Positions 1 through 64,000 of a DNA stretch of 64,000 nt are shown piece by piece (position 1 is the stretch's first letter; each line of letters starts with the position of its first letter). The translations under genes and the position numbers were made by a program. The notes below the pieces were generated by a model. It saw only the letters and a list, made by a program, of their open reading frames with translations, was not told the DNA's origin and made no database searches. This stretch comes from Lolium rigidum. Taxonomy: Eukaryota > Streptophyta > Magnoliopsida > Poales > Poaceae. The stretch lies in the NCBI RefSeq assembly GCF_022539505.1, contig NC_061510.1, positions 275,734,330-275,798,329 of the forward strand. Reading direction: 5' to 3'.

Positions 1-1079
1 CCCGGACACTTCCGGAACCTTCCATAATATTCCGGACTATTCCGGTCCTTCCAAAACCTTCTAGAAGCTCCGGTCAAAACACCGGACTTTTACCGAACCT
101 CGGAAAATGACTTCCCATATATGAATCTTATTCTTCGGACCATTCTGAACCTCCTCGTGATGTCTTGAATCCCATTCGAGACTCCGAACAACATTCGAGC
201 TCCATTCCATATTCTATATCTACTTATAACGACATCAAACATTAAGTGTGTCACCCTACGGTTCGAGAACTATGCGGACATGATCGAGACTCCTCTCCGA
301 TCAATAACTAATAGCGGGACCTGGAGATCCATAATAGCTTCCACATATTCAACGATGACTTTGTGATCGAAAGAGCCATTCACATACGATACCGATTCCC
401 TTTGTCACGCGATACTTTACTTGTCCGAGGTTCGATCATTGGTATCTCCATACCTAGTTCAACCTCGTTACCGACAAGTACTCTTTACTCGTACCGTGGT
501 ATGTCATCTCTTGTGACCTAGTCACATGCTTGCAAGCTAATTAGACGACATTCCACCGAGAGGGCACAGAGTATATCTATCCGTCATCGGGATGGACAAA
601 TCCCACTCTTGATCCATATCCCTCAACTCACACTTTCCGAATACTTAATCCCATCTTTGTAACCACCCATTTACGCAATGGCGTTTGATGTAATCAAAGC
701 ATCCTTCCGGTGTAAGTGATTTACGTGATCTCATGGTCAAAGGACTAGGTAACTATGTATCGAAAGCTTATAGCAAGTTGAACTTAATGACTAGATCTCA
801 TGCTATGCTTACTATGGGTGTTTCCATCACATCATTCACCTAATGATATGATCTTGTTATTAATAACATCCGATGTTCATGATCAGGAAACCATGATCAT
901 CTATTAATCAACAAGCTAGTTAAATGAGAGGCTTACTAGGGATTCTGGTTGTTTACACAACACACGTGTATTAATGTTTCCAGTTAATACAATTATAGCA
1001 TGGAGTGTAAACATTTATCATGAACACTAAGATATAACAATAACTATTTTATTATTGCCTCTCGGGCATATCTCCAACA
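1..1079 (-). mobile_element. BARE1/Angela/WIS-like Copia LTR, partial
   Basis: Read on the minus strand, the sequence begins at 1079 with TGTTGGAGATATGCCC, followed by GAGGCAATAATAAA. This is the start of the BARE1/Angela/WIS class of Triticeae Copia LTRs, as known from memory. The rest runs off the left edge. The DNA to its right (1080 on) is the coding sequence of a different Copia element, not a polypurine tract, so this is either a 5' LTR or a solo LTR. The target duplication cannot be checked because the other end is outside the window. No ORF is expected in an LTR and none is seen. Confidence 0.85.
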
Positions 1080-2154
1080 GCGAGGGCCAGCTCCAACCAG
1101 GGCCTGTGTACGGCGGTCCTGAACAGCACAAGAATCAACGTTAAGAATGACACGACAACCAGAATCAGTAAGCTGACTAGCAGAAAACAGGTTCATCTTA
1201 AGACTAGGAACATGAGAAACATCAGGAACAGAGAAAGAGGAAGTAGAAAGGGTGCCTCGACTGGAAACAGGAAGAGAGGTACCATCAGCCGTGATAACAC
1301 GGACAGGAGAAATAAGAGAGCGAAGAGCAGAAAGAATAGAAGACGCAGAAGTCATATGAAAAGAAGCTCCAGAATCCAGATACCACGGGGATGATGTACC
1401 TGACTGTGTAGAAGGTGGTGGTCGCGTGGTGCCAGAAGAGCTAGGCACAGAACCAACAGTACCCGACGAGGAAGAGCCTGTAGCAGCGAGCAGAACACGA
1501 AGACCACGAATAATATCCTGATCAGACAGTGCAACAACAGAAGATCCTGAAGAACCAGCCTGCCTACGAGCATGGTACTGCTGACGTAAGCTGGGATCCC
1601 TCCTCCAGCAGCTAGAGACATCGTGGCCAGACTTGCCACAGTAGGCGCAGGGTGGACGAGGAGGTTCTGTCATACCACGAGGCTGCTGAGGCTGACTCTG
1701 GCCCTGGGTCGGAGGAGTAGAGAGTATCGGCGGTACTGGAGACCGCAACGAAGCCGACGACACAGGAGGACCACGAGCAGACGGCACATGAGGACCACAA
1801 GCAGCTAATACAGAGGGAACCTCAAGAAGATCAGCACCACGAAGACGAGTCTCCTCGGCACGAAGCTCAGCCAGTACCTCAGAGAGCGGAACACGACCAC
1901 GGGCAAGCAGCTGGGCACGACGCGGCTCAAACTCCTTGCGGAGCCGCGACAAGAACTCAAATACGCGCTGAAACTCCAGATCCGCGCGCACAGTCAGACA
2001 GCAGGACAGGTGGCACACATAGCCGTACGAAGAGAATCAAGCTGACGCCAAATAGCAGCACTCGGAGTATAGAACTCATCAATAGTGGAATCACCCTGTT
2101 GAAGAGCATGCTCCTGTCGCACCACAGACAGGTAAAGAGCATCCCCAGATGACA
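1080..2154 (-). pseudogene. Ty1/Copia gag-protease fragment
   Basis: Minus-strand reading from about 2154 gives a Copia Gag middle region (motifs DALYLSVVRQEHALQQGD, FLSRLRKEFEPRRAQLL), then a CCHC zinc knuckle (CAYCGKSGHDVSSC, at about 1605-1650), then the start of an aspartic protease with WYLDSGASFHMT at about 1355-1390. A one-base frame change near 2010-2020 separates the upstream Gag part from the main open stretch (1044-2018). The fragment is cut at 1080 by the Angela-like LTR, so integrase, RT and RNase H are absent here. The last residues of the open frame are LTR-encoded. It is a relic; which Copia family is uncertain. Confidence 0.85.
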
Positions 2155-2536
2155 TAGGCATACCCAATGGGCCTGCCGAACAAGGTACCCGGGGTTTACT
2201 GAAGGCCCATTACCCGAAGAATAAGAAGATTCAGAAGCCCAAGATACTACTAAGGAAAACTAGAGTTGTAATAGGAGTCATCGTTTGTAATCTTGCGGGA
2301 TGGGTTGGAAACCCTCCCGGACTCTGTAAACTTGTGTATTACGAATCCCTCGGCTCCGCCTCCTATATAAGGGGGATTCAAGGGACAAAGAGAGGATCGA
2401 ATTTACTGTCAACACAACCCTAGTTTTATATTCGTCGAGTACTTTTCGGCTGAAACCTTCGAGATCTACTTGCCCTCTACATCTAACTAAACCCTAGTCT
2501 ACAATCCGTAGGCATTGACAAGTTAATCCCTTGTCA
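2155..2536 (+). mobile_element. Element G: Gypsy LTR, 3' part
   Basis: This is the downstream part of an LTR. It contains a TATA box (TATATAA, 2364-2370) and ends in CA at 2536 directly before a primer-binding site. The 5' part is missing; the left junction with the minus-strand Copia fragment is near 2155 and is not sharply defined. Plus orientation. The leader after the TATA box ends in the motif ATTGACAAGTTAATCCC. Confidence 0.75.
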
Positions 2537-2555
2537 ATTGGCGCCGTCTGTGGGA
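2537..2555 (+). other. Primer-binding site of element G
   Basis: ATTGGCGCCGTCTGTGGGA follows the LTR end directly. The TGGCGCC start matches the CCA-terminal part of a tRNA used by several grass Gypsy lineages; I do not assign the tRNA. Confidence 0.65.
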
Positions 2556-2582
2556 TCTAGAGGCGATAAGGAGCTGATCTCG

Positions 2583-3897
2583 ATGGCACGTTCAAGATCG
2601 CCGACTTCATCAGTAGCAAGCAACATCATGGACAGAGGTAAACAGATCGAAACCGGTCTCGTTGATTTTGTTCCTCACCCGCCCTCCCGTTTGGATGCAT
2701 ATGCGTATCTGGAGGAGCCTATGGAGATGACGTTCGGAAGATTCCACTTTCGCGTCGGGAAAGAGGGAGCGTATCGTCTCGAAATTCCGATTTCGTCGGG
2801 ATTGTCGGCAGTCAACTCCGATTTTTCGAACTCAACATCGTCAATCGAGTCGGGCGAAGAAGAGACTTCATCGCCACGCTTCATCAGCACCAGGGCAAGC
2901 GAAAAGCTCGCCAAGATCTTCAGCGACATGTCCTTCGAGTCATCCACGGACTCCTATATAAGCGATGACTCGAGCAGCGTCGACAGCTTCGATTTCATCG
3001 ACAAATCCACTACAGTGGGCAAGGTCTTCGCCAATCTTTATGATGGTGTCACCAAACATAGCACAGATCTGAATACAAAATACCATCAGATTTACGCCAT
3101 CGGAGAGCCAAGTCGTGATCAGGAGGAAACATCTGAGGCTTTTGAAGATATGGGAAATTCATACGTCGATCCCTCTAATCTACGACAAGGTCTAGGCAGT
3201 AAATACGTCGGACCTGAGCCTCGCGATAGAGTTCAACTCCCGCAGTGCAGCATGGGATAGAGCCGCAAGAGCTATGGATGGCTCGGAACCAATGGCTACA
3301 ACAGCCACGCCGACGAGTTGCAAGCATATCAATATAGGCTCGCACGAGCTGCAAGGGAGTTGGAAAAACAGACAGCTGCTTTAAATAGAAGAAAGGAGGC
3401 AGCCTCCGCTTCAAGCAGGTGAAGAGCAGAGTTAAGTCGACAATCTAGAACTTCGGGAGATAGCCACAGAGAAGCTCGGAACAGAGCAAGATCAAGGCTG
3501 CAAAACATACCTGAAGGAGAAAGAGAGTACTTGGTTCAAAACCTCGACATGTCTTTTATGTCGATACACACGAGAGGAAACATCATCCCCAAGACACCGA
3601 AGCTGGGTATATGGCGACACGAGCCTTTATCCTCGCATCAAGGCCACCTCCAGGAGATCCAAGGGAAGCACTGTACAACATGGCAATGGCAGGAGTTGGA
3701 GCCATGGGGACGGCGTTTGCACCAACACCTCCCGAAGAAACAGCAAGGCAAAATAGTCCACGACCTGCGGCAGCAGCAGCAGCAGCTCCTGAAGGAACAA
3801 GTGGGGCAAGAGACACAGCAGCACAAGCAAGGGTGGACAGAGCACGACAAAATAGAAGAGAACATCGGCATTCCCCAGAAATAAACGACGAGGACAT
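2583..3897 (+). pseudogene. Element G gag, broken and truncated
   Basis: An open frame from ATG 2583 runs to 3260 (Ser/Asp/Glu-rich N-terminal Gag region). Gag-like coding continues in shifted frames: the LARAARELEKQTAALNRRK segment near 3330-3400, an in-frame TGA near 3420, then ILASRPPPGDPREALYNMA and an alanine run encoded by a CAG repeat (3770-3790). It stops at DEDI, where related Gypsy Gags continue into their capsid domain. The break at 3897 is exactly where the LTR of F1a begins, so the remainder was displaced by that insertion. At least two frame changes and one stop make it non-functional. Confidence 0.75.
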
Positions 3898-5487
3898 TGA
3901 TGGCGTGTATTTCACACGTTCGTTGGGCAACCCCAAGAGGAAGGTATGATGAGCACAGCAGCAAGTTTTCCCTCAGAAAGAAACCAAGGTTTATCGAACC
4001 AGGAGGAGCCAAGAAGCACGTTGAAGGTTGATGGCGGCGGGATGTAGTGCGGCGCAACACCGCAGATTCCGGCGCCAACGTGGAACCCGCACAACACAAC
4101 CAAACTACTTTGCCCCAACGAAACGAGTGAGGTTGTCAATCTCACCGGCTTGCCGTAACAAAGGATTAACCGTATTGTGTGGAAGATGATTGTTTGCGAG
4201 AAAACGAGTAGAACAAGTATTGCAGTAGATTGTATTTCAGTAAAGAGAATTGGACCGGGGTCCACAGTTCACTAGAGGTGTCTCTCCCATAAGACGAACA
4301 GCATGTTGGGTGAACAAATTACAGTTGGGCAATATAAAGAGAGCATGACAATGCACATACATATCATGATGAGTATAGTGAGATTTAATTGGGCATTACG
4401 ACAAAGTACATAGACCGCCATCCAACCGCATCTATGCCTAAAAAGTCCACCTTCGAGTTATCATCCGAACCCCTCCAGTATTAAGTTGCAAGCAACAGAC
4501 AATTGCATTAAGTATGGTGCGTAATGTAATCAACAACTACATCCTTAGACATAGCATCAATGTTTTATCCCTAGTGGCAACAAGCACAACACAACCTTAG
4601 AACTTTCACGTCACTCGTCCCGGTGTCAATGCAGGCATGAACCCACTATCGAGCATAAGTACTCCCTCTTGGAGTTACAAGCATCTACTTGGCCGAGCAT
4701 CTACTAGTAACGGAGAGCATGCAAGATCATAAACAACACATAAGCATAACTTTGATAATCAACATAACAAGTATTCTCTATTCATCGGATCCCAACAAAC
4801 GCAACATATAGAATTACATATAGATGATCTTGATCATGATAGGCAGCTCACAAGATCCGACAATGATAGCACAATGGGGAGAAGACAACCATCTAGCTAC
4901 TGCTATGGACCCATAGTCCAGGGGTAGACTACTCACACATCACTCCGGAGGCGACCATGGCGGTGTAGAGTCCTCCGGGAGATGATTCCCCTCTCCGGCG
5001 GGGTGCCGGAGGCGATCTCCGGGATCCCCCGAGATGGGATCGGCGGCGACGGCGTCTCGGCAATGTTTTCCGTATCGTGGCTCTCGGTATCGGGGGTTTC
5101 GTCACGGAGGCTATTTGTAGGCGGAAGGGCAAGTCGAGAGGCGGCACGGGGGCCCACACCACGGGGCCGCGCGGCCAAGGGGGGGGCCGCGCCGCCCTAG
5201 GGTTTGGCTCCCCGTGGCCCCTCTTCGTCTCGTCTTCGGTCTTCTGGAAGCTTCGTGAGAAAATAGGCCTCTGGGCTTTTATTTCGTCCAATTCCGAGAA
5301 TATTTCTTTACTAGGATTTCTGAAACCAAAAACAGCAGAAAACGAGCAATCGGCACTTCGGCATCTTGTTAATAGGTTAGTTCCGTAAAATGCACGAATA
5401 TGACATAAAGTGTGCATAAAACATGTAGATAACATCAATAATGTGGCATGGAACACAAGAAATTATCGATACGTTGGAGACGTATCG
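3898..5487 (-). mobile_element. F1a: Athila-like LTR (3' LTR, minus)
   Basis: An LTR of about 1590 bp that starts on the minus strand near 5487 with a GATACGTCTCCAACGTATC palindrome and ends at 3898 (TGATGG on the plus strand). It is the reverse complement of the F3 LTRs at 25486 and 30632. To the right lies a polypurine tract (CATCCCCAAGCTTAG), so this is the 3' LTR of a minus-oriented element. The five bases left of it are GACAT; the matching copy was not found in the window. Sabrina/Fatima-type Triticeae family by memory; the name is uncertain. Confidence 0.8.
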
Positions 5488-6370
5488 CATCCCCAAGCTT
5501 AGTTCTCGCTCGTCCCGAGCGAGGTAAAACGATAACAAAGATAATTTCGGAGTGACATGCCATCATAATCTTGATCATACTATTTGTAAAGCATATGTAG
5601 TGAGTGCAGCGATCAAAACAATGTGTATGACATGAGTAAACAAGTGAATCATAAAGCAAAGACTTTTCATGAATAGCACTTCAAGACAAGCATCAATAAG
5701 TCTTGCATAAGAGTTAACTCATAAAGCAATAATTCAAAGTAAAGGTATTGAAGCAACACAAAAGAAGATTAAGTTTCAGCGGTTGCTTTCAACTTATAAC
5801 ATGTATATCTCATGGATATTGTCAACATAGAGTAATATAATAAGTGCAATAAGCGAATATGTAGGAATCAATGCACAGTTCACACAAGTGTTTGCTTCTT
5901 GAGGTGGAGAGAAATAGGTGAACTGACTCAACATTGAAAGTAAAAGAATGGTCCTCATAGAGGAAAAGCATCGATTGCTATATTTGTGCTAGAGCTTTGA
6001 TTTTGAAAACATGAAACAATTTTGTCAACGGTAGTAATAAAGCATATGCATCATGTAAATTATATCTTATAAGTTGCAAGCCTCATGCATAGTGTACTAA
6101 TAGTGCCCGCACCTTGTCCTAATTAGCTTGGACTACCTGGATTATCACCGCAATACATATGCTTTAACCAAGTATCACAAAGGGGTACCTCTATGCCGCC
6201 CGTACAAAGGTCTAAGGAGAAAGCTCGCATTTGGATTTCTCGCTTTTGATTATTCTCAACTTAGACATCCATACCGGGACAACATAGACAACAGATAATG
6301 GACTCCTCTTTTAATGCTTTAAGCATTCAACAACAATTAATTCTTTTCTCATTAGAGATTTGAGGATGTT
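5488..6370 (-). mobile_element. F1a internal 3' region (non-coding)
   Basis: Matches, in reverse, the last part of the F3 internal region (about 29750-30631). It holds the polypurine tract next to the LTR and a hairpin at 5505-5523 (arms CTCGCTCG and CGAGCGAG). No coding sequence is seen. It runs into the assembly gap. Confidence 0.8.
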
Positions 6371-6470
6371 NNNNNNNNNNNNNNNNNNNNNNNNNNNNNN
6401 NNNNNNNNNNNNNNNNNNNNNNNNNNNNNNNNNNNNNNNNNNNNNNNNNNNNNNNNNNNNNNNNNNNNNN
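6371..6470. other. Assembly gap, 100 N
   Basis: Exactly 100 N, a conventional placeholder for a gap of unknown size. Similar repeats lie on both sides (Athila-like internal DNA to the left, LTR to the right), which is the kind of place where assemblies collapse or mis-join. Confidence 0.98.
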
Positions 6471-6680
6471 TTCGTCGAATTCCGAGAATATTGCCCGAAC
6501 AGCCTTTCCGGAACCAAAAACAACGAGAAAACGAGGAGCGGCACGTCGGCATCTTGTTAATAGGTTAGTTCCGGAAAATGCATAAAATCATTATAAAGTG
6601 TGAGCAAAACATGTAGATATTGTCATAAAACTAGCATGGAACATCAGAAATTATAGATACGTTGGAGACGTATCACTATG
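6471..6680 (-). mobile_element. Athila-like LTR fragment, minus
   Basis: The LTR 5' portion on the minus strand, starting TGATACGTCTCCAACG at 6680. It abuts plus-oriented internal sequence of the same family at 6681, so it is the outer edge of a minus element inserted into a plus element. The rest is lost in the gap. Confidence 0.75.
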
Positions 6681-7695
6681 CATGTTCGTCTTGTCTGAAG
6701 TAAGGGCGATATATCATGATCAAATGGTTTGAGTATGCATATTGTTAGAGGAGAACATTGGGCCGCTAACTAAAGCCATGAATCATGGTGGAAGTTTCAG
6801 TTTGGACACTAATCCTCAATCTCTTATGAGAATATTATTTGTTGTTGAATGCTTATGCATTAAAGATGAGTCCATTATCTGTTTTCTATGTTGTCCCGGT
6901 ATGGATGTCCTTAGTTGAGATCTATCAAAAACGAGAAATCAAATGCGATTTATCTCCTTGGACCTTTGTACGAGGCGGCATAGAGGTACCCCTTTGTGAC
7001 ACTTGGTTGAAACATATGTTATGCAATGATAATCCATGTAAATCCAAACTAATTAGGACAAGGTGCGAGCACTATTGGTATTCTATGCATGAGGCTTGCA
7101 ACTTATAGGATGTCTTATGCATAACACATATGAATTATTACTACCGTTGACAAAATTGTTTCTTTGTTTTCAAAATAAAAGCTCTAGCACAAAAATAGTA
7201 ATCGATGCTTCCCTCTGCGAAGGGCCATTCTTTTACTTTATGTTGAGTCAGTTTACCTACTTCTTTCTATCTTAGAAGCAAACACTTGTGTCAACTGTGT
7301 GCATTGATTCCTACATACTTGCTTATTTGCATTCATCATATTACTTTGTGTTGACAATTATCCATGAGATATACATGTTAAAGTTGAAAGCAACCGCTGA
7401 AACTTATATCTTCCTTTGTGTTGCTTCAAAACTTTCTACTAAGAATTTATTGCTTTATGAGTTAACTCCTATGCAAGTCTTATTGATGCTTGTCTTGAAA
7501 GTACTATTCATGAAAAGTCTTTGCTATATGATTCGGTTGTTTAATCATTGTCTTTATCATTGCTTCGAATCACTTCATTCATCTCATATGCTTTACAATA
7601 GTATTGATCAAGATTATGATAGCATGTCACTTCGAAATTATCCTTGTTATCGTTTACCTACTCGAGGGCGAGTAGGAACTAAGCTTGGGGATGCT
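6681..7695 (+). mobile_element. F1b internal 3' region (non-coding)
   Basis: Corresponds to the F3 internal region from about 29619 to 30631. It ends with a hairpin (7657-7676, arms CCTACTCG and CGAGTAGG) and the polypurine tract AAGCTTGGGGATGCT before the LTR. Open frames here (for example 7288-7698) are fortuitous. Confidence 0.8.
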
Positions 7696-9282
7696 TGATA
7701 CGTCTCAAACGTATCCATAATTTCTTATGTTCCATGCTAGTTTTATGACAATACTCACATGTTTTATACACACTTTACATCATTTATATGCATTTTCCGG
7801 CACTAACCTATTAACGAGATGCCGAAGCGCCGGTTCTGTTTTGTGTTGTTTTTGGTTTCGGAAATCCTACACGGGAAATATTCTCGGAATTGGACGAAAT
7901 TAACGCCCAGGGTCTTATTTTTCCACGGAGCTTCCAGAAGACCGAAGGGGATACGAAGTGGGGCCACGAGGTGGCGACACCACAAGGCGGCGCGGCCAAG
8001 GAGGGGCCCGTGCTGCCCTATGGTGTGGGCCCCTCGTGCCTCCCCCGACTCTGCCCTTCCGCCTACTTAAACTCTCCGTCGCGAAAACCCTATTACCGAG
8101 AGCCACGATACAGAAAAAGTTCCAGAGACGCCGCTGCCGCCAATCCCATCTCGGGGGATTCAGGAGATCGCCTCCGGCACCCTGCCGGAGAGGGGAATCA
8201 TCACCGGAGGGCTCTACATCACCATGCCCGCCTCCGGATTGATGCGTGAGTAGTTCATCCTTGGACCATGGGTCCATAGCAGTAGCTAGATGGTTGTCTT
8301 CTCCTCATTGTGCTATCATGTTAGATCTTGTGAGCTGCCTATCATGATCAAGAGCATCTATTTGTAATGCTACATGTTGTGTTTGTTGGGATCCGATGAA
8401 TATTGAATACTATGTCAAGTTGATTATCAATCTATCATATATGTGTTGTTTATGTTCTTGCATGCTCTCCGTTGCTAGTAGAGGCTCTGGCCAAGTTGAT
8501 ACTTGTGACTCCAAGAGGGAGTATTTATGCTCAATAGTGGGTTCATGCCTCCATTGAATCTGGGACAGTGACAGAAAGTTCTAAGGTTGTGGATGTGCCG
8601 TTGCCACTAGGGATAAAACATCAATGCTTTGTCTAAGGATATTTGTGTTGATTACATTACGCACCATACTTAATGCAATTGTCTGTTGTTTGCAACTTAA
8701 TACTGGAAGGGGTGCGGATGCTAACCCGAAGGTGGACTTTTTAGGCATAGATGCATGCTGGATAGCGGTCTATGTACTTTGTCGTAATGCCCTGATTAAA
8801 TCTCATAGTACTCATCATGATATGTATGTGCATCTTTATTTTTCAATTGCCCAACTGTAATTTGTTCACCCAACATGCTATTTATCTTATGGGAGAGACA
8901 CCACTAGTGAACTGTGGACCCCGGTCCATTCTTTTACATCTGAAATACAATCAACTGCAATCTCTGTTCTCTATTGTTCTCTACAAGCAAACATCATTCT
9001 CCACACCATACGTTTAATCCTTTGTTTACAGCAAGCCGGTGAGATTGACAACCTCACTGTTAAGTTGGCGCAAAGTATTTTGATTGTGTTGTGCAGGTTC
9101 CACATTGGCGCCGGAATCCCTGGTGTTGCGCCGCACTACACTCCTCCACCAACAACCTTCACGTGGCCTTCATCTCCTACTGGTTCGATAACTTTGGTTT
9201 CTTACTGAGGGAAAACTTGCTGCTGTACGCATCACACCTTCCTCTTGGGGTTCCCAACAGACGTGTGCTTCACGCGTTATCA
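7696..9282 (+). mobile_element. F1b: Athila-like LTR, plus
   Basis: A 1587-bp LTR from TGATACGTCTCAAACG to ATCA. Unusually it has a polypurine tract on its left and a primer-binding site on its right, so it lies between two internal regions rather than at an element end. A TATA-like CTACTTAAA lies near 8062. Confidence 0.85.
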
Positions 9283-9621
9283 AGCTCTTTTCTGGCGCCG
9301 TTGCCGGGGAGATCAAGACACGCTGCAAGGGGAGTCTCTCACATCCAATCTCTTTACTTTGTTTATTGTATTGCTTTACTTTATTTTATTTTCTGTTTTG
9401 TTTGCTTTCTCTATATCAAAAACACAAAAAATTTAGTTACTTGCTTTACTTTATTTACTGTCTTGTTTGCTTCTTATATCAAAAACAAAAAAAAGTTAGT
9501 TACTTGCTTTACTTTATTTTATTTAGTTTGCTTTACTTGTCTTTATTACTGTTAAAATGAATACTCCTGAGAACACTAAGTTGTGTGATTTCACTAGCAC
9601 CAATAATAATGATTTTATATG
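9283..9621 (+). mobile_element. F1b leader, PBS and gag start
   Basis: A primer-binding site TGGCGCCGTTGCCGGGGA (9293-9310) matches the 3' end of plant tRNA-Asp. An A/T-rich leader follows with two to three imperfect tandem copies of a CTTTACTTTATTTACTG / ATATCAAAAACAC unit (about 9350-9530). A gag start ATG lies at 9557 (MNTPENTKLCDF...), cut off after about 22 codons where element X begins. Confidence 0.75.
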
Positions 9622-9886
9622 CACTCCTGACGTCAACAGTTGCCTGTGGAACAGATGGACCACGACTGCTACTACTTCGTTTCCGCTATGTGTTTTGTAA
9701 TAGGATCTCTAGATCCACTATGATGTATTAAGACTGGATCATGTGATCCTTTGTTGTAAGACGATTATGTCTTGTAATGAATGATGTGTTGTGATATCAA
9801 TCTATTATGTCTCGCAAAAACAATATTCCTTGGATTGCGATGAATGGCATAATAGGCATCTGGACTTAAAAATCCGGGTGTTGACA
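9622..9886 (+). mobile_element. Element X: LTR copy 1, 3' remnant
   Basis: 265 bp identical in layout to the ends of X LTR copies 2 and 3, ending GGTGTTGACA at 9886 before a primer-binding site. Its 5' part is missing. The junction with F1b shares the 7-mer CACTCCT (9622-9628), also present at the same place in copies 2 (14474-14480) and 3 (62433-62439). Confidence 0.85.
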
Positions 9887-10583
9887 AGTTGGTATCAGAG
9901 CCATTGTTTGACCTTAGGAGACCCTAGTTAGAATGGACGTCTGAAAAACTTAGTTTCCAAAACAAATGAATGGAATATTTATGAAAACTTATTCTCACTC
10001 TTATCCTTGAGATCTTTTCAAAATGAGAAATCCATGCTCTACTTTTTCTTGAGATTCTACCTAAAATTTTGCACACTTGATCCCTTTAGTAGAACTCACA
10101 CCTACGCAAGAGAGCACTAGTGTGAGTTTGGTATTAGGATTCCCTTGTATCGTAGAGCGAATGAATGGTTCTTCAAACCAACAGTGTGTTAGATACGTAA
10201 TGTGTGATGTTTGGTATGAATGAAAAAGTGTTGTTGGTTTTTACCCCCTCAACGCTACTCAAGTTTTGAAACTTTTCAAATTCTTATCCAAACAAACCCT
10301 AGAAAAATTCCCTCTCATCTTGTGACTTGCTATGAGTGTCCCAAGAAGATGATGAAGACAGCCCCAAATACCACTGCCCCTGCCCAGCAACAGCGCCGTG
10401 TCTCAACTGGACGGAACCCGAACAACCGCAACGGTCGTTACTACCGCATGAATGCAACAGAAGCACAAGAAGCACCTCAGGCCATGCCAAGTATGTCTCC
10501 TTTTAATCCAATTGCTCAATCTCTCTTAGAAACCTAACTTTTCTTAAAATCTCGGGACGAGATTTTTTTAAGGGGGAAGGGTT
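9887..10583 (+). mobile_element. Element X: internal region, copy 1
   Basis: A 697-bp internal domain. It has a primer-binding site TGGTATCAGAGCC at 9890-9902 (initiator tRNA-Met), a non-coding leader, a short gag relic, a hairpin (10546-10566) and the polypurine tract TTTAAGGGGGAAGG before the next LTR. Protease, RT, RNase H and integrase are all missing. Confidence 0.85.
10220..10537 (+). pseudogene. X gag C-terminal relic, copy 1
   Basis: A 105-residue open frame. Its C-terminal half (CYECPKK, then Gln/Arg/Asn-rich, then NATEAQEAPQAMPS) resembles the stretch after the zinc knuckle of Tekay/Del-type chromovirus Gag, with the middle of the knuckle lost. The N-terminal half shows no recognisable domain. 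The same frame occurs in copy 2 with two substitutions near KKMM/KKLM, so the deletion preceded the tandem arrangement. Unlikely to act as a Gag. Confidence 0.6.
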
Positions 10584-13500
10584 TGTAACACCCCAACTTT
10601 TTGAAACAAATAAAAAACAATTTCCAATTAATCAATTTTGAGGGTTAACAAAAACTTTTCTATTTTAAAACCCTTTTCTGGTGTGTGAATGAATGAAATG
10701 CTTGTTAATGACATAAATGTGTGTTTTAAGTCTTTCAATTTGTTTCTAAGCCCTAACCATGCAAGTAGGAAACAAAGAGAAACAATTTAGAAATAAAATA
10801 AAATAAAAAGAGAAGCACATATAAGCCTATGGCTATAGTTAAAAATGAATGTCTATGCCATGTTTTAATTTGTTAGAGGATTTGAACACATTAATAAACC
10901 CTACCTAGTACTCACCCACTCAATTTCAAAGTGAAACAAAAAGAAATAAAAATAAATTAAAATCTTCCATAGAGCTAAATATGAGTATTTGGCCAATTTT
11001 CAAAATGGATCCTATGCCCTATCTTTTTGGTTAGCAATGCTTGAACACCTCTCTATATCATTATATCATCACACAACACCATTTGGAGCAAAGCAAAAGT
11101 CAAACAAATCAAAAGAAAAATGAAAAACCCTAGGGCATATGATAATGGTAAAATCTGCCATTTTTAATATCATACCCACTTTGATCCATTTTATTAAGAG
11201 TTTCTTAAACCAAACCTTGCCAAATCTTTGCCCCTCATCCAAGACATCATCAAGATGAACATTTTTTGTGTTGACCACATTGACCAAATCATTGACCATT
11301 GCTCACAATAGTCAATCCAAAATGCCACTTTAACACAAATTCTAGATTCCCCCAAATTATAAAATTTTCACAAATCAATTCCAAATCCCAAACCAATGCC
11401 ACACATTGCTGCCCAACATCATTTAGAACACATCCATCACGAAAATTGATCAAAATTCATCACACATGAGACCATAGCAAATAATCAAATTAATGCCATA
11501 GAGTACAACCACTATTCCAACAACTATTCACACCTCACCCTCTCTCTCTCTCTTTGAGCTCATCCATAGTACCTTGTACCTCCAACCACCCACCATGACA
11601 TCACTTAACTTTGACATCATCAACATGAACCAAGATAAGCCAAGTACATGGCCTATGTCACACACACTTTTGCATAAATAAAATATGACCACCCTAGACC
11701 CCTCTCACCATGCACACCATGTCTAATAGATGTCTCTCACTCCCCTGAACACTACCATATCAGAGTTGACCCAAGGCACCCACTTGCACCATCCACGCCC
11801 AGCACATGCCAGGATCGGCATGGACGCGCACGGTGACGTCCCAGAGCGCGACACCACTTCGCCCCGTCGCCTCCCACCCTCTCTCACTCTCTCCTTGCCC
11901 CTGCACGATCTCCTCGACGTCAGCAACACTGTAGACATGCTCACTGGCTCGCTAGAGCACTGTAGCCAACGCCACCGTCGCCGTCCTCCGCCACGGGTAC
12001 GCCAGACATGACGATCTCCTGCAAGCCTCCGTCAACCCCTGTCCTCGCCGTGACGCGCGATAGCACCGCCTCGACGTCGCCTACAGGACGCAACCACTCC
12101 CTTGCCCCTTCGCCGCCCGTAGCGCCATCGCCACCATGACCTGCTCCGCACCTCCACGGCCACCACTCGCCACTATAAAAGCATGCCGCCCCGAGACGAT
12201 TTCTTCACATCCTCGCGCTCCCCTCTTCTCACTCGCTCTCCTCGACCTCTTGCTGCACCACATTAGCCACCACGCCGCCGCAATTTGGCCGGAGTCCGCC
12301 ACTGCAGCAGCTCGACGAAGCCGACGATCCCGAGCACCCCTGGAGCCGCCGCGACCCTCCTTTTCGAATTATTCAATTTACTCACAGATGCTGTTTTCAA
12401 AATTGAATAGAATAAAATCCACCAAACCAAATTTGACAAATTTTATATATTTGGAAATAGTATCAAATTATCTACACAACCCCACTGGTCTCACCCTTAA
12501 ATTGTTTGTAGAATTAAAGTGACAAAAATAACAAGGCAGGGACTTTTGCAACTTCAAACAATTATTAAAAATCAACCAAAAATGCTTTTGAGTTGATTCC
12601 AACTCTCAAAAATCATATTTCACATGGTCTATCAGAATATATAAAAATATGACATAGTTGTTTGTATGATCATGGTCTAGATTTGAAAATGGCTCTAGGG
12701 CTAATTCTAGTCCATTTAAATTGATCTAAATAAATTATTAAATATTATGAGAGCTATTCTCTCATTTAAATCTTGTATCCAATAACTCAATATGAGGTAG
12801 GGACCATGGTCTATTAAATCTCATATTGAATTATTTGATGACCTTAAATAATTACTATGTTAGGATTAAATTGTATGAGGGAGCACCTCATTTAAATTAT
12901 TTTCCCAACTGATGATTATGAAGAAGTTGACCTTGGTCAACCTAAGTCATATAGTATTAATTAAGGGAATTAAATCTGAACCAGATTCAATGAGAGGAAA
13001 TTATTTCTCCAAAGAATTAAATAGCAACACTAAATAATATATTGTAATGAGAGGAAATTATTTTTATGAAAGAAGAAAACAAAGTCAACCAACATAATAA
13101 TAATGTTGTGATGCTAGCCTAGCTTGTGTGACTCATGTGTGTGCTTAGCCTAGTGCTTAAGTTTTGTTTGTGATGGTATGTATCGTATTCGTTTTTAGAC
13201 GCTAGTACCGAGGAGTATCCAGAGGAGGAGGAGGTCTACTTCCAAGGAGAAGAAGACCACTTTGATCAATACACCAACCAAGGCAAGCTAATATTCTTGC
13301 AAAGTGCAAAGCTCTACAAGAGCAAGGCATCACCACATTTTGCTTTATGCTTAATGAGCCTATCCCAAGTTTTTACTTACAAGCTTTATTGCTTTGTTTT
13401 ATCAAAATATTTTTTTTTGATTCATGATTCACTTGGTCTAGAGTAGAACAAGATCATCAAAGTTAGCCTATGGCAATCAAAGCTAGCTAGCACCCCTCAT

Positions 13501-14738
13501 GACTAGTTGCTAGTGCTAACAAATAAAATTAAATACTCTAGGTGGGAACAGGTGAAATGAAATGACTTTGAAAACGTTGGAATGATGATTCATTCTATTG
13601 AAAGATTTTGAAGGTGAATATGACTGGTGAATGACATGGTGAACTTTACAAAAACTGATGGTTGGGTTCGGATGCGATACCATTCCAATTTACAAGTACC
13701 CCCACAATACCCGATTATGGGTAGGGCTTAACTGGAAGTTTATGTGTCTTAGTATGGGTTCCCTCTAAACAAGCGTCATCGGGGTTATGCCGAAAGCTGC
13801 CTCTACAACAAAAGAAATGATGTGAAATGACGTGAAATGAGGTGAATGTCCGGCCCAAGCCCCAGTGCGGTTCCCGAGCTAACTGTCTGTCTTCACTGGG
13901 AGGCCAAGCTCATGGAGAGAGGTGCCTATACTAGGATATGTAAGTGAAAGGTTATGGTTGATGATCCACGTACCGAGTTACGATTATTCAGGGTTATCCT
14001 GACGGATGTAATCAAATGTTGTGGCACAAGTGTGCAACCTCTGAAGAGTGTAAAACTATTCGAATAGCAGCGTCCACGGTTAAGGACGGTTGGAAAGGCC
14101 ATACTGTTCCGTCATCAGAACTTTTCAAAAATGTGACATGTGAAGGGTGACTTATGACTTGAACTTGAAAAGTGAATGGTGAATTTGACTTGAATTACAA
14201 CAAAGTTGTGGGAATGACACTAATGTTCCCACTTGAGTTAGTTAGCAAATGAAGAGGCTTTTATTAAATGTTTGTGAACTAAAATTGGCTTTATGCAAAT
14301 AACCTTAGAGCTTAGCACCCACTTACTATAGTTGATAGTGCTTACACTAGTATTAGTTTGCGAGTACTTTAAAGTACTCATGGCTTTGTCCCTAGCTATT
14401 CAAATGGCCAGACTATGAAGGAGAACAGCAGTACGAGGAAGATTGACAGCAGGACGTCTATGACAACTAGGACCACTCCTGACGTCAATAGTTTCCTGTG
14501 GAACAGATGGACCACGACCGCTACTACTTCGTTTCCGCTATGTGTTTTGTAATAGGATCTCTAGATCCGCTATGATGTATTAAGACTGGATCATGTGATC
14601 CTTTGTTGTAAGACGATTATGTGTTGTAATGAATGATGTGTTGTGATATCAATCTATTATGTCTCGCAAAAACAATATTCCCGGGATTGCGATGAATGGC
14701 ATAATAGGCATCTGGACTTAAAAATCCGGGTGTTGACA
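10584..14738 (+). mobile_element. Element X: LTR copy 2, complete
   Basis: A 4155-bp LTR from TGTAACACCCC to GTGTTGACA. It contains a CT microsatellite (about 11537-11554), a GC-rich block with a sense TATA box (TATAAAA, 12174-12180) and a pyrimidine-rich presumed leader. Compared with copy 3 it lacks about 330 bp after the leader (junction near 12364, between CCCTCCTT and TTCGAATT). The exon-like stretch near 13200-13290 (EEYPEEEEVYFQGEED in one frame) has no homology I recognise. Confidence 0.85.
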
Positions 14739-15435
14739 AGTTGGTATCAGAGCCATTGTTTGACCTTAGGAGACCCTAGTTAGAATGGACGTCTGAAAAA
14801 CTTAGTTTCCAAAACAAATGAAGGGAATATTTATGAAAACTTATTCTCACTCTTATCCTTGAGATCTTTTCAAAATGAGAAATCCATGCTCTACTATTTC
14901 TTGAGATTCTACCTAAAATTTTGCACACTTGATCCCTTTAGTAGAACTCACACCTACGCAAGAGAGCACTAGTGTGAGTTTGGTATTAGGATTCCCTTGT
15001 ATCGTAGAGCGAATGAATGGTTCTTCAAACCAACGGTGTGTTAGATCTGTAATGTGTGATGTTTGGTATGAATGAAAAAGTGTTGTTGGTTTTTACCCCC
15101 TCAACGCTACTCAAGTTTTGAAACTTTTCAAATTCTTATCCAAACAAACCTTAGAAAAATTCCCTCTCATCTTGTGACTTGCTATGAGTGTCCCAAGAAA
15201 TTGATGAAGACAGCCCCCAATACCACTGCCCCTGCCCAGCAACAGCGCCGTGTCTCAACTGGATGGAACCCGAACAACCGCAACGGTCGTTACTACCGCA
15301 TGAATGCAACAGAAGCACAAGAAGCACCTCAGGCCATGCCAAGTATGTCTCCTTTTAATCCAATTGCTCAATCTCTCTTAGAAACCTAACTTTTCTTAAA
15401 ATCTCGGGACGAGATTTGTTTAAGGGGGAAGGGTT
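14739..15435 (+). mobile_element. Element X: internal region, copy 2
   Basis: 697 bp, the same length as copy 1 and nearly identical, with the same primer-binding site, gag relic (15072-15389), hairpin (15399-15417) and polypurine tract. It is followed directly by LTR copy 3. Confidence 0.85.
15072..15389 (+). pseudogene. X gag C-terminal relic, copy 2
   Basis: Second copy of the 105-residue frame described for copy 1. It ends SLLET at the same place relative to the polypurine tract. Confidence 0.6.
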
Positions 15436-15497
15436 TGTAACACCCCAACTTTTTGAAACAAATAAAAAACAATTTCCAATTAATCAATTTTGAGGGT

Positions 15498-16973
15498 TGA
15501 TGTCTACGGGTGCTTCTATTCTTGTAGACAATGTTGGGCCTCCAAGAGCAGAGGTTTGTAGAACAGCAGCAAGTTTCCCTTAAGTGGATCACCCAAGGTT
15601 TATCGAACTCAGGGAGGAAGAGGTCAAAGATATCCCTCTCAAGCAACCCTGCAATCACGATACAAGAAGTCTCTTGTGTCCCCAACACACGTAATACACT
15701 TGTCAGATGTATAGGTACACTAGTTCGGCGAAGAGATAGTGAAATACAAGTGGTATGAATGAATATGAGCGAGTAGTAACGGCGCCGAGAAAAGTGCTTG
15801 CTGGCGTGCGGTTGATGGTAGTAATATTGCAGGAAGTAAAGATGCGGTAAAACGATAAACAAGCGATGATTGCGGTATTTGGAAACAAGGCCCGGGGATC
15901 ATACTTTCACTAGTGGACACTCTCAACATTGTAATCATAAAGGAATATAAATAAGCACTTCACTATGCTACTCCGAATTACTCTACGGCAAGATAACGAA
16001 CACTAATTCATCATGTAGGCAAACCTTAAAGATGCATTCCCAAGTACTAATGAACACCCCACGCTGTCACTTTGAGCATTCATAGGAGGTACTAACACAC
16101 CACAATTTCATAGAGACATCCAACTCAAATCATAACTCAGCGAATAAGTATTCTGTGAAATATAGCCTAAGAGACCCACACGGTGCACAAACTGTCACCT
16201 TTACACACGTGGGACAAGGAGTCTCCGGAGATCACATAAGTAAAATCCACTTGAATAGCATAATGACATCTAGATTACAAACTCATCATATGGATCTCAA
16301 TCATGTAAAGCAGCTCATGAGATCATTGTATTGAAGTACATAGGAGAGAGATTAACCACATAGCTACCGGTACAGCCCATAGCCTCGATGGAGAACTACT
16401 CCCTCCTCATGGGAGACAACAGCGTTGATGAAGATGACGGTGGTGTTGATGGAGAAGCCTTCCGGGGGCACTTCCCCGTCCGGCGGCGTGCGGGAACGGA
16501 GACTCCTGTCCCCCAGATCTTGGCTTCGCGATGGCGGCGGCTCTGGAAGGTTTCTCGTACCGTGGCTTTTCCGTATCGAAGATTTAGGTCAGGGACCTTT
16601 ATATAGGCGAAGAGGCGGAGTCGGAAGGCTGACGAGGCGATGACACAATAGGGGGGCGGGGCCCACCCCTGGCCGCGCCAGCATGGTGTGTGGGGCCCCT
16701 GGGCCTCCCCTCTGGTGGCTCTCGGGTGTTCTGGAAGCTTCGTGGAAAAATAGGATGCTGGGCATTGATTTCGTCCGATTCCGAGAATATTTCCTTACTA
16801 GGATTTCTGAAACCAAAATCAGCAGAAAACAGCAACTGGCCCTTCAGCATCTCGTCAATAGGTTAGTTCCGGAAAACGCATCAAAACGATATAAAGCGTG
16901 AACAAAACATGTAGGTATTGTCATAAAACAAGCATGGAACATAAGAAATTATAGATACGTTTGAGACGTATCA
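15498..16973 (-). repeat. F2 3' LTR
   Basis: On the minus strand it starts TGATACGTCTCAAACG at 16973. Near its far end TGTCTAC and GTAGACA (about 15500-15530) form a 7-bp inverted repeat. Confidence 0.88.
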
Positions 16974-18266
16974 AGCATCCCCAAGCTTAGTTCCTACTCG
17001 CCCTCGAGTAGGTAAACGATAACAAGGATAATTTCTGAAGTGACATGCTATCATAATCTTGATCAATACTATTATAAAGCATAAGAGATGAATGCAGCGA
17101 TTCAAAGCAATGGTAAAGACAATGATTAAACAACTGAATCATATAGCAAAGACTTTTCATGAATAGTACTTTCAAGACAAGCATCAATAAGACTTGCATA
17201 ATAGTTAACTCATAAAGCAATAAATTCTTAGTAAAAGCATTGAAGCAACACAAAGGAAGATATAAGTTTCAGCAATTGCTTTCAACTTGTAACATGTATA
17301 TCTCATGGATAGTTGTCAACATAAAGCAATATAACAAGTGCAATAGGTAAACATGTAAGAATCAATGCACACAGTTGACACAAGTGTTTGCTTCTGAGAT
17401 AGAAATAAGTAGGTAAACTGACTCAACATAAAGTAAAAGAAAGGCCCTTCGCAGAGGAAGCGAGGATTAAATCATGTGCTAGAGCTTTTTAAGTTTTGAA
17501 ATCATATAAAGAGCATAAAAGTAAAGTTTTGAGAGGTGTTTGTTATTGTCAACGAATGGTAATGGGTACTCTAACTACCTTATCAACCAGACTTTCAAGA
17601 GCGGCTCCCATGAAGGACGTTATCTCTACCAGCAAGGTAGATCATCCCTCTTCTCTTTTGTTTACACATGTATTTTAGTTCCATTATTTATGGATGACAC
17701 TCCTCCCAACCTTTTGCTTACACAAGCCATAGCTAACCGAATCCTCGGGTGCCTTCCATCGTTCACATACCATGAAGGAGTGTCTATTTGCAAAATTAAG
17801 TTGCTTACTGATAGATCAGGGAAAAGCATGTGAAGAGAATTATTAATGCAAGTTAATTAATTGGGGCTGGGAACCCCGCTGCCAGCTCTTTTTGCAAAGT
17901 TATTGGATAAGCGGATGAAGCCACTAGTCCATTGTGAAAGTCTGTCAAAAGTAAATGACAAGATCGAAAGATAAAACACCACATACTTCCTCATGAGCTA
18001 TAAAACATTGACACAAATAAGAGATAATAGCTTTTGAATTGTTTAAAGGTAGCACATGAAGTATTTGCTTGGAATGGCAGAGAAATACCATGTGGTAGGT
18101 AGGTATGGTGGACACAAATGGCATAGTTTTTGGCTCAACGATTTGGATGCACGAGAAGAATTCCCTCTCAGTACAAGGCTAGGCTAGCAAGGTTGTTTGA
18201 AGCAAACTCAAGTATAAAACGGTGCAGCAAAGCTTACATATGAACATATGGCAAGCATTATAAGAC
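16974..18266 (-). mobile_element. F2 internal, 3' portion
   Basis: Non-coding. It holds the polypurine tract (reverse, GCATCCCCAAGCTTAG) and a hairpin at 16993-17012. Interrupted at 18266 by E; AAGAC (18262-18266) is E's duplicated target. Confidence 0.8.
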
Positions 18267-19441
18267 TGTTATCACCAGGATTTGACCGAGTCAGAGGTGG
18301 GCCGCAATAAAGATGGGCTTAAGGAAATATACATGGAGAATTATGTGAATCGGCCTGTTGAACCAAGTTGGGTTTAATTGCCCTTGTATCTGTAAAATAT
18401 TAGATCGCATCTTAGTTTAGAAAGTAGAATCTTACTCGTGCACGGTTTGGTGCACGCCCACATTAGAAAGTCCCCTGGACTATAAATATGTACCTAGGGT
18501 TTATGGAATAAACAAGAACTCACGTTCAACCCAAAACAAACCAATCTCGGCGCATCGCCAACTCCTTCGTCTCGAGGGTTTCTATCAGGTAAGCGACATG
18601 CTGCCTAGATCGCATCTTGCGATCTAGGCAGCACTAAGCCCCACGTTGTTCATGCGTTGCTCGTACTTGAAGCGCTTTTGATGGCGAGCAACGTAGTTAT
18701 CATAGATGTGTTAGGGTTAGCATTGTTCTTCGTTTAAGCATGCTTACGTAGTGCAACCCTTGCATATCTAGCCGCCCTCACACCTATCTCGGGTGTGGGG
18801 CGGCACCCGCTTGATCATTATTTAGTAGATCTGATCCGTTACGATTGCTCCTTGTTCCACAAGGATTAGTTTAATATCTGCAATAGTTAGGCCTTACAAA
18901 GGGGGAGGATCCGGTGGCACGTAGGGTGGCGTTCGCAAGTCCTAAACGGGATGTTCCGAGGATCAACTTCATGTTGGTTTTTAGGCCTTGTTTAGGGTCG
19001 GCTTACGAGCACCGTGCGTGGCCGCGAGGCCCAACCCGGAGTAGGATGATCCGATTATGCGGTGAAAACCCTAAATCGTCGTAGATCTCATTAGCTTTAT
19101 CTTGATCAAGCAGGACCACCAAGTATTCGTGCACCCCGTACGAATCATGGGTGGATCGGCTCTTTGAGCCGATTCACGGGATAACTCGAGAGCCGATCGA
19201 GGCTCGTATTTAATGTTTACATGTATGCCCTGCGGAGAAACTAAGCGAGGCATCCCCATCACCTTCCCGACCGGGTATAGGTCAGGTGGCACGCCCTTGC
19301 ACCTCGCATCGCCGCGTGTGACCGGAAGAGCATTGCGGGCCGTCGCTCGGAGGGGTCTCGGCCAGCCGCAGCTCTAGGCTCTTCCCCGGCTCTACGGTGT
19401 TGACAAGGCCGCTGCCCGCCGGTGGGTTTTGGCAGTCAACA
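18267..19441 (+). repeat. E 5' LTR
   Basis: Starts TGTTATCACC, ends GTCAACA. TATA box TATAAAT at 18481-18487. A hairpin with 14-bp arms lies at 18601-18631 in the presumed leader, and a second one (GUG-AUCGGCUC core) at 19151-19177. Confidence 0.9.
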
Positions 19442-19445
19442 CATT

Positions 19446-19463
19446 CTGGCACGCCCGGTGGGA
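19446..19463 (+). other. E primer-binding site
   Basis: TGGCACGCCCGGTGGGAC lies four bases after the LTR end, the usual place for a tRNA primer site. The tRNA is not assigned. Confidence 0.65.
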
Positions 19464-19502
19464 CAAACGTCTACATCAACCACATCGCCATCTACATCTG
19501 AG

Positions 19503-21332
19503 ATGGCGGACGGCACGCCAGTCACGTGCGATGAGATCAAAGCCATCCTCGAAGCCGAACTCATCGGCTCTTCCCACCGAACCCACTCCCATGGCGTCAG
19601 GTGGAGGGGTTCCACGCCCGAAGGCGCACTCGATGGGATAGATCTCTCCACCCCGTCGGAGGAGCGCACCGGGTCGGCCGAAGCATGGGGATCCGCCCAA
19701 GGAGCTCGAAGGAAACATGACGGGATCAAGGCAACCCTTGGAGCCGAACTCATCGGCTCCTCTGAGAAGACCCGGCCGCACAATATCAAGCTCGGTAGAG
19801 GCCCACGGCCGGGGCCCGGTGTCGACACGGTGGATCTCAGCCACTCCATAGGTCAGCCAAAGTTTTCCTTTGGTGTCAATATGGCAGGGTCTGCAAGCCG
19901 CCATGACAAAGAGAAAACGAAAGCAGCCACTCCGTGGCAAGGATGAAGAGGGGGCCGATCCGCGCGACCAACCCCAAGATGAGGACAGGCGGTACCTGGC
20001 AAGGGAGGGGATAAGAAGCATGCGGTATCAACGCCCACTCTCCGAGCACCTCCTCAACAAATACGAGCAACACCACGACCGACGTCGGCGCTACGACGTA
20101 GATGATGAAAGGAATTTTCGGTCTGATGCCGAGGTCAGAAGGTACCGCCAACATGGTAGAAGCAACGACGGGTACGATCGTCGCGCCGAAGGAAGGCCAA
20201 GGGGGCAGGGTGACATGGATAGGCACCGGGACTGCCCGTTCTTCAAACATTGCTTGGGACTCGGGAATGAGCCGATTGCCAACAATCGAGGACCGCCCGA
20301 GAATGCAAACAAAGGAAGAAGGGTGCCGCTAACGTGTCTGTGTTCAGCCGTCTAGGGCCTTTCCCGCCTCGGAACAAGCATGCTGAGTCCGCTCAGGTGG
20401 AAGATCTCGAGGAGCTAGAGGACGGTGGTGAAGAATACAAATATCATCGGCCCAGGTGGTGCCCTGATGGGCTCAGCTGTTCCCAGAAGCGAAGAGTTCA
20501 GCGTCTGCGTGGGTTGGAAGAAGCTGAAAGATTATACCTGCGCACGCTAAGGAAGGCACGGCCTGATCTGGCCGCCAAAATTCGGCGAACCCTGGACAAG
20601 GAAGGTCAGCCACAAAGAAAAGAGTGGCGCCCCGAACAGAGAAAAGCCGATGATGAAACATCGGCTGGCACAAATATGGTGTTTATCCTCCCTTCGGAGT
20701 TCAGTGCTCCAAGATTAGATGAGACATCCGTGGCACAACTTGACTGCGGCCCACGGCCGGTTATCTTTGAGAAGCCACGGGAAAGGAGCTACGAGCATCC
20801 GAAGGCCCCGTACTTACGAGGATATATCGATGGGAGGCCTGTAAATAAGATGCTTGGTGGACACCGGAGCGGCGATTAACATCATGCCGTACTCTATGCT
20901 ACGTCGGTCCGGGACGCTCGAGTTCGGATCTAATCAAGACTAACGTGACGTTGAGCGACTTCAACGGCCAAGCGTCCGAGGCACAAGGAGTTCGAACGTG
21001 GATCCGACCGTAGGAAGAAAAACTATCCCTACGACGTTCTTCATCGTCGATAGCACGAGCGAGTTATGCTTCGTGTTGCTCGGGAAGAGATTGGATCCAC
21101 GCCAAGCTGCTGCATTCCCTCCACGATGCACCAATGCATAATACGGTGGGATGGTGATGAGGTAGAGGTCGTCCGGGCCGATGACTCGGCCGAAGTTTCA
21201 ACGGCTGGCATGAACGCATGGGAAGCAGCAGGCCAAGAACCCCTCTCAGGCATCAACTTGGACGACTGCGAGCGCATCGATGTGACAAAGGGAAGGGTTA
21301 AGCTAGTTTTATCCATGGGCCTGACCATGTAG
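19503..21332 (+). pseudogene. E gag-protease, interrupted by small indels
   Basis: Coding starts at ATG 19503. The N-terminal part contains a duplicated unit (IKAILEAELIGSS and IKATLGAELIGSS). It continues through a basic Asp/Arg-rich stretch and a Cys/His segment near 20230-20305 (DCPFFKHC), then a conserved linker (RPRWCPDGLSCSQKRRVQRL, about 20440-20510) and an aspartic protease with the catalytic DTG at 20860-20868, ending at TAG 21330-21332. There is no RT. Reading is broken at 20253-20256 (CTTG), 20298-20301 (CGAG), 20853-20856 (CTTG), 20908-20911 (TCCG), 21060-21063 (CGAG) and 21069-21073 (CTTCG). All sit where related sequences would have CTG or CAG, so the gene may be intact in the real genome. 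Confidence 0.75.
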
Positions 21333-23019
21333 TTGAAGCCAAGCGATGTGCAACTTGGCGAGGCTGATCCTTGTGATCGGCCCCAAGGGTCTATGAAGGA
21401 ACATTACAAAACCTTCACCGAGCAAACAACGTGGAGGCCGATTCCAGTAATCGGCCGTGAATATCCTCACCATCCATACTGCCTGGGTTCAACATATGAT
21501 CCAACAGAGCCGATATCATCAATTCTCTTGACAGAATCGGCTCGGGGGGCGCCCAAGTGGATAAAACACGAGGATATGCAGTAGAAGTGTCCCATCCTGT
21601 GGCGATGGGTATTGGAGTATGGGGGCTGATACACAAATCGGCCGGAGGAAATTCAAAATTTTTTAAGCACAGCCGATGTGCAGACATCGACTTAAGGATC
21701 AATGGAGCGTGAAATGGGTCTTCCTTTCAAGGACCCCTAATTCTCATTGGCAAGCCTTCAAGATCGGCGGCATTAGCGAGGTTTGAGGGTCGTGGCTCTG
21801 ATTAAACGGCAAGTCAGGGTAGGGATGAGCCTTCCTAAGACTGCGAGAACAGCCGATGACGAAGCAATCGGCTGCGACGTTTTGACCAAGATGGTGACTT
21901 AGTAGTTGTCACTTCTAGGGGGTGTTACGTCCAGAATTTGGAGGGCATCGAGAGATTCAAAGACACCCCCACCGGGAGGCGTCCCGACCTGCCGCAGAGA
22001 CGAAGAGCCGATAGTTGTTGGAGTCGGCTGATGCTGCATTACAAGTTGGAAGCCGAGGGTGACCGATGTGGTCGGCTCACTGTTATTCTCGCCCGACTGA
22101 GGCCCGGGGGGCAGCTTGCCCCGAAGGATCCTTTGCTACGCGGACCAATTTCGTTGGAATCGGCTAACTCTGCATCACAACTGGCCTGAGGAATGGTGCT
22201 GATGTTACGGAATTATCAGTTTCAATATGTAAGACGATTCAGCGACAAGCCGACAAGCCCAGGACTATGTTGAGGGCACCTACTCAACATCAGATTAGTA
22301 GCCTGCTGAATCGGCTGTATAGACTGTCAGCGGATGAAAGGTGGTCCACTCTCGGACGTGGTCGAGCCCAGGCCTGTTTGCCTGAATTGTTGGTCTTCAT
22401 CATTGTCTCTACCCCGGCTGAGGCTCGGGGGGGGCAACTTGCCGCGAGAGGTCCTTTGCTATAAGAAGGCCGAGTTCGCTAAAATCGGTTGGCTCTGCGT
22501 CTCAGTTTGATTTGGAGCAATGGTTGCTGAAAGAGAACAGAGCAGGATTATACAGAGCAGGATTATAAAACGTTACTACAGAGGTAATGCCTGTCCTGCG
22601 CGAAGTGGCAGCTTCGGCGTTTAAATTGATCCGGCAACGATCTTAGGGCGCTTCTAGAGACAAAGAGGATCCGGAAGGGAAGGATGTGGCGGAAGAATGT
22701 CCGAAGGCCTAGGGTTTGCACGCTTATGGTCGGGCCTGGTTTGACCAGGAGCTTGGGTCCGGATGAATCTATCACAAAATTTGTCGTGAGAGACCGATGC
22801 GACGCCATCGGCTTATTGGGCATTAACCAGATTGGCAATCGGTAGAATCAGTGCGAAAGACAATCGGCTAAATTATCATAAAGGGAATCGGCAAAATCAA
22901 ATTGGGGAATTTCTTCATTGATAAACCAGATTTCTTACATAGAAGAGCTGATTGCTCTCAAAAGAAGGTACTAGGGGGTACATTGCCCCGTCTACTACTG
23001 CTGGCCCTATGCTAAGATC
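21333..23019 (+). mobile_element. E non-coding region with AGCCGAT stem-loops
   Basis: No RT, RNase H or integrase is found where pol should be. About 20 copies of the core CCGAT/ATCGG lie in 1.6 kb, many as paired arms of short hairpins. Two imperfect copies of a roughly 330-bp unit (about 22000-22190 and 22310-22510) share GAGGC(C/T)CGGGGGG, a CCTTTGCTA motif and TCGGCT. Confidence 0.7.
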
Positions 23020-23543
23020 CTATCTAGGGGCCGTTGCTGCCCTCGTCATCGTCTTCGCCGCCGGCTGCCGGCGCTGCTCCCGGCCGGCTCGTCGTCGGCT
23101 GCTCCGGCGGCCGCCGGCGGGGCCTTCGTTGTCTTCGTCCTCCTCGTCGTCGTCGTCGCCGTCGCCGTCGAAGTCACTCAGATTCCCCGGCCAGGGGCAA
23201 TGGCGCTTGGCCGGCGGCTCGTCGGGAGGCTATCGTCGCTGTCCTCCTCTTCTTCCTCCTCCTCCGCCTCCTCGGAGGTGGTGGGGTTTACCCAGGAGGA
23301 ACGATCGCTATCGCTCTCCTCCTCCGATTCCCCGGCAGCAAGGAAGCGGAGGTCGCTCTCCCCGTCGGTCAAGGATTTGTCATCCTCGGACCGGACGAGG
23401 GAGTCATGGTCCTCTTTGTCCCACTTCGTTGGGGCGAGGATATCGTACGCCGCCTGCGTGCCCCACGAGGGCGTCGACTCTCGGATGGGAGAGGACACGT
23501 AGGAAAGATCCGATGAAGAAGAAGAGGAAGAGGAAGAAGACAT
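23020..23543 (-). CDS. Antisense acidic ORF in element E
   Basis: On the strand opposite to gag, ATG at 23543 opens a 121-codon frame with a serine run at the N-terminus, a middle segment (SPIRESTPSWGTQAAYDIL) and long Glu/Asp-rich stretches. It stops at 23178. A one-base shift there would continue into more Asp/Glu and then an Arg-rich tail to TAG at 23020-23022. The region upstream on this strand (23544-23776) is C/T-rich just before the ATG, like a plant 5' leader. No known domain. Antisense extra ORFs of unknown function occur at this place in Tat-lineage elements; whether this one is translated is unknown. Confidence 0.55.
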
Positions 23544-23776
23544 GGTTGCGAGAGGAGGGTTTTTGGAGTGCTGATGCAGAAGGGGTGGAAAGGAGAACTG
23601 TTCGATGCGGTCAAATAAAGGAGGTGGGGATTTAATTTCCGAGCAGTTCTCGAGGATATGGTACCAAAACTGTCAAGTCGTGCAGAGAAGTTGGGAAGGC
23701 AAGTCATCATGATGAAGCATGCTGCGACGGTTCTGCTCTGCCATGACATGACCCCTCGGAGGAAAAAACAGAGTGA

Positions 23777-23812
23777 TTTTGGAATTACCAATTCCAAAAC
23801 CAGGGGGGCATG
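23777..23812 (+). other. E hairpin plus polypurine tract
   Basis: A perfect inverted repeat (arms TTTTGGAATT and AATTCCAAAA, loop ACC, 23777-23799) is followed by the G-run polypurine tract CAGGGGGGCATG (23801-23812) directly before the 3' LTR. Confidence 0.75.
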
Positions 23813-24987
23813 TGTTATCACCAGGATTTGACCGAGTCAGAGGTGGGCCGCAATCAAGATGGGCTTAAGGAAATATACATGGAGAATTATGTGAATCGGC
23901 CTGTTGAACCAAGTTGGGTTTAATTGCCCTTGTATCTGTAAAATATTAGATCGCATCTTAGTTTAGAAAGTAGAATCTTACTCGTGCACGGTTTGGTGCA
24001 CGCCCACATTAGAAAGTCCCCTGGACTATAAATATGTACCTAGGGTTTATGGAATAAACAAGAACTCACGTTCAACCCAAAACAAACCAATCTCGGCGCA
24101 TCGCCAACTCCTTCGTCTCGAGGGTTTCTATCAGGTAAGCGACATGCCGCCTAGATCGCATCTTGCGATCTAGGCAAGCACAAGCCCCACGTTGTTCATG
24201 CGTTGCTCGTACTCGAAGCGCTTTTGATGGCGAGCAACGTAGTTATCATAGATGTGTTAGGGTTAGCATTGTTCTTCGTTTAAGCATGCTTACGTAGTGC
24301 AACCCTTGCATATCTAGCCGCCCTCACACCTATCTCGGGTGTGGGGCGGCACCCCGCTTGATCATTATTTAGTAGATCTGATCCGTTACGATTGCTCCTT
24401 GTTCCACAAGGATTAGTTTAATATCTGCAATAGTTAGGCCTTACAAAGGGGGAGGATCCGAGTGGCACGTAGGGTGGCGTTCGCAAGTCCTAAACAGGAT
24501 GTTCCGAGGATCAACTTCATGTTGGTTTTTAGGCCTTGTTTAGGGTCGGCTTACGAGCACCGTGCGTGGCCGCGAGGCCCAACCTGGAGTAGGATGATCC
24601 GATTATGCGGTGAAAACCCTAAATCGTCGTAGATCTCATTAGCTTTATCTTGATCAAGCAGGACCACCAAGTATTCGTGCACCCCGTACGAATCATGGGT
24701 GGATCGGCTCTTTGAGCCGATTCACGAGATAACCTGAGAGCCGATCGAGGCTCGTATTTAATGTTTACATGTATGCCCTGCAGGAAACTAAGCGAGGCAT
24801 CCCCATCACCTTCCTGACCAGGTATAGGTCAGGTGGCACGCCCTTGCACCTCGCATCGCCGCGTGTGACCAGAAGAGCATTGCGGGCCGTCGCTCGGAGG
24901 GGTCTCAGCCAGCCGCAGCTCTAGGCTCTTCCCGGCTCTACGGTGTTGACAAGGCCGCTGCCCGCCGGTGGGTTTTGGCAGTCAACA
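23813..24987 (+). repeat. E 3' LTR
   Basis: 1175 bp, a near copy of the 5' LTR. TATA box at 24027-24033; the first hairpin keeps 12 paired bases (24149-24175); the second is at 24699-24725. Confidence 0.9.
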
Positions 24988-25485
24988 AAGACTTTACATC
25001 GTCTCCTTGTTGTTCAAACACCTTAACCAGAAAATATCTAGACTCTAGAGAAACTAATCATGCAAACCAAATTTTAACAAGCTCTATGTAGTTATTCATT
25101 AATGGGTGCAAAGCACATGATGCAAGAGCTTAAACATGATCTATATGAGCTCAACAATTGCCAAGTATCAAATTATTCAAGACATTATACCATTTACCAC
25201 ATGCAGCATTTTCTGTTTCCAACCATATAATAATGAACGAAGCAGTTTCAACCTTCGCCATGAACATTAAAAATAAAGCTAAGAACACATGTGTTCATAT
25301 GCAACAGCGGAGCGTGTCTCTCTCCCACACAATCATCAATTTATTCAGAGAATGAAAATAACAAAACGAAAATAAAAGCACACAGACGCTCCAAGTAAAG
25401 TACATAAGATATGACCGAATAAAAATATAGTTTCAAGAGAAGAAACCTGATAAGTTGTCGATGAAGAAGGGGATGCCTTGGGCAT
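24988..25485 (-). mobile_element. F2 internal, middle portion
   Basis: Non-coding F2 sequence between E and F3. It matches the reverse of the F3 internal region around 28740-29240. Ends with F3's target GGCAT (25481-25485). Confidence 0.8.
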
Positions 25486-27102
25486 TGATACGTCTCCGAC
25501 GTATCGATAATTTCTTATGTTCCATGCCACATTATTGATGATATCTACATGTTTTATGCATACTTTATGTCATATTTATGCATTTTCCGGCACTAACCTA
25601 TTAACGAGATGCCGAAGAGCCGATTGCTTGTTTTCTCGCTGTTTTTGGTTTCGTAAATCCTAGTAAGGAAATATTCTCGGAATTGGACGAAATCAACGCC
25701 CAGGGGCCTATTTTTACAAGAAGCTTCCAGAAGACCGAAGGAGTCACGAAGTGGGGCCACGAGGCGCCGCCACAACAGGGCGGCGCGGCCAGCATAGGGC
25801 CCGCGCGGCCAGCATAGGGCCCGCGCGGCCCTGTTGTGTGGGGACCCCGTGGCGCCTCTTGACCTGCCCTTCCGCCTACTTAAAGCCCCCGTCGCGAAAC
25901 CCCCAGTACCGAGAGCCACGATACGGAAAACCTTACTGAGACGCCGCCGCCGCAAATCCCATCTCGGGGGATTCAGGAGATCGCCTCCGGCACCCTGCCG
26001 GAGAGGGGAATCATCTCCCGGAGGACTCTTCACCGCCATGGTCGCCTCCGGAGTGATGAGTGAGTAGTTCACCCCCGGACTATGGGTCCATAGCAGTAGC
26101 TAGATGGTCTTCTTCTCCTTATGTGCTTCATTGTCGGATCTTGTGAGCTGCCTAACATGATCAAGATCATCTATCTGTAATGCTATATGTTGTGTTTGTC
26201 GGGATCCGATGGATAGAGAATATTATGTTATGTTGATTATCAATCTATTACCTATGTGTTGTTTATGATCTTGCATGCTCTCCATTATTAGTAGAGGCTC
26301 GGCCAAGTTTTTACTCTTAACTCCAAGAGGGAGTATTTATGCTCGATAGTGGGTTCATGCCTCCATTAAATGCGGGATAGTGACGTGAAAGTTCTAAGGT
26401 TGTGGATGTCTTGTTGCCACTAGGGATAAAACATTGATGCTATGTCCGAGGATGTAGTTATTGATTACATTACGCACCATACTTAATGCAATTGTCCGTT
26501 GTTTGCAACTTAATACCGGAAGGGGTTCGGATGATAACCTCGAAGGTGGACTTTTTAGGCATAGATGCATGCTGGATAGCGGTCTATGTACTTTGTCGTA
26601 ATGCCCAATTAAATCTCACTATACTCATCATATCATGTATGTGCATGGTCATGCCCTCTCTATTTGTCAATTGCCCGACCGTAATTTGTTCACCCAACAT
26701 GCTATTTATCTTATGGGAGAGACACCTCTAGTGAACTGTGGACCCCGGTCCATTCTTTTACATTGAATACAATTCTATCGCAATACTTGTTCTACTCGTT
26801 TTCTCGCAAACAATCATCATCCACACTATACATCTAATCCTTTGTTACAGCAAGCCGGTGAGATTGACAACCTCACCGTTTCGTTGGGGCAAAGTACTTT
26901 GGTTGTGTTGTGCGAGTTCCACGTTGGCGCCGGAATCCCTGGTGTTGCGCCGCACTACATTCCGCCACCATCAACCTTCAACGTGCTTCTTGACTCCTAC
27001 CGGTTCGATTAAACCTTGGTTTCTTACCGAGGGAAACTTGCTACCGTGCGCATCACACCTTCCTCTTGGGGTTCCCAACGGACGTGTCAATCGCACGCAT
27101 CA
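25486..27102 (+). repeat. F3 5' LTR
   Basis: Begins with T and then the palindrome GATACGTC-TCC-GACGTATC. A 19-bp unit around 25786-25822 (GCGCGGCCAGCATAGGGCCC) is duplicated here but not in the 3' LTR. A TATA-like CTACTTAAAG lies near 25877. Confidence 0.9.
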
Positions 27103-27354
27103 AGCAAATTTCCGGCGCCGTTGCCGGGGAGATCAAGACACGCTGCAAGGGGAGTCTCCACAATCCAATCTCTTTACTTTGTTTTTGTCTTGCTTTATTT
27201 TATTTACTTTCTTGTTTGCTACATTATATCAAAACACAAAAAAATTAGTTGCTAGCTTTACTTTATTTACTGCCTTGTTCTCTATATCAAAAACACAAAA
27301 AAATTAGTTACTTGCATTTACTTTATTTAGTTTGCTTTATTTACTACTGCTAAA
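27103..27354 (+). mobile_element. F3 primer site and leader
   Basis: The primer site CGGCGCCGTTGCCGGGGA (27113-27130, one base different from the tRNA-Asp complement) is followed by an A/T-rich leader with tandem CTTTACTTTATTTACTG-type units, as in F1b. Confidence 0.75.
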
Positions 27355-28069
27355 ATGAGTAATCCGGAAGTTGAAGTTCGTTCCTTTAAGCAACAAGGGG
27401 GAGAAAGTTTTAAAGATGCTTGGTATAGAATTAGCGATGCTCATCATAGGTGCATTAAGAAACACTCCACTATTATACTACTTAGGAACTTTTATGTTGG
27501 AATCTCTAGCTGGAATAGGTATGTTCTTGACACTCTTGCGAGAGGAAATTTCCTAGGCACTCCGGCCATAGAAGCTAGTTGCATTATTGAGAGTCTAGTT
27601 GGAATACCACCTGTTAATGAAGCTAAAATTGAAATCTCTCTTGAAGATGTCATGAAAAAGTTGGAGGTCATAGAGAAAGATCTTCCAAATATTGAGACTA
27701 AATTGGGAATATTACTTAATAGCACTGATAAACTTGATAAATCTCTAGGTGGAATTAATGAAAGAATTGTTGTTTTAGAAACTTGTGCTACTCATGATAA
27801 TCACCCATAGGATTAGTGAACTTGAAAAAGCTATGGGAACTTTGGGTTCAACTTTTTCTTCTCTTAAGTTTAAGGAGAAAGCTTATGTGGGTAAGGAGCA
27901 AAAGTTTATGTATGTCTCTAAAGTGCCTAAACCAAAAAATATTATTATTATAGGCCTAAAATTGACAAAGCCCTTAGTACCACTACGGATGGGGGAGCTT
28001 ATGATGTTGATGCTTCATCTCTTGATAACACTTGATATACACTTTCTGCGCCTAGCTGAAAGGCGTTAA
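27355..28069 (+). pseudogene. F3 gag-like fragment
   Basis: ATG 27355 opens 151 codons with the Gag capsid-like segment FKDAWYRISDAHHRC ... LLRNFYVGISSWNRYVLDTL, resembling Athila-clade Gag, then an amphipathic Leu/Asp-rich stretch suggesting a coiled coil (about residues 80-145). Coding continues after a one-base shift near 27800 (RISELEKAMGTLGSTFSSLK) to 28069. There is no zinc knuckle or protease. The protein is far shorter than a full Gag, typical of a non-autonomous derivative. Confidence 0.6.
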
Positions 28070-30631
28070 AGAAAAGCGCTTATGGGAGACAACCCATGTT
28101 TTTACTACAATACTTTTATTTTATATTTGAGTCTTGGAAGTTGTTACTACTGTAGCAACCTTTCCTTATCTTAGTTTTGTGCATTGTTGTGCCAAGTAAA
28201 ATCGTTGATAGTAAGGTTCATACTAGATTTGGATTACTGCGCAGAAACAGATTTCTTTGTCGTCACGAATCTGGGCCTAATTCTCCGTAGGTAACTCAGA
28301 AAATTATGCCAATTTACGTGAGTGATCCTCGGATATGTACGCAACTTTCATTCAATTTGGGCATTTTCATTTGAGCAAGTCTCGTTGCCACTTTAAAATT
28401 CGTCTTTACGAACTGTTCCGTTTTGATAGATTCTGCCTTTTATTTCGCATTGCCTCTTTTGCTATGTTGGATGAATTTCTTTGTTCCATTAATGTCCAGT
28501 AGCTTTGTGCAATGTCCGGAAGTGTTAAGAATGATTATGTCACCTCCGAACATGTAAATTTTTATTGTGCACTAACCCTCTAATGAGTTGTTTTGAGTTT
28601 GGTGTGGAGGAAGTTTTCAAGGATCAAGAGAGGGAAATGATACAATATGATCAAGGAGAGTGAAAGCTCTAAGCTTGGGGATGCCCCGGTGGTTCACCCC
28701 TGCATATTTTAAGAAGACTCAAGCGTCTAAGCTTGGGGATTCCCAAGGCATCCCCTTCTTCATCGACAACATTATCGAGGTTCCTCCCCCGAAACTATAT
28801 TTTTATTCCATCACATCTTATGTGCTTTGCTTGGAGCGTCGGTTTGTTTTTGTTTTTGTTTTTGTTTGAATAAAATGGATCCTAGCATTCATTGTGTGGG
28901 AGAGAGACACGCTCCGCTGTTGCATATGGACAAATATGTCCTTAGGCTTTACTCATAGTGTTCATGGCGAAGGTTGAATCTTCTTCGTTAAATTGTTATA
29001 TGGTTGGAATCGGGAAATGCTACATGTAGTAATTCTAAAATGTCTTGAATAATTTGATACTTGGCAATTGTTGTGCTCATGTTTAAGCTCTTGCATCATA
29101 TACTTTGCACCTATTAATGAAGAAATACATAGAGCTTGCTAAATTTGGTTTGCATAATTGGTCTCTCTAAAGTCTAGATAATTTCTAGTATTGAGTTTGA
29201 ACAACAAGGAAGACGGTGTAGAGTCTTATAATGTTTACAATATGTCTTTTATGTAAGTTTTGCTGCACCGGTTCATCCTTGTGTTTGTTTCAAATAACTT
29301 TGCTAGCCTAAACCTTGTATCGAGAGGGAATACTTCTCATGCATCCGAAATCCTTGAGCCAACCACTATGTCATTTGTGTCCACCATACCTACCTACTAC
29401 ATGGTATTCTCCGCCATTCCAAAGTAAATTGCTTGAGTGCTACCTTTAAAATTTCCATTCTTTACCTTTGCAATATATAGCTCATGGGACAAATAGCTTA
29501 AAAACTATTGTGGTATTGAATATGTACTTATGCACTTTATCTCTTATCAAGTTGTTTGTTGTGCGATAACCATGTTCCTGGGGACGCCATCAACTACTCT
29601 TTGTTGAATATCATGTGAGTTGCTATGCATGTCCGTCTTGTCTGAAGTAAGGGAGATTTACCACTCATTTAATGGTTAGAGCATGCATAATGTTAGAGAA
29701 GAACATTGGGCCGCTAACTAAAGCCATGAATCATGGTGGAAGTTTCAGTTTTGGACATACATCCTCAATCTCATATGAGACCATTAATTGTTGCTACATG
29801 CTTATGCATTAAAGAGGAGTCCATTATCTGTTGTCTATGTTGTCCCGGTATGGATGTCTAAGTTGAGAATAATCAAAAGCGAGAAATCCAAATGCGAGCT
29901 TTCTCCTTAGACCTTTGTACAGAGCGGCATAGAGGTACCCCTTTGTGACACTTGGTTAAAACATGTGTATTGCGATGATAATCCTGGTAATCCAAGCTAA
30001 TTAGGACAAGGTGCGGGCACTATTAGTATACTATGCATGAGGCTTGCAACTTGTAAGATATAATTTACATGATACATATGCTTTATTACTACCGTTGACA
30101 AAATTGTTTCTTGTCTTCAAAACCAAAGCTCTAGCACAAATATAGCAATCAATGCTTCCTCTCGCGAAGGGCCTTTCTTTTACCTTTATGTTGAGTCAGT
30201 TCACCTATCTCTCTCCACCTCAAGAAGCAAACACTTGTGTGAACTGTGCATTGATTCCTACATACTTGCATATTGCACTTGTTATATTACTTTACATTGA
30301 CAATATCCATGAGATATACATGTTATAAGTTGAAAGCAACCGCTGAAACTCAATCTTCCTTTGTGTTGCTTCAATACCTTTACTTTGATTTATTGCTTTC
30401 TGAGTTAACTCTTATGCAAGACTTATTGATGCTTGTCTTGAAAGTACTATTCATGAAAAGTCTTTGCTTTGTGATTCATTTGTTTACTCATGTCATTACC
30501 ATTGTTTTGATCGCTGCATTCATTACATATGCTTACAATAGTATGATCAAGGTTATGATGGCATGTCACTTCAGAAATTATCTTTGTTATCGTTTACCGC
30601 TCGGGACGAGCAGAACTAAGCTTGGGGATGC
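28070..30631 (+). mobile_element. F3 internal non-coding region
   Basis: 2.5 kb with no coding sequence I can support. It contains two extra polypurine-like motifs AAGCTTGGGGAT (28671-28685, 28729-28740) besides the true tract at 30618-30631, and a GGA-loop hairpin at 30599-30611. Confidence 0.75.
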
Positions 30632-32224
30632 TGATACGTCTCCGACGTATCGATAATTTCTTATGTTCCATGCCACATTATTGATGATATCTACATGTTT
30701 TATGCATACTTTATGTCATATTTATGCATTTTCCGGCACTAACCTATTAACGAGATGCCGAAGAGCCGATTGTCGTTTTCTCGCTGTTTTTGGTTTCGAA
30801 ATCCTAGTAAGGAAATATTCTCGGAATTGGACGAAATCAACGCCCAGGGGCCTATTTTTACACGAAGCTTCCAGAAGACCGAAGGAGTCACGAAGTGGGG
30901 CCACGAGACGCCGCCACAACAGGGTGGCGCGGCCAGCATACGGCCCGCGCGGCCCTGTTGTGTGGGGCCCCCGTGGCGCCTCTTGACCTGCCCTTCCGCC
31001 TACTTAAAGCCTCCGTCGCGAAACCCCCAGTACCGAGAGCCACGATACGGAAAACCTTACTGAGACGCCGCCGCCGCCAATCCCATCTCGGGGGATTCAG
31101 GAGATCGCCTCCGGCACCCTGCCGGGGAGGGGAATCATCTCCCGGAGGACTCTTCACCGCCATGGTCGCCTCCGGAGTGATGAGTGAGTAGTTCACCCCT
31201 GGACTATGGGTCCATAGCAGTAGCTAGATGGTCGTCTTCTCCTTATGTGCTTCATTGTCGAATCTTGTGAGCTGCCTAACATGATCAAGATCATCTATCT
31301 GTAATGCTATATGTTGTGTTTGTCGGGATCCGATGGATAGAGAATATTATGTTATGTTGATTATCAATTTATTACCTATGTGTTGTTTATGATCTTGCAT
31401 GCTCTCCGTTATTAGTAGAGGCTCTGGCCAAGTTTTTACTCTTAACTCTAAGAGGGAGTATTTATGCTCGATAGTGGGTTCATGCCTCCATTAAATGCGG
31501 GACAGTGACAGAAAGTTCTAAGGTTGTGGATGTGTTGTTGCCACAAGGGATAAAACATTGATGCTATGTCCGAGGATGTAGTTATTGATTACATTACGCA
31601 CCATACTTAATGCAATTGTCTGTTGTTTGCAACTTAATACTGGAAGGGGTTCGGATGATAACCTGAAGGTGGACTTTTTAGGCATAGATGCATGTCTGGA
31701 TAGCGGTCTATGTACTTTGTCGTAATGCCCAATTAAATCTCACTATACTCATCATATCATGTATGTGCATGGTCATGCCCTCTCTATTTGTCAATTGCCC
31801 GATCGTAATTTGTTCACCCAACATGCTATTTATCTTATGGGAGAAACACCTCTAGTGAACTGTGGACCCCGGTCCATTCTTTTACATTGAATACAATTTA
31901 CTGCAATACTTGTTCTACTGTTTTCTCGCAAACAATCATCATCCACACTATACATCTAATCCTTTGTTACAGCAAGCCGGTGAGATTGACAACCTCACTG
32001 TTTCGTTGGGGCAAAGTACTTTGGTTGTGTTGTGCAGGTTCCACGTTGGCGCCGGAATCCCTGGTGTTGCGCCGCACTACATTCCGCCACCATCAACTTT
32101 CAACGTGCTTCTTGACTCCTACTGGTTCGATTAAACCTTGGTTTTTTACTGAGGGAAACTTGCTACTGTGCGCATCACACCTTCCTCTTGGGGTTCCCAA
32201 CGGACGTGTCATCTGCACGCATCA
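30632..32224 (+). repeat. F3 3' LTR
   Basis: 1593 bp. Differences from the 5' LTR cluster at CTG/CAG triplets, for example CTACTG (near 31914) versus CTACTCG (near 26792). Confidence 0.9.
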
Positions 32225-33844
32225 GGCATCCCCAAGCTTAGATGCTTGAGTCTTCTTAAAATATGCAGGGATGAACCACGGGGGCATCCCCAAGCTTAGA
32301 CTTTTCACTCTTCTTGATCATAGTATATCATCCTCCTCTCTTGACCCTTGAAAACTTCCTCCACACCAAACTCGAAACAAACTCATTAGAGGGTTAGTGC
32401 ATAATCAAAAATTTCACATGTTCAGAGGTGACACAATCATTCTTAACACTTCTGGACATTGCCCAAAGCTACTGGAAGTTAATGGAACAAAGAAATCCAT
32501 CCAACACAGCGAAAGAGGCAATGCAAAATACTGTCAAAACAGAACAGTCCGTAAAGACGAATTTTAATGAGGCACCAGACTTGCTCAGATGGAAATGCCC
32601 AAATTGAATGAAAGTTGCGTACATATCTTAGGATCACGCACGTAAATTGGCAGATTTTTCTGAGTTACCTACACAGAGGCATATTGAAATTCGTGACAGC
32701 AAGAAATCTGTTTCTGCGCAGCAATCCAAATCTAGTATTGACTTTACTATCAAAGACTTTACTTGGCACAACAATGCAATAAAATAAAGATAAGGAGAGG
32801 TTGCTACAGTAGTAACAACTTCCAAGACTCAAATATAAAACAAAAGTACTGTAGTAAAATAAACACATGGGTTATCTCCTAAGAAGTTCTTTCTTTATAG
32901 CCATTAAGATGGGCTCAGCAATTTTAATGATGCACTCCCAAGAAATAAGAGTTGAAGCAAAAGAGAGCATCAAAAAGCAAATTCAAAACACATTTAAGTC
33001 TAACATGCTTCCTATGCATAGGAATCTTGTAAATAAACAAGTTCATGAAGAGCAAAGTAACAAGCATAGGAAGATAAAACCAAGTGTAACTTCAAAAATT
33101 TCAGCATATAGAGAGGTGTTTTAGTAACATGAAAATTTCTACAACCATATTTTCCTCTCTCATAATAACTTTCGGAGGCATCATGAACAAACTCAACAAT
33201 ATAAGTATCACATAAAGCATTCTTATTCACATGCATAAAAGTATCATTACTCTCCACATAAGCATAATCAATTTTAGTAGTTGTAGTGGGAGCAAATTCA
33301 ACAAAGTAGCTATCATTATTATTCTCATCAAGTGTAGGAGGCATAGTATAATCATAATAAACTTTATCCTCCATAGTAGGCGGCACCAGAAGACCACTAT
33401 AATTATAATCATCATATATGGGAGGCATATCATAATCAACATAAACTTTCTCCTCAATACCCGGAGGGCTAAAGAGATCATTTTCATCAAAACCGACCTC
33501 CCCAAGCTTAGAATTTTCCATAGCATTAGCAACAATAGTGTTCAAAGCATTCATACCGATAACATTCCCATTAGCATGCATATAAAGTTCCATGGGTTTT
33601 TTAATTCTCTCTTCAAACACATCATGTCCTAATTCAAGATAAAGTTCATAAAGATCTCTCATATTTTTGTTGTTTTCCATTATGCCTTACTAGTGTAAAC
33701 AAGAAACAAAAAGATGCAATTGCAGGATCTAAAGGAAATAGCTTCGAGCACACACAACGGGAACAGAAAAGTACTTAGTTACCTGGGACCGGAGTATGAG
33801 TGCCTTTTACCTTACCTCCCCGGCAACGGCGCCAGAAAAGTGCT
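32225..33844 (-). mobile_element. F2 internal, 5' portion
   Basis: Contains polypurine-like motifs in reverse at 32226-32240, 32283-32297 and 33497-33510, the 222-codon ORF below, a leader, and the tRNA-Asp primer site (33817-33836) next to the 5' LTR. Confidence 0.85.
33012..33680 (-). CDS. F2 ORF of unknown function, 222 aa
   Basis: An intact frame from ATG 33680, about 140 bp downstream of the primer site, where gag would start. It begins MENNKNMRDLYELYLELG, is acidic, and has two related repeats (YDMPPIYDDYNYSG and YTMPPTLDENNND) followed by a short Cys/His-containing tail. I recognise no domain. From memory similar frames are common in Triticeae copies of this family, so it may be a family-specific product or a relic of Gag. 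It differs from the gag-like fragment of F3. Confidence 0.5.
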   Translation of the reverse strand: MENNKNMRDLYELYLELGHDVFEERIKKPMELYMHANGNVIGMNALNTIVANAMENSKLGEVGFDENDLFSPPGIEEKVYVDYDMPPIYDDYNYSGLLVPPTMEDKVYYDYTMPPTLDENNNDSYFVEFAPTTTTKIDYAYVESNDTFMHVNKNALCDTYIVEFVHDASESYYERGKYGCRNFHVTKTPLYMLKFLKLHLVLSSYACYFALHELVYLQDSYA

Positions 33845-35323
33845 TGATGTCTACGGGTGCTTCTATTCTTGTAGACAGTGTTGGGCCTCCAAGAGCAGAG
33901 GTTTGTAGAACAGAGCAAGTTTCCCTTAAGTGGATCACCCAAGGTTTATCGAACTCGGGGAGGAAGAGGTCAAAGATATCCCTCTCAAGCAACCCCGCAA
34001 TCACGATACAAGAAGTCTGTTGTGTCCCCAACACACCTAATACACTTGTCGGATGTATAGGTGCACTAGTTCGGCGAAGAGATAGTGAAATACAAGTGGT
34101 ATGAATGAATATGAGCGAGTAGTAACGGCGCCGGAAAAGTGCTTGTCTGGCGTGCGGTTGATGGTAGTAATATTGCAGGAAGTAAAGATGCGGTAAAACG
34201 ATGAAACAAGCGATGATTGCAGTATTTGGAAACAAGGCCTAGGGATCATACTTTCACTAGTGGACACTCTCAACATTGTAATCATAAAGGAATATAAATA
34301 AGCACTTCACTATGCTACTCTGAATTACTCTCTGGCAAGATAACGAACACTAATTCATCATGTAGGCAAACCTTAAAGATGCATTCCCAAGTACTAATGA
34401 ACACCCCACGCTGTCACTTTGAGCATTCATAGGAGGTACTAACACACCACAATTTCATAGAGACATCCAACTCAAATCATAACTCGGTGAATAAGTATTC
34501 CGTGAAATATAGCCTAAGAGACCCACACGGTGCACACACTGTCACCTTTACACACGTGGGACAAGGAGTCTCCAGGAGATCACATAAGTAAAATCCACTT
34601 GAATAGCATAATGACATCTAGATTACAAACTCATCATATGGATCTCAATCATGTAAAGCAGCTCATGAGATCATTGTATTGAAGTACATAGGAGAGAGAT
34701 TAACCACATAGCTACCGGTACAGCCCTTAGCCTCGATGGAGAACTACTCCCTCCTCATGGGAGACAGCAGCGTTGATGAAGATGGCGGTGGTGTTGATGG
34801 AGAAGCCTTCCAGGGGCACTTCCCCGTCCCGGCGGCGTGCCGGAACAGAGACTCCTGTCCCCCAGATCTTGGCTTCGCGATGGCGGCGGCTCTGGAATGG
34901 TTCTCGTACCGTGGCTTTTCCGTATCGAAGATTTAGGTCAGGGACCTTTATATAGGCGAAGAGGCGGAGTCGGAAGGCTGACGAGGCGGTGACACAATAG
35001 GGGGGCGCGGCCCACCCCCTGGCCGCGCCAGCATGGTGTGTGGGGCCCCTGGGCCTCCCCTCTGGTGGCTCTCGGGTGTTCTGGAAGCTTCGTGGAAAAA
35101 TAGGATGCTGGGCATTGATTTCGTCCGATTCCGAGAATATTTCCTTACTAGGAGTTCTGAAACCAAAAACAGCAGAAAACAACAACTGGCCCTTCGGCAT
35201 CTCGTCAATAGGTTAGTTCCGGAAAACGCATCAAAACGATATAAAGTGTGAACAAAACATGTAGGTATTGTCATAAAACAAGCATGGAACATAAGAAATT
35301 ATAGATACGTTTGAGACGTATCA
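33845..35323 (-). repeat. F2 5' LTR
   Basis: 1479 bp, near-identical to 15498-16973. The minus strand starts TGATACGTCTCAAACG at 35323, followed outside by the AGGGT duplication. Confidence 0.9.
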
Positions 35324-38300
35324 AGGGTTAACAAAAACTTTTCTATTTCAAAACCCTTTTCTAGTGTGTGAATGAATGAAATGCTTGTTAATGACATAAA
35401 TGTGTGTTTTAAGTCTTTCAATTTGTTTCTAAGCCCTAACCATGCAAGTAGGAAACAAAGAGAAACAATTTAGAAATAAAATAAAATAAAAAGAGAAGCA
35501 CATATAAGCCTATGGCTATAGTTAAAAATGAATGTCTATGACATGTTTTACTTTGTTAGAGGATTTGAACACATTAATAAACCCTACCTATTACTCACCC
35601 ACTCAATTTCAAAGTGAAACAAAAAGAAATAAAAATAAATTAAAATCTTCCATAGAGCTAAATATGAGTATTTGGCCAATTTGCAAAATGGATCCTGTGC
35701 CGTATATTTTTGGTTAGCAATGCTTGAACACCTCTCTATATCATTATATCATCACACAACACCATTTTGAGCAAAGCAAAAGTCAAACAAATCAAAAGAA
35801 AAATGAAAAACCCTAGGGCATATGATAATGGTAAAATCTGCCATTTTTAATATCATACCCACTTTGATCCATTTTATTAAGAGTTTCTTAAACCAAACCT
35901 TGCCAACTCTTTGCCCCTCATCCAAGACCTCATCAAGATGAACATTTTTCGTGTTGACCACATTGACCAAATCATTGACCATTGCTCACAATAGTCAATC
36001 CAAAATGCCACTTTAACACAAATTCTAGATTCCCCCAAATTATAAAATTTTCACAAATCAATTCCAAATCCCAAACCAATGCCACACATTGCTGCCCAAC
36101 ATCATTTAGAACACATCCATCATGAAAATTGATCAAAATTCATCACACATGAGACCATAGCAAATAATCAAATTAATGCCATAGAGTACAACCACTATTC
36201 CAACAACTATTCACACCTCACCCTCTCTCTCTCTTTGAGCTCATCCATAGTACCTTGTACCTCCAACCACCCACCATGACATCACTTAACTTTGACATCA
36301 TCAACATGAACCAAGATAAGCCAAGTACATGGCCTATGTCACACACACTTTTGCATAAATCAAATATGACCACCCTAGACCCCTCTCACCATGCACACCA
36401 TATCTAATAGATGTCTCTCAATCCCGTGAACACTACCATATCAGAGTTGACCCAAGGCACCCACTTGCATCATCCACGCCCAGCACATGCCAGGATCGGC
36501 ATGGACGCGCACGGTGACGTCCCAGAGCGCGACAGTGCACCACTTTGCCCCGTCGCCTCCCACCCTCTCTCACTCTCTCCTTGCCCCTGCATGATCTCCT
36601 CGACATCAGCAACACCGTAGACATGCTCACTGGCTCGCTAGAGCACTGTAGCCAACGCCACCGTCGCCGTCCTCCGCCACGGGTACGCCAGACATGACGA
36701 TCACCTGCAAGCCTCCGTCAACCCCTGTCCTCGCCGTGACGCGCGATAGCACCGCCTCGACGTCGCCTACAGGACGCAACCACTCCCTTGCCCCTTCGCC
36801 GCCCGTAGCGCCATCGCCACCATGACCTGCTCCGCACCTCCACGGCCACCACTCGCCACTATAAAAGTAGGCCGCCCGAGACGATTTCTTCACATCCTCG
36901 CGCTCCCCTCTTCTCACTCGCTCTCCTCGACCTCTTGCTGCACCACATTAGCCACCACGCCGCAATTTGGCCAGAGTCCACCGCTGCAGCAGCTCGACGA
37001 AGCCGACGATCCCGAGCACCCCTGGAGCCGCCGCGACCCTCCTTCGACTCGCCTCCGTCGACAACGCCGTTTGCCCTCCTCGTCGACCTTGCTGGATGCC
37101 GGTAAGCCGCCCATCGCGACCCCCTGGCCGCCGGTAGGGTTTGGTCTCCGGCGAGCTCAACTCGTGGACGGGGATGACCCTCAGCCGTCGATCCTCCTTT
37201 TAATCCGACGGCCCTCATCGCGTACCGCTTCGGGCTGGGGAAACACTGGCTGACAGTGGACCCCGCAGTCAGGCCCCTGTCATCCCGCGTGGCAGCTCAG
37301 CTGGGCTGGCCCGTTTAACCCTGTACAGCCCATGTCGTTTCCCGCCAGGCCCGTTTAATTCAAAAATCGAATTTTCGAATTATTCAATTTACTCACAGAT
37401 GCTGTTTTCAAAATTGAATAGAATAAAATCCACAAAACCAAATTTGACAAATTTTATATATTTGGAAAGCTTATCAAATTATCTACACAACCCCACTGGT
37501 CTCACCCTTAAATTGTTTGTAGAATTAAAGTGACAAAAATAACAAGGCAGGGACTTTTGCAACTTCAAACAATTATTAAAAATCAACCAAAAATGCTTTT
37601 GAGTTGATTCCAACTCTCAAAAATCATATTTCACATGGTCTATCAGAATATATAAAAATATGATATAGTTGTTTGTATGATCATGGTCTAGATTTGAAAA
37701 TGGCTCTAGGGCTAATTCTAGTCCATTTAAATTGATCTAAATAAATTATTAAATATTATGGGAGCTATTCTCTCATTTAAATCTTGTCTCCAATAACTCA
37801 ATATGAGGTAGGGACCATGGTCTATTAAATCTCATATTGAATTATTTGATGACCTTAAATAATTACTATGTTAGGATTAAATTGTATGAGGGTAGCACCT
37901 CATTTAAATTATTTTCCCAACTGATGATTATGAAGAAGTTGACCTTGGTCAACCTAACTCATATAGTATTAATTAAGGGAATTAAATCTGAACCAGATTC
38001 AATGAGAGGAAATTATTTCTCCAAAGAATTAAATAGCAATACTAAATAATATATTGTAATGAGAGGAAATTATTTTTTTGAAAGAAGAAAACAAAGTCAA
38101 CCAACATAATAATAATGTTGTGATGCTAGCCTAGCTTGTGTGACTCATGTGTGTGCTTAGCCTAGTGCTTAAGTTTTGTTTGGTGATGGTATGTATCGTA
38201 TTCATTTTTAGACGCTAGTACCGAGGAGTATCCAGAGGAGGAGGAGGTCTACTTCCAAGGAGAAGAAGACCACTTTGATCAATACACCAACCAAGGCAAG

Positions 38301-38802
38301 CTAATATTCTTGCAAAGTGCAAAGCTCTACAAGAGCAAGGCATCACCACATTTTGCTTTATGCTTAATGAGCCTATCCCAAGTTTTTACTTACAAGCTTT
38401 ATTGCTTTGTTTTATCAAAGTATTTTTTTTTTGATTCATGATTCACTTGGTATAGAGTAGAACAAGATCATCAAAGTTAGCCTATGGCAATCAAAACTAG
38501 CTAGCACCCCTCATGATTAGTTGCTAGTGCTAACAAATAAAATTGAATACTCTAGGTGGGAACATGTGAAATGAAATGACTTTGAAAACCTTGGAATGAT
38601 GATTCATTCTATTGAAAGATTTTGAAGGTGAATATGGCTGGTGAATGACATGGTGAACTTTACAAAAACTGATGGTTGGGTTCGGATGCGATACCATTCC
38701 AATTTACAAGTACCCCCACAATACCTAATTATGGGTAGGGCTTAACTGGAAGTTTATGTGTCTTAATATGGTTTCCCTCTAAACAAGCGTCATCGGGGTT
38801 AT

Positions 38803-41800
38803 TGTGGTGACCCTGCATACCACTGCATGTTGTAGTATGCCAGTCGTTGATATAACATTCACGAAGTACCATTCCGCAAATGTTACATCCCTCAGAGTAG
38901 TACAACAGAACATAGCAGGGTCCATAACTCATTCACATATTATTACAATTAACATACACATGTCGTCTTGGAGCTCCTCTTGGGTCCTAAGAGGAATACT
39001 CCTGGGTTCGAGGTGAACCCAACTTAACTTACAATACCAGAATTTCATTAAACTAAACATTTATTTCATCGAGCAGCTAAATACTAAGAGTTCGAGGCTG
39101 CTCGGTTACTACTACTAGCGGATATCCCTAGACTTGTTCTCCTCCGGAAGCCTCTCCGGATCCGTAGACGATGAGGTAGTCTACGCCCGCAACTCCTCCC
39201 GAGAGGTTCTGGTTCTTCGTAGCCGATGATCTCGGCTCCTTCATTGTTGTCGTAGTCCTCCTCCAGACGATTCAGACAATCTAAGCATGGGATTTAAGAG
39301 TGGTATGAGTACGAGCGTACTCAACAAGTTCATTATAGGTAAGAGGTGTTTAATGCACTAGCTACGATATTAGACCAGAAAGTCTAATATCAATGCAAGT
39401 TTTGATAAACATTTCTTCAAGAGATTGCTTTTATTTCAAAGAGCTATGTCCGTCAGCCTTCACCAATTTACTAGAACTTCATGGAGCTCCTTTCCGGCCG
39501 CGTTCGCAGTTCCTCAATCCCGGAACAGGGAGTGACGAGTCACGGTTCTTTACACTCGCAGAGGTGTGTTGCTTTACCCATAAGAGATCTTAACCTTGGT
39601 GCCAACCGGGCAGCTTTCCCGTCCACACTTCCTTCGGTGTGAGGCCCGGTATAAGGTCTAGCCAATCATGTTCCTCCGCTACCTCGAACACCCACCCTTT
39701 GTTGCATGCGCCGACCCACGGGTCCACGTCGGTCCCATTATTCCCGTAATTTCAGGGTGGACCCCGACCACGACAACAGTGCTGGGCTCTACCATACACT
39801 CCTACGCCGGTGGCTGCAACCCATCATAGACCGCAATACCGTGGGGACTTAAGGCTTCCCCAACCTACCTCTTGTTCTTCGAACGACAAGTGTCTACGGA
39901 CTGTGCCGTGGGGACTTAAGGCTTCCCCAGCCTACCGCTTGCCGCCGACAGATATAAGTGTCTACGGTAAAGCGCATCCGTTGATGAACGAGAGGTGGAA
40001 AAACTTTTGACTACTCCGTCCCACTCCGGATCTTATGGTTAACACGGGTATTACGGCACAAGAATCATCGGCGACATTTGTTGTTTAATCCTAGATGGAT
40101 ATAAACCCGTGCAATGGAACCTCCACCATACCAACACAATCCATGGTTCCATTGCCCACCACATAGTCATATTCATAGTTATGAAAGTAGTGGTTTTGAT
40201 TTTTGTGCAATAGTGATAACCATAATACTTTGCAAGTAATTTGATAAAAATACTCAAATGACATGAGCAAGTGATGAACTTGCCCGAACACCGCAAAGTT
40301 TTGCGGTTGGAAGGTGTGGACTGACCCTTGTCCTCTCGTCTCCGAAAAATAGCATCATTGTCCGATAAGGGCAATGGTTAAAGAAGCAATTATGCATGAT
40401 TCCATTTTTAGGGTTTGTTCCCCCCTTCCGATGTCGTTATTATTTCATGTAAGAGGTTAATACTAAGAATAATTTGGGAATACTTGATTTTAAGTAAAAT
40501 ACAACCTTGAATTGTTGTCAAGGTGTTTTTTTAAAATTCAAAAGAATTTATGGACTTATTTTCATTATTGAAAATAATCTAGGTGATTTAAATGATTATT
40601 TAAATCATCAAATTAAGACTTATTCATAATTATCTTCAAAAATCCTCTTTGATATTTTATTTGAATGGAGAATTTTATGCCGATTGATTTTCATATTTTT
40701 AATTATTTTTTTAGAGCCATATTCTATTTTATAAAATTCTTTGAAATTCTTACTTAAATGGTATTTTGGAAATGCCCAAATTGCCCTCGGGCCCACCTGT
40801 CAGGGTGAACCCGAGTGGGTTGGGCTCAACCCAGTTGGCCTGGTCCGGCCCACTCGGTCGCCCTCACTTCCCTTCTCTCTCCCTCGCGAACCCTAATCCA
40901 CGAGCTCCGGCGACGCATGTCGCCGCCGTCTTCTTCGATTTGTTCCGGCCATCTCCGGCCGTTGCCGCCGGCGAGGTGTGGCGCATCCGAACCGCCACTC
41001 GACGGCGATTCGGATCCACCGCGGCGATTCGTGCTCGTGCTGCTTGCTCGCTTTGCCCCCAACGCATCCGCGACACGGCCGTGGCGATTCCGGGCGATTC
41101 GTCGTCCGCCGATGATCCGGACGCCGCGCCGCGACGTGGCCGTGTGCCTCGCCGTGGTGGTGCTGCGGGCGTTTGCGCCCGGCGACGCCCGGCCCGGCTG
41201 CGGCCCGGCGCCGCCGTGTTAGGCCCGTGCCGCCGTGCCGCCATGGGCACGCTCGCGGTGCTCTGCTCCAGGTGTGTGTGCCTCCTTCTCTCCCGTCTTC
41301 TCTACCTCCTCTTCTTCCTCTGGTTGCCTTGGCCTCTACCTTGTTGTGCTACTTGCTACTGCCTACATGCGTATGCTGCTATGTGCTACTGCTATCTCTG
41401 TGTTCTAGCTTGTGCTGCTCTACTTGATTATCTGTGCATGCTTTTGTGCTTCCTAACTACTTCTGTTCATGTTGTGTCCCTGCTGTGGCCCTCCTGTAAT
41501 TGCTCATGAGCATCCATTGATGTTCATGGCCTTCTGGCTTGCTCCAGATATGATTACTGCCACTAGGGTATTTTGTGTGTGCAAAAATCTTGGCCTTGGC
41601 TTGATTATTATGCATGATCCTTGCATTATGCAAGTGCCAGTGCCACTGTGTGATGCTCATTGAGTTGTGATTCATAGGAATGTTCTATTGAGCATGACTG
41701 TTGGCTAGACAGCTTCATCCCTTGTTAGTGTGCTTCTGCATACAATTTATATTTCATATATTTGATTATCTGTGATGCAATGGTTGGTTAATTTGTGGCT

Positions 41801-43713
41801 TTGGATGATCCTATGATCACCAGGACTTACTGTTGGCTTATCAATTTATATGAATTCATTTCAATTGCTGCTTGTTGCTTGAGGATCTAGCTCCACACCA
41901 AATACTGGTGGTTGCTGTTGCTTGTGAAAGCAATACTGGTGGTTGATTAAAGGATTTGATACTCTGGATGCATCTGTGTGTGTTGTTTTATTTATTTATG
42001 CTTGTCAGTGAAGCTTGGCTTCCTTTTCCTGACAACCGACATGATCTACCTGATGCAGTAGTGATTGGGTGCATCCTATGCACTATATGGATGGAAACCA
42101 ACATGTGTTGGCACCTCCTGTGATGCATGAACTCCCTTGGAGTGATGATATGCCTCTCTTGTGGCTTTTCTGTGTGGCTAGGTAGTTGTGGTGACCCTAG
42201 CACTGCTTGGTGTGCTAGTAAAGGTTGCTCCTACCTCTTATGTATGCTGTTGAGCAATATTACTGGTAGTCAATCATGGGCTTTCAGTATATTTGATGTT
42301 GAAATGAAGATAGACATATAAATGTCTATATTCTGATGGTGTAGCTAGCTATAGGGTGCTAAGTGAATCTGTGTGGCTAGATAGGGATTAAATCCTTGTT
42401 GGATTTCTCTCGGTTGTCTCATCGTGTCTGACACATCCGAGTGTTCCCTGGATGATTTCCTTCTGGCTTTTCATTCTTTTTGCTTGCACCACATGGCTTG
42501 GTAGCCAGATGATGATACAAACAGGGTTTCTACCCTTTTCTGTTGCTATGATGTATGCATGTGCTTATGATATGAGCAAAACTGTGGCTTGCTCATGATT
42601 ATCTGTGTATACCTCACTCCAGCTCCTAGAAAGGTTGTTGGTGTAGAGGGTTTGCTTCTGTGATGATCTTATGCCTGCCCTGCTCCTCCTGACTTGTTGG
42701 TGATGCTTGGTTGATTTACGGTGATGGGGAATAGGTGAGACAGCTCTGGCTGTTCACCTGTTCTTGGTGTTCTTGAGCTGTTCTAGCTAGTTCTTACCCT
42801 GAAGCTTGTGTCGATGCTAATGACTAGGGTTTTTGGCTGGGAAAAGTCTTTATATGGCTGGCCCTAGCTTCTATGGTCGACAACACGGCCTGGCATGTGT
42901 TGGTGACTCCTCACTGTGTTGTGTGTGTGTGTTGCATGCACACAGCCTTGTGAGCAGGCTGTGTGTGTGTGTACACCAGATGCTTTGCACTTGGGCTTTG
43001 AGAGGATTGGCTCGGCAGAAACTTGATCATATCCTCTTCATTTCCATTATTTGCTAACCTGCCAAGTGGCAATGCCACTTGGCATAATTTCTTTCTTTGT
43101 TGTGCTTGTGTGCAGGAACAAAGTGATACCAAGATGATCTTCAAGCTCAAGATTAGATGATATTCACATTGTAGTATTTAGGATAGATTCATACTTGTAC
43201 TCTTATTTTATCTTCTTTTTCTATTTATCCCAATTTGTGTAATGTGTTGTAAGTAATTCCTTTATTTCAATTCTGAATATTGTAATTGACATTGTATCTT
43301 GTGTGATTATTAATAAAGCTCAAAGTTTCCCTAATGAGCTTTACTAAATAAATGTGATGTTTATATTCTTTGATTATTCATATTTGTTTAATGAATTACC
43401 TCAATTTTGAATTATGAGATATTCATATTATGTTTAAATTTGAAATTCAAAAGTTATTGTGTTTGAATTCAATCATGCAACTTAAGTTGTAATGCAATAC
43501 TCTTCTCTCTTCTCAAAACCCTAATTTAATTAGGTGAGTTACAAGTTTGTCGCACTCTCGAAACCCTAACCCTGTAAGGTGTCGAGAGAGAAACTTGTCC
43601 CCCTTCGATGCAGTTTTTGTTTAAAAGCGCGAAATTTCCCCAGAATTTACTATGCAATGCACATCCCTTTCTAAAATCTACCCCTCGATCGTCTCTAAAC
43701 CTGGGACATTACA
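38803..43713 (-). repeat. Y 3' LTR
   Basis: A 4.9-kb LTR. On the minus strand it starts TGTAATGTCCCAGG. It contains a tandem pair of about 75-bp units (near 39826-39960, CCGTGGGGACTTAAGGCTTC), a GC-rich block (40780-41270) with gene-like features on the plus strand, and a hairpin-forming inverted repeat near its start (43541-43598). Confidence 0.9.
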
Positions 43714-44098
43714 GCCTTTCCCCCTTAAAGAAAACTTCGTCCCGAAGTTGTGGTTGTAATACATGAACAGTTCGGGGTATGTTTTCCTCAGGTCTTCTTC
43801 CTTTTCCCAGGTGGCTTCCCTCTCGGGGTGATGCTTCCATTGTATCTTGCAATACTTGATCGCTTTATTTCTGAGTTGTTTCCAGCTTTCCTCGAGAATC
43901 TTGGCTGGCTTCTCGATGTAAGTCAAATCTGGTTGTAACTCGAGCTCTGCATGTGATATTGGCTCATCCGGGGTCTTTAAGCATTTCCTGAGTTGCGACA
44001 CATGGAATACATTGTGAACTTGTGCTAGCCTTCCCGGTAGATCCAATTCAAAGGCTAAACCTCGGTTCTGACTCAATATCTTGAAAGGTCCTATATAT
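43678..44098 (-). pseudogene. Y pol C-terminus: chromodomain
   Basis: Encodes the integrase tail (LPGRLAQVHNVFHVSQLRKC) and a chromodomain (IEKPAKILEESWKQLRNKAIKYCKIQWKHH, split here in description only). Chromodomains of chromovirus integrases are known to steer insertion to heterochromatin. The frame is offset by one base from the integrase part at 44105-44108 (CTCG where CTG fits). The frame runs through the polypurine tract and stops 36 bp inside the LTR. Confidence 0.8.
43714..43749 (-). other. Y polypurine tract and hairpin
   Basis: Minus strand: a hairpin with arms AACTTCG and CGAAGTT and loop GGA (43733-43749), then TTTAAGGGGGAAAGG, then the LTR. The hairpin lies inside the coding frame. 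Confidence 0.8.
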
Positions 44099-45881
44099 CT
44101 AGGACTCGAGCTTTCCTTTTACTCCAAACCTCTGAAGTCCTTTCATCGGGCTTACCTTAAGATATACCATGTCTCCAACTCGTGGCTCCCATGTTCTCCT
44201 CTTCTGATCAGCATAACTCTTTTGCCGACTTTGGGCTATCTTGAGCCTGTCTTTTATAATATCAATGATGTGTTGTTTTTCCTTGACATAATCAGGATTG
44301 AACTCCTTGCTTGCTCCGGCTTCATACCAACATATCGGTGATCTACACTTTCTTCCATAGAGAGCTTCAAATGGTGCCATCTTGATGCTACTTTGATAGC
44401 TATTATTGTATGAAAACTCTGCTAGTGGCAAGTGCTCTTCCCACGATCCTTCGAAGTCTAGGGCACAAGCCCTAAGCATATCCTCTAAGATCTGGTTGGT
44501 TCTCTCGGTTTGTCCACCGGTCTGTGGATGATAAGCGGTACTATAGTCTAACTTGGATCCTAAAGCTTCGTGAAGTTGCTTCCAGAATGCTGATGTGAAC
44601 ACGGATCCACGATCCGACACGATCTTCTTGGGCACTCCATGCTTACTCACAATCTCTTTGATGTAAAGATCGATGAGTTTCTCTCCTTTATCCTGCTGAT
44701 TTACCGCTAAGAAGTGGGCGCTCTTCGTCAACCGGTCCACGATTACCCATATCATGTCCTTCTTTTTATTAGTCATGGGTAGTCCGGTGATGAAATCCAT
44801 CCCTATTTCTTCCCATTTCCACTCTGGAATAGGTAAAGGTTGTAACTTCCCTGCCGGACTCTGGTGTTCAGCCTTCACTCTCTGGCAGGTATGGCATTCT
44901 GCCACATATTGTGCTATCTCCCTCTTCATATTATTCCACCAGAATAGTTCCTTTAAGTCCATGTACATCTTTGTACTTCCCGGATGTATTGAATATGGTG
45001 TTTGATGAGCTTCCCGGAGTATTACTTCCTTAATTTCAGCAATATCCGGAACGCAAATTCTTTTCTGGAACCATAATGATCCAGACTCTCCGCGGTGAAA
45101 TTCTGATGGTCTTCCCTCATCTATTCTCCTCATCTCCTCCATGATGAATGGATCATCCATTTGACCCATCATTATCACATTCTTCAGGTTGACATTCAAC
45201 TCATCGGCTACTTGCAACGCCGATAATCCTTCATGGGCTTCTTTCTCCCAAAGTTGTATTTGGGCTTGACTTATTTCCTTCCTCAACTCCGGTGATATTT
45301 CTTGTTCCACTCCTCCGGTACTCTTCCTACTCAGGGCATCTGCTACAACATTAGCCTTCCCTGGTGTGTAATTGATTGTCAGGTCATAATCTTTGATCAA
45401 TTCTAGCCATCTTTTCTGTCTCATGTTGAGTTCCTTCTGAGTGAAGAAATATTTGAGACTTTTATGGTCTGTATAGAGCTCACACTTAGCTCCATAAAGA
45501 AAATGTCTCCAAGTTTTGAGTGCAAATACGACTGCTGCTAATTCCAAGTCATGTGTTGGATAATTCACTTCATGAGGTCTGAGTTGTCTCGATCCATAAG
45601 ATATCACTTTTCGATCTTGCATGAGTACGCAACCCAATCCATGTTTGGATGCGTCACAGTACACGGTGTAATCCTTGCCAACTTCCGGAACTGCTAACAC
45701 CGGTGCTGTGGTGAGTTTCTCTTTTAGAGTTTGAAAACTCTTCTCACACTCATCAGACCATACAAATGGTGTATTCTTCCTTAACAACTTCGTCATTGGT
45801 CCTGCTATTTTGGAGAATCCTTCAATGAACCTCCGGTAATATCCTTCCATTCCGAGAAATCCTCGGATTTCCTTGACGATC
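44099..45881 (-). pseudogene. Y pol: RT thumb, RNase H, integrase
   Basis: A 583-codon open frame. It begins with the end of RT ([20 protein letters not shown]), then RNase H ([14 protein letters not shown] ... [16 protein letters not shown] ... [11 protein letters not shown]), and an integrase with an HHCC zinc finger (ending [12 protein letters not shown]) and the catalytic D,D,E triad ([26 protein letters not shown]). It joins the RT core across a one-base break at 45907-45910 (CTCG where CTG fits). Apart from that break and the one at 44105 the sequence looks functional. Confidence 0.88.
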
Positions 45882-46746
45882 TTAGGTGCTTCCCATTCTA
45901 GAACTGCTCGCTACCTTACTCGGGTTGACAGCGATTCCATCTTTGCTAATGACATGACCAAGAAATTCCACTTGATCTAGCCAAAATTCACACTTACTAA
46001 GTTTGGCATAAAGTTGATGTTCCCTTAGTGTTTGCAACACTAACCTCAAATGTTCGGCATGTTCTGCCTTGTTCTTGGAATATATCAGAATATCATCGAT
46101 AAATACGATGACAAACTTGTCTAGATATGGCATGAATATCTTATTCATGAGATTCATGAATATTGCTTGGGCATTGGTCAATCCAAAAGGTACTACGAGA
46201 TACTCATGATGTCCGTACCTCGAAACAAAGGCTGTTTTCGGAACGTCTTCCTTCTTGATCTTTATCTCGGTGATAACCGGATCTTAGATCAATCTTGGAA
46301 AAGACTCCCGCGCCTCTAACTTGATCAAATAGATCTTGTATTCTTGGAAGTGGATATTTGTTCTTGATTGTGACGTTGTTTAGATTCCTGTAGTCTCCGC
46401 ACATCCTTCTTCCTCCGTCTCTTTTATCTACGAAGATCACAGGTGATCCCCATGGTGAAACACTCTCCTGAATGAATCCCTTTTGTTCCAAGTCATCCAA
46501 TTGCTCCTTAAGCTCTTTCAACTCCTTAGGCCCCATCTTATATGGTGCTTTGGCAATCGGAGTTGTTCCTGGAATTAGGTCGATAGTGAATTCTATCTCC
46601 CTATCTGGTGGCATACCAGGTAATTCCGCAGGAAATACATCCTGGAATTCATTTACTACAGGTATATCCTCTAACTTCACCTCTTTCATGCGGTTCAACT
46701 GTAGCTCAACCTCGATCTGGGTATGTTTGTCTCCTTGGTAGATCAT
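45882..46746 (-). pseudogene. Y pol: reverse transcriptase core
   Basis: Two frames together cover the RT fingers and palm: [46 protein letters not shown], then [10 protein letters not shown] with the two catalytic aspartates (near 46090), [17 protein letters not shown]. The break between the two frames is at 46266-46269 (CTCG where CTG fits). Confidence 0.85.
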
Positions 46747-47079
46747 TCAACTTCCATCGGGGCTTTTCAAAGACACCGTCTTGCTCACACAGTCGATCAA
46801 TGCTCCATTAGCTTCCAACCAGTTCATACCAAGAATGACATCAATGTCCTTCATCGGTAAAATGAACAGGTCCGCGTCAAACGCGCACTTATTGATCATA
46901 ATGACTTGTTTTTGTTTGGCATGGGTTACTACTATCGTTCCCCCGCGGAAAGTATGGTTATGGGTGTATCTAACTTAGTGCAACTAATTCCATGTTTGAT
47001 GATGAATTGTTGAGAAATGAATGATGTAGTTGCACCAGTATCAAAAAGTACTTTGCCAGGATGAGTGAGTATCTGGAGC
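46747..47079 (-). pseudogene. Y aspartic protease, part 3' of Z insertion
   Basis: Encodes HPGKVLFDTGATTSF, the retropepsin DTGA motif, and the following core including [10 protein letters not shown] inserted just upstream of the protease start (GTACC duplicated); coding continues at 53927. Confidence 0.8.
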
Positions 47080-47084
47080 GTACC

Positions 47085-48119
47085 TGATGTAGCCCCGCCT
47101 ATCGTCGACACTACACCATGGCCAAGGAGTCCCCCAAGTGGACCAACAAGCGCAACCCCGCCTATCATCGACGCTACACCATGGCCAAGGAGTCCCCCAA
47201 GTGGACCAACAACACAAACCCCCGCAATATATGTCAAGGTGAACCCTTTCCTCTCTATGGTCGACCTCAACACCAACGTGAATGGTATGCTACCTCATGC
47301 CTATCATCATTGTGTCTATAGGTGCCGACATCGACAAGGACCAAGAGAGAAGGAACTCCCATGGTGCAAGGAAGAGGAGAAGAAGAAGGAAGAGGAAGAA
47401 GAGGCGGGAGGAAGAGGCCCGGCTCGGCCGGTCCGGGACCCGGTCAGACCGGACCCACAACCGGCCCGTCCGGTCCCTGGCCCGGTCAACCGGGCGCCCA
47501 ACCGGGCGCAGCTCCCTCGTACCGGGCGAAGACCGGAAACCTCGCAGTTTCCCGGTTTCCGACCGGTCGACCGGACCCAGGACCGGACAGCCCGGTCACA
47601 GGCCCGGTCAGACCGGACCCAAACCGGATCTGACGGGAATGACCCACCAAACGGCCCAAGTCGGTCCATCACTTACCTGTTCGGCCCAAGCTGCCTTGTA
47701 TGCCTATATAAGCACCTAGGTCACCCCCTTACCTCTTTAGACATGATTTAGGCTTAGATATGGATTTGAGCTTTGTCTCCCTAGGGTTTCATCCCCTTTG
47801 TATCAAGGCTACCCTTGTTGGATGATTGGACTTGTGAGTGTGAGATTCTAGTGCCACCCACTCTCTCTCCCACTCCTTGATTCATCTCCCTCACCGATCT
47901 CTCACTCCGGGATTCTACCGCGCGTCTCTCCCGGGTTGATTCTATTGGCGTGGTCCATCGAGCCACGGGGGTAAGTATCGATTGTATCGGGTTGGTGTGC
48001 GTGCGTGAGTTCTTCGTGTTCTTCGTGTTCATCGTGTTCCTCGCGCTCTCCCTCTCTCCCTCCTTGGATTTCGGGTCAACCGCAAGATCGGGCCACACAC
48101 GGGGTCTTAGACCTCATCA
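47085..48119 (+). repeat. Z 5' LTR
   Basis: Starts TGATGTAGCCCC. Holds two copies of a 63-bp tandem unit (47096-47221), an A/G-rich stretch, a CCGG-rich block (about 47420-47640), and a TATA box (47705-47711). Confidence 0.9.
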
Positions 48120-49723
48120 TATGGTATCGGCAGCCTTTGGTTTCCGCGGATTTGACCCTCCACCCACCCGATTTCGTCCCTAGAAAATTTTCCAAAAAAT
48201 CCCCAAAAATAGCCCCAATTTGCCTCTTGACCGATCAGTGATTTGGTTGCGTTTTGAGTGGTTTTGGTCCATGGATTTGGTGTTGGAGTGCTTGATCTAC
48301 CATCTCCCCAACTTTTAGACCCCAATTCCATCATTTCCCTTCGTTTTGGTCGATTTGGCTTGTTTTCGCTCAAGAACAGGAGAGAGAAAATCTGTGCCCC
48401 GCGAAATCCGGTCGACCGGGCTCCAACCGGGCCAGTGACCGGACAGCCTGGCACCAGGGCCGGTCAACCGGGCGCCAGACCGGGCGCCTGACCGAGCGCC
48501 AACCGGGCGCCAACCGGGCCAGAACCCGGTCAACCGGGCTGTAGACCGGGCAGGCCGGTCCAGGGCCTGGTCAACCGGTCGGAAACCGGACGCCACCTCC
48601 ACCGCCACCTCCGCCAACCACCGCCACCCTCTCCGCCGCCGGCAAGCACCGCCACCCTCCCCAAACCACCGGGAAACATCACCACGGCTCCATAACCTCC
48701 GCCGCAACCGCAAGGGCGTCGACACCACCCACCACCGGCTTACCACCGCCACCGCCGCCAAGCTACTTTGACCGTTTTCTTCCGCTAACTTGTGTTTGCT
48801 TGTTCCGGTTTGAGTGCCTTGTTTGTGAAACTAACACGCAGCTCCGAAGCAAGCGACGACATCCGAGGCACCCCGGACTTGCAACCGTACTCTTGACATC
48901 ACCACCTTCATCGCAAGTTGTGTGTTCCGACACCGCCTAACATCTAGGTATAACTTGCACCCCACCTTGTAACCCCTCTTCTTTTGCGATCTATCCTATC
49001 GAGCATTGCTTATTGAGTGTTGCGAGACATTGCACGTGGCCCCGATTGTGAGGTGTGTGTGTAGTGTGGAGTCAAGCTTCTAAGCAAAACTCGTGTGGCA
49101 AGATAGCAAGAGCGAGCTAACGCTAACATAGGGCGAGAAAAAGCCGCCAAAGCACCAAAAGAGTGCAAGTGCCATCATACATACAAAAGTGTACAAAGTG
49201 CCACCATAGATACAAAAGAGTGCAAGTGCCACCATATACAAAAGAGTGTCATAAGCTTTTAAGCAAAAGAGAGATAAGAGAAGAGAGGCCACGTGTGAAT
49301 CTTGTTGTCTCTTCCTTGCAACCGAAGCTTTGATCTCTTCTTGTGTTAGTGTGATACCGAGCACCCTTGCTTAAGGGCTTCATACACTTTTCCGCTCATT
49401 CCTTGGTCGCACTAACCCCGTTCATCTCGTGTGTGTGTTCCACATCTTTTCCGTGTTTATAGTGATCATCGCTTTAACATTTGATTTTTGGATTTCCACC
49501 ACTCTTGACAATACACTTGATTTCGGATTTTCGTCTTTTGGCTTTCCACCACACTCACCTACCACCATATTTGCTAGCTTTTGCGTGTGTCTTTGTGTGA
49601 GTGCCCGATACAATTGTTCTAACTCTCGGTTTGTTGGATCACCCCAATCTTGTCATACCACGGTAAGATTGCGAGGTAGTCTCCTTCCACTAACATACAC
49701 CATATAGATACCATCGTGCTAAC
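48120..49723 (+). mobile_element. Z primer site and long leader
   Basis: 1.6 kb without coding sequence I can support. Contains a second CCGG-rich block (48405-48590), a CCACC-rich stretch (48590-48770), and three imperfect copies of an about 40-bp unit with AAAAGAGTGCAAGTGCCA (49150-49260). Confidence 0.75.
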
Positions 49724-52700
49724 ATGGATAGCGAAGATGAAGATACGGAGGAGTACATGGAGCACTTCAAGGAGGATACCTCTTCAAGCACCGCGGATGT
49801 GGAGGAACATGTGGAGCTCGACACCGACCATGGCTCCACGAGCATCACCGACATGACCGACATCGAGGAGCTCTACATCGACAATGGCTCCTCAAGCATG
49901 GATGACATGGTGGAGCACCACCTTGAGGACGACGTCGACGAGCTCTACATCGACAATGGCTCACCACTCATGGACGACAGGGTGGAGCAACGCCACGAGT
50001 ACGACATCGACACCATGGCGGAGCCTCACATACGCTCCACGATGAGCAAAGACGATGCTCCTACATACCCCTACTTGGCAAATGGAGCTACATATGAAGA
50101 TGGAGGACCTCCACGAGGGCACCATCATATGGATCGTCAAGAGCGTCCCCATCATGAGCGTCATCGACACACTTCTTCGAGCTCCACAAGGCGCCACCAT
50201 GAGAGTGCTTATGCACATGATCATCTACGGCGAGTTCATCATATGGAGCATCAAGAGCGTCCCCAACATGATCGTCATCGACACTCTTCTCCAAGCTCCA
50301 CAAGGCGCCACAAGCACTATGCCAAGTCGCATGAGCCATCATCATCTCGACATGCCAAGGACCGTCGTCGACTCACACCATCTCATGATAGTCGTCGACC
50401 ACTACCACCTCATGGTCTACATCGACATACGTCACGACACGAGCCTCGCCGCCACAAGCCACTTCATGAGCGCCATCGACCAACATCTTCCACGGATCTT
50501 CGACGACACTCATCAAGACATGGTGATGAAGCACGAAGACGAGAGCCTCGACATGAAGGCGACAAACGCCATGATAGGGTGCCTACTACTCCAAGGATGG
50601 CAAGTGCACATCGCGCATACCTTCCTCATGAGGCGACTTCCACCTCTTGTGCCACCACCACAATGGCCCCTACCTCGTCACATGCCTATGGACTCCGATG
50701 CTACAAGTGCAAGCAACAAGGCCACCCTCCACGGGAATGTCCCAATCTCCTATGTGAGGTGTGCAAGGCCAAGGGTCATGTGGCATGGCAATGCACAACG
50801 CCAAGCGCCAAGAAGCTCTACTTCGACAAGCTACAAGCACAAGCCACCAAGAAGCCTTTAGCGCCCACACTTCAAGATGAAGATCGCCAAGGTGAACTCA
50901 AGGGCGAAGTTGAGCCGAGCCTAGCTCTCATCAACACCATGGCGCCACCGCTTGAGGATGACTTGGGAGGCGATGGAGTTGAGCATGGTGAGCATGGGAT
51001 TCTCCCTTCACCTACGGAGGCGCATGGAGTTGAGATGGTTGAGCATGGGAATTTCCCTTCAACCAAGGAGGCGCATGGAGATGAGAAAGTCGAGCCTACT
51101 CCCCTATGCTTCATTGATGAGTTGGTACCAATCCCATGTGAGAATGAGAGCCACTTAGCCCACTTGAGTGAGAGTGATGGTGAGTTGAGTGACTTCCACC
51201 CCATATGTGAGTTTGAGTGCTTCCATTTGGAGGACATGAGTGATACACAAAGTTCCACGGAGGATGAGTTCCCGATTATGGAGACGATGTACATGGTGCA
51301 TGAAGATGATGATATCTCACCATGCTTGCTCCAAGACGGACATGTCGACCACATGGATCCTCCTACTTCCACAACACCTACCTCAAATGAGTCGGCCTAC
51401 AAAGGTAACAACATAGGTGTTGATGATGCCATGATCCCACTAGTGGACATGATGACTTATGAGTGCATGCATGATCTTGATGATACATTTGCTACGTCAC
51501 ATGCTACTTTCATTTTCCCATGCGATACTTTGCTTGATAACATTGTTGATCATGTGGAAGTGAATGCTTGTGATACCATGACCATGCCATGCTATGAGAG
51601 CTTCCAATTTTCCACCATTGCTTGCAATATGTCGACCACTTGCTCTTTACCATGTATTGCTTGCAATGATAATGACAAGGATGACATTAGCTTCCGCATG
51701 CTTTGTCCAAAATGCTTACACCATTCCATGATCCTTGCATCCAAGATTGTGAAAAATTGCTCTTTCTTATGCTTGGTATGCAAGAATGCTTATTTCATTG
51801 TTCACGAGATGGCCCCCATAGCCTTCTCACTTTTTGATGATCATGAGTTACCACATGCCATGAATGCACCTTCTTGCCATATGCACCATCGCCATGCATT
51901 TCATACTATCTTGATTGACACTAATGGTGATGTGCACAAGACATGGAACATCATGATGGATGATGTGTTCCTCTACCATGCACACACGCTTTTTGTTTTC
52001 TCTTTTGTGTGTATAGGTACCCGAATGACTACTTCCACCGCTACGGAGCATGATCTCACGAAACGCGCAATAGAGAGCTACCCCAACAAGGACCTAACCC
52101 GCGGGAATCACACCAAAGGGTATGTTCCCACAAGCCTTCGCCCTCATGTGTTTCCGACTTGTCTTGTCGAGCTTCCGGTTTGGTCCAATTCCTCGTCACC
52201 TCTTTTGCTTCTTATGCAACACATCTTGACACATCTTGTTGGCACAATGGTTGTTGTATGTCGTGATGATATCATCATACACTTCGAGATTCTCAAGGAC
52301 CATGTCATACATGTGAGAGACACCTTATGCATCTTGTGCCACATGTCACACAAAAAGTTGCTCTTCTTTGGATTTCTCATTTTATCTTTGGCAATTGCAA
52401 TGGATTCGTTCACACTTGAGGACACTCATACTCGGCTCAAGCCAACCACACTCTCCCAAGTTCGAAGTCTCCACCGCTTTGCCATTGCACATAACAATTT
52501 TGCCCCAAATTTTGCCGTCGATACTTGCCTTTTGATTGTTCCATTTGTGTGGGACAATGCTACACCACACATTTTTGACACCTTACAACTCTTACATGCA
52601 CAAATTTTTGCCCTACCACATTTTGGATACATCGACACTCTTTTGGTTCCCATTTTTGCCACATGCCTCTTGGAGAAACGACTTGATGCTTCGTATTTGA

Positions 52701-53542
52701 TTGAGAGCCTCTTGTTCACCGATCACCAATTTGGCATGCACAAGCTTTCCTTTCGCAAGTTGTTTTTCCCCAAGCTCTTCTTCGACCGCGACTTTATCCC
52801 TCTACCACAACATGGGACAAGCGTCATGGACTACACCGTCGGTGAGGAGGAACAAGAGTCGAGGACGACTCTTCCCCAAGGGGGAGATGATGTAGCCCCG
52901 CCTATCGTCGACACTACACCATGGCCAAGGAGTCCCCCAAGTGGACCAACAAGCGCAACCCCGCCTATCATCGACGCTACACCATGGCCAAGGAGTCCCC
53001 CAAGTGGACCAACAACACAAACCCCCGCAATATATGTCAAGGTGAACCCTTTCCTCTCTATGGTCGACCTCAACACCAACGTGAATGGTATGCTACCTCA
53101 TGCCTATCATCATTGTGTCTATAGGTGCCGACATCGACAAGGACCAAGAGAGAAGGAACTCCCATGGTGCAAGGAAGAGGAGAAGAAGAAGGAAGAGGAA
53201 GAAGAGGCGGGAGGAAGAGGCCCAGCCTGGCCGGTCCAGGACCCGGTCGGACCGGACCCACAACCGGCCCGTCCGGTCCCTGGCCCGGTCAACCGGGCGC
53301 CCAACCGGCGCGGCTCCCTCGTGCGGGCGAAGACCGGAAACCTCGCAGCTTTCCGGTTTCGCGACCGGTCGGCCGGACCCGGGACCGGACAGCCCGGTCC
53401 ACGAGCCCGGTCGGACCGGACCCAAACCGGATCCGACGGGAATGACCCACCAAACGGCCCAAGTCGGTCCATCACTTACCTGTTCGGCCCAAGCTGCCTT
53501 GTATGCCTATATAAGCACCTAGGTCACCCCTTACCTCTTTAG
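49724..53542 (+). CDS. Z ORF: zinc-knuckle protein with drifted RT-like region
   Basis: An uninterrupted 1272-codon frame. Residues 1-110 are acidic with a repeat (ELYIDNGSSSMDD / ELYIDNGSPLMDD). Residues about 135-290 are His/Arg/Ser-rich with repeated HRHTSSSSTRRH-type units. Two CCHC zinc knuckles follow (CYKCKQQGHPPREC at 326, CEVCKAKGHVAWQC at 344), indicating Gag-like nucleic-acid binding. After an acidic middle and Cys-pair motifs (CIAC, CPKC, CLVC, about 645-690), residues 820-960 resemble Ty3 RT in order: VVVCRDDIII, HVIHVRDTL, LFFGFLI, LSQVRSLHRF, PFVW, DTLQLL, ALPHF. The catalytic Y/F-x-D-D appears as C846-R-D-D. Residues after 1054 are encoded by the 3' LTR. It may be a self-packaging structural protein; the RT is probably inactive. 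Confidence 0.7.
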   Translation: MDSEDEDTEEYMEHFKEDTSSSTADVEEHVELDTDHGSTSITDMTDIEELYIDNGSSSMDDMVEHHLEDDVDELYIDNGSPLMDDRVEQRHEYDIDTMAEPHIRSTMSKDDAPTYPYLANGATYEDGGPPRGHHHMDRQERPHHERHRHTSSSSTRRHHESAYAHDHLRRVHHMEHQERPQHDRHRHSSPSSTRRHKHYAKSHEPSSSRHAKDRRRLTPSHDSRRPLPPHGLHRHTSRHEPRRHKPLHERHRPTSSTDLRRHSSRHGDEARRREPRHEGDKRHDRVPTTPRMASAHRAYLPHEATSTSCATTTMAPTSSHAYGLRCYKCKQQGHPPRECPNLLCEVCKAKGHVAWQCTTPSAKKLYFDKLQAQATKKPLAPTLQDEDRQGELKGEVEPSLALINTMAPPLEDDLGGDGVEHGEHGILPSPTEAHGVEMVEHGNFPSTKEAHGDEKVEPTPLCFIDELVPIPCENESHLAHLSESDGELSDFHPICEFECFHLEDMSDTQSSTEDEFPIMETMYMVHEDDDISPCLLQDGHVDHMDPPTSTTPTSNESAYKGNNIGVDDAMIPLVDMMTYECMHDLDDTFATSHATFIFPCDTLLDNIVDHVEVNACDTMTMPCYESFQFSTIACNMSTTCSLPCIACNDNDKDDISFRMLCPKCLHHSMILASKIVKNCSFLCLVCKNAYFIVHEMAPIAFSLFDDHELPHAMNAPSCHMHHRHAFHTILIDTNGDVHKTWNIMMDDVFLYHAHTLFVFSFVCIGTRMTTSTATEHDLTKRAIESYPNKDLTRGNHTKGYVPTSLRPHVFPTCLVELPVWSNSSSPLLLLMQHILTHLVGTMVVVCRDDIIIHFEILKDHVIHVRDTLCILCHMSHKKLLFFGFLILSLAIAMDSFTLEDTHTRLKPTTLSQVRSLHRFAIAHNNFAPNFAVDTCLLIVPFVWDNATPHIFDTLQLLHAQIFALPHFGYIDTLLVPIFATCLLEKRLDASYLIESLLFTDHQFGMHKLSFRKLFFPKLFFDRDFIPLPQHGTSVMDYTVGEEEQESRTTLPQGGDDVAPPIVDTTPWPRSPPSGPTSATPPIIDATPWPRSPPSGPTTQTPAIYVKVNPFLSMVDLNTNVNGMLPHAYHHCVYRCRHRQGPREKELPWCKEEEKKKEEEEEAGGRGPAWPVQDPVGPDPQPARPVPGPVNRAPNRRGSLVRAKTGNLAAFRFRDRSAGPGTGQPGPRARSDRTQTGSDGNDPPNGPSRSITYLFGPSCLVCLYKHLGHPLPL

Positions 53543-53921
53543 ACATGATTTAGGCTTAGATATGGATTTGAGCTTTGTCTCCCTAGGGTTTCATCCCCTT
53601 TGTATCAAGGCTACCCTTGTTGGATGATTGGACTTGTGAGTGTGAGATTCTAGTGCCACCCACTCTCTCTCCCACTCCTTGATTCATCTCCCTCACCGAT
53701 CTCTCACTCCGGGATTCTACCGCGCGTCTCTCCCGGGTTGATTCTATTGGCGTGGTCCATCGAGCCACGGGGGTAAGTATCGATTGTATCGGGTTGGTGT
53801 GCGTGCGTGAGTTCTTCGTGTTCTTCGTGTTCATCGTGTTCCTCGCGCTCTCCCTCTCTCCCTCCTTGGATTTCGGGTCAACCGCAAGATCGGGCCACAC
53901 ACGGGGTCTTAGACCTCATCA
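52888..53921 (+). repeat. Z 3' LTR
   Basis: 1034 bp, near copy of the 5' LTR. TATA box 53508-53514. The Z ORF crosses the whole U3 and stops at 53540-53542, about where transcription would start. Confidence 0.9.
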
Positions 53922-53926
53922 GTACC

Positions 53927-55115
53927 TATCACCGCCTGGTCAGAGTTGACCACCTCCTCCAGACTGGTACAGTTCAGCTTGCCGAAGGGCTTCTTATTCT
54001 TCCAGCTCCCTCCGGTGTTCCCTCCTCGATTTCCTCCTCCTCCAGATTGACCTCCTCCAGTGTTTCTCTTGGGGCGGTCCTTCGAGCATGTGCCCCTCCT
54101 GGCGACAACCAAAGCATATAATCCTTGGTTTCTTGCAGTCCTTGGAGAAATGCCCTGTGAATCCACAGCTTCTGCAAATTATTGGATTTGCAGTCTGGAA
54201 TGCCTGATTCTTCCTGCTACCGTAGTAGTTGCTGTTGTTGTTGTTGTTGTTGTTGCTGTATCTGGGCTTGAAACTCAAGCTGGTATTAGGCTTGTTACTA
54301 ACAAACCTCTTAGGCTCAAATTTGGCCTTCTTCCTCTTCTCTTCCTGCAATTGCTTGAAATCATCTTCCAGAGTGATGGCTGCATCCACCAACTCTTGAA
54401 ACTCCATCGCTCTCATCATACGGAGCTGTACCTTGAACTGGGGACTTAACCCCCTCAGAAATCTCTTTTTCTTCTTGTCCTCGGTGTTGACTTCTTCAAC
54501 GGCATACCGGGACGGTTTAGAGAACTCCACGACATAGGTCGGGATTGCCTTGTCCTTACGCTCGAGACTTTCAAATTCTCGACGCTTCAGCTCCACTATA
54601 CTTTCGGGGACATTGGATTCCCGAACTTCCTTGCGAACTCCTCCCATGTGAATACCTTTCCAGCCGGATATACGGCTACAATGTTATCCCACCATGATGC
54701 GGCGGGTCCACACAACAAGTGTGTAGCATAACGGACCTTCTCCTGGTCATTGCATCCAACAGTGTTGAGCTTTCGCTCAGTGTCCATGAGCCAGTCTTCC
54801 GCGTCCATTGGCTCGGGCGCGTATGCAAAAGATATGGGCTTGGTGTTACGGAAGTCCGCTAAGGTGACTCCACGATTCTCGGGTCTCTCTACCCTGTTTT
54901 GCTGCAACAATTCCTGAAAGAATTTGTTCTGCTGCTCCAACGTGACACGTTGTCTCTCTTCCACCATCTGCATGTCTTGAATGAAATTGCTGTTGCGTCA
55001 TGGGTGGTGGTGGTGGTGGAAGCTGATCTCCGGCTGCACCCTCGGCCTCTTCCTTTTGTTTTGCTTCGCGCTCCATGCGCTGTGCTTCGATCTCGTCTCC
55101 TAGCGTTCCCGACAT
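53927..55115 (-). pseudogene. Y gag, with start of protease linker
   Basis: ATG at 55115 (MSGTLGDEIEAQ, then a proline run and a Gln-rich coiled-coil-like stretch), a Gag capsid domain (APEPMDAEDWLMDTERKL ... GPAASWWDN), then a zinc knuckle CRSCGFTGHFSKDC near 54145-54185 and a second, degraded knuckle (CFGCRQEGHM). Breaks: near 54985; 54622 (CG where CTG fits); 54083-54086 (CGAG where CAG fits). A CAA/CAG-type repeat near 54232-54255 gives an Asn run. It joins the protease across Z. Confidence 0.82.
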
Positions 55116-55417
55116 AACCCCCTTGTTCTGCAACACAAGATGATACTCATAATTACTCCATGCGCAAGTTTTCTGAGCTCAACATTGTGCACAGAACTAG
55201 TCACGCAATGGAAATCAAGAAGCAAATCCAAATCATACAAAACATATACCCTGTATATACATACATAAGTGGTCTTATTACAATACTCAAGTCGATGTGA
55301 GTATGCAAACTCACTTATTAAAGTATATATACAAATTTCTACAAATATTACACTCTACAATACACGTGGTACTTGTGTATTGTAGCTTTGCTTCTCTTGG
55401 TAGTCTCTAGTCGATCC
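55116..55417 (-). mobile_element. Y spacer between extra ORF and gag
   Basis: About 300 bp, A/T-rich, no coding sequence seen. Confidence 0.6.
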
Positions 55418-56503
55418 TCACTCCCGATACATTCCAGGCTTCCATCCGGTCGAACGTGTCGTTCTCCTGACAAAACCTGGAACATAAGGTCTCCCCGTTG
55501 GCTGATAATCGGAATCCGATGATGATCCTAGGGCGAAATCAGTGTTCACAAACTGATCATTCAGTGCATCGTAATCCACCCATCGGGTGTACTCTCCTGT
55601 AGCCCCACCATAAGGGTTACCAAAACTCATACCCGACTCAACTTGTGTCGGATATCCTCCATCCACTCCTTCATTACTAGGATAGCTGCGGTTACTGGGT
55701 TGTTGCGTCATCATTCATCTCTCCATCATAATACGCGGTGGTACTATGAGTTCCCGTATCCGATCCCCAACGCCAACCCCTAGAATTCTCGATAGGAGTC
55801 TCGGAACGCTGGTTGTTTCCGGATTCCTCTCCGCCTTCGTATCCCCCATAGGAACTACCCAGATAGTTCCCAGGTATAACAGGTGTAGGTTCACGTGCAA
55901 GTGGATCAATGCTGATGTAGTCACCGAGCTGAATAAGCCGGTGTGTGCACCACATTCTCCATAGGTTCTTTCCCCCTACTCTCCTCCTTGGGTTCGGTGA
56001 ATTCCTCAAGCATCGTATCAATTGCTCCTATCGGATGATGATTCAGCCGAAAGAGTAATGATATGAAGTTACGGCTATTGTCCATGTATTTGGCTGCTTC
56101 GGCTGGTTTGCTTTTGGCATATTTGAAATGGTTCAGCATGGGATCATTGTCCTCCTCCATATGAGGAATGTGGGTGAATTCGGAACCCATAAGCTCTGTC
56201 GTCTTATGCTCCCGAATATCGGTTATGGCTCTCATAACAGCTATATGGTAAGCTGTATTGGTTGTCCTTGCTTCCCCAGCTGGCATGACTACGCTCATTC
56301 CCAAAGATTCGGGAAGTCGCAATCCTACCCTGCACTTGGCCAATACCGGACCATCATAGAACATGTATTTCTTTACTTGGAATGCGGGGATCGCACCCAA
56401 ATTCTAGTAACATGGCTCGTAGGATATCGGCAAGTCCTCCTTGGTACTCGTTCAGTGTGGAATCCATAACTTTCACGTTTCTTCCCGGTCGTGAACTTGC
56501 CAT
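55418..56503 (-). pseudogene. Y extra ORF upstream of gag
   Basis: Between the primer site and gag lies a protein of about 360 residues in three frames: ATG 56503 (MASSRPGRNVKVMDSTLNEY), then FYDGPVLAKCRVGLRLPESL ... GEARTTNTAYHIAVMRAITD ... YMDNSRNFISLLFRLNHH (about 56400-55921), then ISIDPLAREPTPVIPG, and a Gly/Ser/Tyr-rich tail ending at 55418. It has no recognised domain; the central part looks globular and conserved-like. From memory, similar frames exist in other grass chromoviruses. Two or three one-base breaks are present. Confidence 0.6.
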
Positions 56504-56719
56504 GTTGGCTGTAGAAATAGAAAGATTATGAGATTAGTAATAATGCATCATAATAGAGATAATAAAGAATTGTCGCACTAAAAAATATGATTGTTGTATT
56601 CTCAATTGAATATACACCATATTTTTAGAGAATTCTTTACTAATCCTATTTGACTCCTAACGTTTGGTCCCATTTACTAGGTTCCAACCTAAGGTCAAAG
56701 CTTTGGCTCTGATACCAAC
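56504..56719 (-). other. Y leader and primer-binding site
   Basis: The reverse complement of GGCTCTGATACCA (56705-56717) is the initiator tRNA-Met primer site, two bases from the 5' LTR. Confidence 0.85.
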
Positions 56720-59700
56720 TGTGGTGACCACGCATACCACTTGCATGTTGTAGTATGCCGGTCGTTGGTATAACATTCACGAAGTACCATTCCGCAAATG
56801 TTACATCCCTCGAGTAGTACAACGGAACATAGCGGGGTCCATAACTCATTCACATATTATTACAATTAACATACACATGTCGTCTTGGAGCTCCTCTTGG
56901 GTCCTAAGAGGAATACTCCTGGGTTCGAGGTGAACCCAACTTAACTTACAATACCAGAGTTTCATTAAACTAACATTTATTTCATCGAGCGGCTAAATAC
57001 TAAGAGTTCAGGCTGCTCGGTTACTACTACTAGCGGATATCCCTAGACTTGTTCTCCTCCGGAAGCCTCTCCGGATCCGTAGACGATGAGGTAGTCTACG
57101 CCTTCAACTCCTCCTGAGAGGTCTGGTTCTTCGTAGCCGATGATCTCGGCTCCTTCATTGTTGTCGTAGTCCTCCTCCAGACGATTCAGACAATCTAAGC
57201 ATGGGATTTAAGAGTGGTATGAGTACGAGCGTACTCAACAAGTTCATTATAGGTAAGAGGTGTTTAATGCACTAGCTACGATATTAGACCGAGAAAGTCT
57301 AATATCAATGCAAGTTTTGATAAACATTTCTTCAAGAGATTGCTTTTATTTCAAAGAGCTATGTCCGTCGGCCTTCACCGGTTTACTAGAACTTCATGGA
57401 GCTCCTTTCCGGCCGCGTTCGCAGTTCCTCAATCCCGGAACGAGGAGTGACGGGTCACGGTTCTTTACACTCTGCAGAGGTGTGTTGCTTTACCCATAAG
57501 AGATCTTAACCTTGGTGCCAACCGGGCAGCTTTCCCGTCCACACTTCCTTCGGTGTGAGGCCCGGTATAAGATCTAGCCAATCATGTTCCTCCGCTACCT
57601 CGAACACCCACCCTTTGTTGCATGCGCCGACCCTAGGTCCACGTCGGTCCCATTATTCCCGTAATTTCAGGGTGGACCCCGACCACGACAACAGTGCTGG
57701 GCTCTACCATACACTCCTACGCCGGTGGCTGCAACCCAGCATAGACCGCAATACCGTGGGGACTTAAGGCTTCCCCAACCTACCGCTTGTTCTTCGAACG
57801 ACAAGTGTCTACGGATCGTGCCGTGGGGACTTAAGGCTTCCCCGGCCTACCGCTTGCCGCCGACGGATACAAGTGTCTACGGTAAAGCGCATCCGTTGAT
57901 GAACGAGAGGTGGAAACACTTTTGACTACTCCGTCCCACTCCGGATCTTATGGTTAACACGGGTATTACGGCACAAGAATCACTGGCGACATTTGTTGTT
58001 TAATCCTAGATGGATATAAACCCGTGCAATGGAACCTCCACCATACCAACACAATCCATGGTTCCATTGCCCACCACATAGTCATATTCATAGTTATGAA
58101 AGTAGTGGTTTTGATTTTTGTGCAATAGTGATAACCATAATACTTTGCAAGTAATTTGATAAAAATACTCAAATGACATGAGCAAGTGATGAACTTGCCT
58201 GAACACTGCAAAGTTTTGTAGTTGGAAGGTGTGGACTGACCCTTGTCCTCTGTCTCTGAAAAATAGCATCATTGTCCGATAAGGGCAATGGTTAAAGAAG
58301 CAATTATGCATGATTCCATTTTTAGGGTTTGTTCCCCCCTTCCGATGTCGTTATTTTTTCATGTAAGAGGTTAATACTAAGAATAATTTGGGAATACTTG
58401 ATTTTAAGTAAAATACAACCTTGAATTGTTGTCAAGGTGTTTTTTTAAAATTCAAAAGAATTTATGGACTTATTTTCATTATTGAAAATAATCTAGGTGA
58501 TTTAAATGATTATTTAAATCATCAAATTAAGACTTATTCATAATTATCTTCAAAAATCCTCTTTGATATTTTATTTGAATGGAGAATTTTATGCTGATTG
58601 ATTTTCATATTTTTAATTATTTTTTTAGAGCCATATTCTATTTTATAAAATTCTTTGAAATTCTTACTTAAATGGTATTTTGGAAATGCCCAAATTGCCC
58701 TCGGGCCCACTCGTCGGGGTGAACCCGAGTGGGTTGGGCTCAACCCGGTTGGCCTGGTCCGGCCCACTCGGTCGCCCTCACTTCCCTTCTCTCTCCCTCG
58801 CGAACCCTAATCCCCGAGCTGCGGCGACGCATGTCGCCGCCGTCTTCTTCGATTTGTTCCGGCCATCTCCGGCCGTTGCCGCCGGCGAGGTGTGGCGCAT
58901 CCGAACCGCCACTCGACGGCGATTCGGATCCACCGCGGCGATTCGTGCTGCGCTGCTTGCTCGCTTCGCCCCCAACGCATCCGCGACACGGCCGTGGCGA
59001 TTCCGGGCGATTCGTCGTCCGCCGATGATCCGGACGCCGCGCCGCGGCGTGGCCGTGTGCCTCGCCGTGGTGGTGCTTGGGGCGTTTGCGCCCGGCGACT
59101 CCCGGCCTGGCTGCGGCCTGGCGCTGCCGTGTTAGGCCCGTGCCGCCGTGCCGCCATGGGCACGCTGCGGTGCTCTGCTCCAGGTGTGTGTGCCTCCTTC
59201 TCTCCTGTCTTCTCTACCTCCTCTTCTTCCTCTGGTTGCCTTGGCCTCTACCTTGTTGTGCTACTTGCTACTGCCTACATGCGTATGCTGCTATGTGCTA
59301 CTGCTATCTCTGTGTTCTAGCTTGTGCTTGCTCTACTTGATTATCTGTGCATGCTTCTGTGCTTCCTCACTACTTTTGTTCATGCTTGTGTCCTCGCTTG
59401 TGGCCCTCCTGTAATTGCTCATGAGCATCCATTGATGTTCATGGCCTTCTGGCTTGCTCCAGATATGATTACTGCCACTAGGGTATTTTGTGTGTGCAAA
59501 AATCTTGGCCTTGGCTTGATTATTATGCATGATCCTTGCATTATGCAAGTGCCAGTGCCACTGTGTGATGCTCATTGAGTTGTGATTCATAGGAATGTTC
59601 TATTGAGTATGATTGTTGGCTAGACAGCCTTCATCCCTTGTTAGTGTGCTTACGCATACAATTTATATTTCATATATTTGATTATCCGTGATGCAATGGT

Positions 59701-61629
59701 TGGTTAATTTGTGGCTTTGGATGATCCTGTGATCACCAGGACTTACTGTTGGCTTATCAATTTATATGAACTCATTTCAATTGCTGCTGTTGCTTGAGGA
59801 TCTAGCTCCACACCAAATACTGGTGGTTGCTGTTGCTTGTGAAAGAAATACTGGTGGTTGATTAAAGGATTTGATACTCTGGATGCATCTGTGTGTGTTG
59901 TTTTATTTATTTATGCTTGTCAGTGAAGCTTGGCTTCCTTTTCCTGACAACCGACATGATCTACCTGATGCAGTAGTGATTGGGTGCATCCTATGCACTA
60001 TATGGATGGAAACCAACATGTGTTGGCACCTCCTGTGATGCATGAACTCCCTTGGAGTGATGATATGCCTCTCTTGTGGCTTTTACGTGTGGCTAGGTAG
60101 TTGTGGTGACCCTAGCACTTGCTTGGTGTGCTAGTAAAGGTTGCTCCTACCTCTTATGTATCTTCGTTGAGCAATATTACTCGGTAGTCAATCATGGGCT
60201 TTCAGTATATTTGATGTTGAAATGAAGATAGACATATAAATGTCTATATTCTGATGGTGTAGCTAGCTATAGGGTGCTAAGTGAATCTGTGTGGCTAGAT
60301 AGGGATTAAATCCTTGTTGGATTTCTCTGGTTGTCTCACTGTGTTGACACATCCAGTGTTCCCTGGATGGTTTCCTTCGGCTTTTCATTCTTTTTGCTTG
60401 CACCACATGGCTTGGTAGCCGGATGATGATACAAACGGGGTTTCTACCCTTTTCCGTTCTTGTGATGTATGCATGTGCTTATGATATGAGCAAAGCTGTG
60501 GCTTGCTCATGATTATCCGTGTATACCTCACTCCGGCTCCTAGAAAGGTTGTTGGTGTAGAGGGTTTGCTTCGTGATGATCTTATGCCTGCCCTGCTCCT
60601 CCGACTTGCTTGGTGATGCTTGGTTGATTTCCGGTGATGGGGAATAGGTGAGACAGCTCCGGTCGTTCACCTGTTCTTGGTGTTCTTGAGCTGTTCTAGC
60701 TAGTTCTTACCACTGAAGCTTGTGTCGATGCTAATGACTAGGGTTTTTGGCTGGGAAAAGTCTTTATATGGCCGGCCCTAGCTTCTATGGTCGACGACAC
60801 GGCCCGGCATGTGTTGGTGACTCCTCACTGTGTTGTGTGTGTGTGTTGCATGCACACGGCCTTGTGAGCAGGTCGTGTGTGTGTGTACACCGGATGCTTT
60901 GCACTTGGGCTTTGAGAGGATTGGCTCGGCAGAAACTTGATCATATCCTCTTCATTTCCATTATTTGCTAACCCGCCAAGTGGCAATGCCACTTGGCATA
61001 ATTTCTTTCTTTGTTGTGCTTGTGTGCAGGAACAAAGTGATGACCAAGATGATCTTCAAGCTCAAGATTAGATGATATTCACATTGTAGTATTTAGGATA
61101 GATTCATACTTGTACTCTTATTTTATCTTCTTTTTTCTATTTATCCCAATTTGTGTAATGTGTTGTAAGTAATTCCTTTATTTCAATTCTGAATATTGTA
61201 ATTGACATTGTATCTTGTGTGATTATTAATAAAGCTCAAAGTTTCCCTAATGAGCTTTACTAAATAAATGTGATGTTTATATTCTTTGATTATTCATATT
61301 TGTTTAATGAATTACCTCAATTTTGAATTATGAGATATTCATATTATGTTTAAATTTGAAATTCAAAAGTTCTTGTGTTTGAATTCAATCATGCAACTTA
61401 AGTTGTAATGCAATACTCTTCTCTCTTCTCAAAACCCTAATTTAATTAGGTGAGTTACAAGTTTGTCGCACTCTCGAAACCCTAACCTTGTAAGGTGTCG
61501 AGAGAGAAACTTGTCCCCCTTCGATGCAGTTTTTGTTTAAAAGCGCGAAATTTCCCCAGAATTTACTATGCAATGCACATCCCTTTCTAAAATCTACCCC
61601 TCGATCGTCTCTAAACCTGGGACATTACA
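56720..61629 (-). repeat. Y 5' LTR
   Basis: 4910 bp. Closely matches 38803-43713 but with many small differences at CTG/CAG sites. Same tandem pair, GC-rich block (about 58690-59180) and inverted repeat as the 3' LTR. Confidence 0.9.
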
Positions 61630-61806
61630 GCTATGCCGAAAGCTGCCTCTACAACAAAAGAAATGATGTGAAATGACGTGAAATGAGGTAAATGTCCGGC
61701 CCAAGCCCTGTGCTGTTCCCAGGCTGACTGTCTGTCTTCACTGGGAGGCCAAGCTCATGGGGAGAGGTGCCTATACTAGGATATGTAAGTGAAAGGTTAT
61801 GGTTGA

Positions 61807-61924
61807 CCTTTCTGTGGTGTGGTGGTGTTCTGGTCACCGCTGTCCGCAGCTGGTGACCTTTCTGTAAACCTTGTTCTACCTTCTATAAAACAAAGGTACG
61901 CAATTGCGTACTCTCGAAAAAAAA
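61807..61924 (+). mobile_element. 5'-truncated LINE tail
   Basis: A 118-bp insertion into X LTR copy 3, absent from copy 2. It ends in about 8 A and is flanked by the 13-bp duplication AGGTTATGGTTGA (61794-61806, 61925-61937), a hallmark of target-primed reverse transcription. The 16-bp palindrome GTACGCAATTGCGTAC (61896-61911) sits just before the A tail, as in plant L1-type 3' ends. Confidence 0.8.
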
Positions 61925-62697
61925 AGGTTATGGTTGATGATCCGCGTACTGAGTTACGATTATTCAGGGTTATCCCTGACGGATGTAATCAAATGTTGTG
62001 GCACAAGTGTGCAACCTCTGCAGAGTGTAAAACTATTCGAATAGCCGCGTCCACGGTTAAGGACGGTTGGAAAGGCCATACTGTTCCGTCATCAGAACTT
62101 TTCAAAAATGTGACATGTGAAGGTGACTTATGACTTGAACTTGAAAAGTGAATGGTGAATTTGACTTGAATTACAACAAAGTTGTGGGAATGACACTAAT
62201 GTTCCCACTTGAGTTAGTTAGCAAATGAAGAGGCTTTTATTAAATGTTTGTGAACTAAAATTGGCTTTATGCAAATAACCTTAGAGCTTAGCACCCACTT
62301 ACTATAGTTGATAGTGCTTACAGTACTTTAAAGTACTCATGGCTTTGTCCCTGGCTATTCAAATGGCCAGACTATGAAGGAGAACAACAGTACGAGGAAG
62401 ATGGACAGCAGGACGTCTATGACAACTAGGACCACTCCTGACGTCAACAGTTGCCTGTAGAACAGATGGACCACGACCGCTACTACTTCGCTTCCGCTAT
62501 GTGTTTTGTAATAGGATCTCTAGATCCACTATGATGTATTAAGACTGGATCATGTGATCCTTTGTTGTAAGACGATTATGTGTTGTAATGAATGATGTGT
62601 TGTGATATCAATCTATTATGTCTCGCAAAAACAATATTCCTGGGATTGCGATAAATAGCATAATAGGCATCTGGACTTAAAAATCCGGGTGTTGACA

Positions 62698-63097
62698 GCA
62701 ATCAAACAGTATTTGTACCAACAAAATCCTTCAGGGTATAATTGAGCTTGGCATTACGGTCATACGTCTTTTGATTCCAGTAACCAAAAAGACTCTTAAT
62801 GCTAACAGTGAAAATCGTTCCTTTCAAATTCAATGTTACAAAAATAAAATATGGTTGATTCTTTTAGGATTTAAAATTTTAAATTGCCTCATTTTTGGAC
62901 ATGTTTTTTTTGACATGTTTAAAATTGCCTCTTTGATCTCTGGAGTTATTGAACTACAGGCCTCTGTTGTTAGCCCAACAGCACATCGGTTTGAACTTGG
63001 AGATGGGCTACGGTGTACGATTTCCCCTCCCAGCCCAACAGGACGAAACACAAACGAACAAGAAAAACTAAACCCTAGCACCCCGCTTCCTCCGGCC
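62698..63097 (+). promoter_or_regulatory. Promoter and 5' UTR region of the DEAH helicase gene
   Basis: Non-repetitive DNA between the X LTR end and the start codon. It contains three site II elements (AGCCCA 62972-62977, TGGGCT 63004-63009, AGCCCA 63032-63037) and a telo-box AAACCCTAG at 63070-63078, 20 bp before the ATG. This combination is typical of plant genes for RNA and ribosome metabolism. No convincing TATA box. Two imperfect direct repeats with TTGCCTC lie at about 62884-62932. Confidence 0.65.

Positions 63098-64000
<903 letters not shown>

What the first reader, a model, noticed from the sequence alone, without database searches (positions are those of the whole stretch)
5505..52887. 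A hairpin sits directly before the polypurine tract in every retrotransposon whose 3' end is visible
Perfect inverted repeats lie 13-20 nt from the 3' LTR, just 5' of the polypurine tract, in nine of nine cases: F1a 5505-5523 (CTCGCTCG/CGAGCGAG), F1b 7657-7676 (CCTACTCG/CGAGTAGG), X copies 10546-10566 and 15399-15417 (AAATCTCG/CGAGATTT), F2 16993-17012, E 23777-23799 (TTTTGGAATT/AATTCCAAAA), F3 30599-30611 (GCTCG/CGAGC), Y 43733-43749 (AACTTCG/CGAAGTT), Z 52854-52873 (AAGAGTCG/CGACTCTT). Arms differ between lineages but always pair, while the loop in element sense is GGA in F1a, F3, X and Y. In Y it lies inside the coding frame, in the others outside. This covariation across unrelated Gypsy lineages suggests a selected RNA or DNA structure, perhaps one that sets the 5' edge of the plus-strand primer for RNase H. 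I do not know of a description of it.
Basis: seen in the sequence. Interest (0 to 1): 0.9.

Follow-up and report, generated by a model that had tools for sequence, protein, structure and literature searches.

The report
Conserved hairpin before retrotransposon DNA primer
Ty3-type jumping genes of ryegrass, and others likely from further plants and a moth, carry a short inverted repeat, predicted to fold into a hairpin, directly before the purine tract that primes their second DNA strand, and it likely helps the copying enzyme cut that primer at the right place.

Summary
In detail: 9 of 9 listed 3' ends carry a perfect inverted repeat 13-20 nt before the 3' LTR. They come from five families, so nine is not nine independent cases. 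The window is from a Lolium-like genome. In that genome, 37 of 40 fetched junctions (of 496 matches), chosen only by purine tract plus LTR start, carry a perfect 7-8 bp stem. All 6 distinct plant-like Ty3 3' ends found in bacterial assemblies carry it, and so does one element likely from a moth. A more distant element (L129) has a weak version; another (L130) has none. In 15 hairpins 103 of 105 inner pairs are Watson-Crick, and no arm shuffle matched this. Y, Z and the moth element read the palindrome in three different frames, so protein selection does not explain it. Limits: RNA folding energies are ordinary; in the commonest (Athila-like) family only about 5 bp are reliably paired and outer arms assort freely; the E family departs in loop and one E copy has a broken stem. 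Most likely the hairpin pauses reverse transcriptase so that its RNase H sits over the primer's 3' cut site (inferred). Ten text searches showed no description.

The parts
5505..5523 (-). F1a hairpin CTCGCTCG-GGA-CGAGCGAG (element sense), 18 nt before LTR start
5487..5504 (-). F1a spacer with purine tract (AACTAAGCTTGGGGATGC)
7657..7676 (+). F1b hairpin CCTACTCG-AGGG-CGAGTAGG, 19 nt before LTR
7677..7695 (+). F1b spacer with purine tract
10546..10566 (+). X1 hairpin AAAATCTCG-GGA-CGAGATTTT, 17 nt before LTR
   Evidence: family relatives
10567..10583 (+). X1 spacer with T-rich step and purine tract TTTAAGGGGGAAGGGTT
15399..15417 (+). X2 hairpin AAATCTCG-GGA-CGAGATTT, 18 nt before LTR
15418..15435 (+). 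X2 spacer with purine tract
16993..17012 (-). F2 hairpin CCTACTCG-AGGG-CGAGTAGG, 19 nt before LTR
16974..16992 (-). F2 spacer with purine tract
23777..23799 (+). E hairpin TTTTGGAATT-ACC-AATTCCAAAA, 13 nt before LTR; the only window family without the GGR loop
   Evidence: a second E-type copy (L162) has a broken stem
23800..23812 (+). E purine tract CCAGGGGGGCATG
30599..30611 (+). F3 hairpin GCTCG-GGA-CGAGC (5 bp), 20 nt before LTR
   Evidence: not rare against shuffles on its own (56 of 500)
30612..30631 (+). F3 spacer with purine tract
43733..43749 (-). Y hairpin AACTTCG-GGA-CGAAGTT, 19 nt before LTR
   Evidence: tails P0006-P0008
43714..43732 (-). Y spacer TTCTTTAAGGGGGAAAGGC with purine tract
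52854..52873 (+). Z hairpin AAGAGTCG-AGGA-CGACTCTT, 14 nt before LTR, inside an open frame
52874..52887 (+). Z purine tract CCCCAAGGGGGAGA
44099..45850 (-). Y pol fragment: RNase H, integrase zinc-binding and core domains (Ty3 type)
49724..53542 (+). Z open frame, 1272 aa, weak CCHC zinc knuckle only; runs through the hairpin into the 3' LTR

Best explanation
The inverted repeat lies directly 5' of the plus-strand primer (polypurine tract) of these Ty3/gypsy elements, with paired arms that differ between lineages and a loop that usually ends in GGR; it likely works as a hairpin that makes reverse transcriptase pause just after copying the purine tract, which would hold its RNase H domain over the junction between the purine tract and the LTR, so that the primer's 3' end is cut precisely. 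Shown here: position, pairing, covariation between lineages, loop letters, spacing and independence of reading frame. Inferred: that the contaminant elements come from plants and a moth, that the repeat folds in the cell, that it pauses the enzyme, and that it aids the cut.
For: Position and spacing: in 14 of 16 hairpins the 3' base lies 16-20 nt before the LTR; E and Z have 13 and 14 (the L161 LTR start is inferred). A Ty3 review gives about 13 bp between the polymerase and RNase H sites (PMC5371799, passages). Another review says pausing at hairpin bases increases polymerase-dependent RNase H cuts (PMC3187697, passages). Structure rather than sequence: 103 of 105 inner pairs Watson-Crick in 15 hairpins and 0 of 20000 arm permutations as good (X1 and L122 share the same inner letters); outer pair G-C, A-T or T-A in Lolium subfamilies with different upstream sequence. 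Loop ends in GGR in 14 of 15. Not coding: the DNA of Y, Z and L142 reads the palindrome in three frames; relatives' tails such as NFEDEI, ISRTKF and ESRGRDS fit the same (back-translated, DNA not seen), and 14 of 17 tails picked by motif allow a stem of at least 7 bp round a GGA-ending loop. Specific to these junctions: in 264 kb, 12 of 55 (N)GGR-loop hairpins have a G-run within 22 nt downstream; 11 of the 12 are junctions of identified elements and the twelfth looks like one. None of 5 Copia junctions read (of 12 Copia loci) has an (N)GGR hairpin, although their purine tract is nearly the same.
Against: No functional data. Folding energies are not unusual (z from -1.9 to +0.9 over 10 stretches), and in Y and L121 the predicted minimum-energy fold is not this hairpin. 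In the commonest Lolium family only about 5 bp are reliably paired; outer pairs show no coupling and are often mismatched or T-G (13 of 94 at pair 6), which is weak for a strong pause site. No G-U pair among the 105 inner pairs across lineages is unexpected for selection on RNA alone and may point to DNA. E departs from the loop rule, and one E-type copy has a broken stem. L130 lacks a hairpin, so it is not universal. One Copia junction (L173) also has a short stem, 5 bp with loop CAG, 12 nt before its LTR. RNase H cuts at the purine tract are known to depend on the tract itself (PMC5371799, passages).
Confidence: 0.42

Rival explanations
1. The hairpin defines or guards the 5' edge of the primer: it would form in minus-strand DNA (or RNA) and stack on the purine-tract duplex, so that RNase H cuts stop there.
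For: The stem directly precedes the purine tract, in several elements with a short T-rich step between (X, Y, L122, L126, L127). The absence of G-U among 105 inner pairs fits a DNA-level structure. A TCTT step is proposed to help define the primer's 5' end in fission-yeast elements, and U-boxes matter in retroviruses and Ty1 (PMC10085805, passages).
Against: The hairpin often ends a few nt away from the purines themselves (X, Y, L122, L127), and precise 5' ends are not known to be needed for priming (recalled).
Confidence: 0.25
2. The hairpin is a binding site or packaging/dimer signal for an element protein (capsid, integrase or RT) that happens to sit at the 3' end of the RNA.
For: The loop letters (N)GGR are kept across lineages (14 of 15), as expected for a recognised loop.
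Against: The spacing to the LTR is tight (14 of 16 in 16-20 nt), which a packaging signal would not need; a proposed dimer site of Ty3 lies near the 5' end (PMC11381356, passages). GGA loops are not self-complementary.
Confidence: 0.13
3. Mutation, not selection: reverse transcriptase repairs imperfect palindromes by copying one arm from the other (templated correction), so arms stay paired without function.
For: Paired arms with no G-U intermediates across lineages; whole-arm replacement between Lolium subclasses (CCTACTCG/CGAGTAGG against CCTGCTCG/CGAGCAGG). The mechanism itself is recalled.
Against: It does not explain the place, the spacing and the loop letters, nor the lack of comparable stems in neighbouring windows (17 of 19 junctions). 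Mosaic arms persist in the F family, which correction should erase.
Confidence: 0.1
4. Coding constraint on the C-terminus of pol produces the repeat.
For: Several relatives read through it (NFEDEI and similar); Z has it in an open frame.
Against: Y, Z and L142 read it in three different frames. In element sense no stop-free run across it exceeds 44 codons in X, 70 in E and 140 in F, and in L129 it lies about 240 nt past the stop.
Confidence: 0.03

Closest known systems
[quoted passage not shown] 2010, PMC2829016; passages read)
   Same: Inverted repeat whose left arm borders the purine tract; the authors suggest it helps primer formation by RNase H
   Different: There the right arm lies inside the 3' LTR and the purine tract is in the loop; here both arms lie 5' of the tract, the loop is 3-4 nt, and the elements are Ty3/gypsy
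U-box/T-box upstream of the PPT in retroviruses and Ty1, and TCTT in fission-yeast Tf elements (cited in PMC10085805; passages read)
   Same: Conserved cis element immediately 5' of the PPT thought to affect plus-strand priming
   Different: Linear sequence, not an inverted repeat. Several elements here have a short T-rich step as well, between hairpin and purines
Proposed PPT-containing hairpins of LTR elements (Benachenhou et al. 2013, PMC3601003; passages read)
   Same: Calls for a systematic search for structures at the PPT in other LTR elements
   Different: Concerns hairpins with the PPT in the loop; none of the present type is described in the passages seen

Membership tests
Sirevirus/Pseudoviridae PPT inverted repeat | Right arm inside the 3' LTR, PPT within the loop | tested here: not met
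   Both arms lie 13 nt or more 5' of the LTR in 9 of 9 window cases
Ty3/gypsy (Metaviridae) elements | RNase H and integrase domains of Ty3 type in the element | tested here: met
   Met for Y: RT_RNaseH, RT_RNaseH_2, Integrase_H2C2 and rve; L121-L130 were found with a Y-type profile. Not shown for F, E and Z, whose scanned frames gave no pol domain, nor for X, which had no long frame to scan; their lineage rests on recalled primer-site and LTR letters
U-box type PPT flank | T-rich run directly 5' of the purines | tested here: inconclusive
   Present in X, Y, L122, L126, L127, and in the 40 Lolium junctions by their search pattern; weak or absent in F, E, Z, L121
Rfam RNA families | Match at or above a family's gathering score | tested here: not met
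   0 matches in the whole window
RT pause/RNase H positioning element (works like) | RT pauses at the stem base and cuts at the PPT/U3 junction | not testable with these tools
   Only spacing was measured

The most novel reading that the evidence does not exclude
A hairpin with an (N)GGR loop 16-20 nt before the 3' LTR is an ancient, overlooked standard part of the plus-strand priming machinery of Ty3/gypsy elements, older than the split of plants and animals, kept by covarying arms through all reading frames and reduced or lost only in some lineages.
Probability: 0.4. Interest if true: 0.88.

Novelty: new variant of a known kind. Interest (0 to 1): 0.78.

Why it matters
How reverse transcriptases find one purine tract among many and cut it at one exact bond is a long-standing question. 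A conserved structure at a nearly fixed distance upstream, present in very many copies of one genome, would be a simple positional answer and testable on short RNA templates. It would also give annotators a marker for the 3' end, strand and LTR start of Ty3 elements, including ones without detectable pol such as X.

Tried and rejected
Scans of viral contigs gave no Ty3 relatives: a loose DNA pattern returned loci I did not use and two protein scans none. Phage records gave one short match, not used. Text search for the hairpin letters returned 176 papers; among the 30 listed no title is about retrotransposons. RNA folding energy as a discriminator was dropped: not unusual. Rfam: nothing. Two Bacillus licheniformis 'plasmid' loci with weak pol matches: no (N)GGR hairpin before a purine tract was recognised in L143 (the script failed before L144) and no comparable junction in L144. 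Left out of counts: L125 (contig ends before the 3' end), L124 (same junction as L123), L177 (same letters again), and L178, which has a perfect 9-bp stem GGCTCTACC-CTC-GGTAGAGCC followed by a G-run but no identified LTR; with E it hints that some lineages keep the stem with another loop. The within-F covariation claim was rejected. A larger Copia control (pattern TTAAGGGGGAGATTGTTAG) was tried nine times and never answered; a Y-family pattern was tried twice and never answered. So the Copia control is 5 junctions of 12 loci; a sixth candidate, L172, was seen but not examined. Two further LTR pairs of another type, Copia-like by recall and untested, show only a 5-bp stem with another loop more than 30 nt away.

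Full report
Observation. In element sense each sits directly 5' of a purine tract and a 3' LTR, with perfect stems of 5-10 bp and 13-20 nt to the LTR. Self-comparison gives five families: F (four copies), X (two copies in one tandem array), E, Y and Z. The window belongs to a 2.44-Gb genome, and the best database match to Y is 97% identical, from Lolium multiflorum; I therefore call the genome Lolium. Shuffles match the stem in at most 12 of 500 for 16 of 19 junctions tested (9 from the window, 10 from elsewhere); F3, L129 and L130 are the exceptions.

Reading frame. Y carries Ty3-type RNase H and integrase. At the DNA level three elements read the repeat in three different frames: Y as TTC-GGG-ACG (frame taken from relatives P0006-P0008), Z as TCG-AGG-ACG (open frame of 1272 aa), and L142 with CGG-GAC-GAG. 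Other relatives' C-termini (NFEDEI, ISRTKF, ESRGRDS) fit the same palindrome in different frames, but there only protein was seen. Of 17 tails that I picked by motif, 14 allow a stem of at least 7 bp round a loop ending in GGA; P0066, P0136 and P0241 do not. Because they were picked by motif, this speaks for frame independence rather than frequency. In element sense no stop-free run across the hairpin exceeds 44 codons in X, 70 in E and 140 in F, and in L129 it lies about 240 nt beyond the stop.

Other genomes. A profile scan of bacterial assemblies found 10 Ty3 loci. Eight (L121-L128) are 53-60% identical to Y and are most likely plant contamination; seven include the 3' end, two of the seven share one junction, and all 6 distinct junctions have a perfect 7-9 bp stem with loop GGA, AGGA, GGGA or TGGA. 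L129 (33% identical; alga-like in my judgement, not tested) has CTCG-GGGA-CGAG; L130 (26%) has none. A 'Wolbachia plasmid' (NZ_CP087956.1) from the moth Corcyra is a Ty3 element with ATGCTCG-GGA-CGAGCAT 17 nt before its likely LTR start; that it belongs to the moth is my inference. Among insect-type tails P0123 and P0187 (Mythimna separata) allow stems of 9 and 7 bp; P0136 only 4. L178, from a further contaminated assembly, has a 9-bp stem with loop CTC before a G-run, but its LTR was not identified.

Covariation. For 15 hairpins (7 from the window, 8 from elsewhere; X1 and L122 share their inner letters), 103 of 105 innermost pairs are Watson-Crick, none is G-U, swapped arms pair at 3.2 of 7 on average, and 0 of 20000 permutations reach the observed sum. 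This permutation does not model relatedness.

Whole Lolium genome. A pattern for purine tract plus LTR start alone (TTTAAGGGGG, gap, TGTAACACCC) has 496 matches and none when read backwards. Of the places listed I fetched 40 (34 with other spacers, 6 X-like): 37 have a perfect 7-8 bp stem at 18-19 nt, and the 3 misses are single changes within the stem. The outermost pair is G-C, A-T or T-A by subfamily, while the sequence 5' of the stem differs between subfamilies. Two of the 37 have other loops (GGC, GGT) and two have a CG-to-TG change at the inner pair. For F, a pattern that leaves the hairpin open has 50,230 matches. Of the 100 listed, 94 keep the core TCG-loop-CGAG; stems are at least 7 bp in 52, 5-6 in 35 and 4 or fewer in 13; pair 5 is G-C in 60, A-T in 26 and unpaired in 8 of 94. 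Among 60 copies of the GGA class the three outer pairs show no coupling (87 of 180 against 87.4 expected). So inside F the requirement is a short core stem and the loop, and the apparent coupling reflects two subclasses.

Specificity. In 264 kb (window plus 200 kb from two other places) there are 55 hairpins with stem of at least 6 and an (N)GGR loop; 12 have a G-run within 22 nt, of which 11 are junctions of identified elements. The twelfth (L161) is followed by a purine tract and TGTGACATCATGACCC, likely another LTR. Of 12 Copia loci, 5 junctions with nearly the same purine tract were read: none has an (N)GGR hairpin there, though L173 has a 5-bp stem with loop CAG 12 nt before its LTR. A larger control could not be run.

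Mechanism. The distance from stem base to LTR (16-20 nt in 14 of 16) is close to, and a little longer than, the roughly 13 bp given for the polymerase-RNase H separation of Ty3 RT (PMC5371799, passages). Pausing at hairpin bases raises polymerase-dependent RNase H cutting (PMC3187697, passages). I therefore think the hairpin is a brake: RT stops after copying the purine tract and its RNase H then sits over the tract/LTR bond. This is inference. Against it stand the ordinary folding energies, the short stems in F, the lack of G-U pairs across lineages, which would fit a DNA structure, and the E family, whose loop is ACC and whose second copy has a broken stem. The same pause could favour template switching, which would account for the mosaic arms in F; untested.

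Literature. Ten text searches (listings) and passages of 15 papers showed no description of a hairpin wholly 5' of the PPT in Ty3/gypsy elements. The nearest is the Sirevirus inverted repeat with one arm in the LTR (PMC2829016, passages); PMC3601003 calls for a systematic search for PPT structures (passages). Most subscription papers are not in this library, so this is not proof of novelty. Labels such as Athila-like are recalled from primer-site and LTR letters and were not tested by phylogeny.

Noticed in passing
window 9622-15498, 35324-38802, 61609-62697: X is a tandem array (LTR about 3.4 kb, internal part about 1.47 kb, then LTR again) of an element without detectable pol, with F2 and Y nested in its second LTR.
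   Followed up: partly
window 49724-53542: Z carries a 1272-aa open frame with only a weak zinc knuckle and no pol domain; it runs 655 nt into the 3' LTR and the tail region has only 4 database relatives.
   Followed up: partly
window 38803-61631: Y has LTRs of 4.9 kb, 97.5% identical, with Z nested inside.
   Followed up: no
L142 (NZ_CP087956.1): A record named as a Wolbachia plasmid appears to be an insect Ty3/gypsy element, likely host contamination.
   Followed up: partly
L121-L128: Several bacterial genome assemblies hold contigs with plant-type Ty3 elements, likely contamination.
   Followed up: partly
L178:704-724: Perfect 9-bp stem with loop CTC, about 140 nt after a pol stop and before a G-run, in a further contaminant Ty3-type contig; may be the same feature with another loop.
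   Followed up: partly
rows, Lolium genome: In the F family, 5' and 3' arms of the hairpin occur in many mixed combinations, as if template switching took place at the hairpin.
   Followed up: partly
window 1047-2018 (minus): Copia-type Pol_BBD domain at the left end of the window.
   Followed up: no
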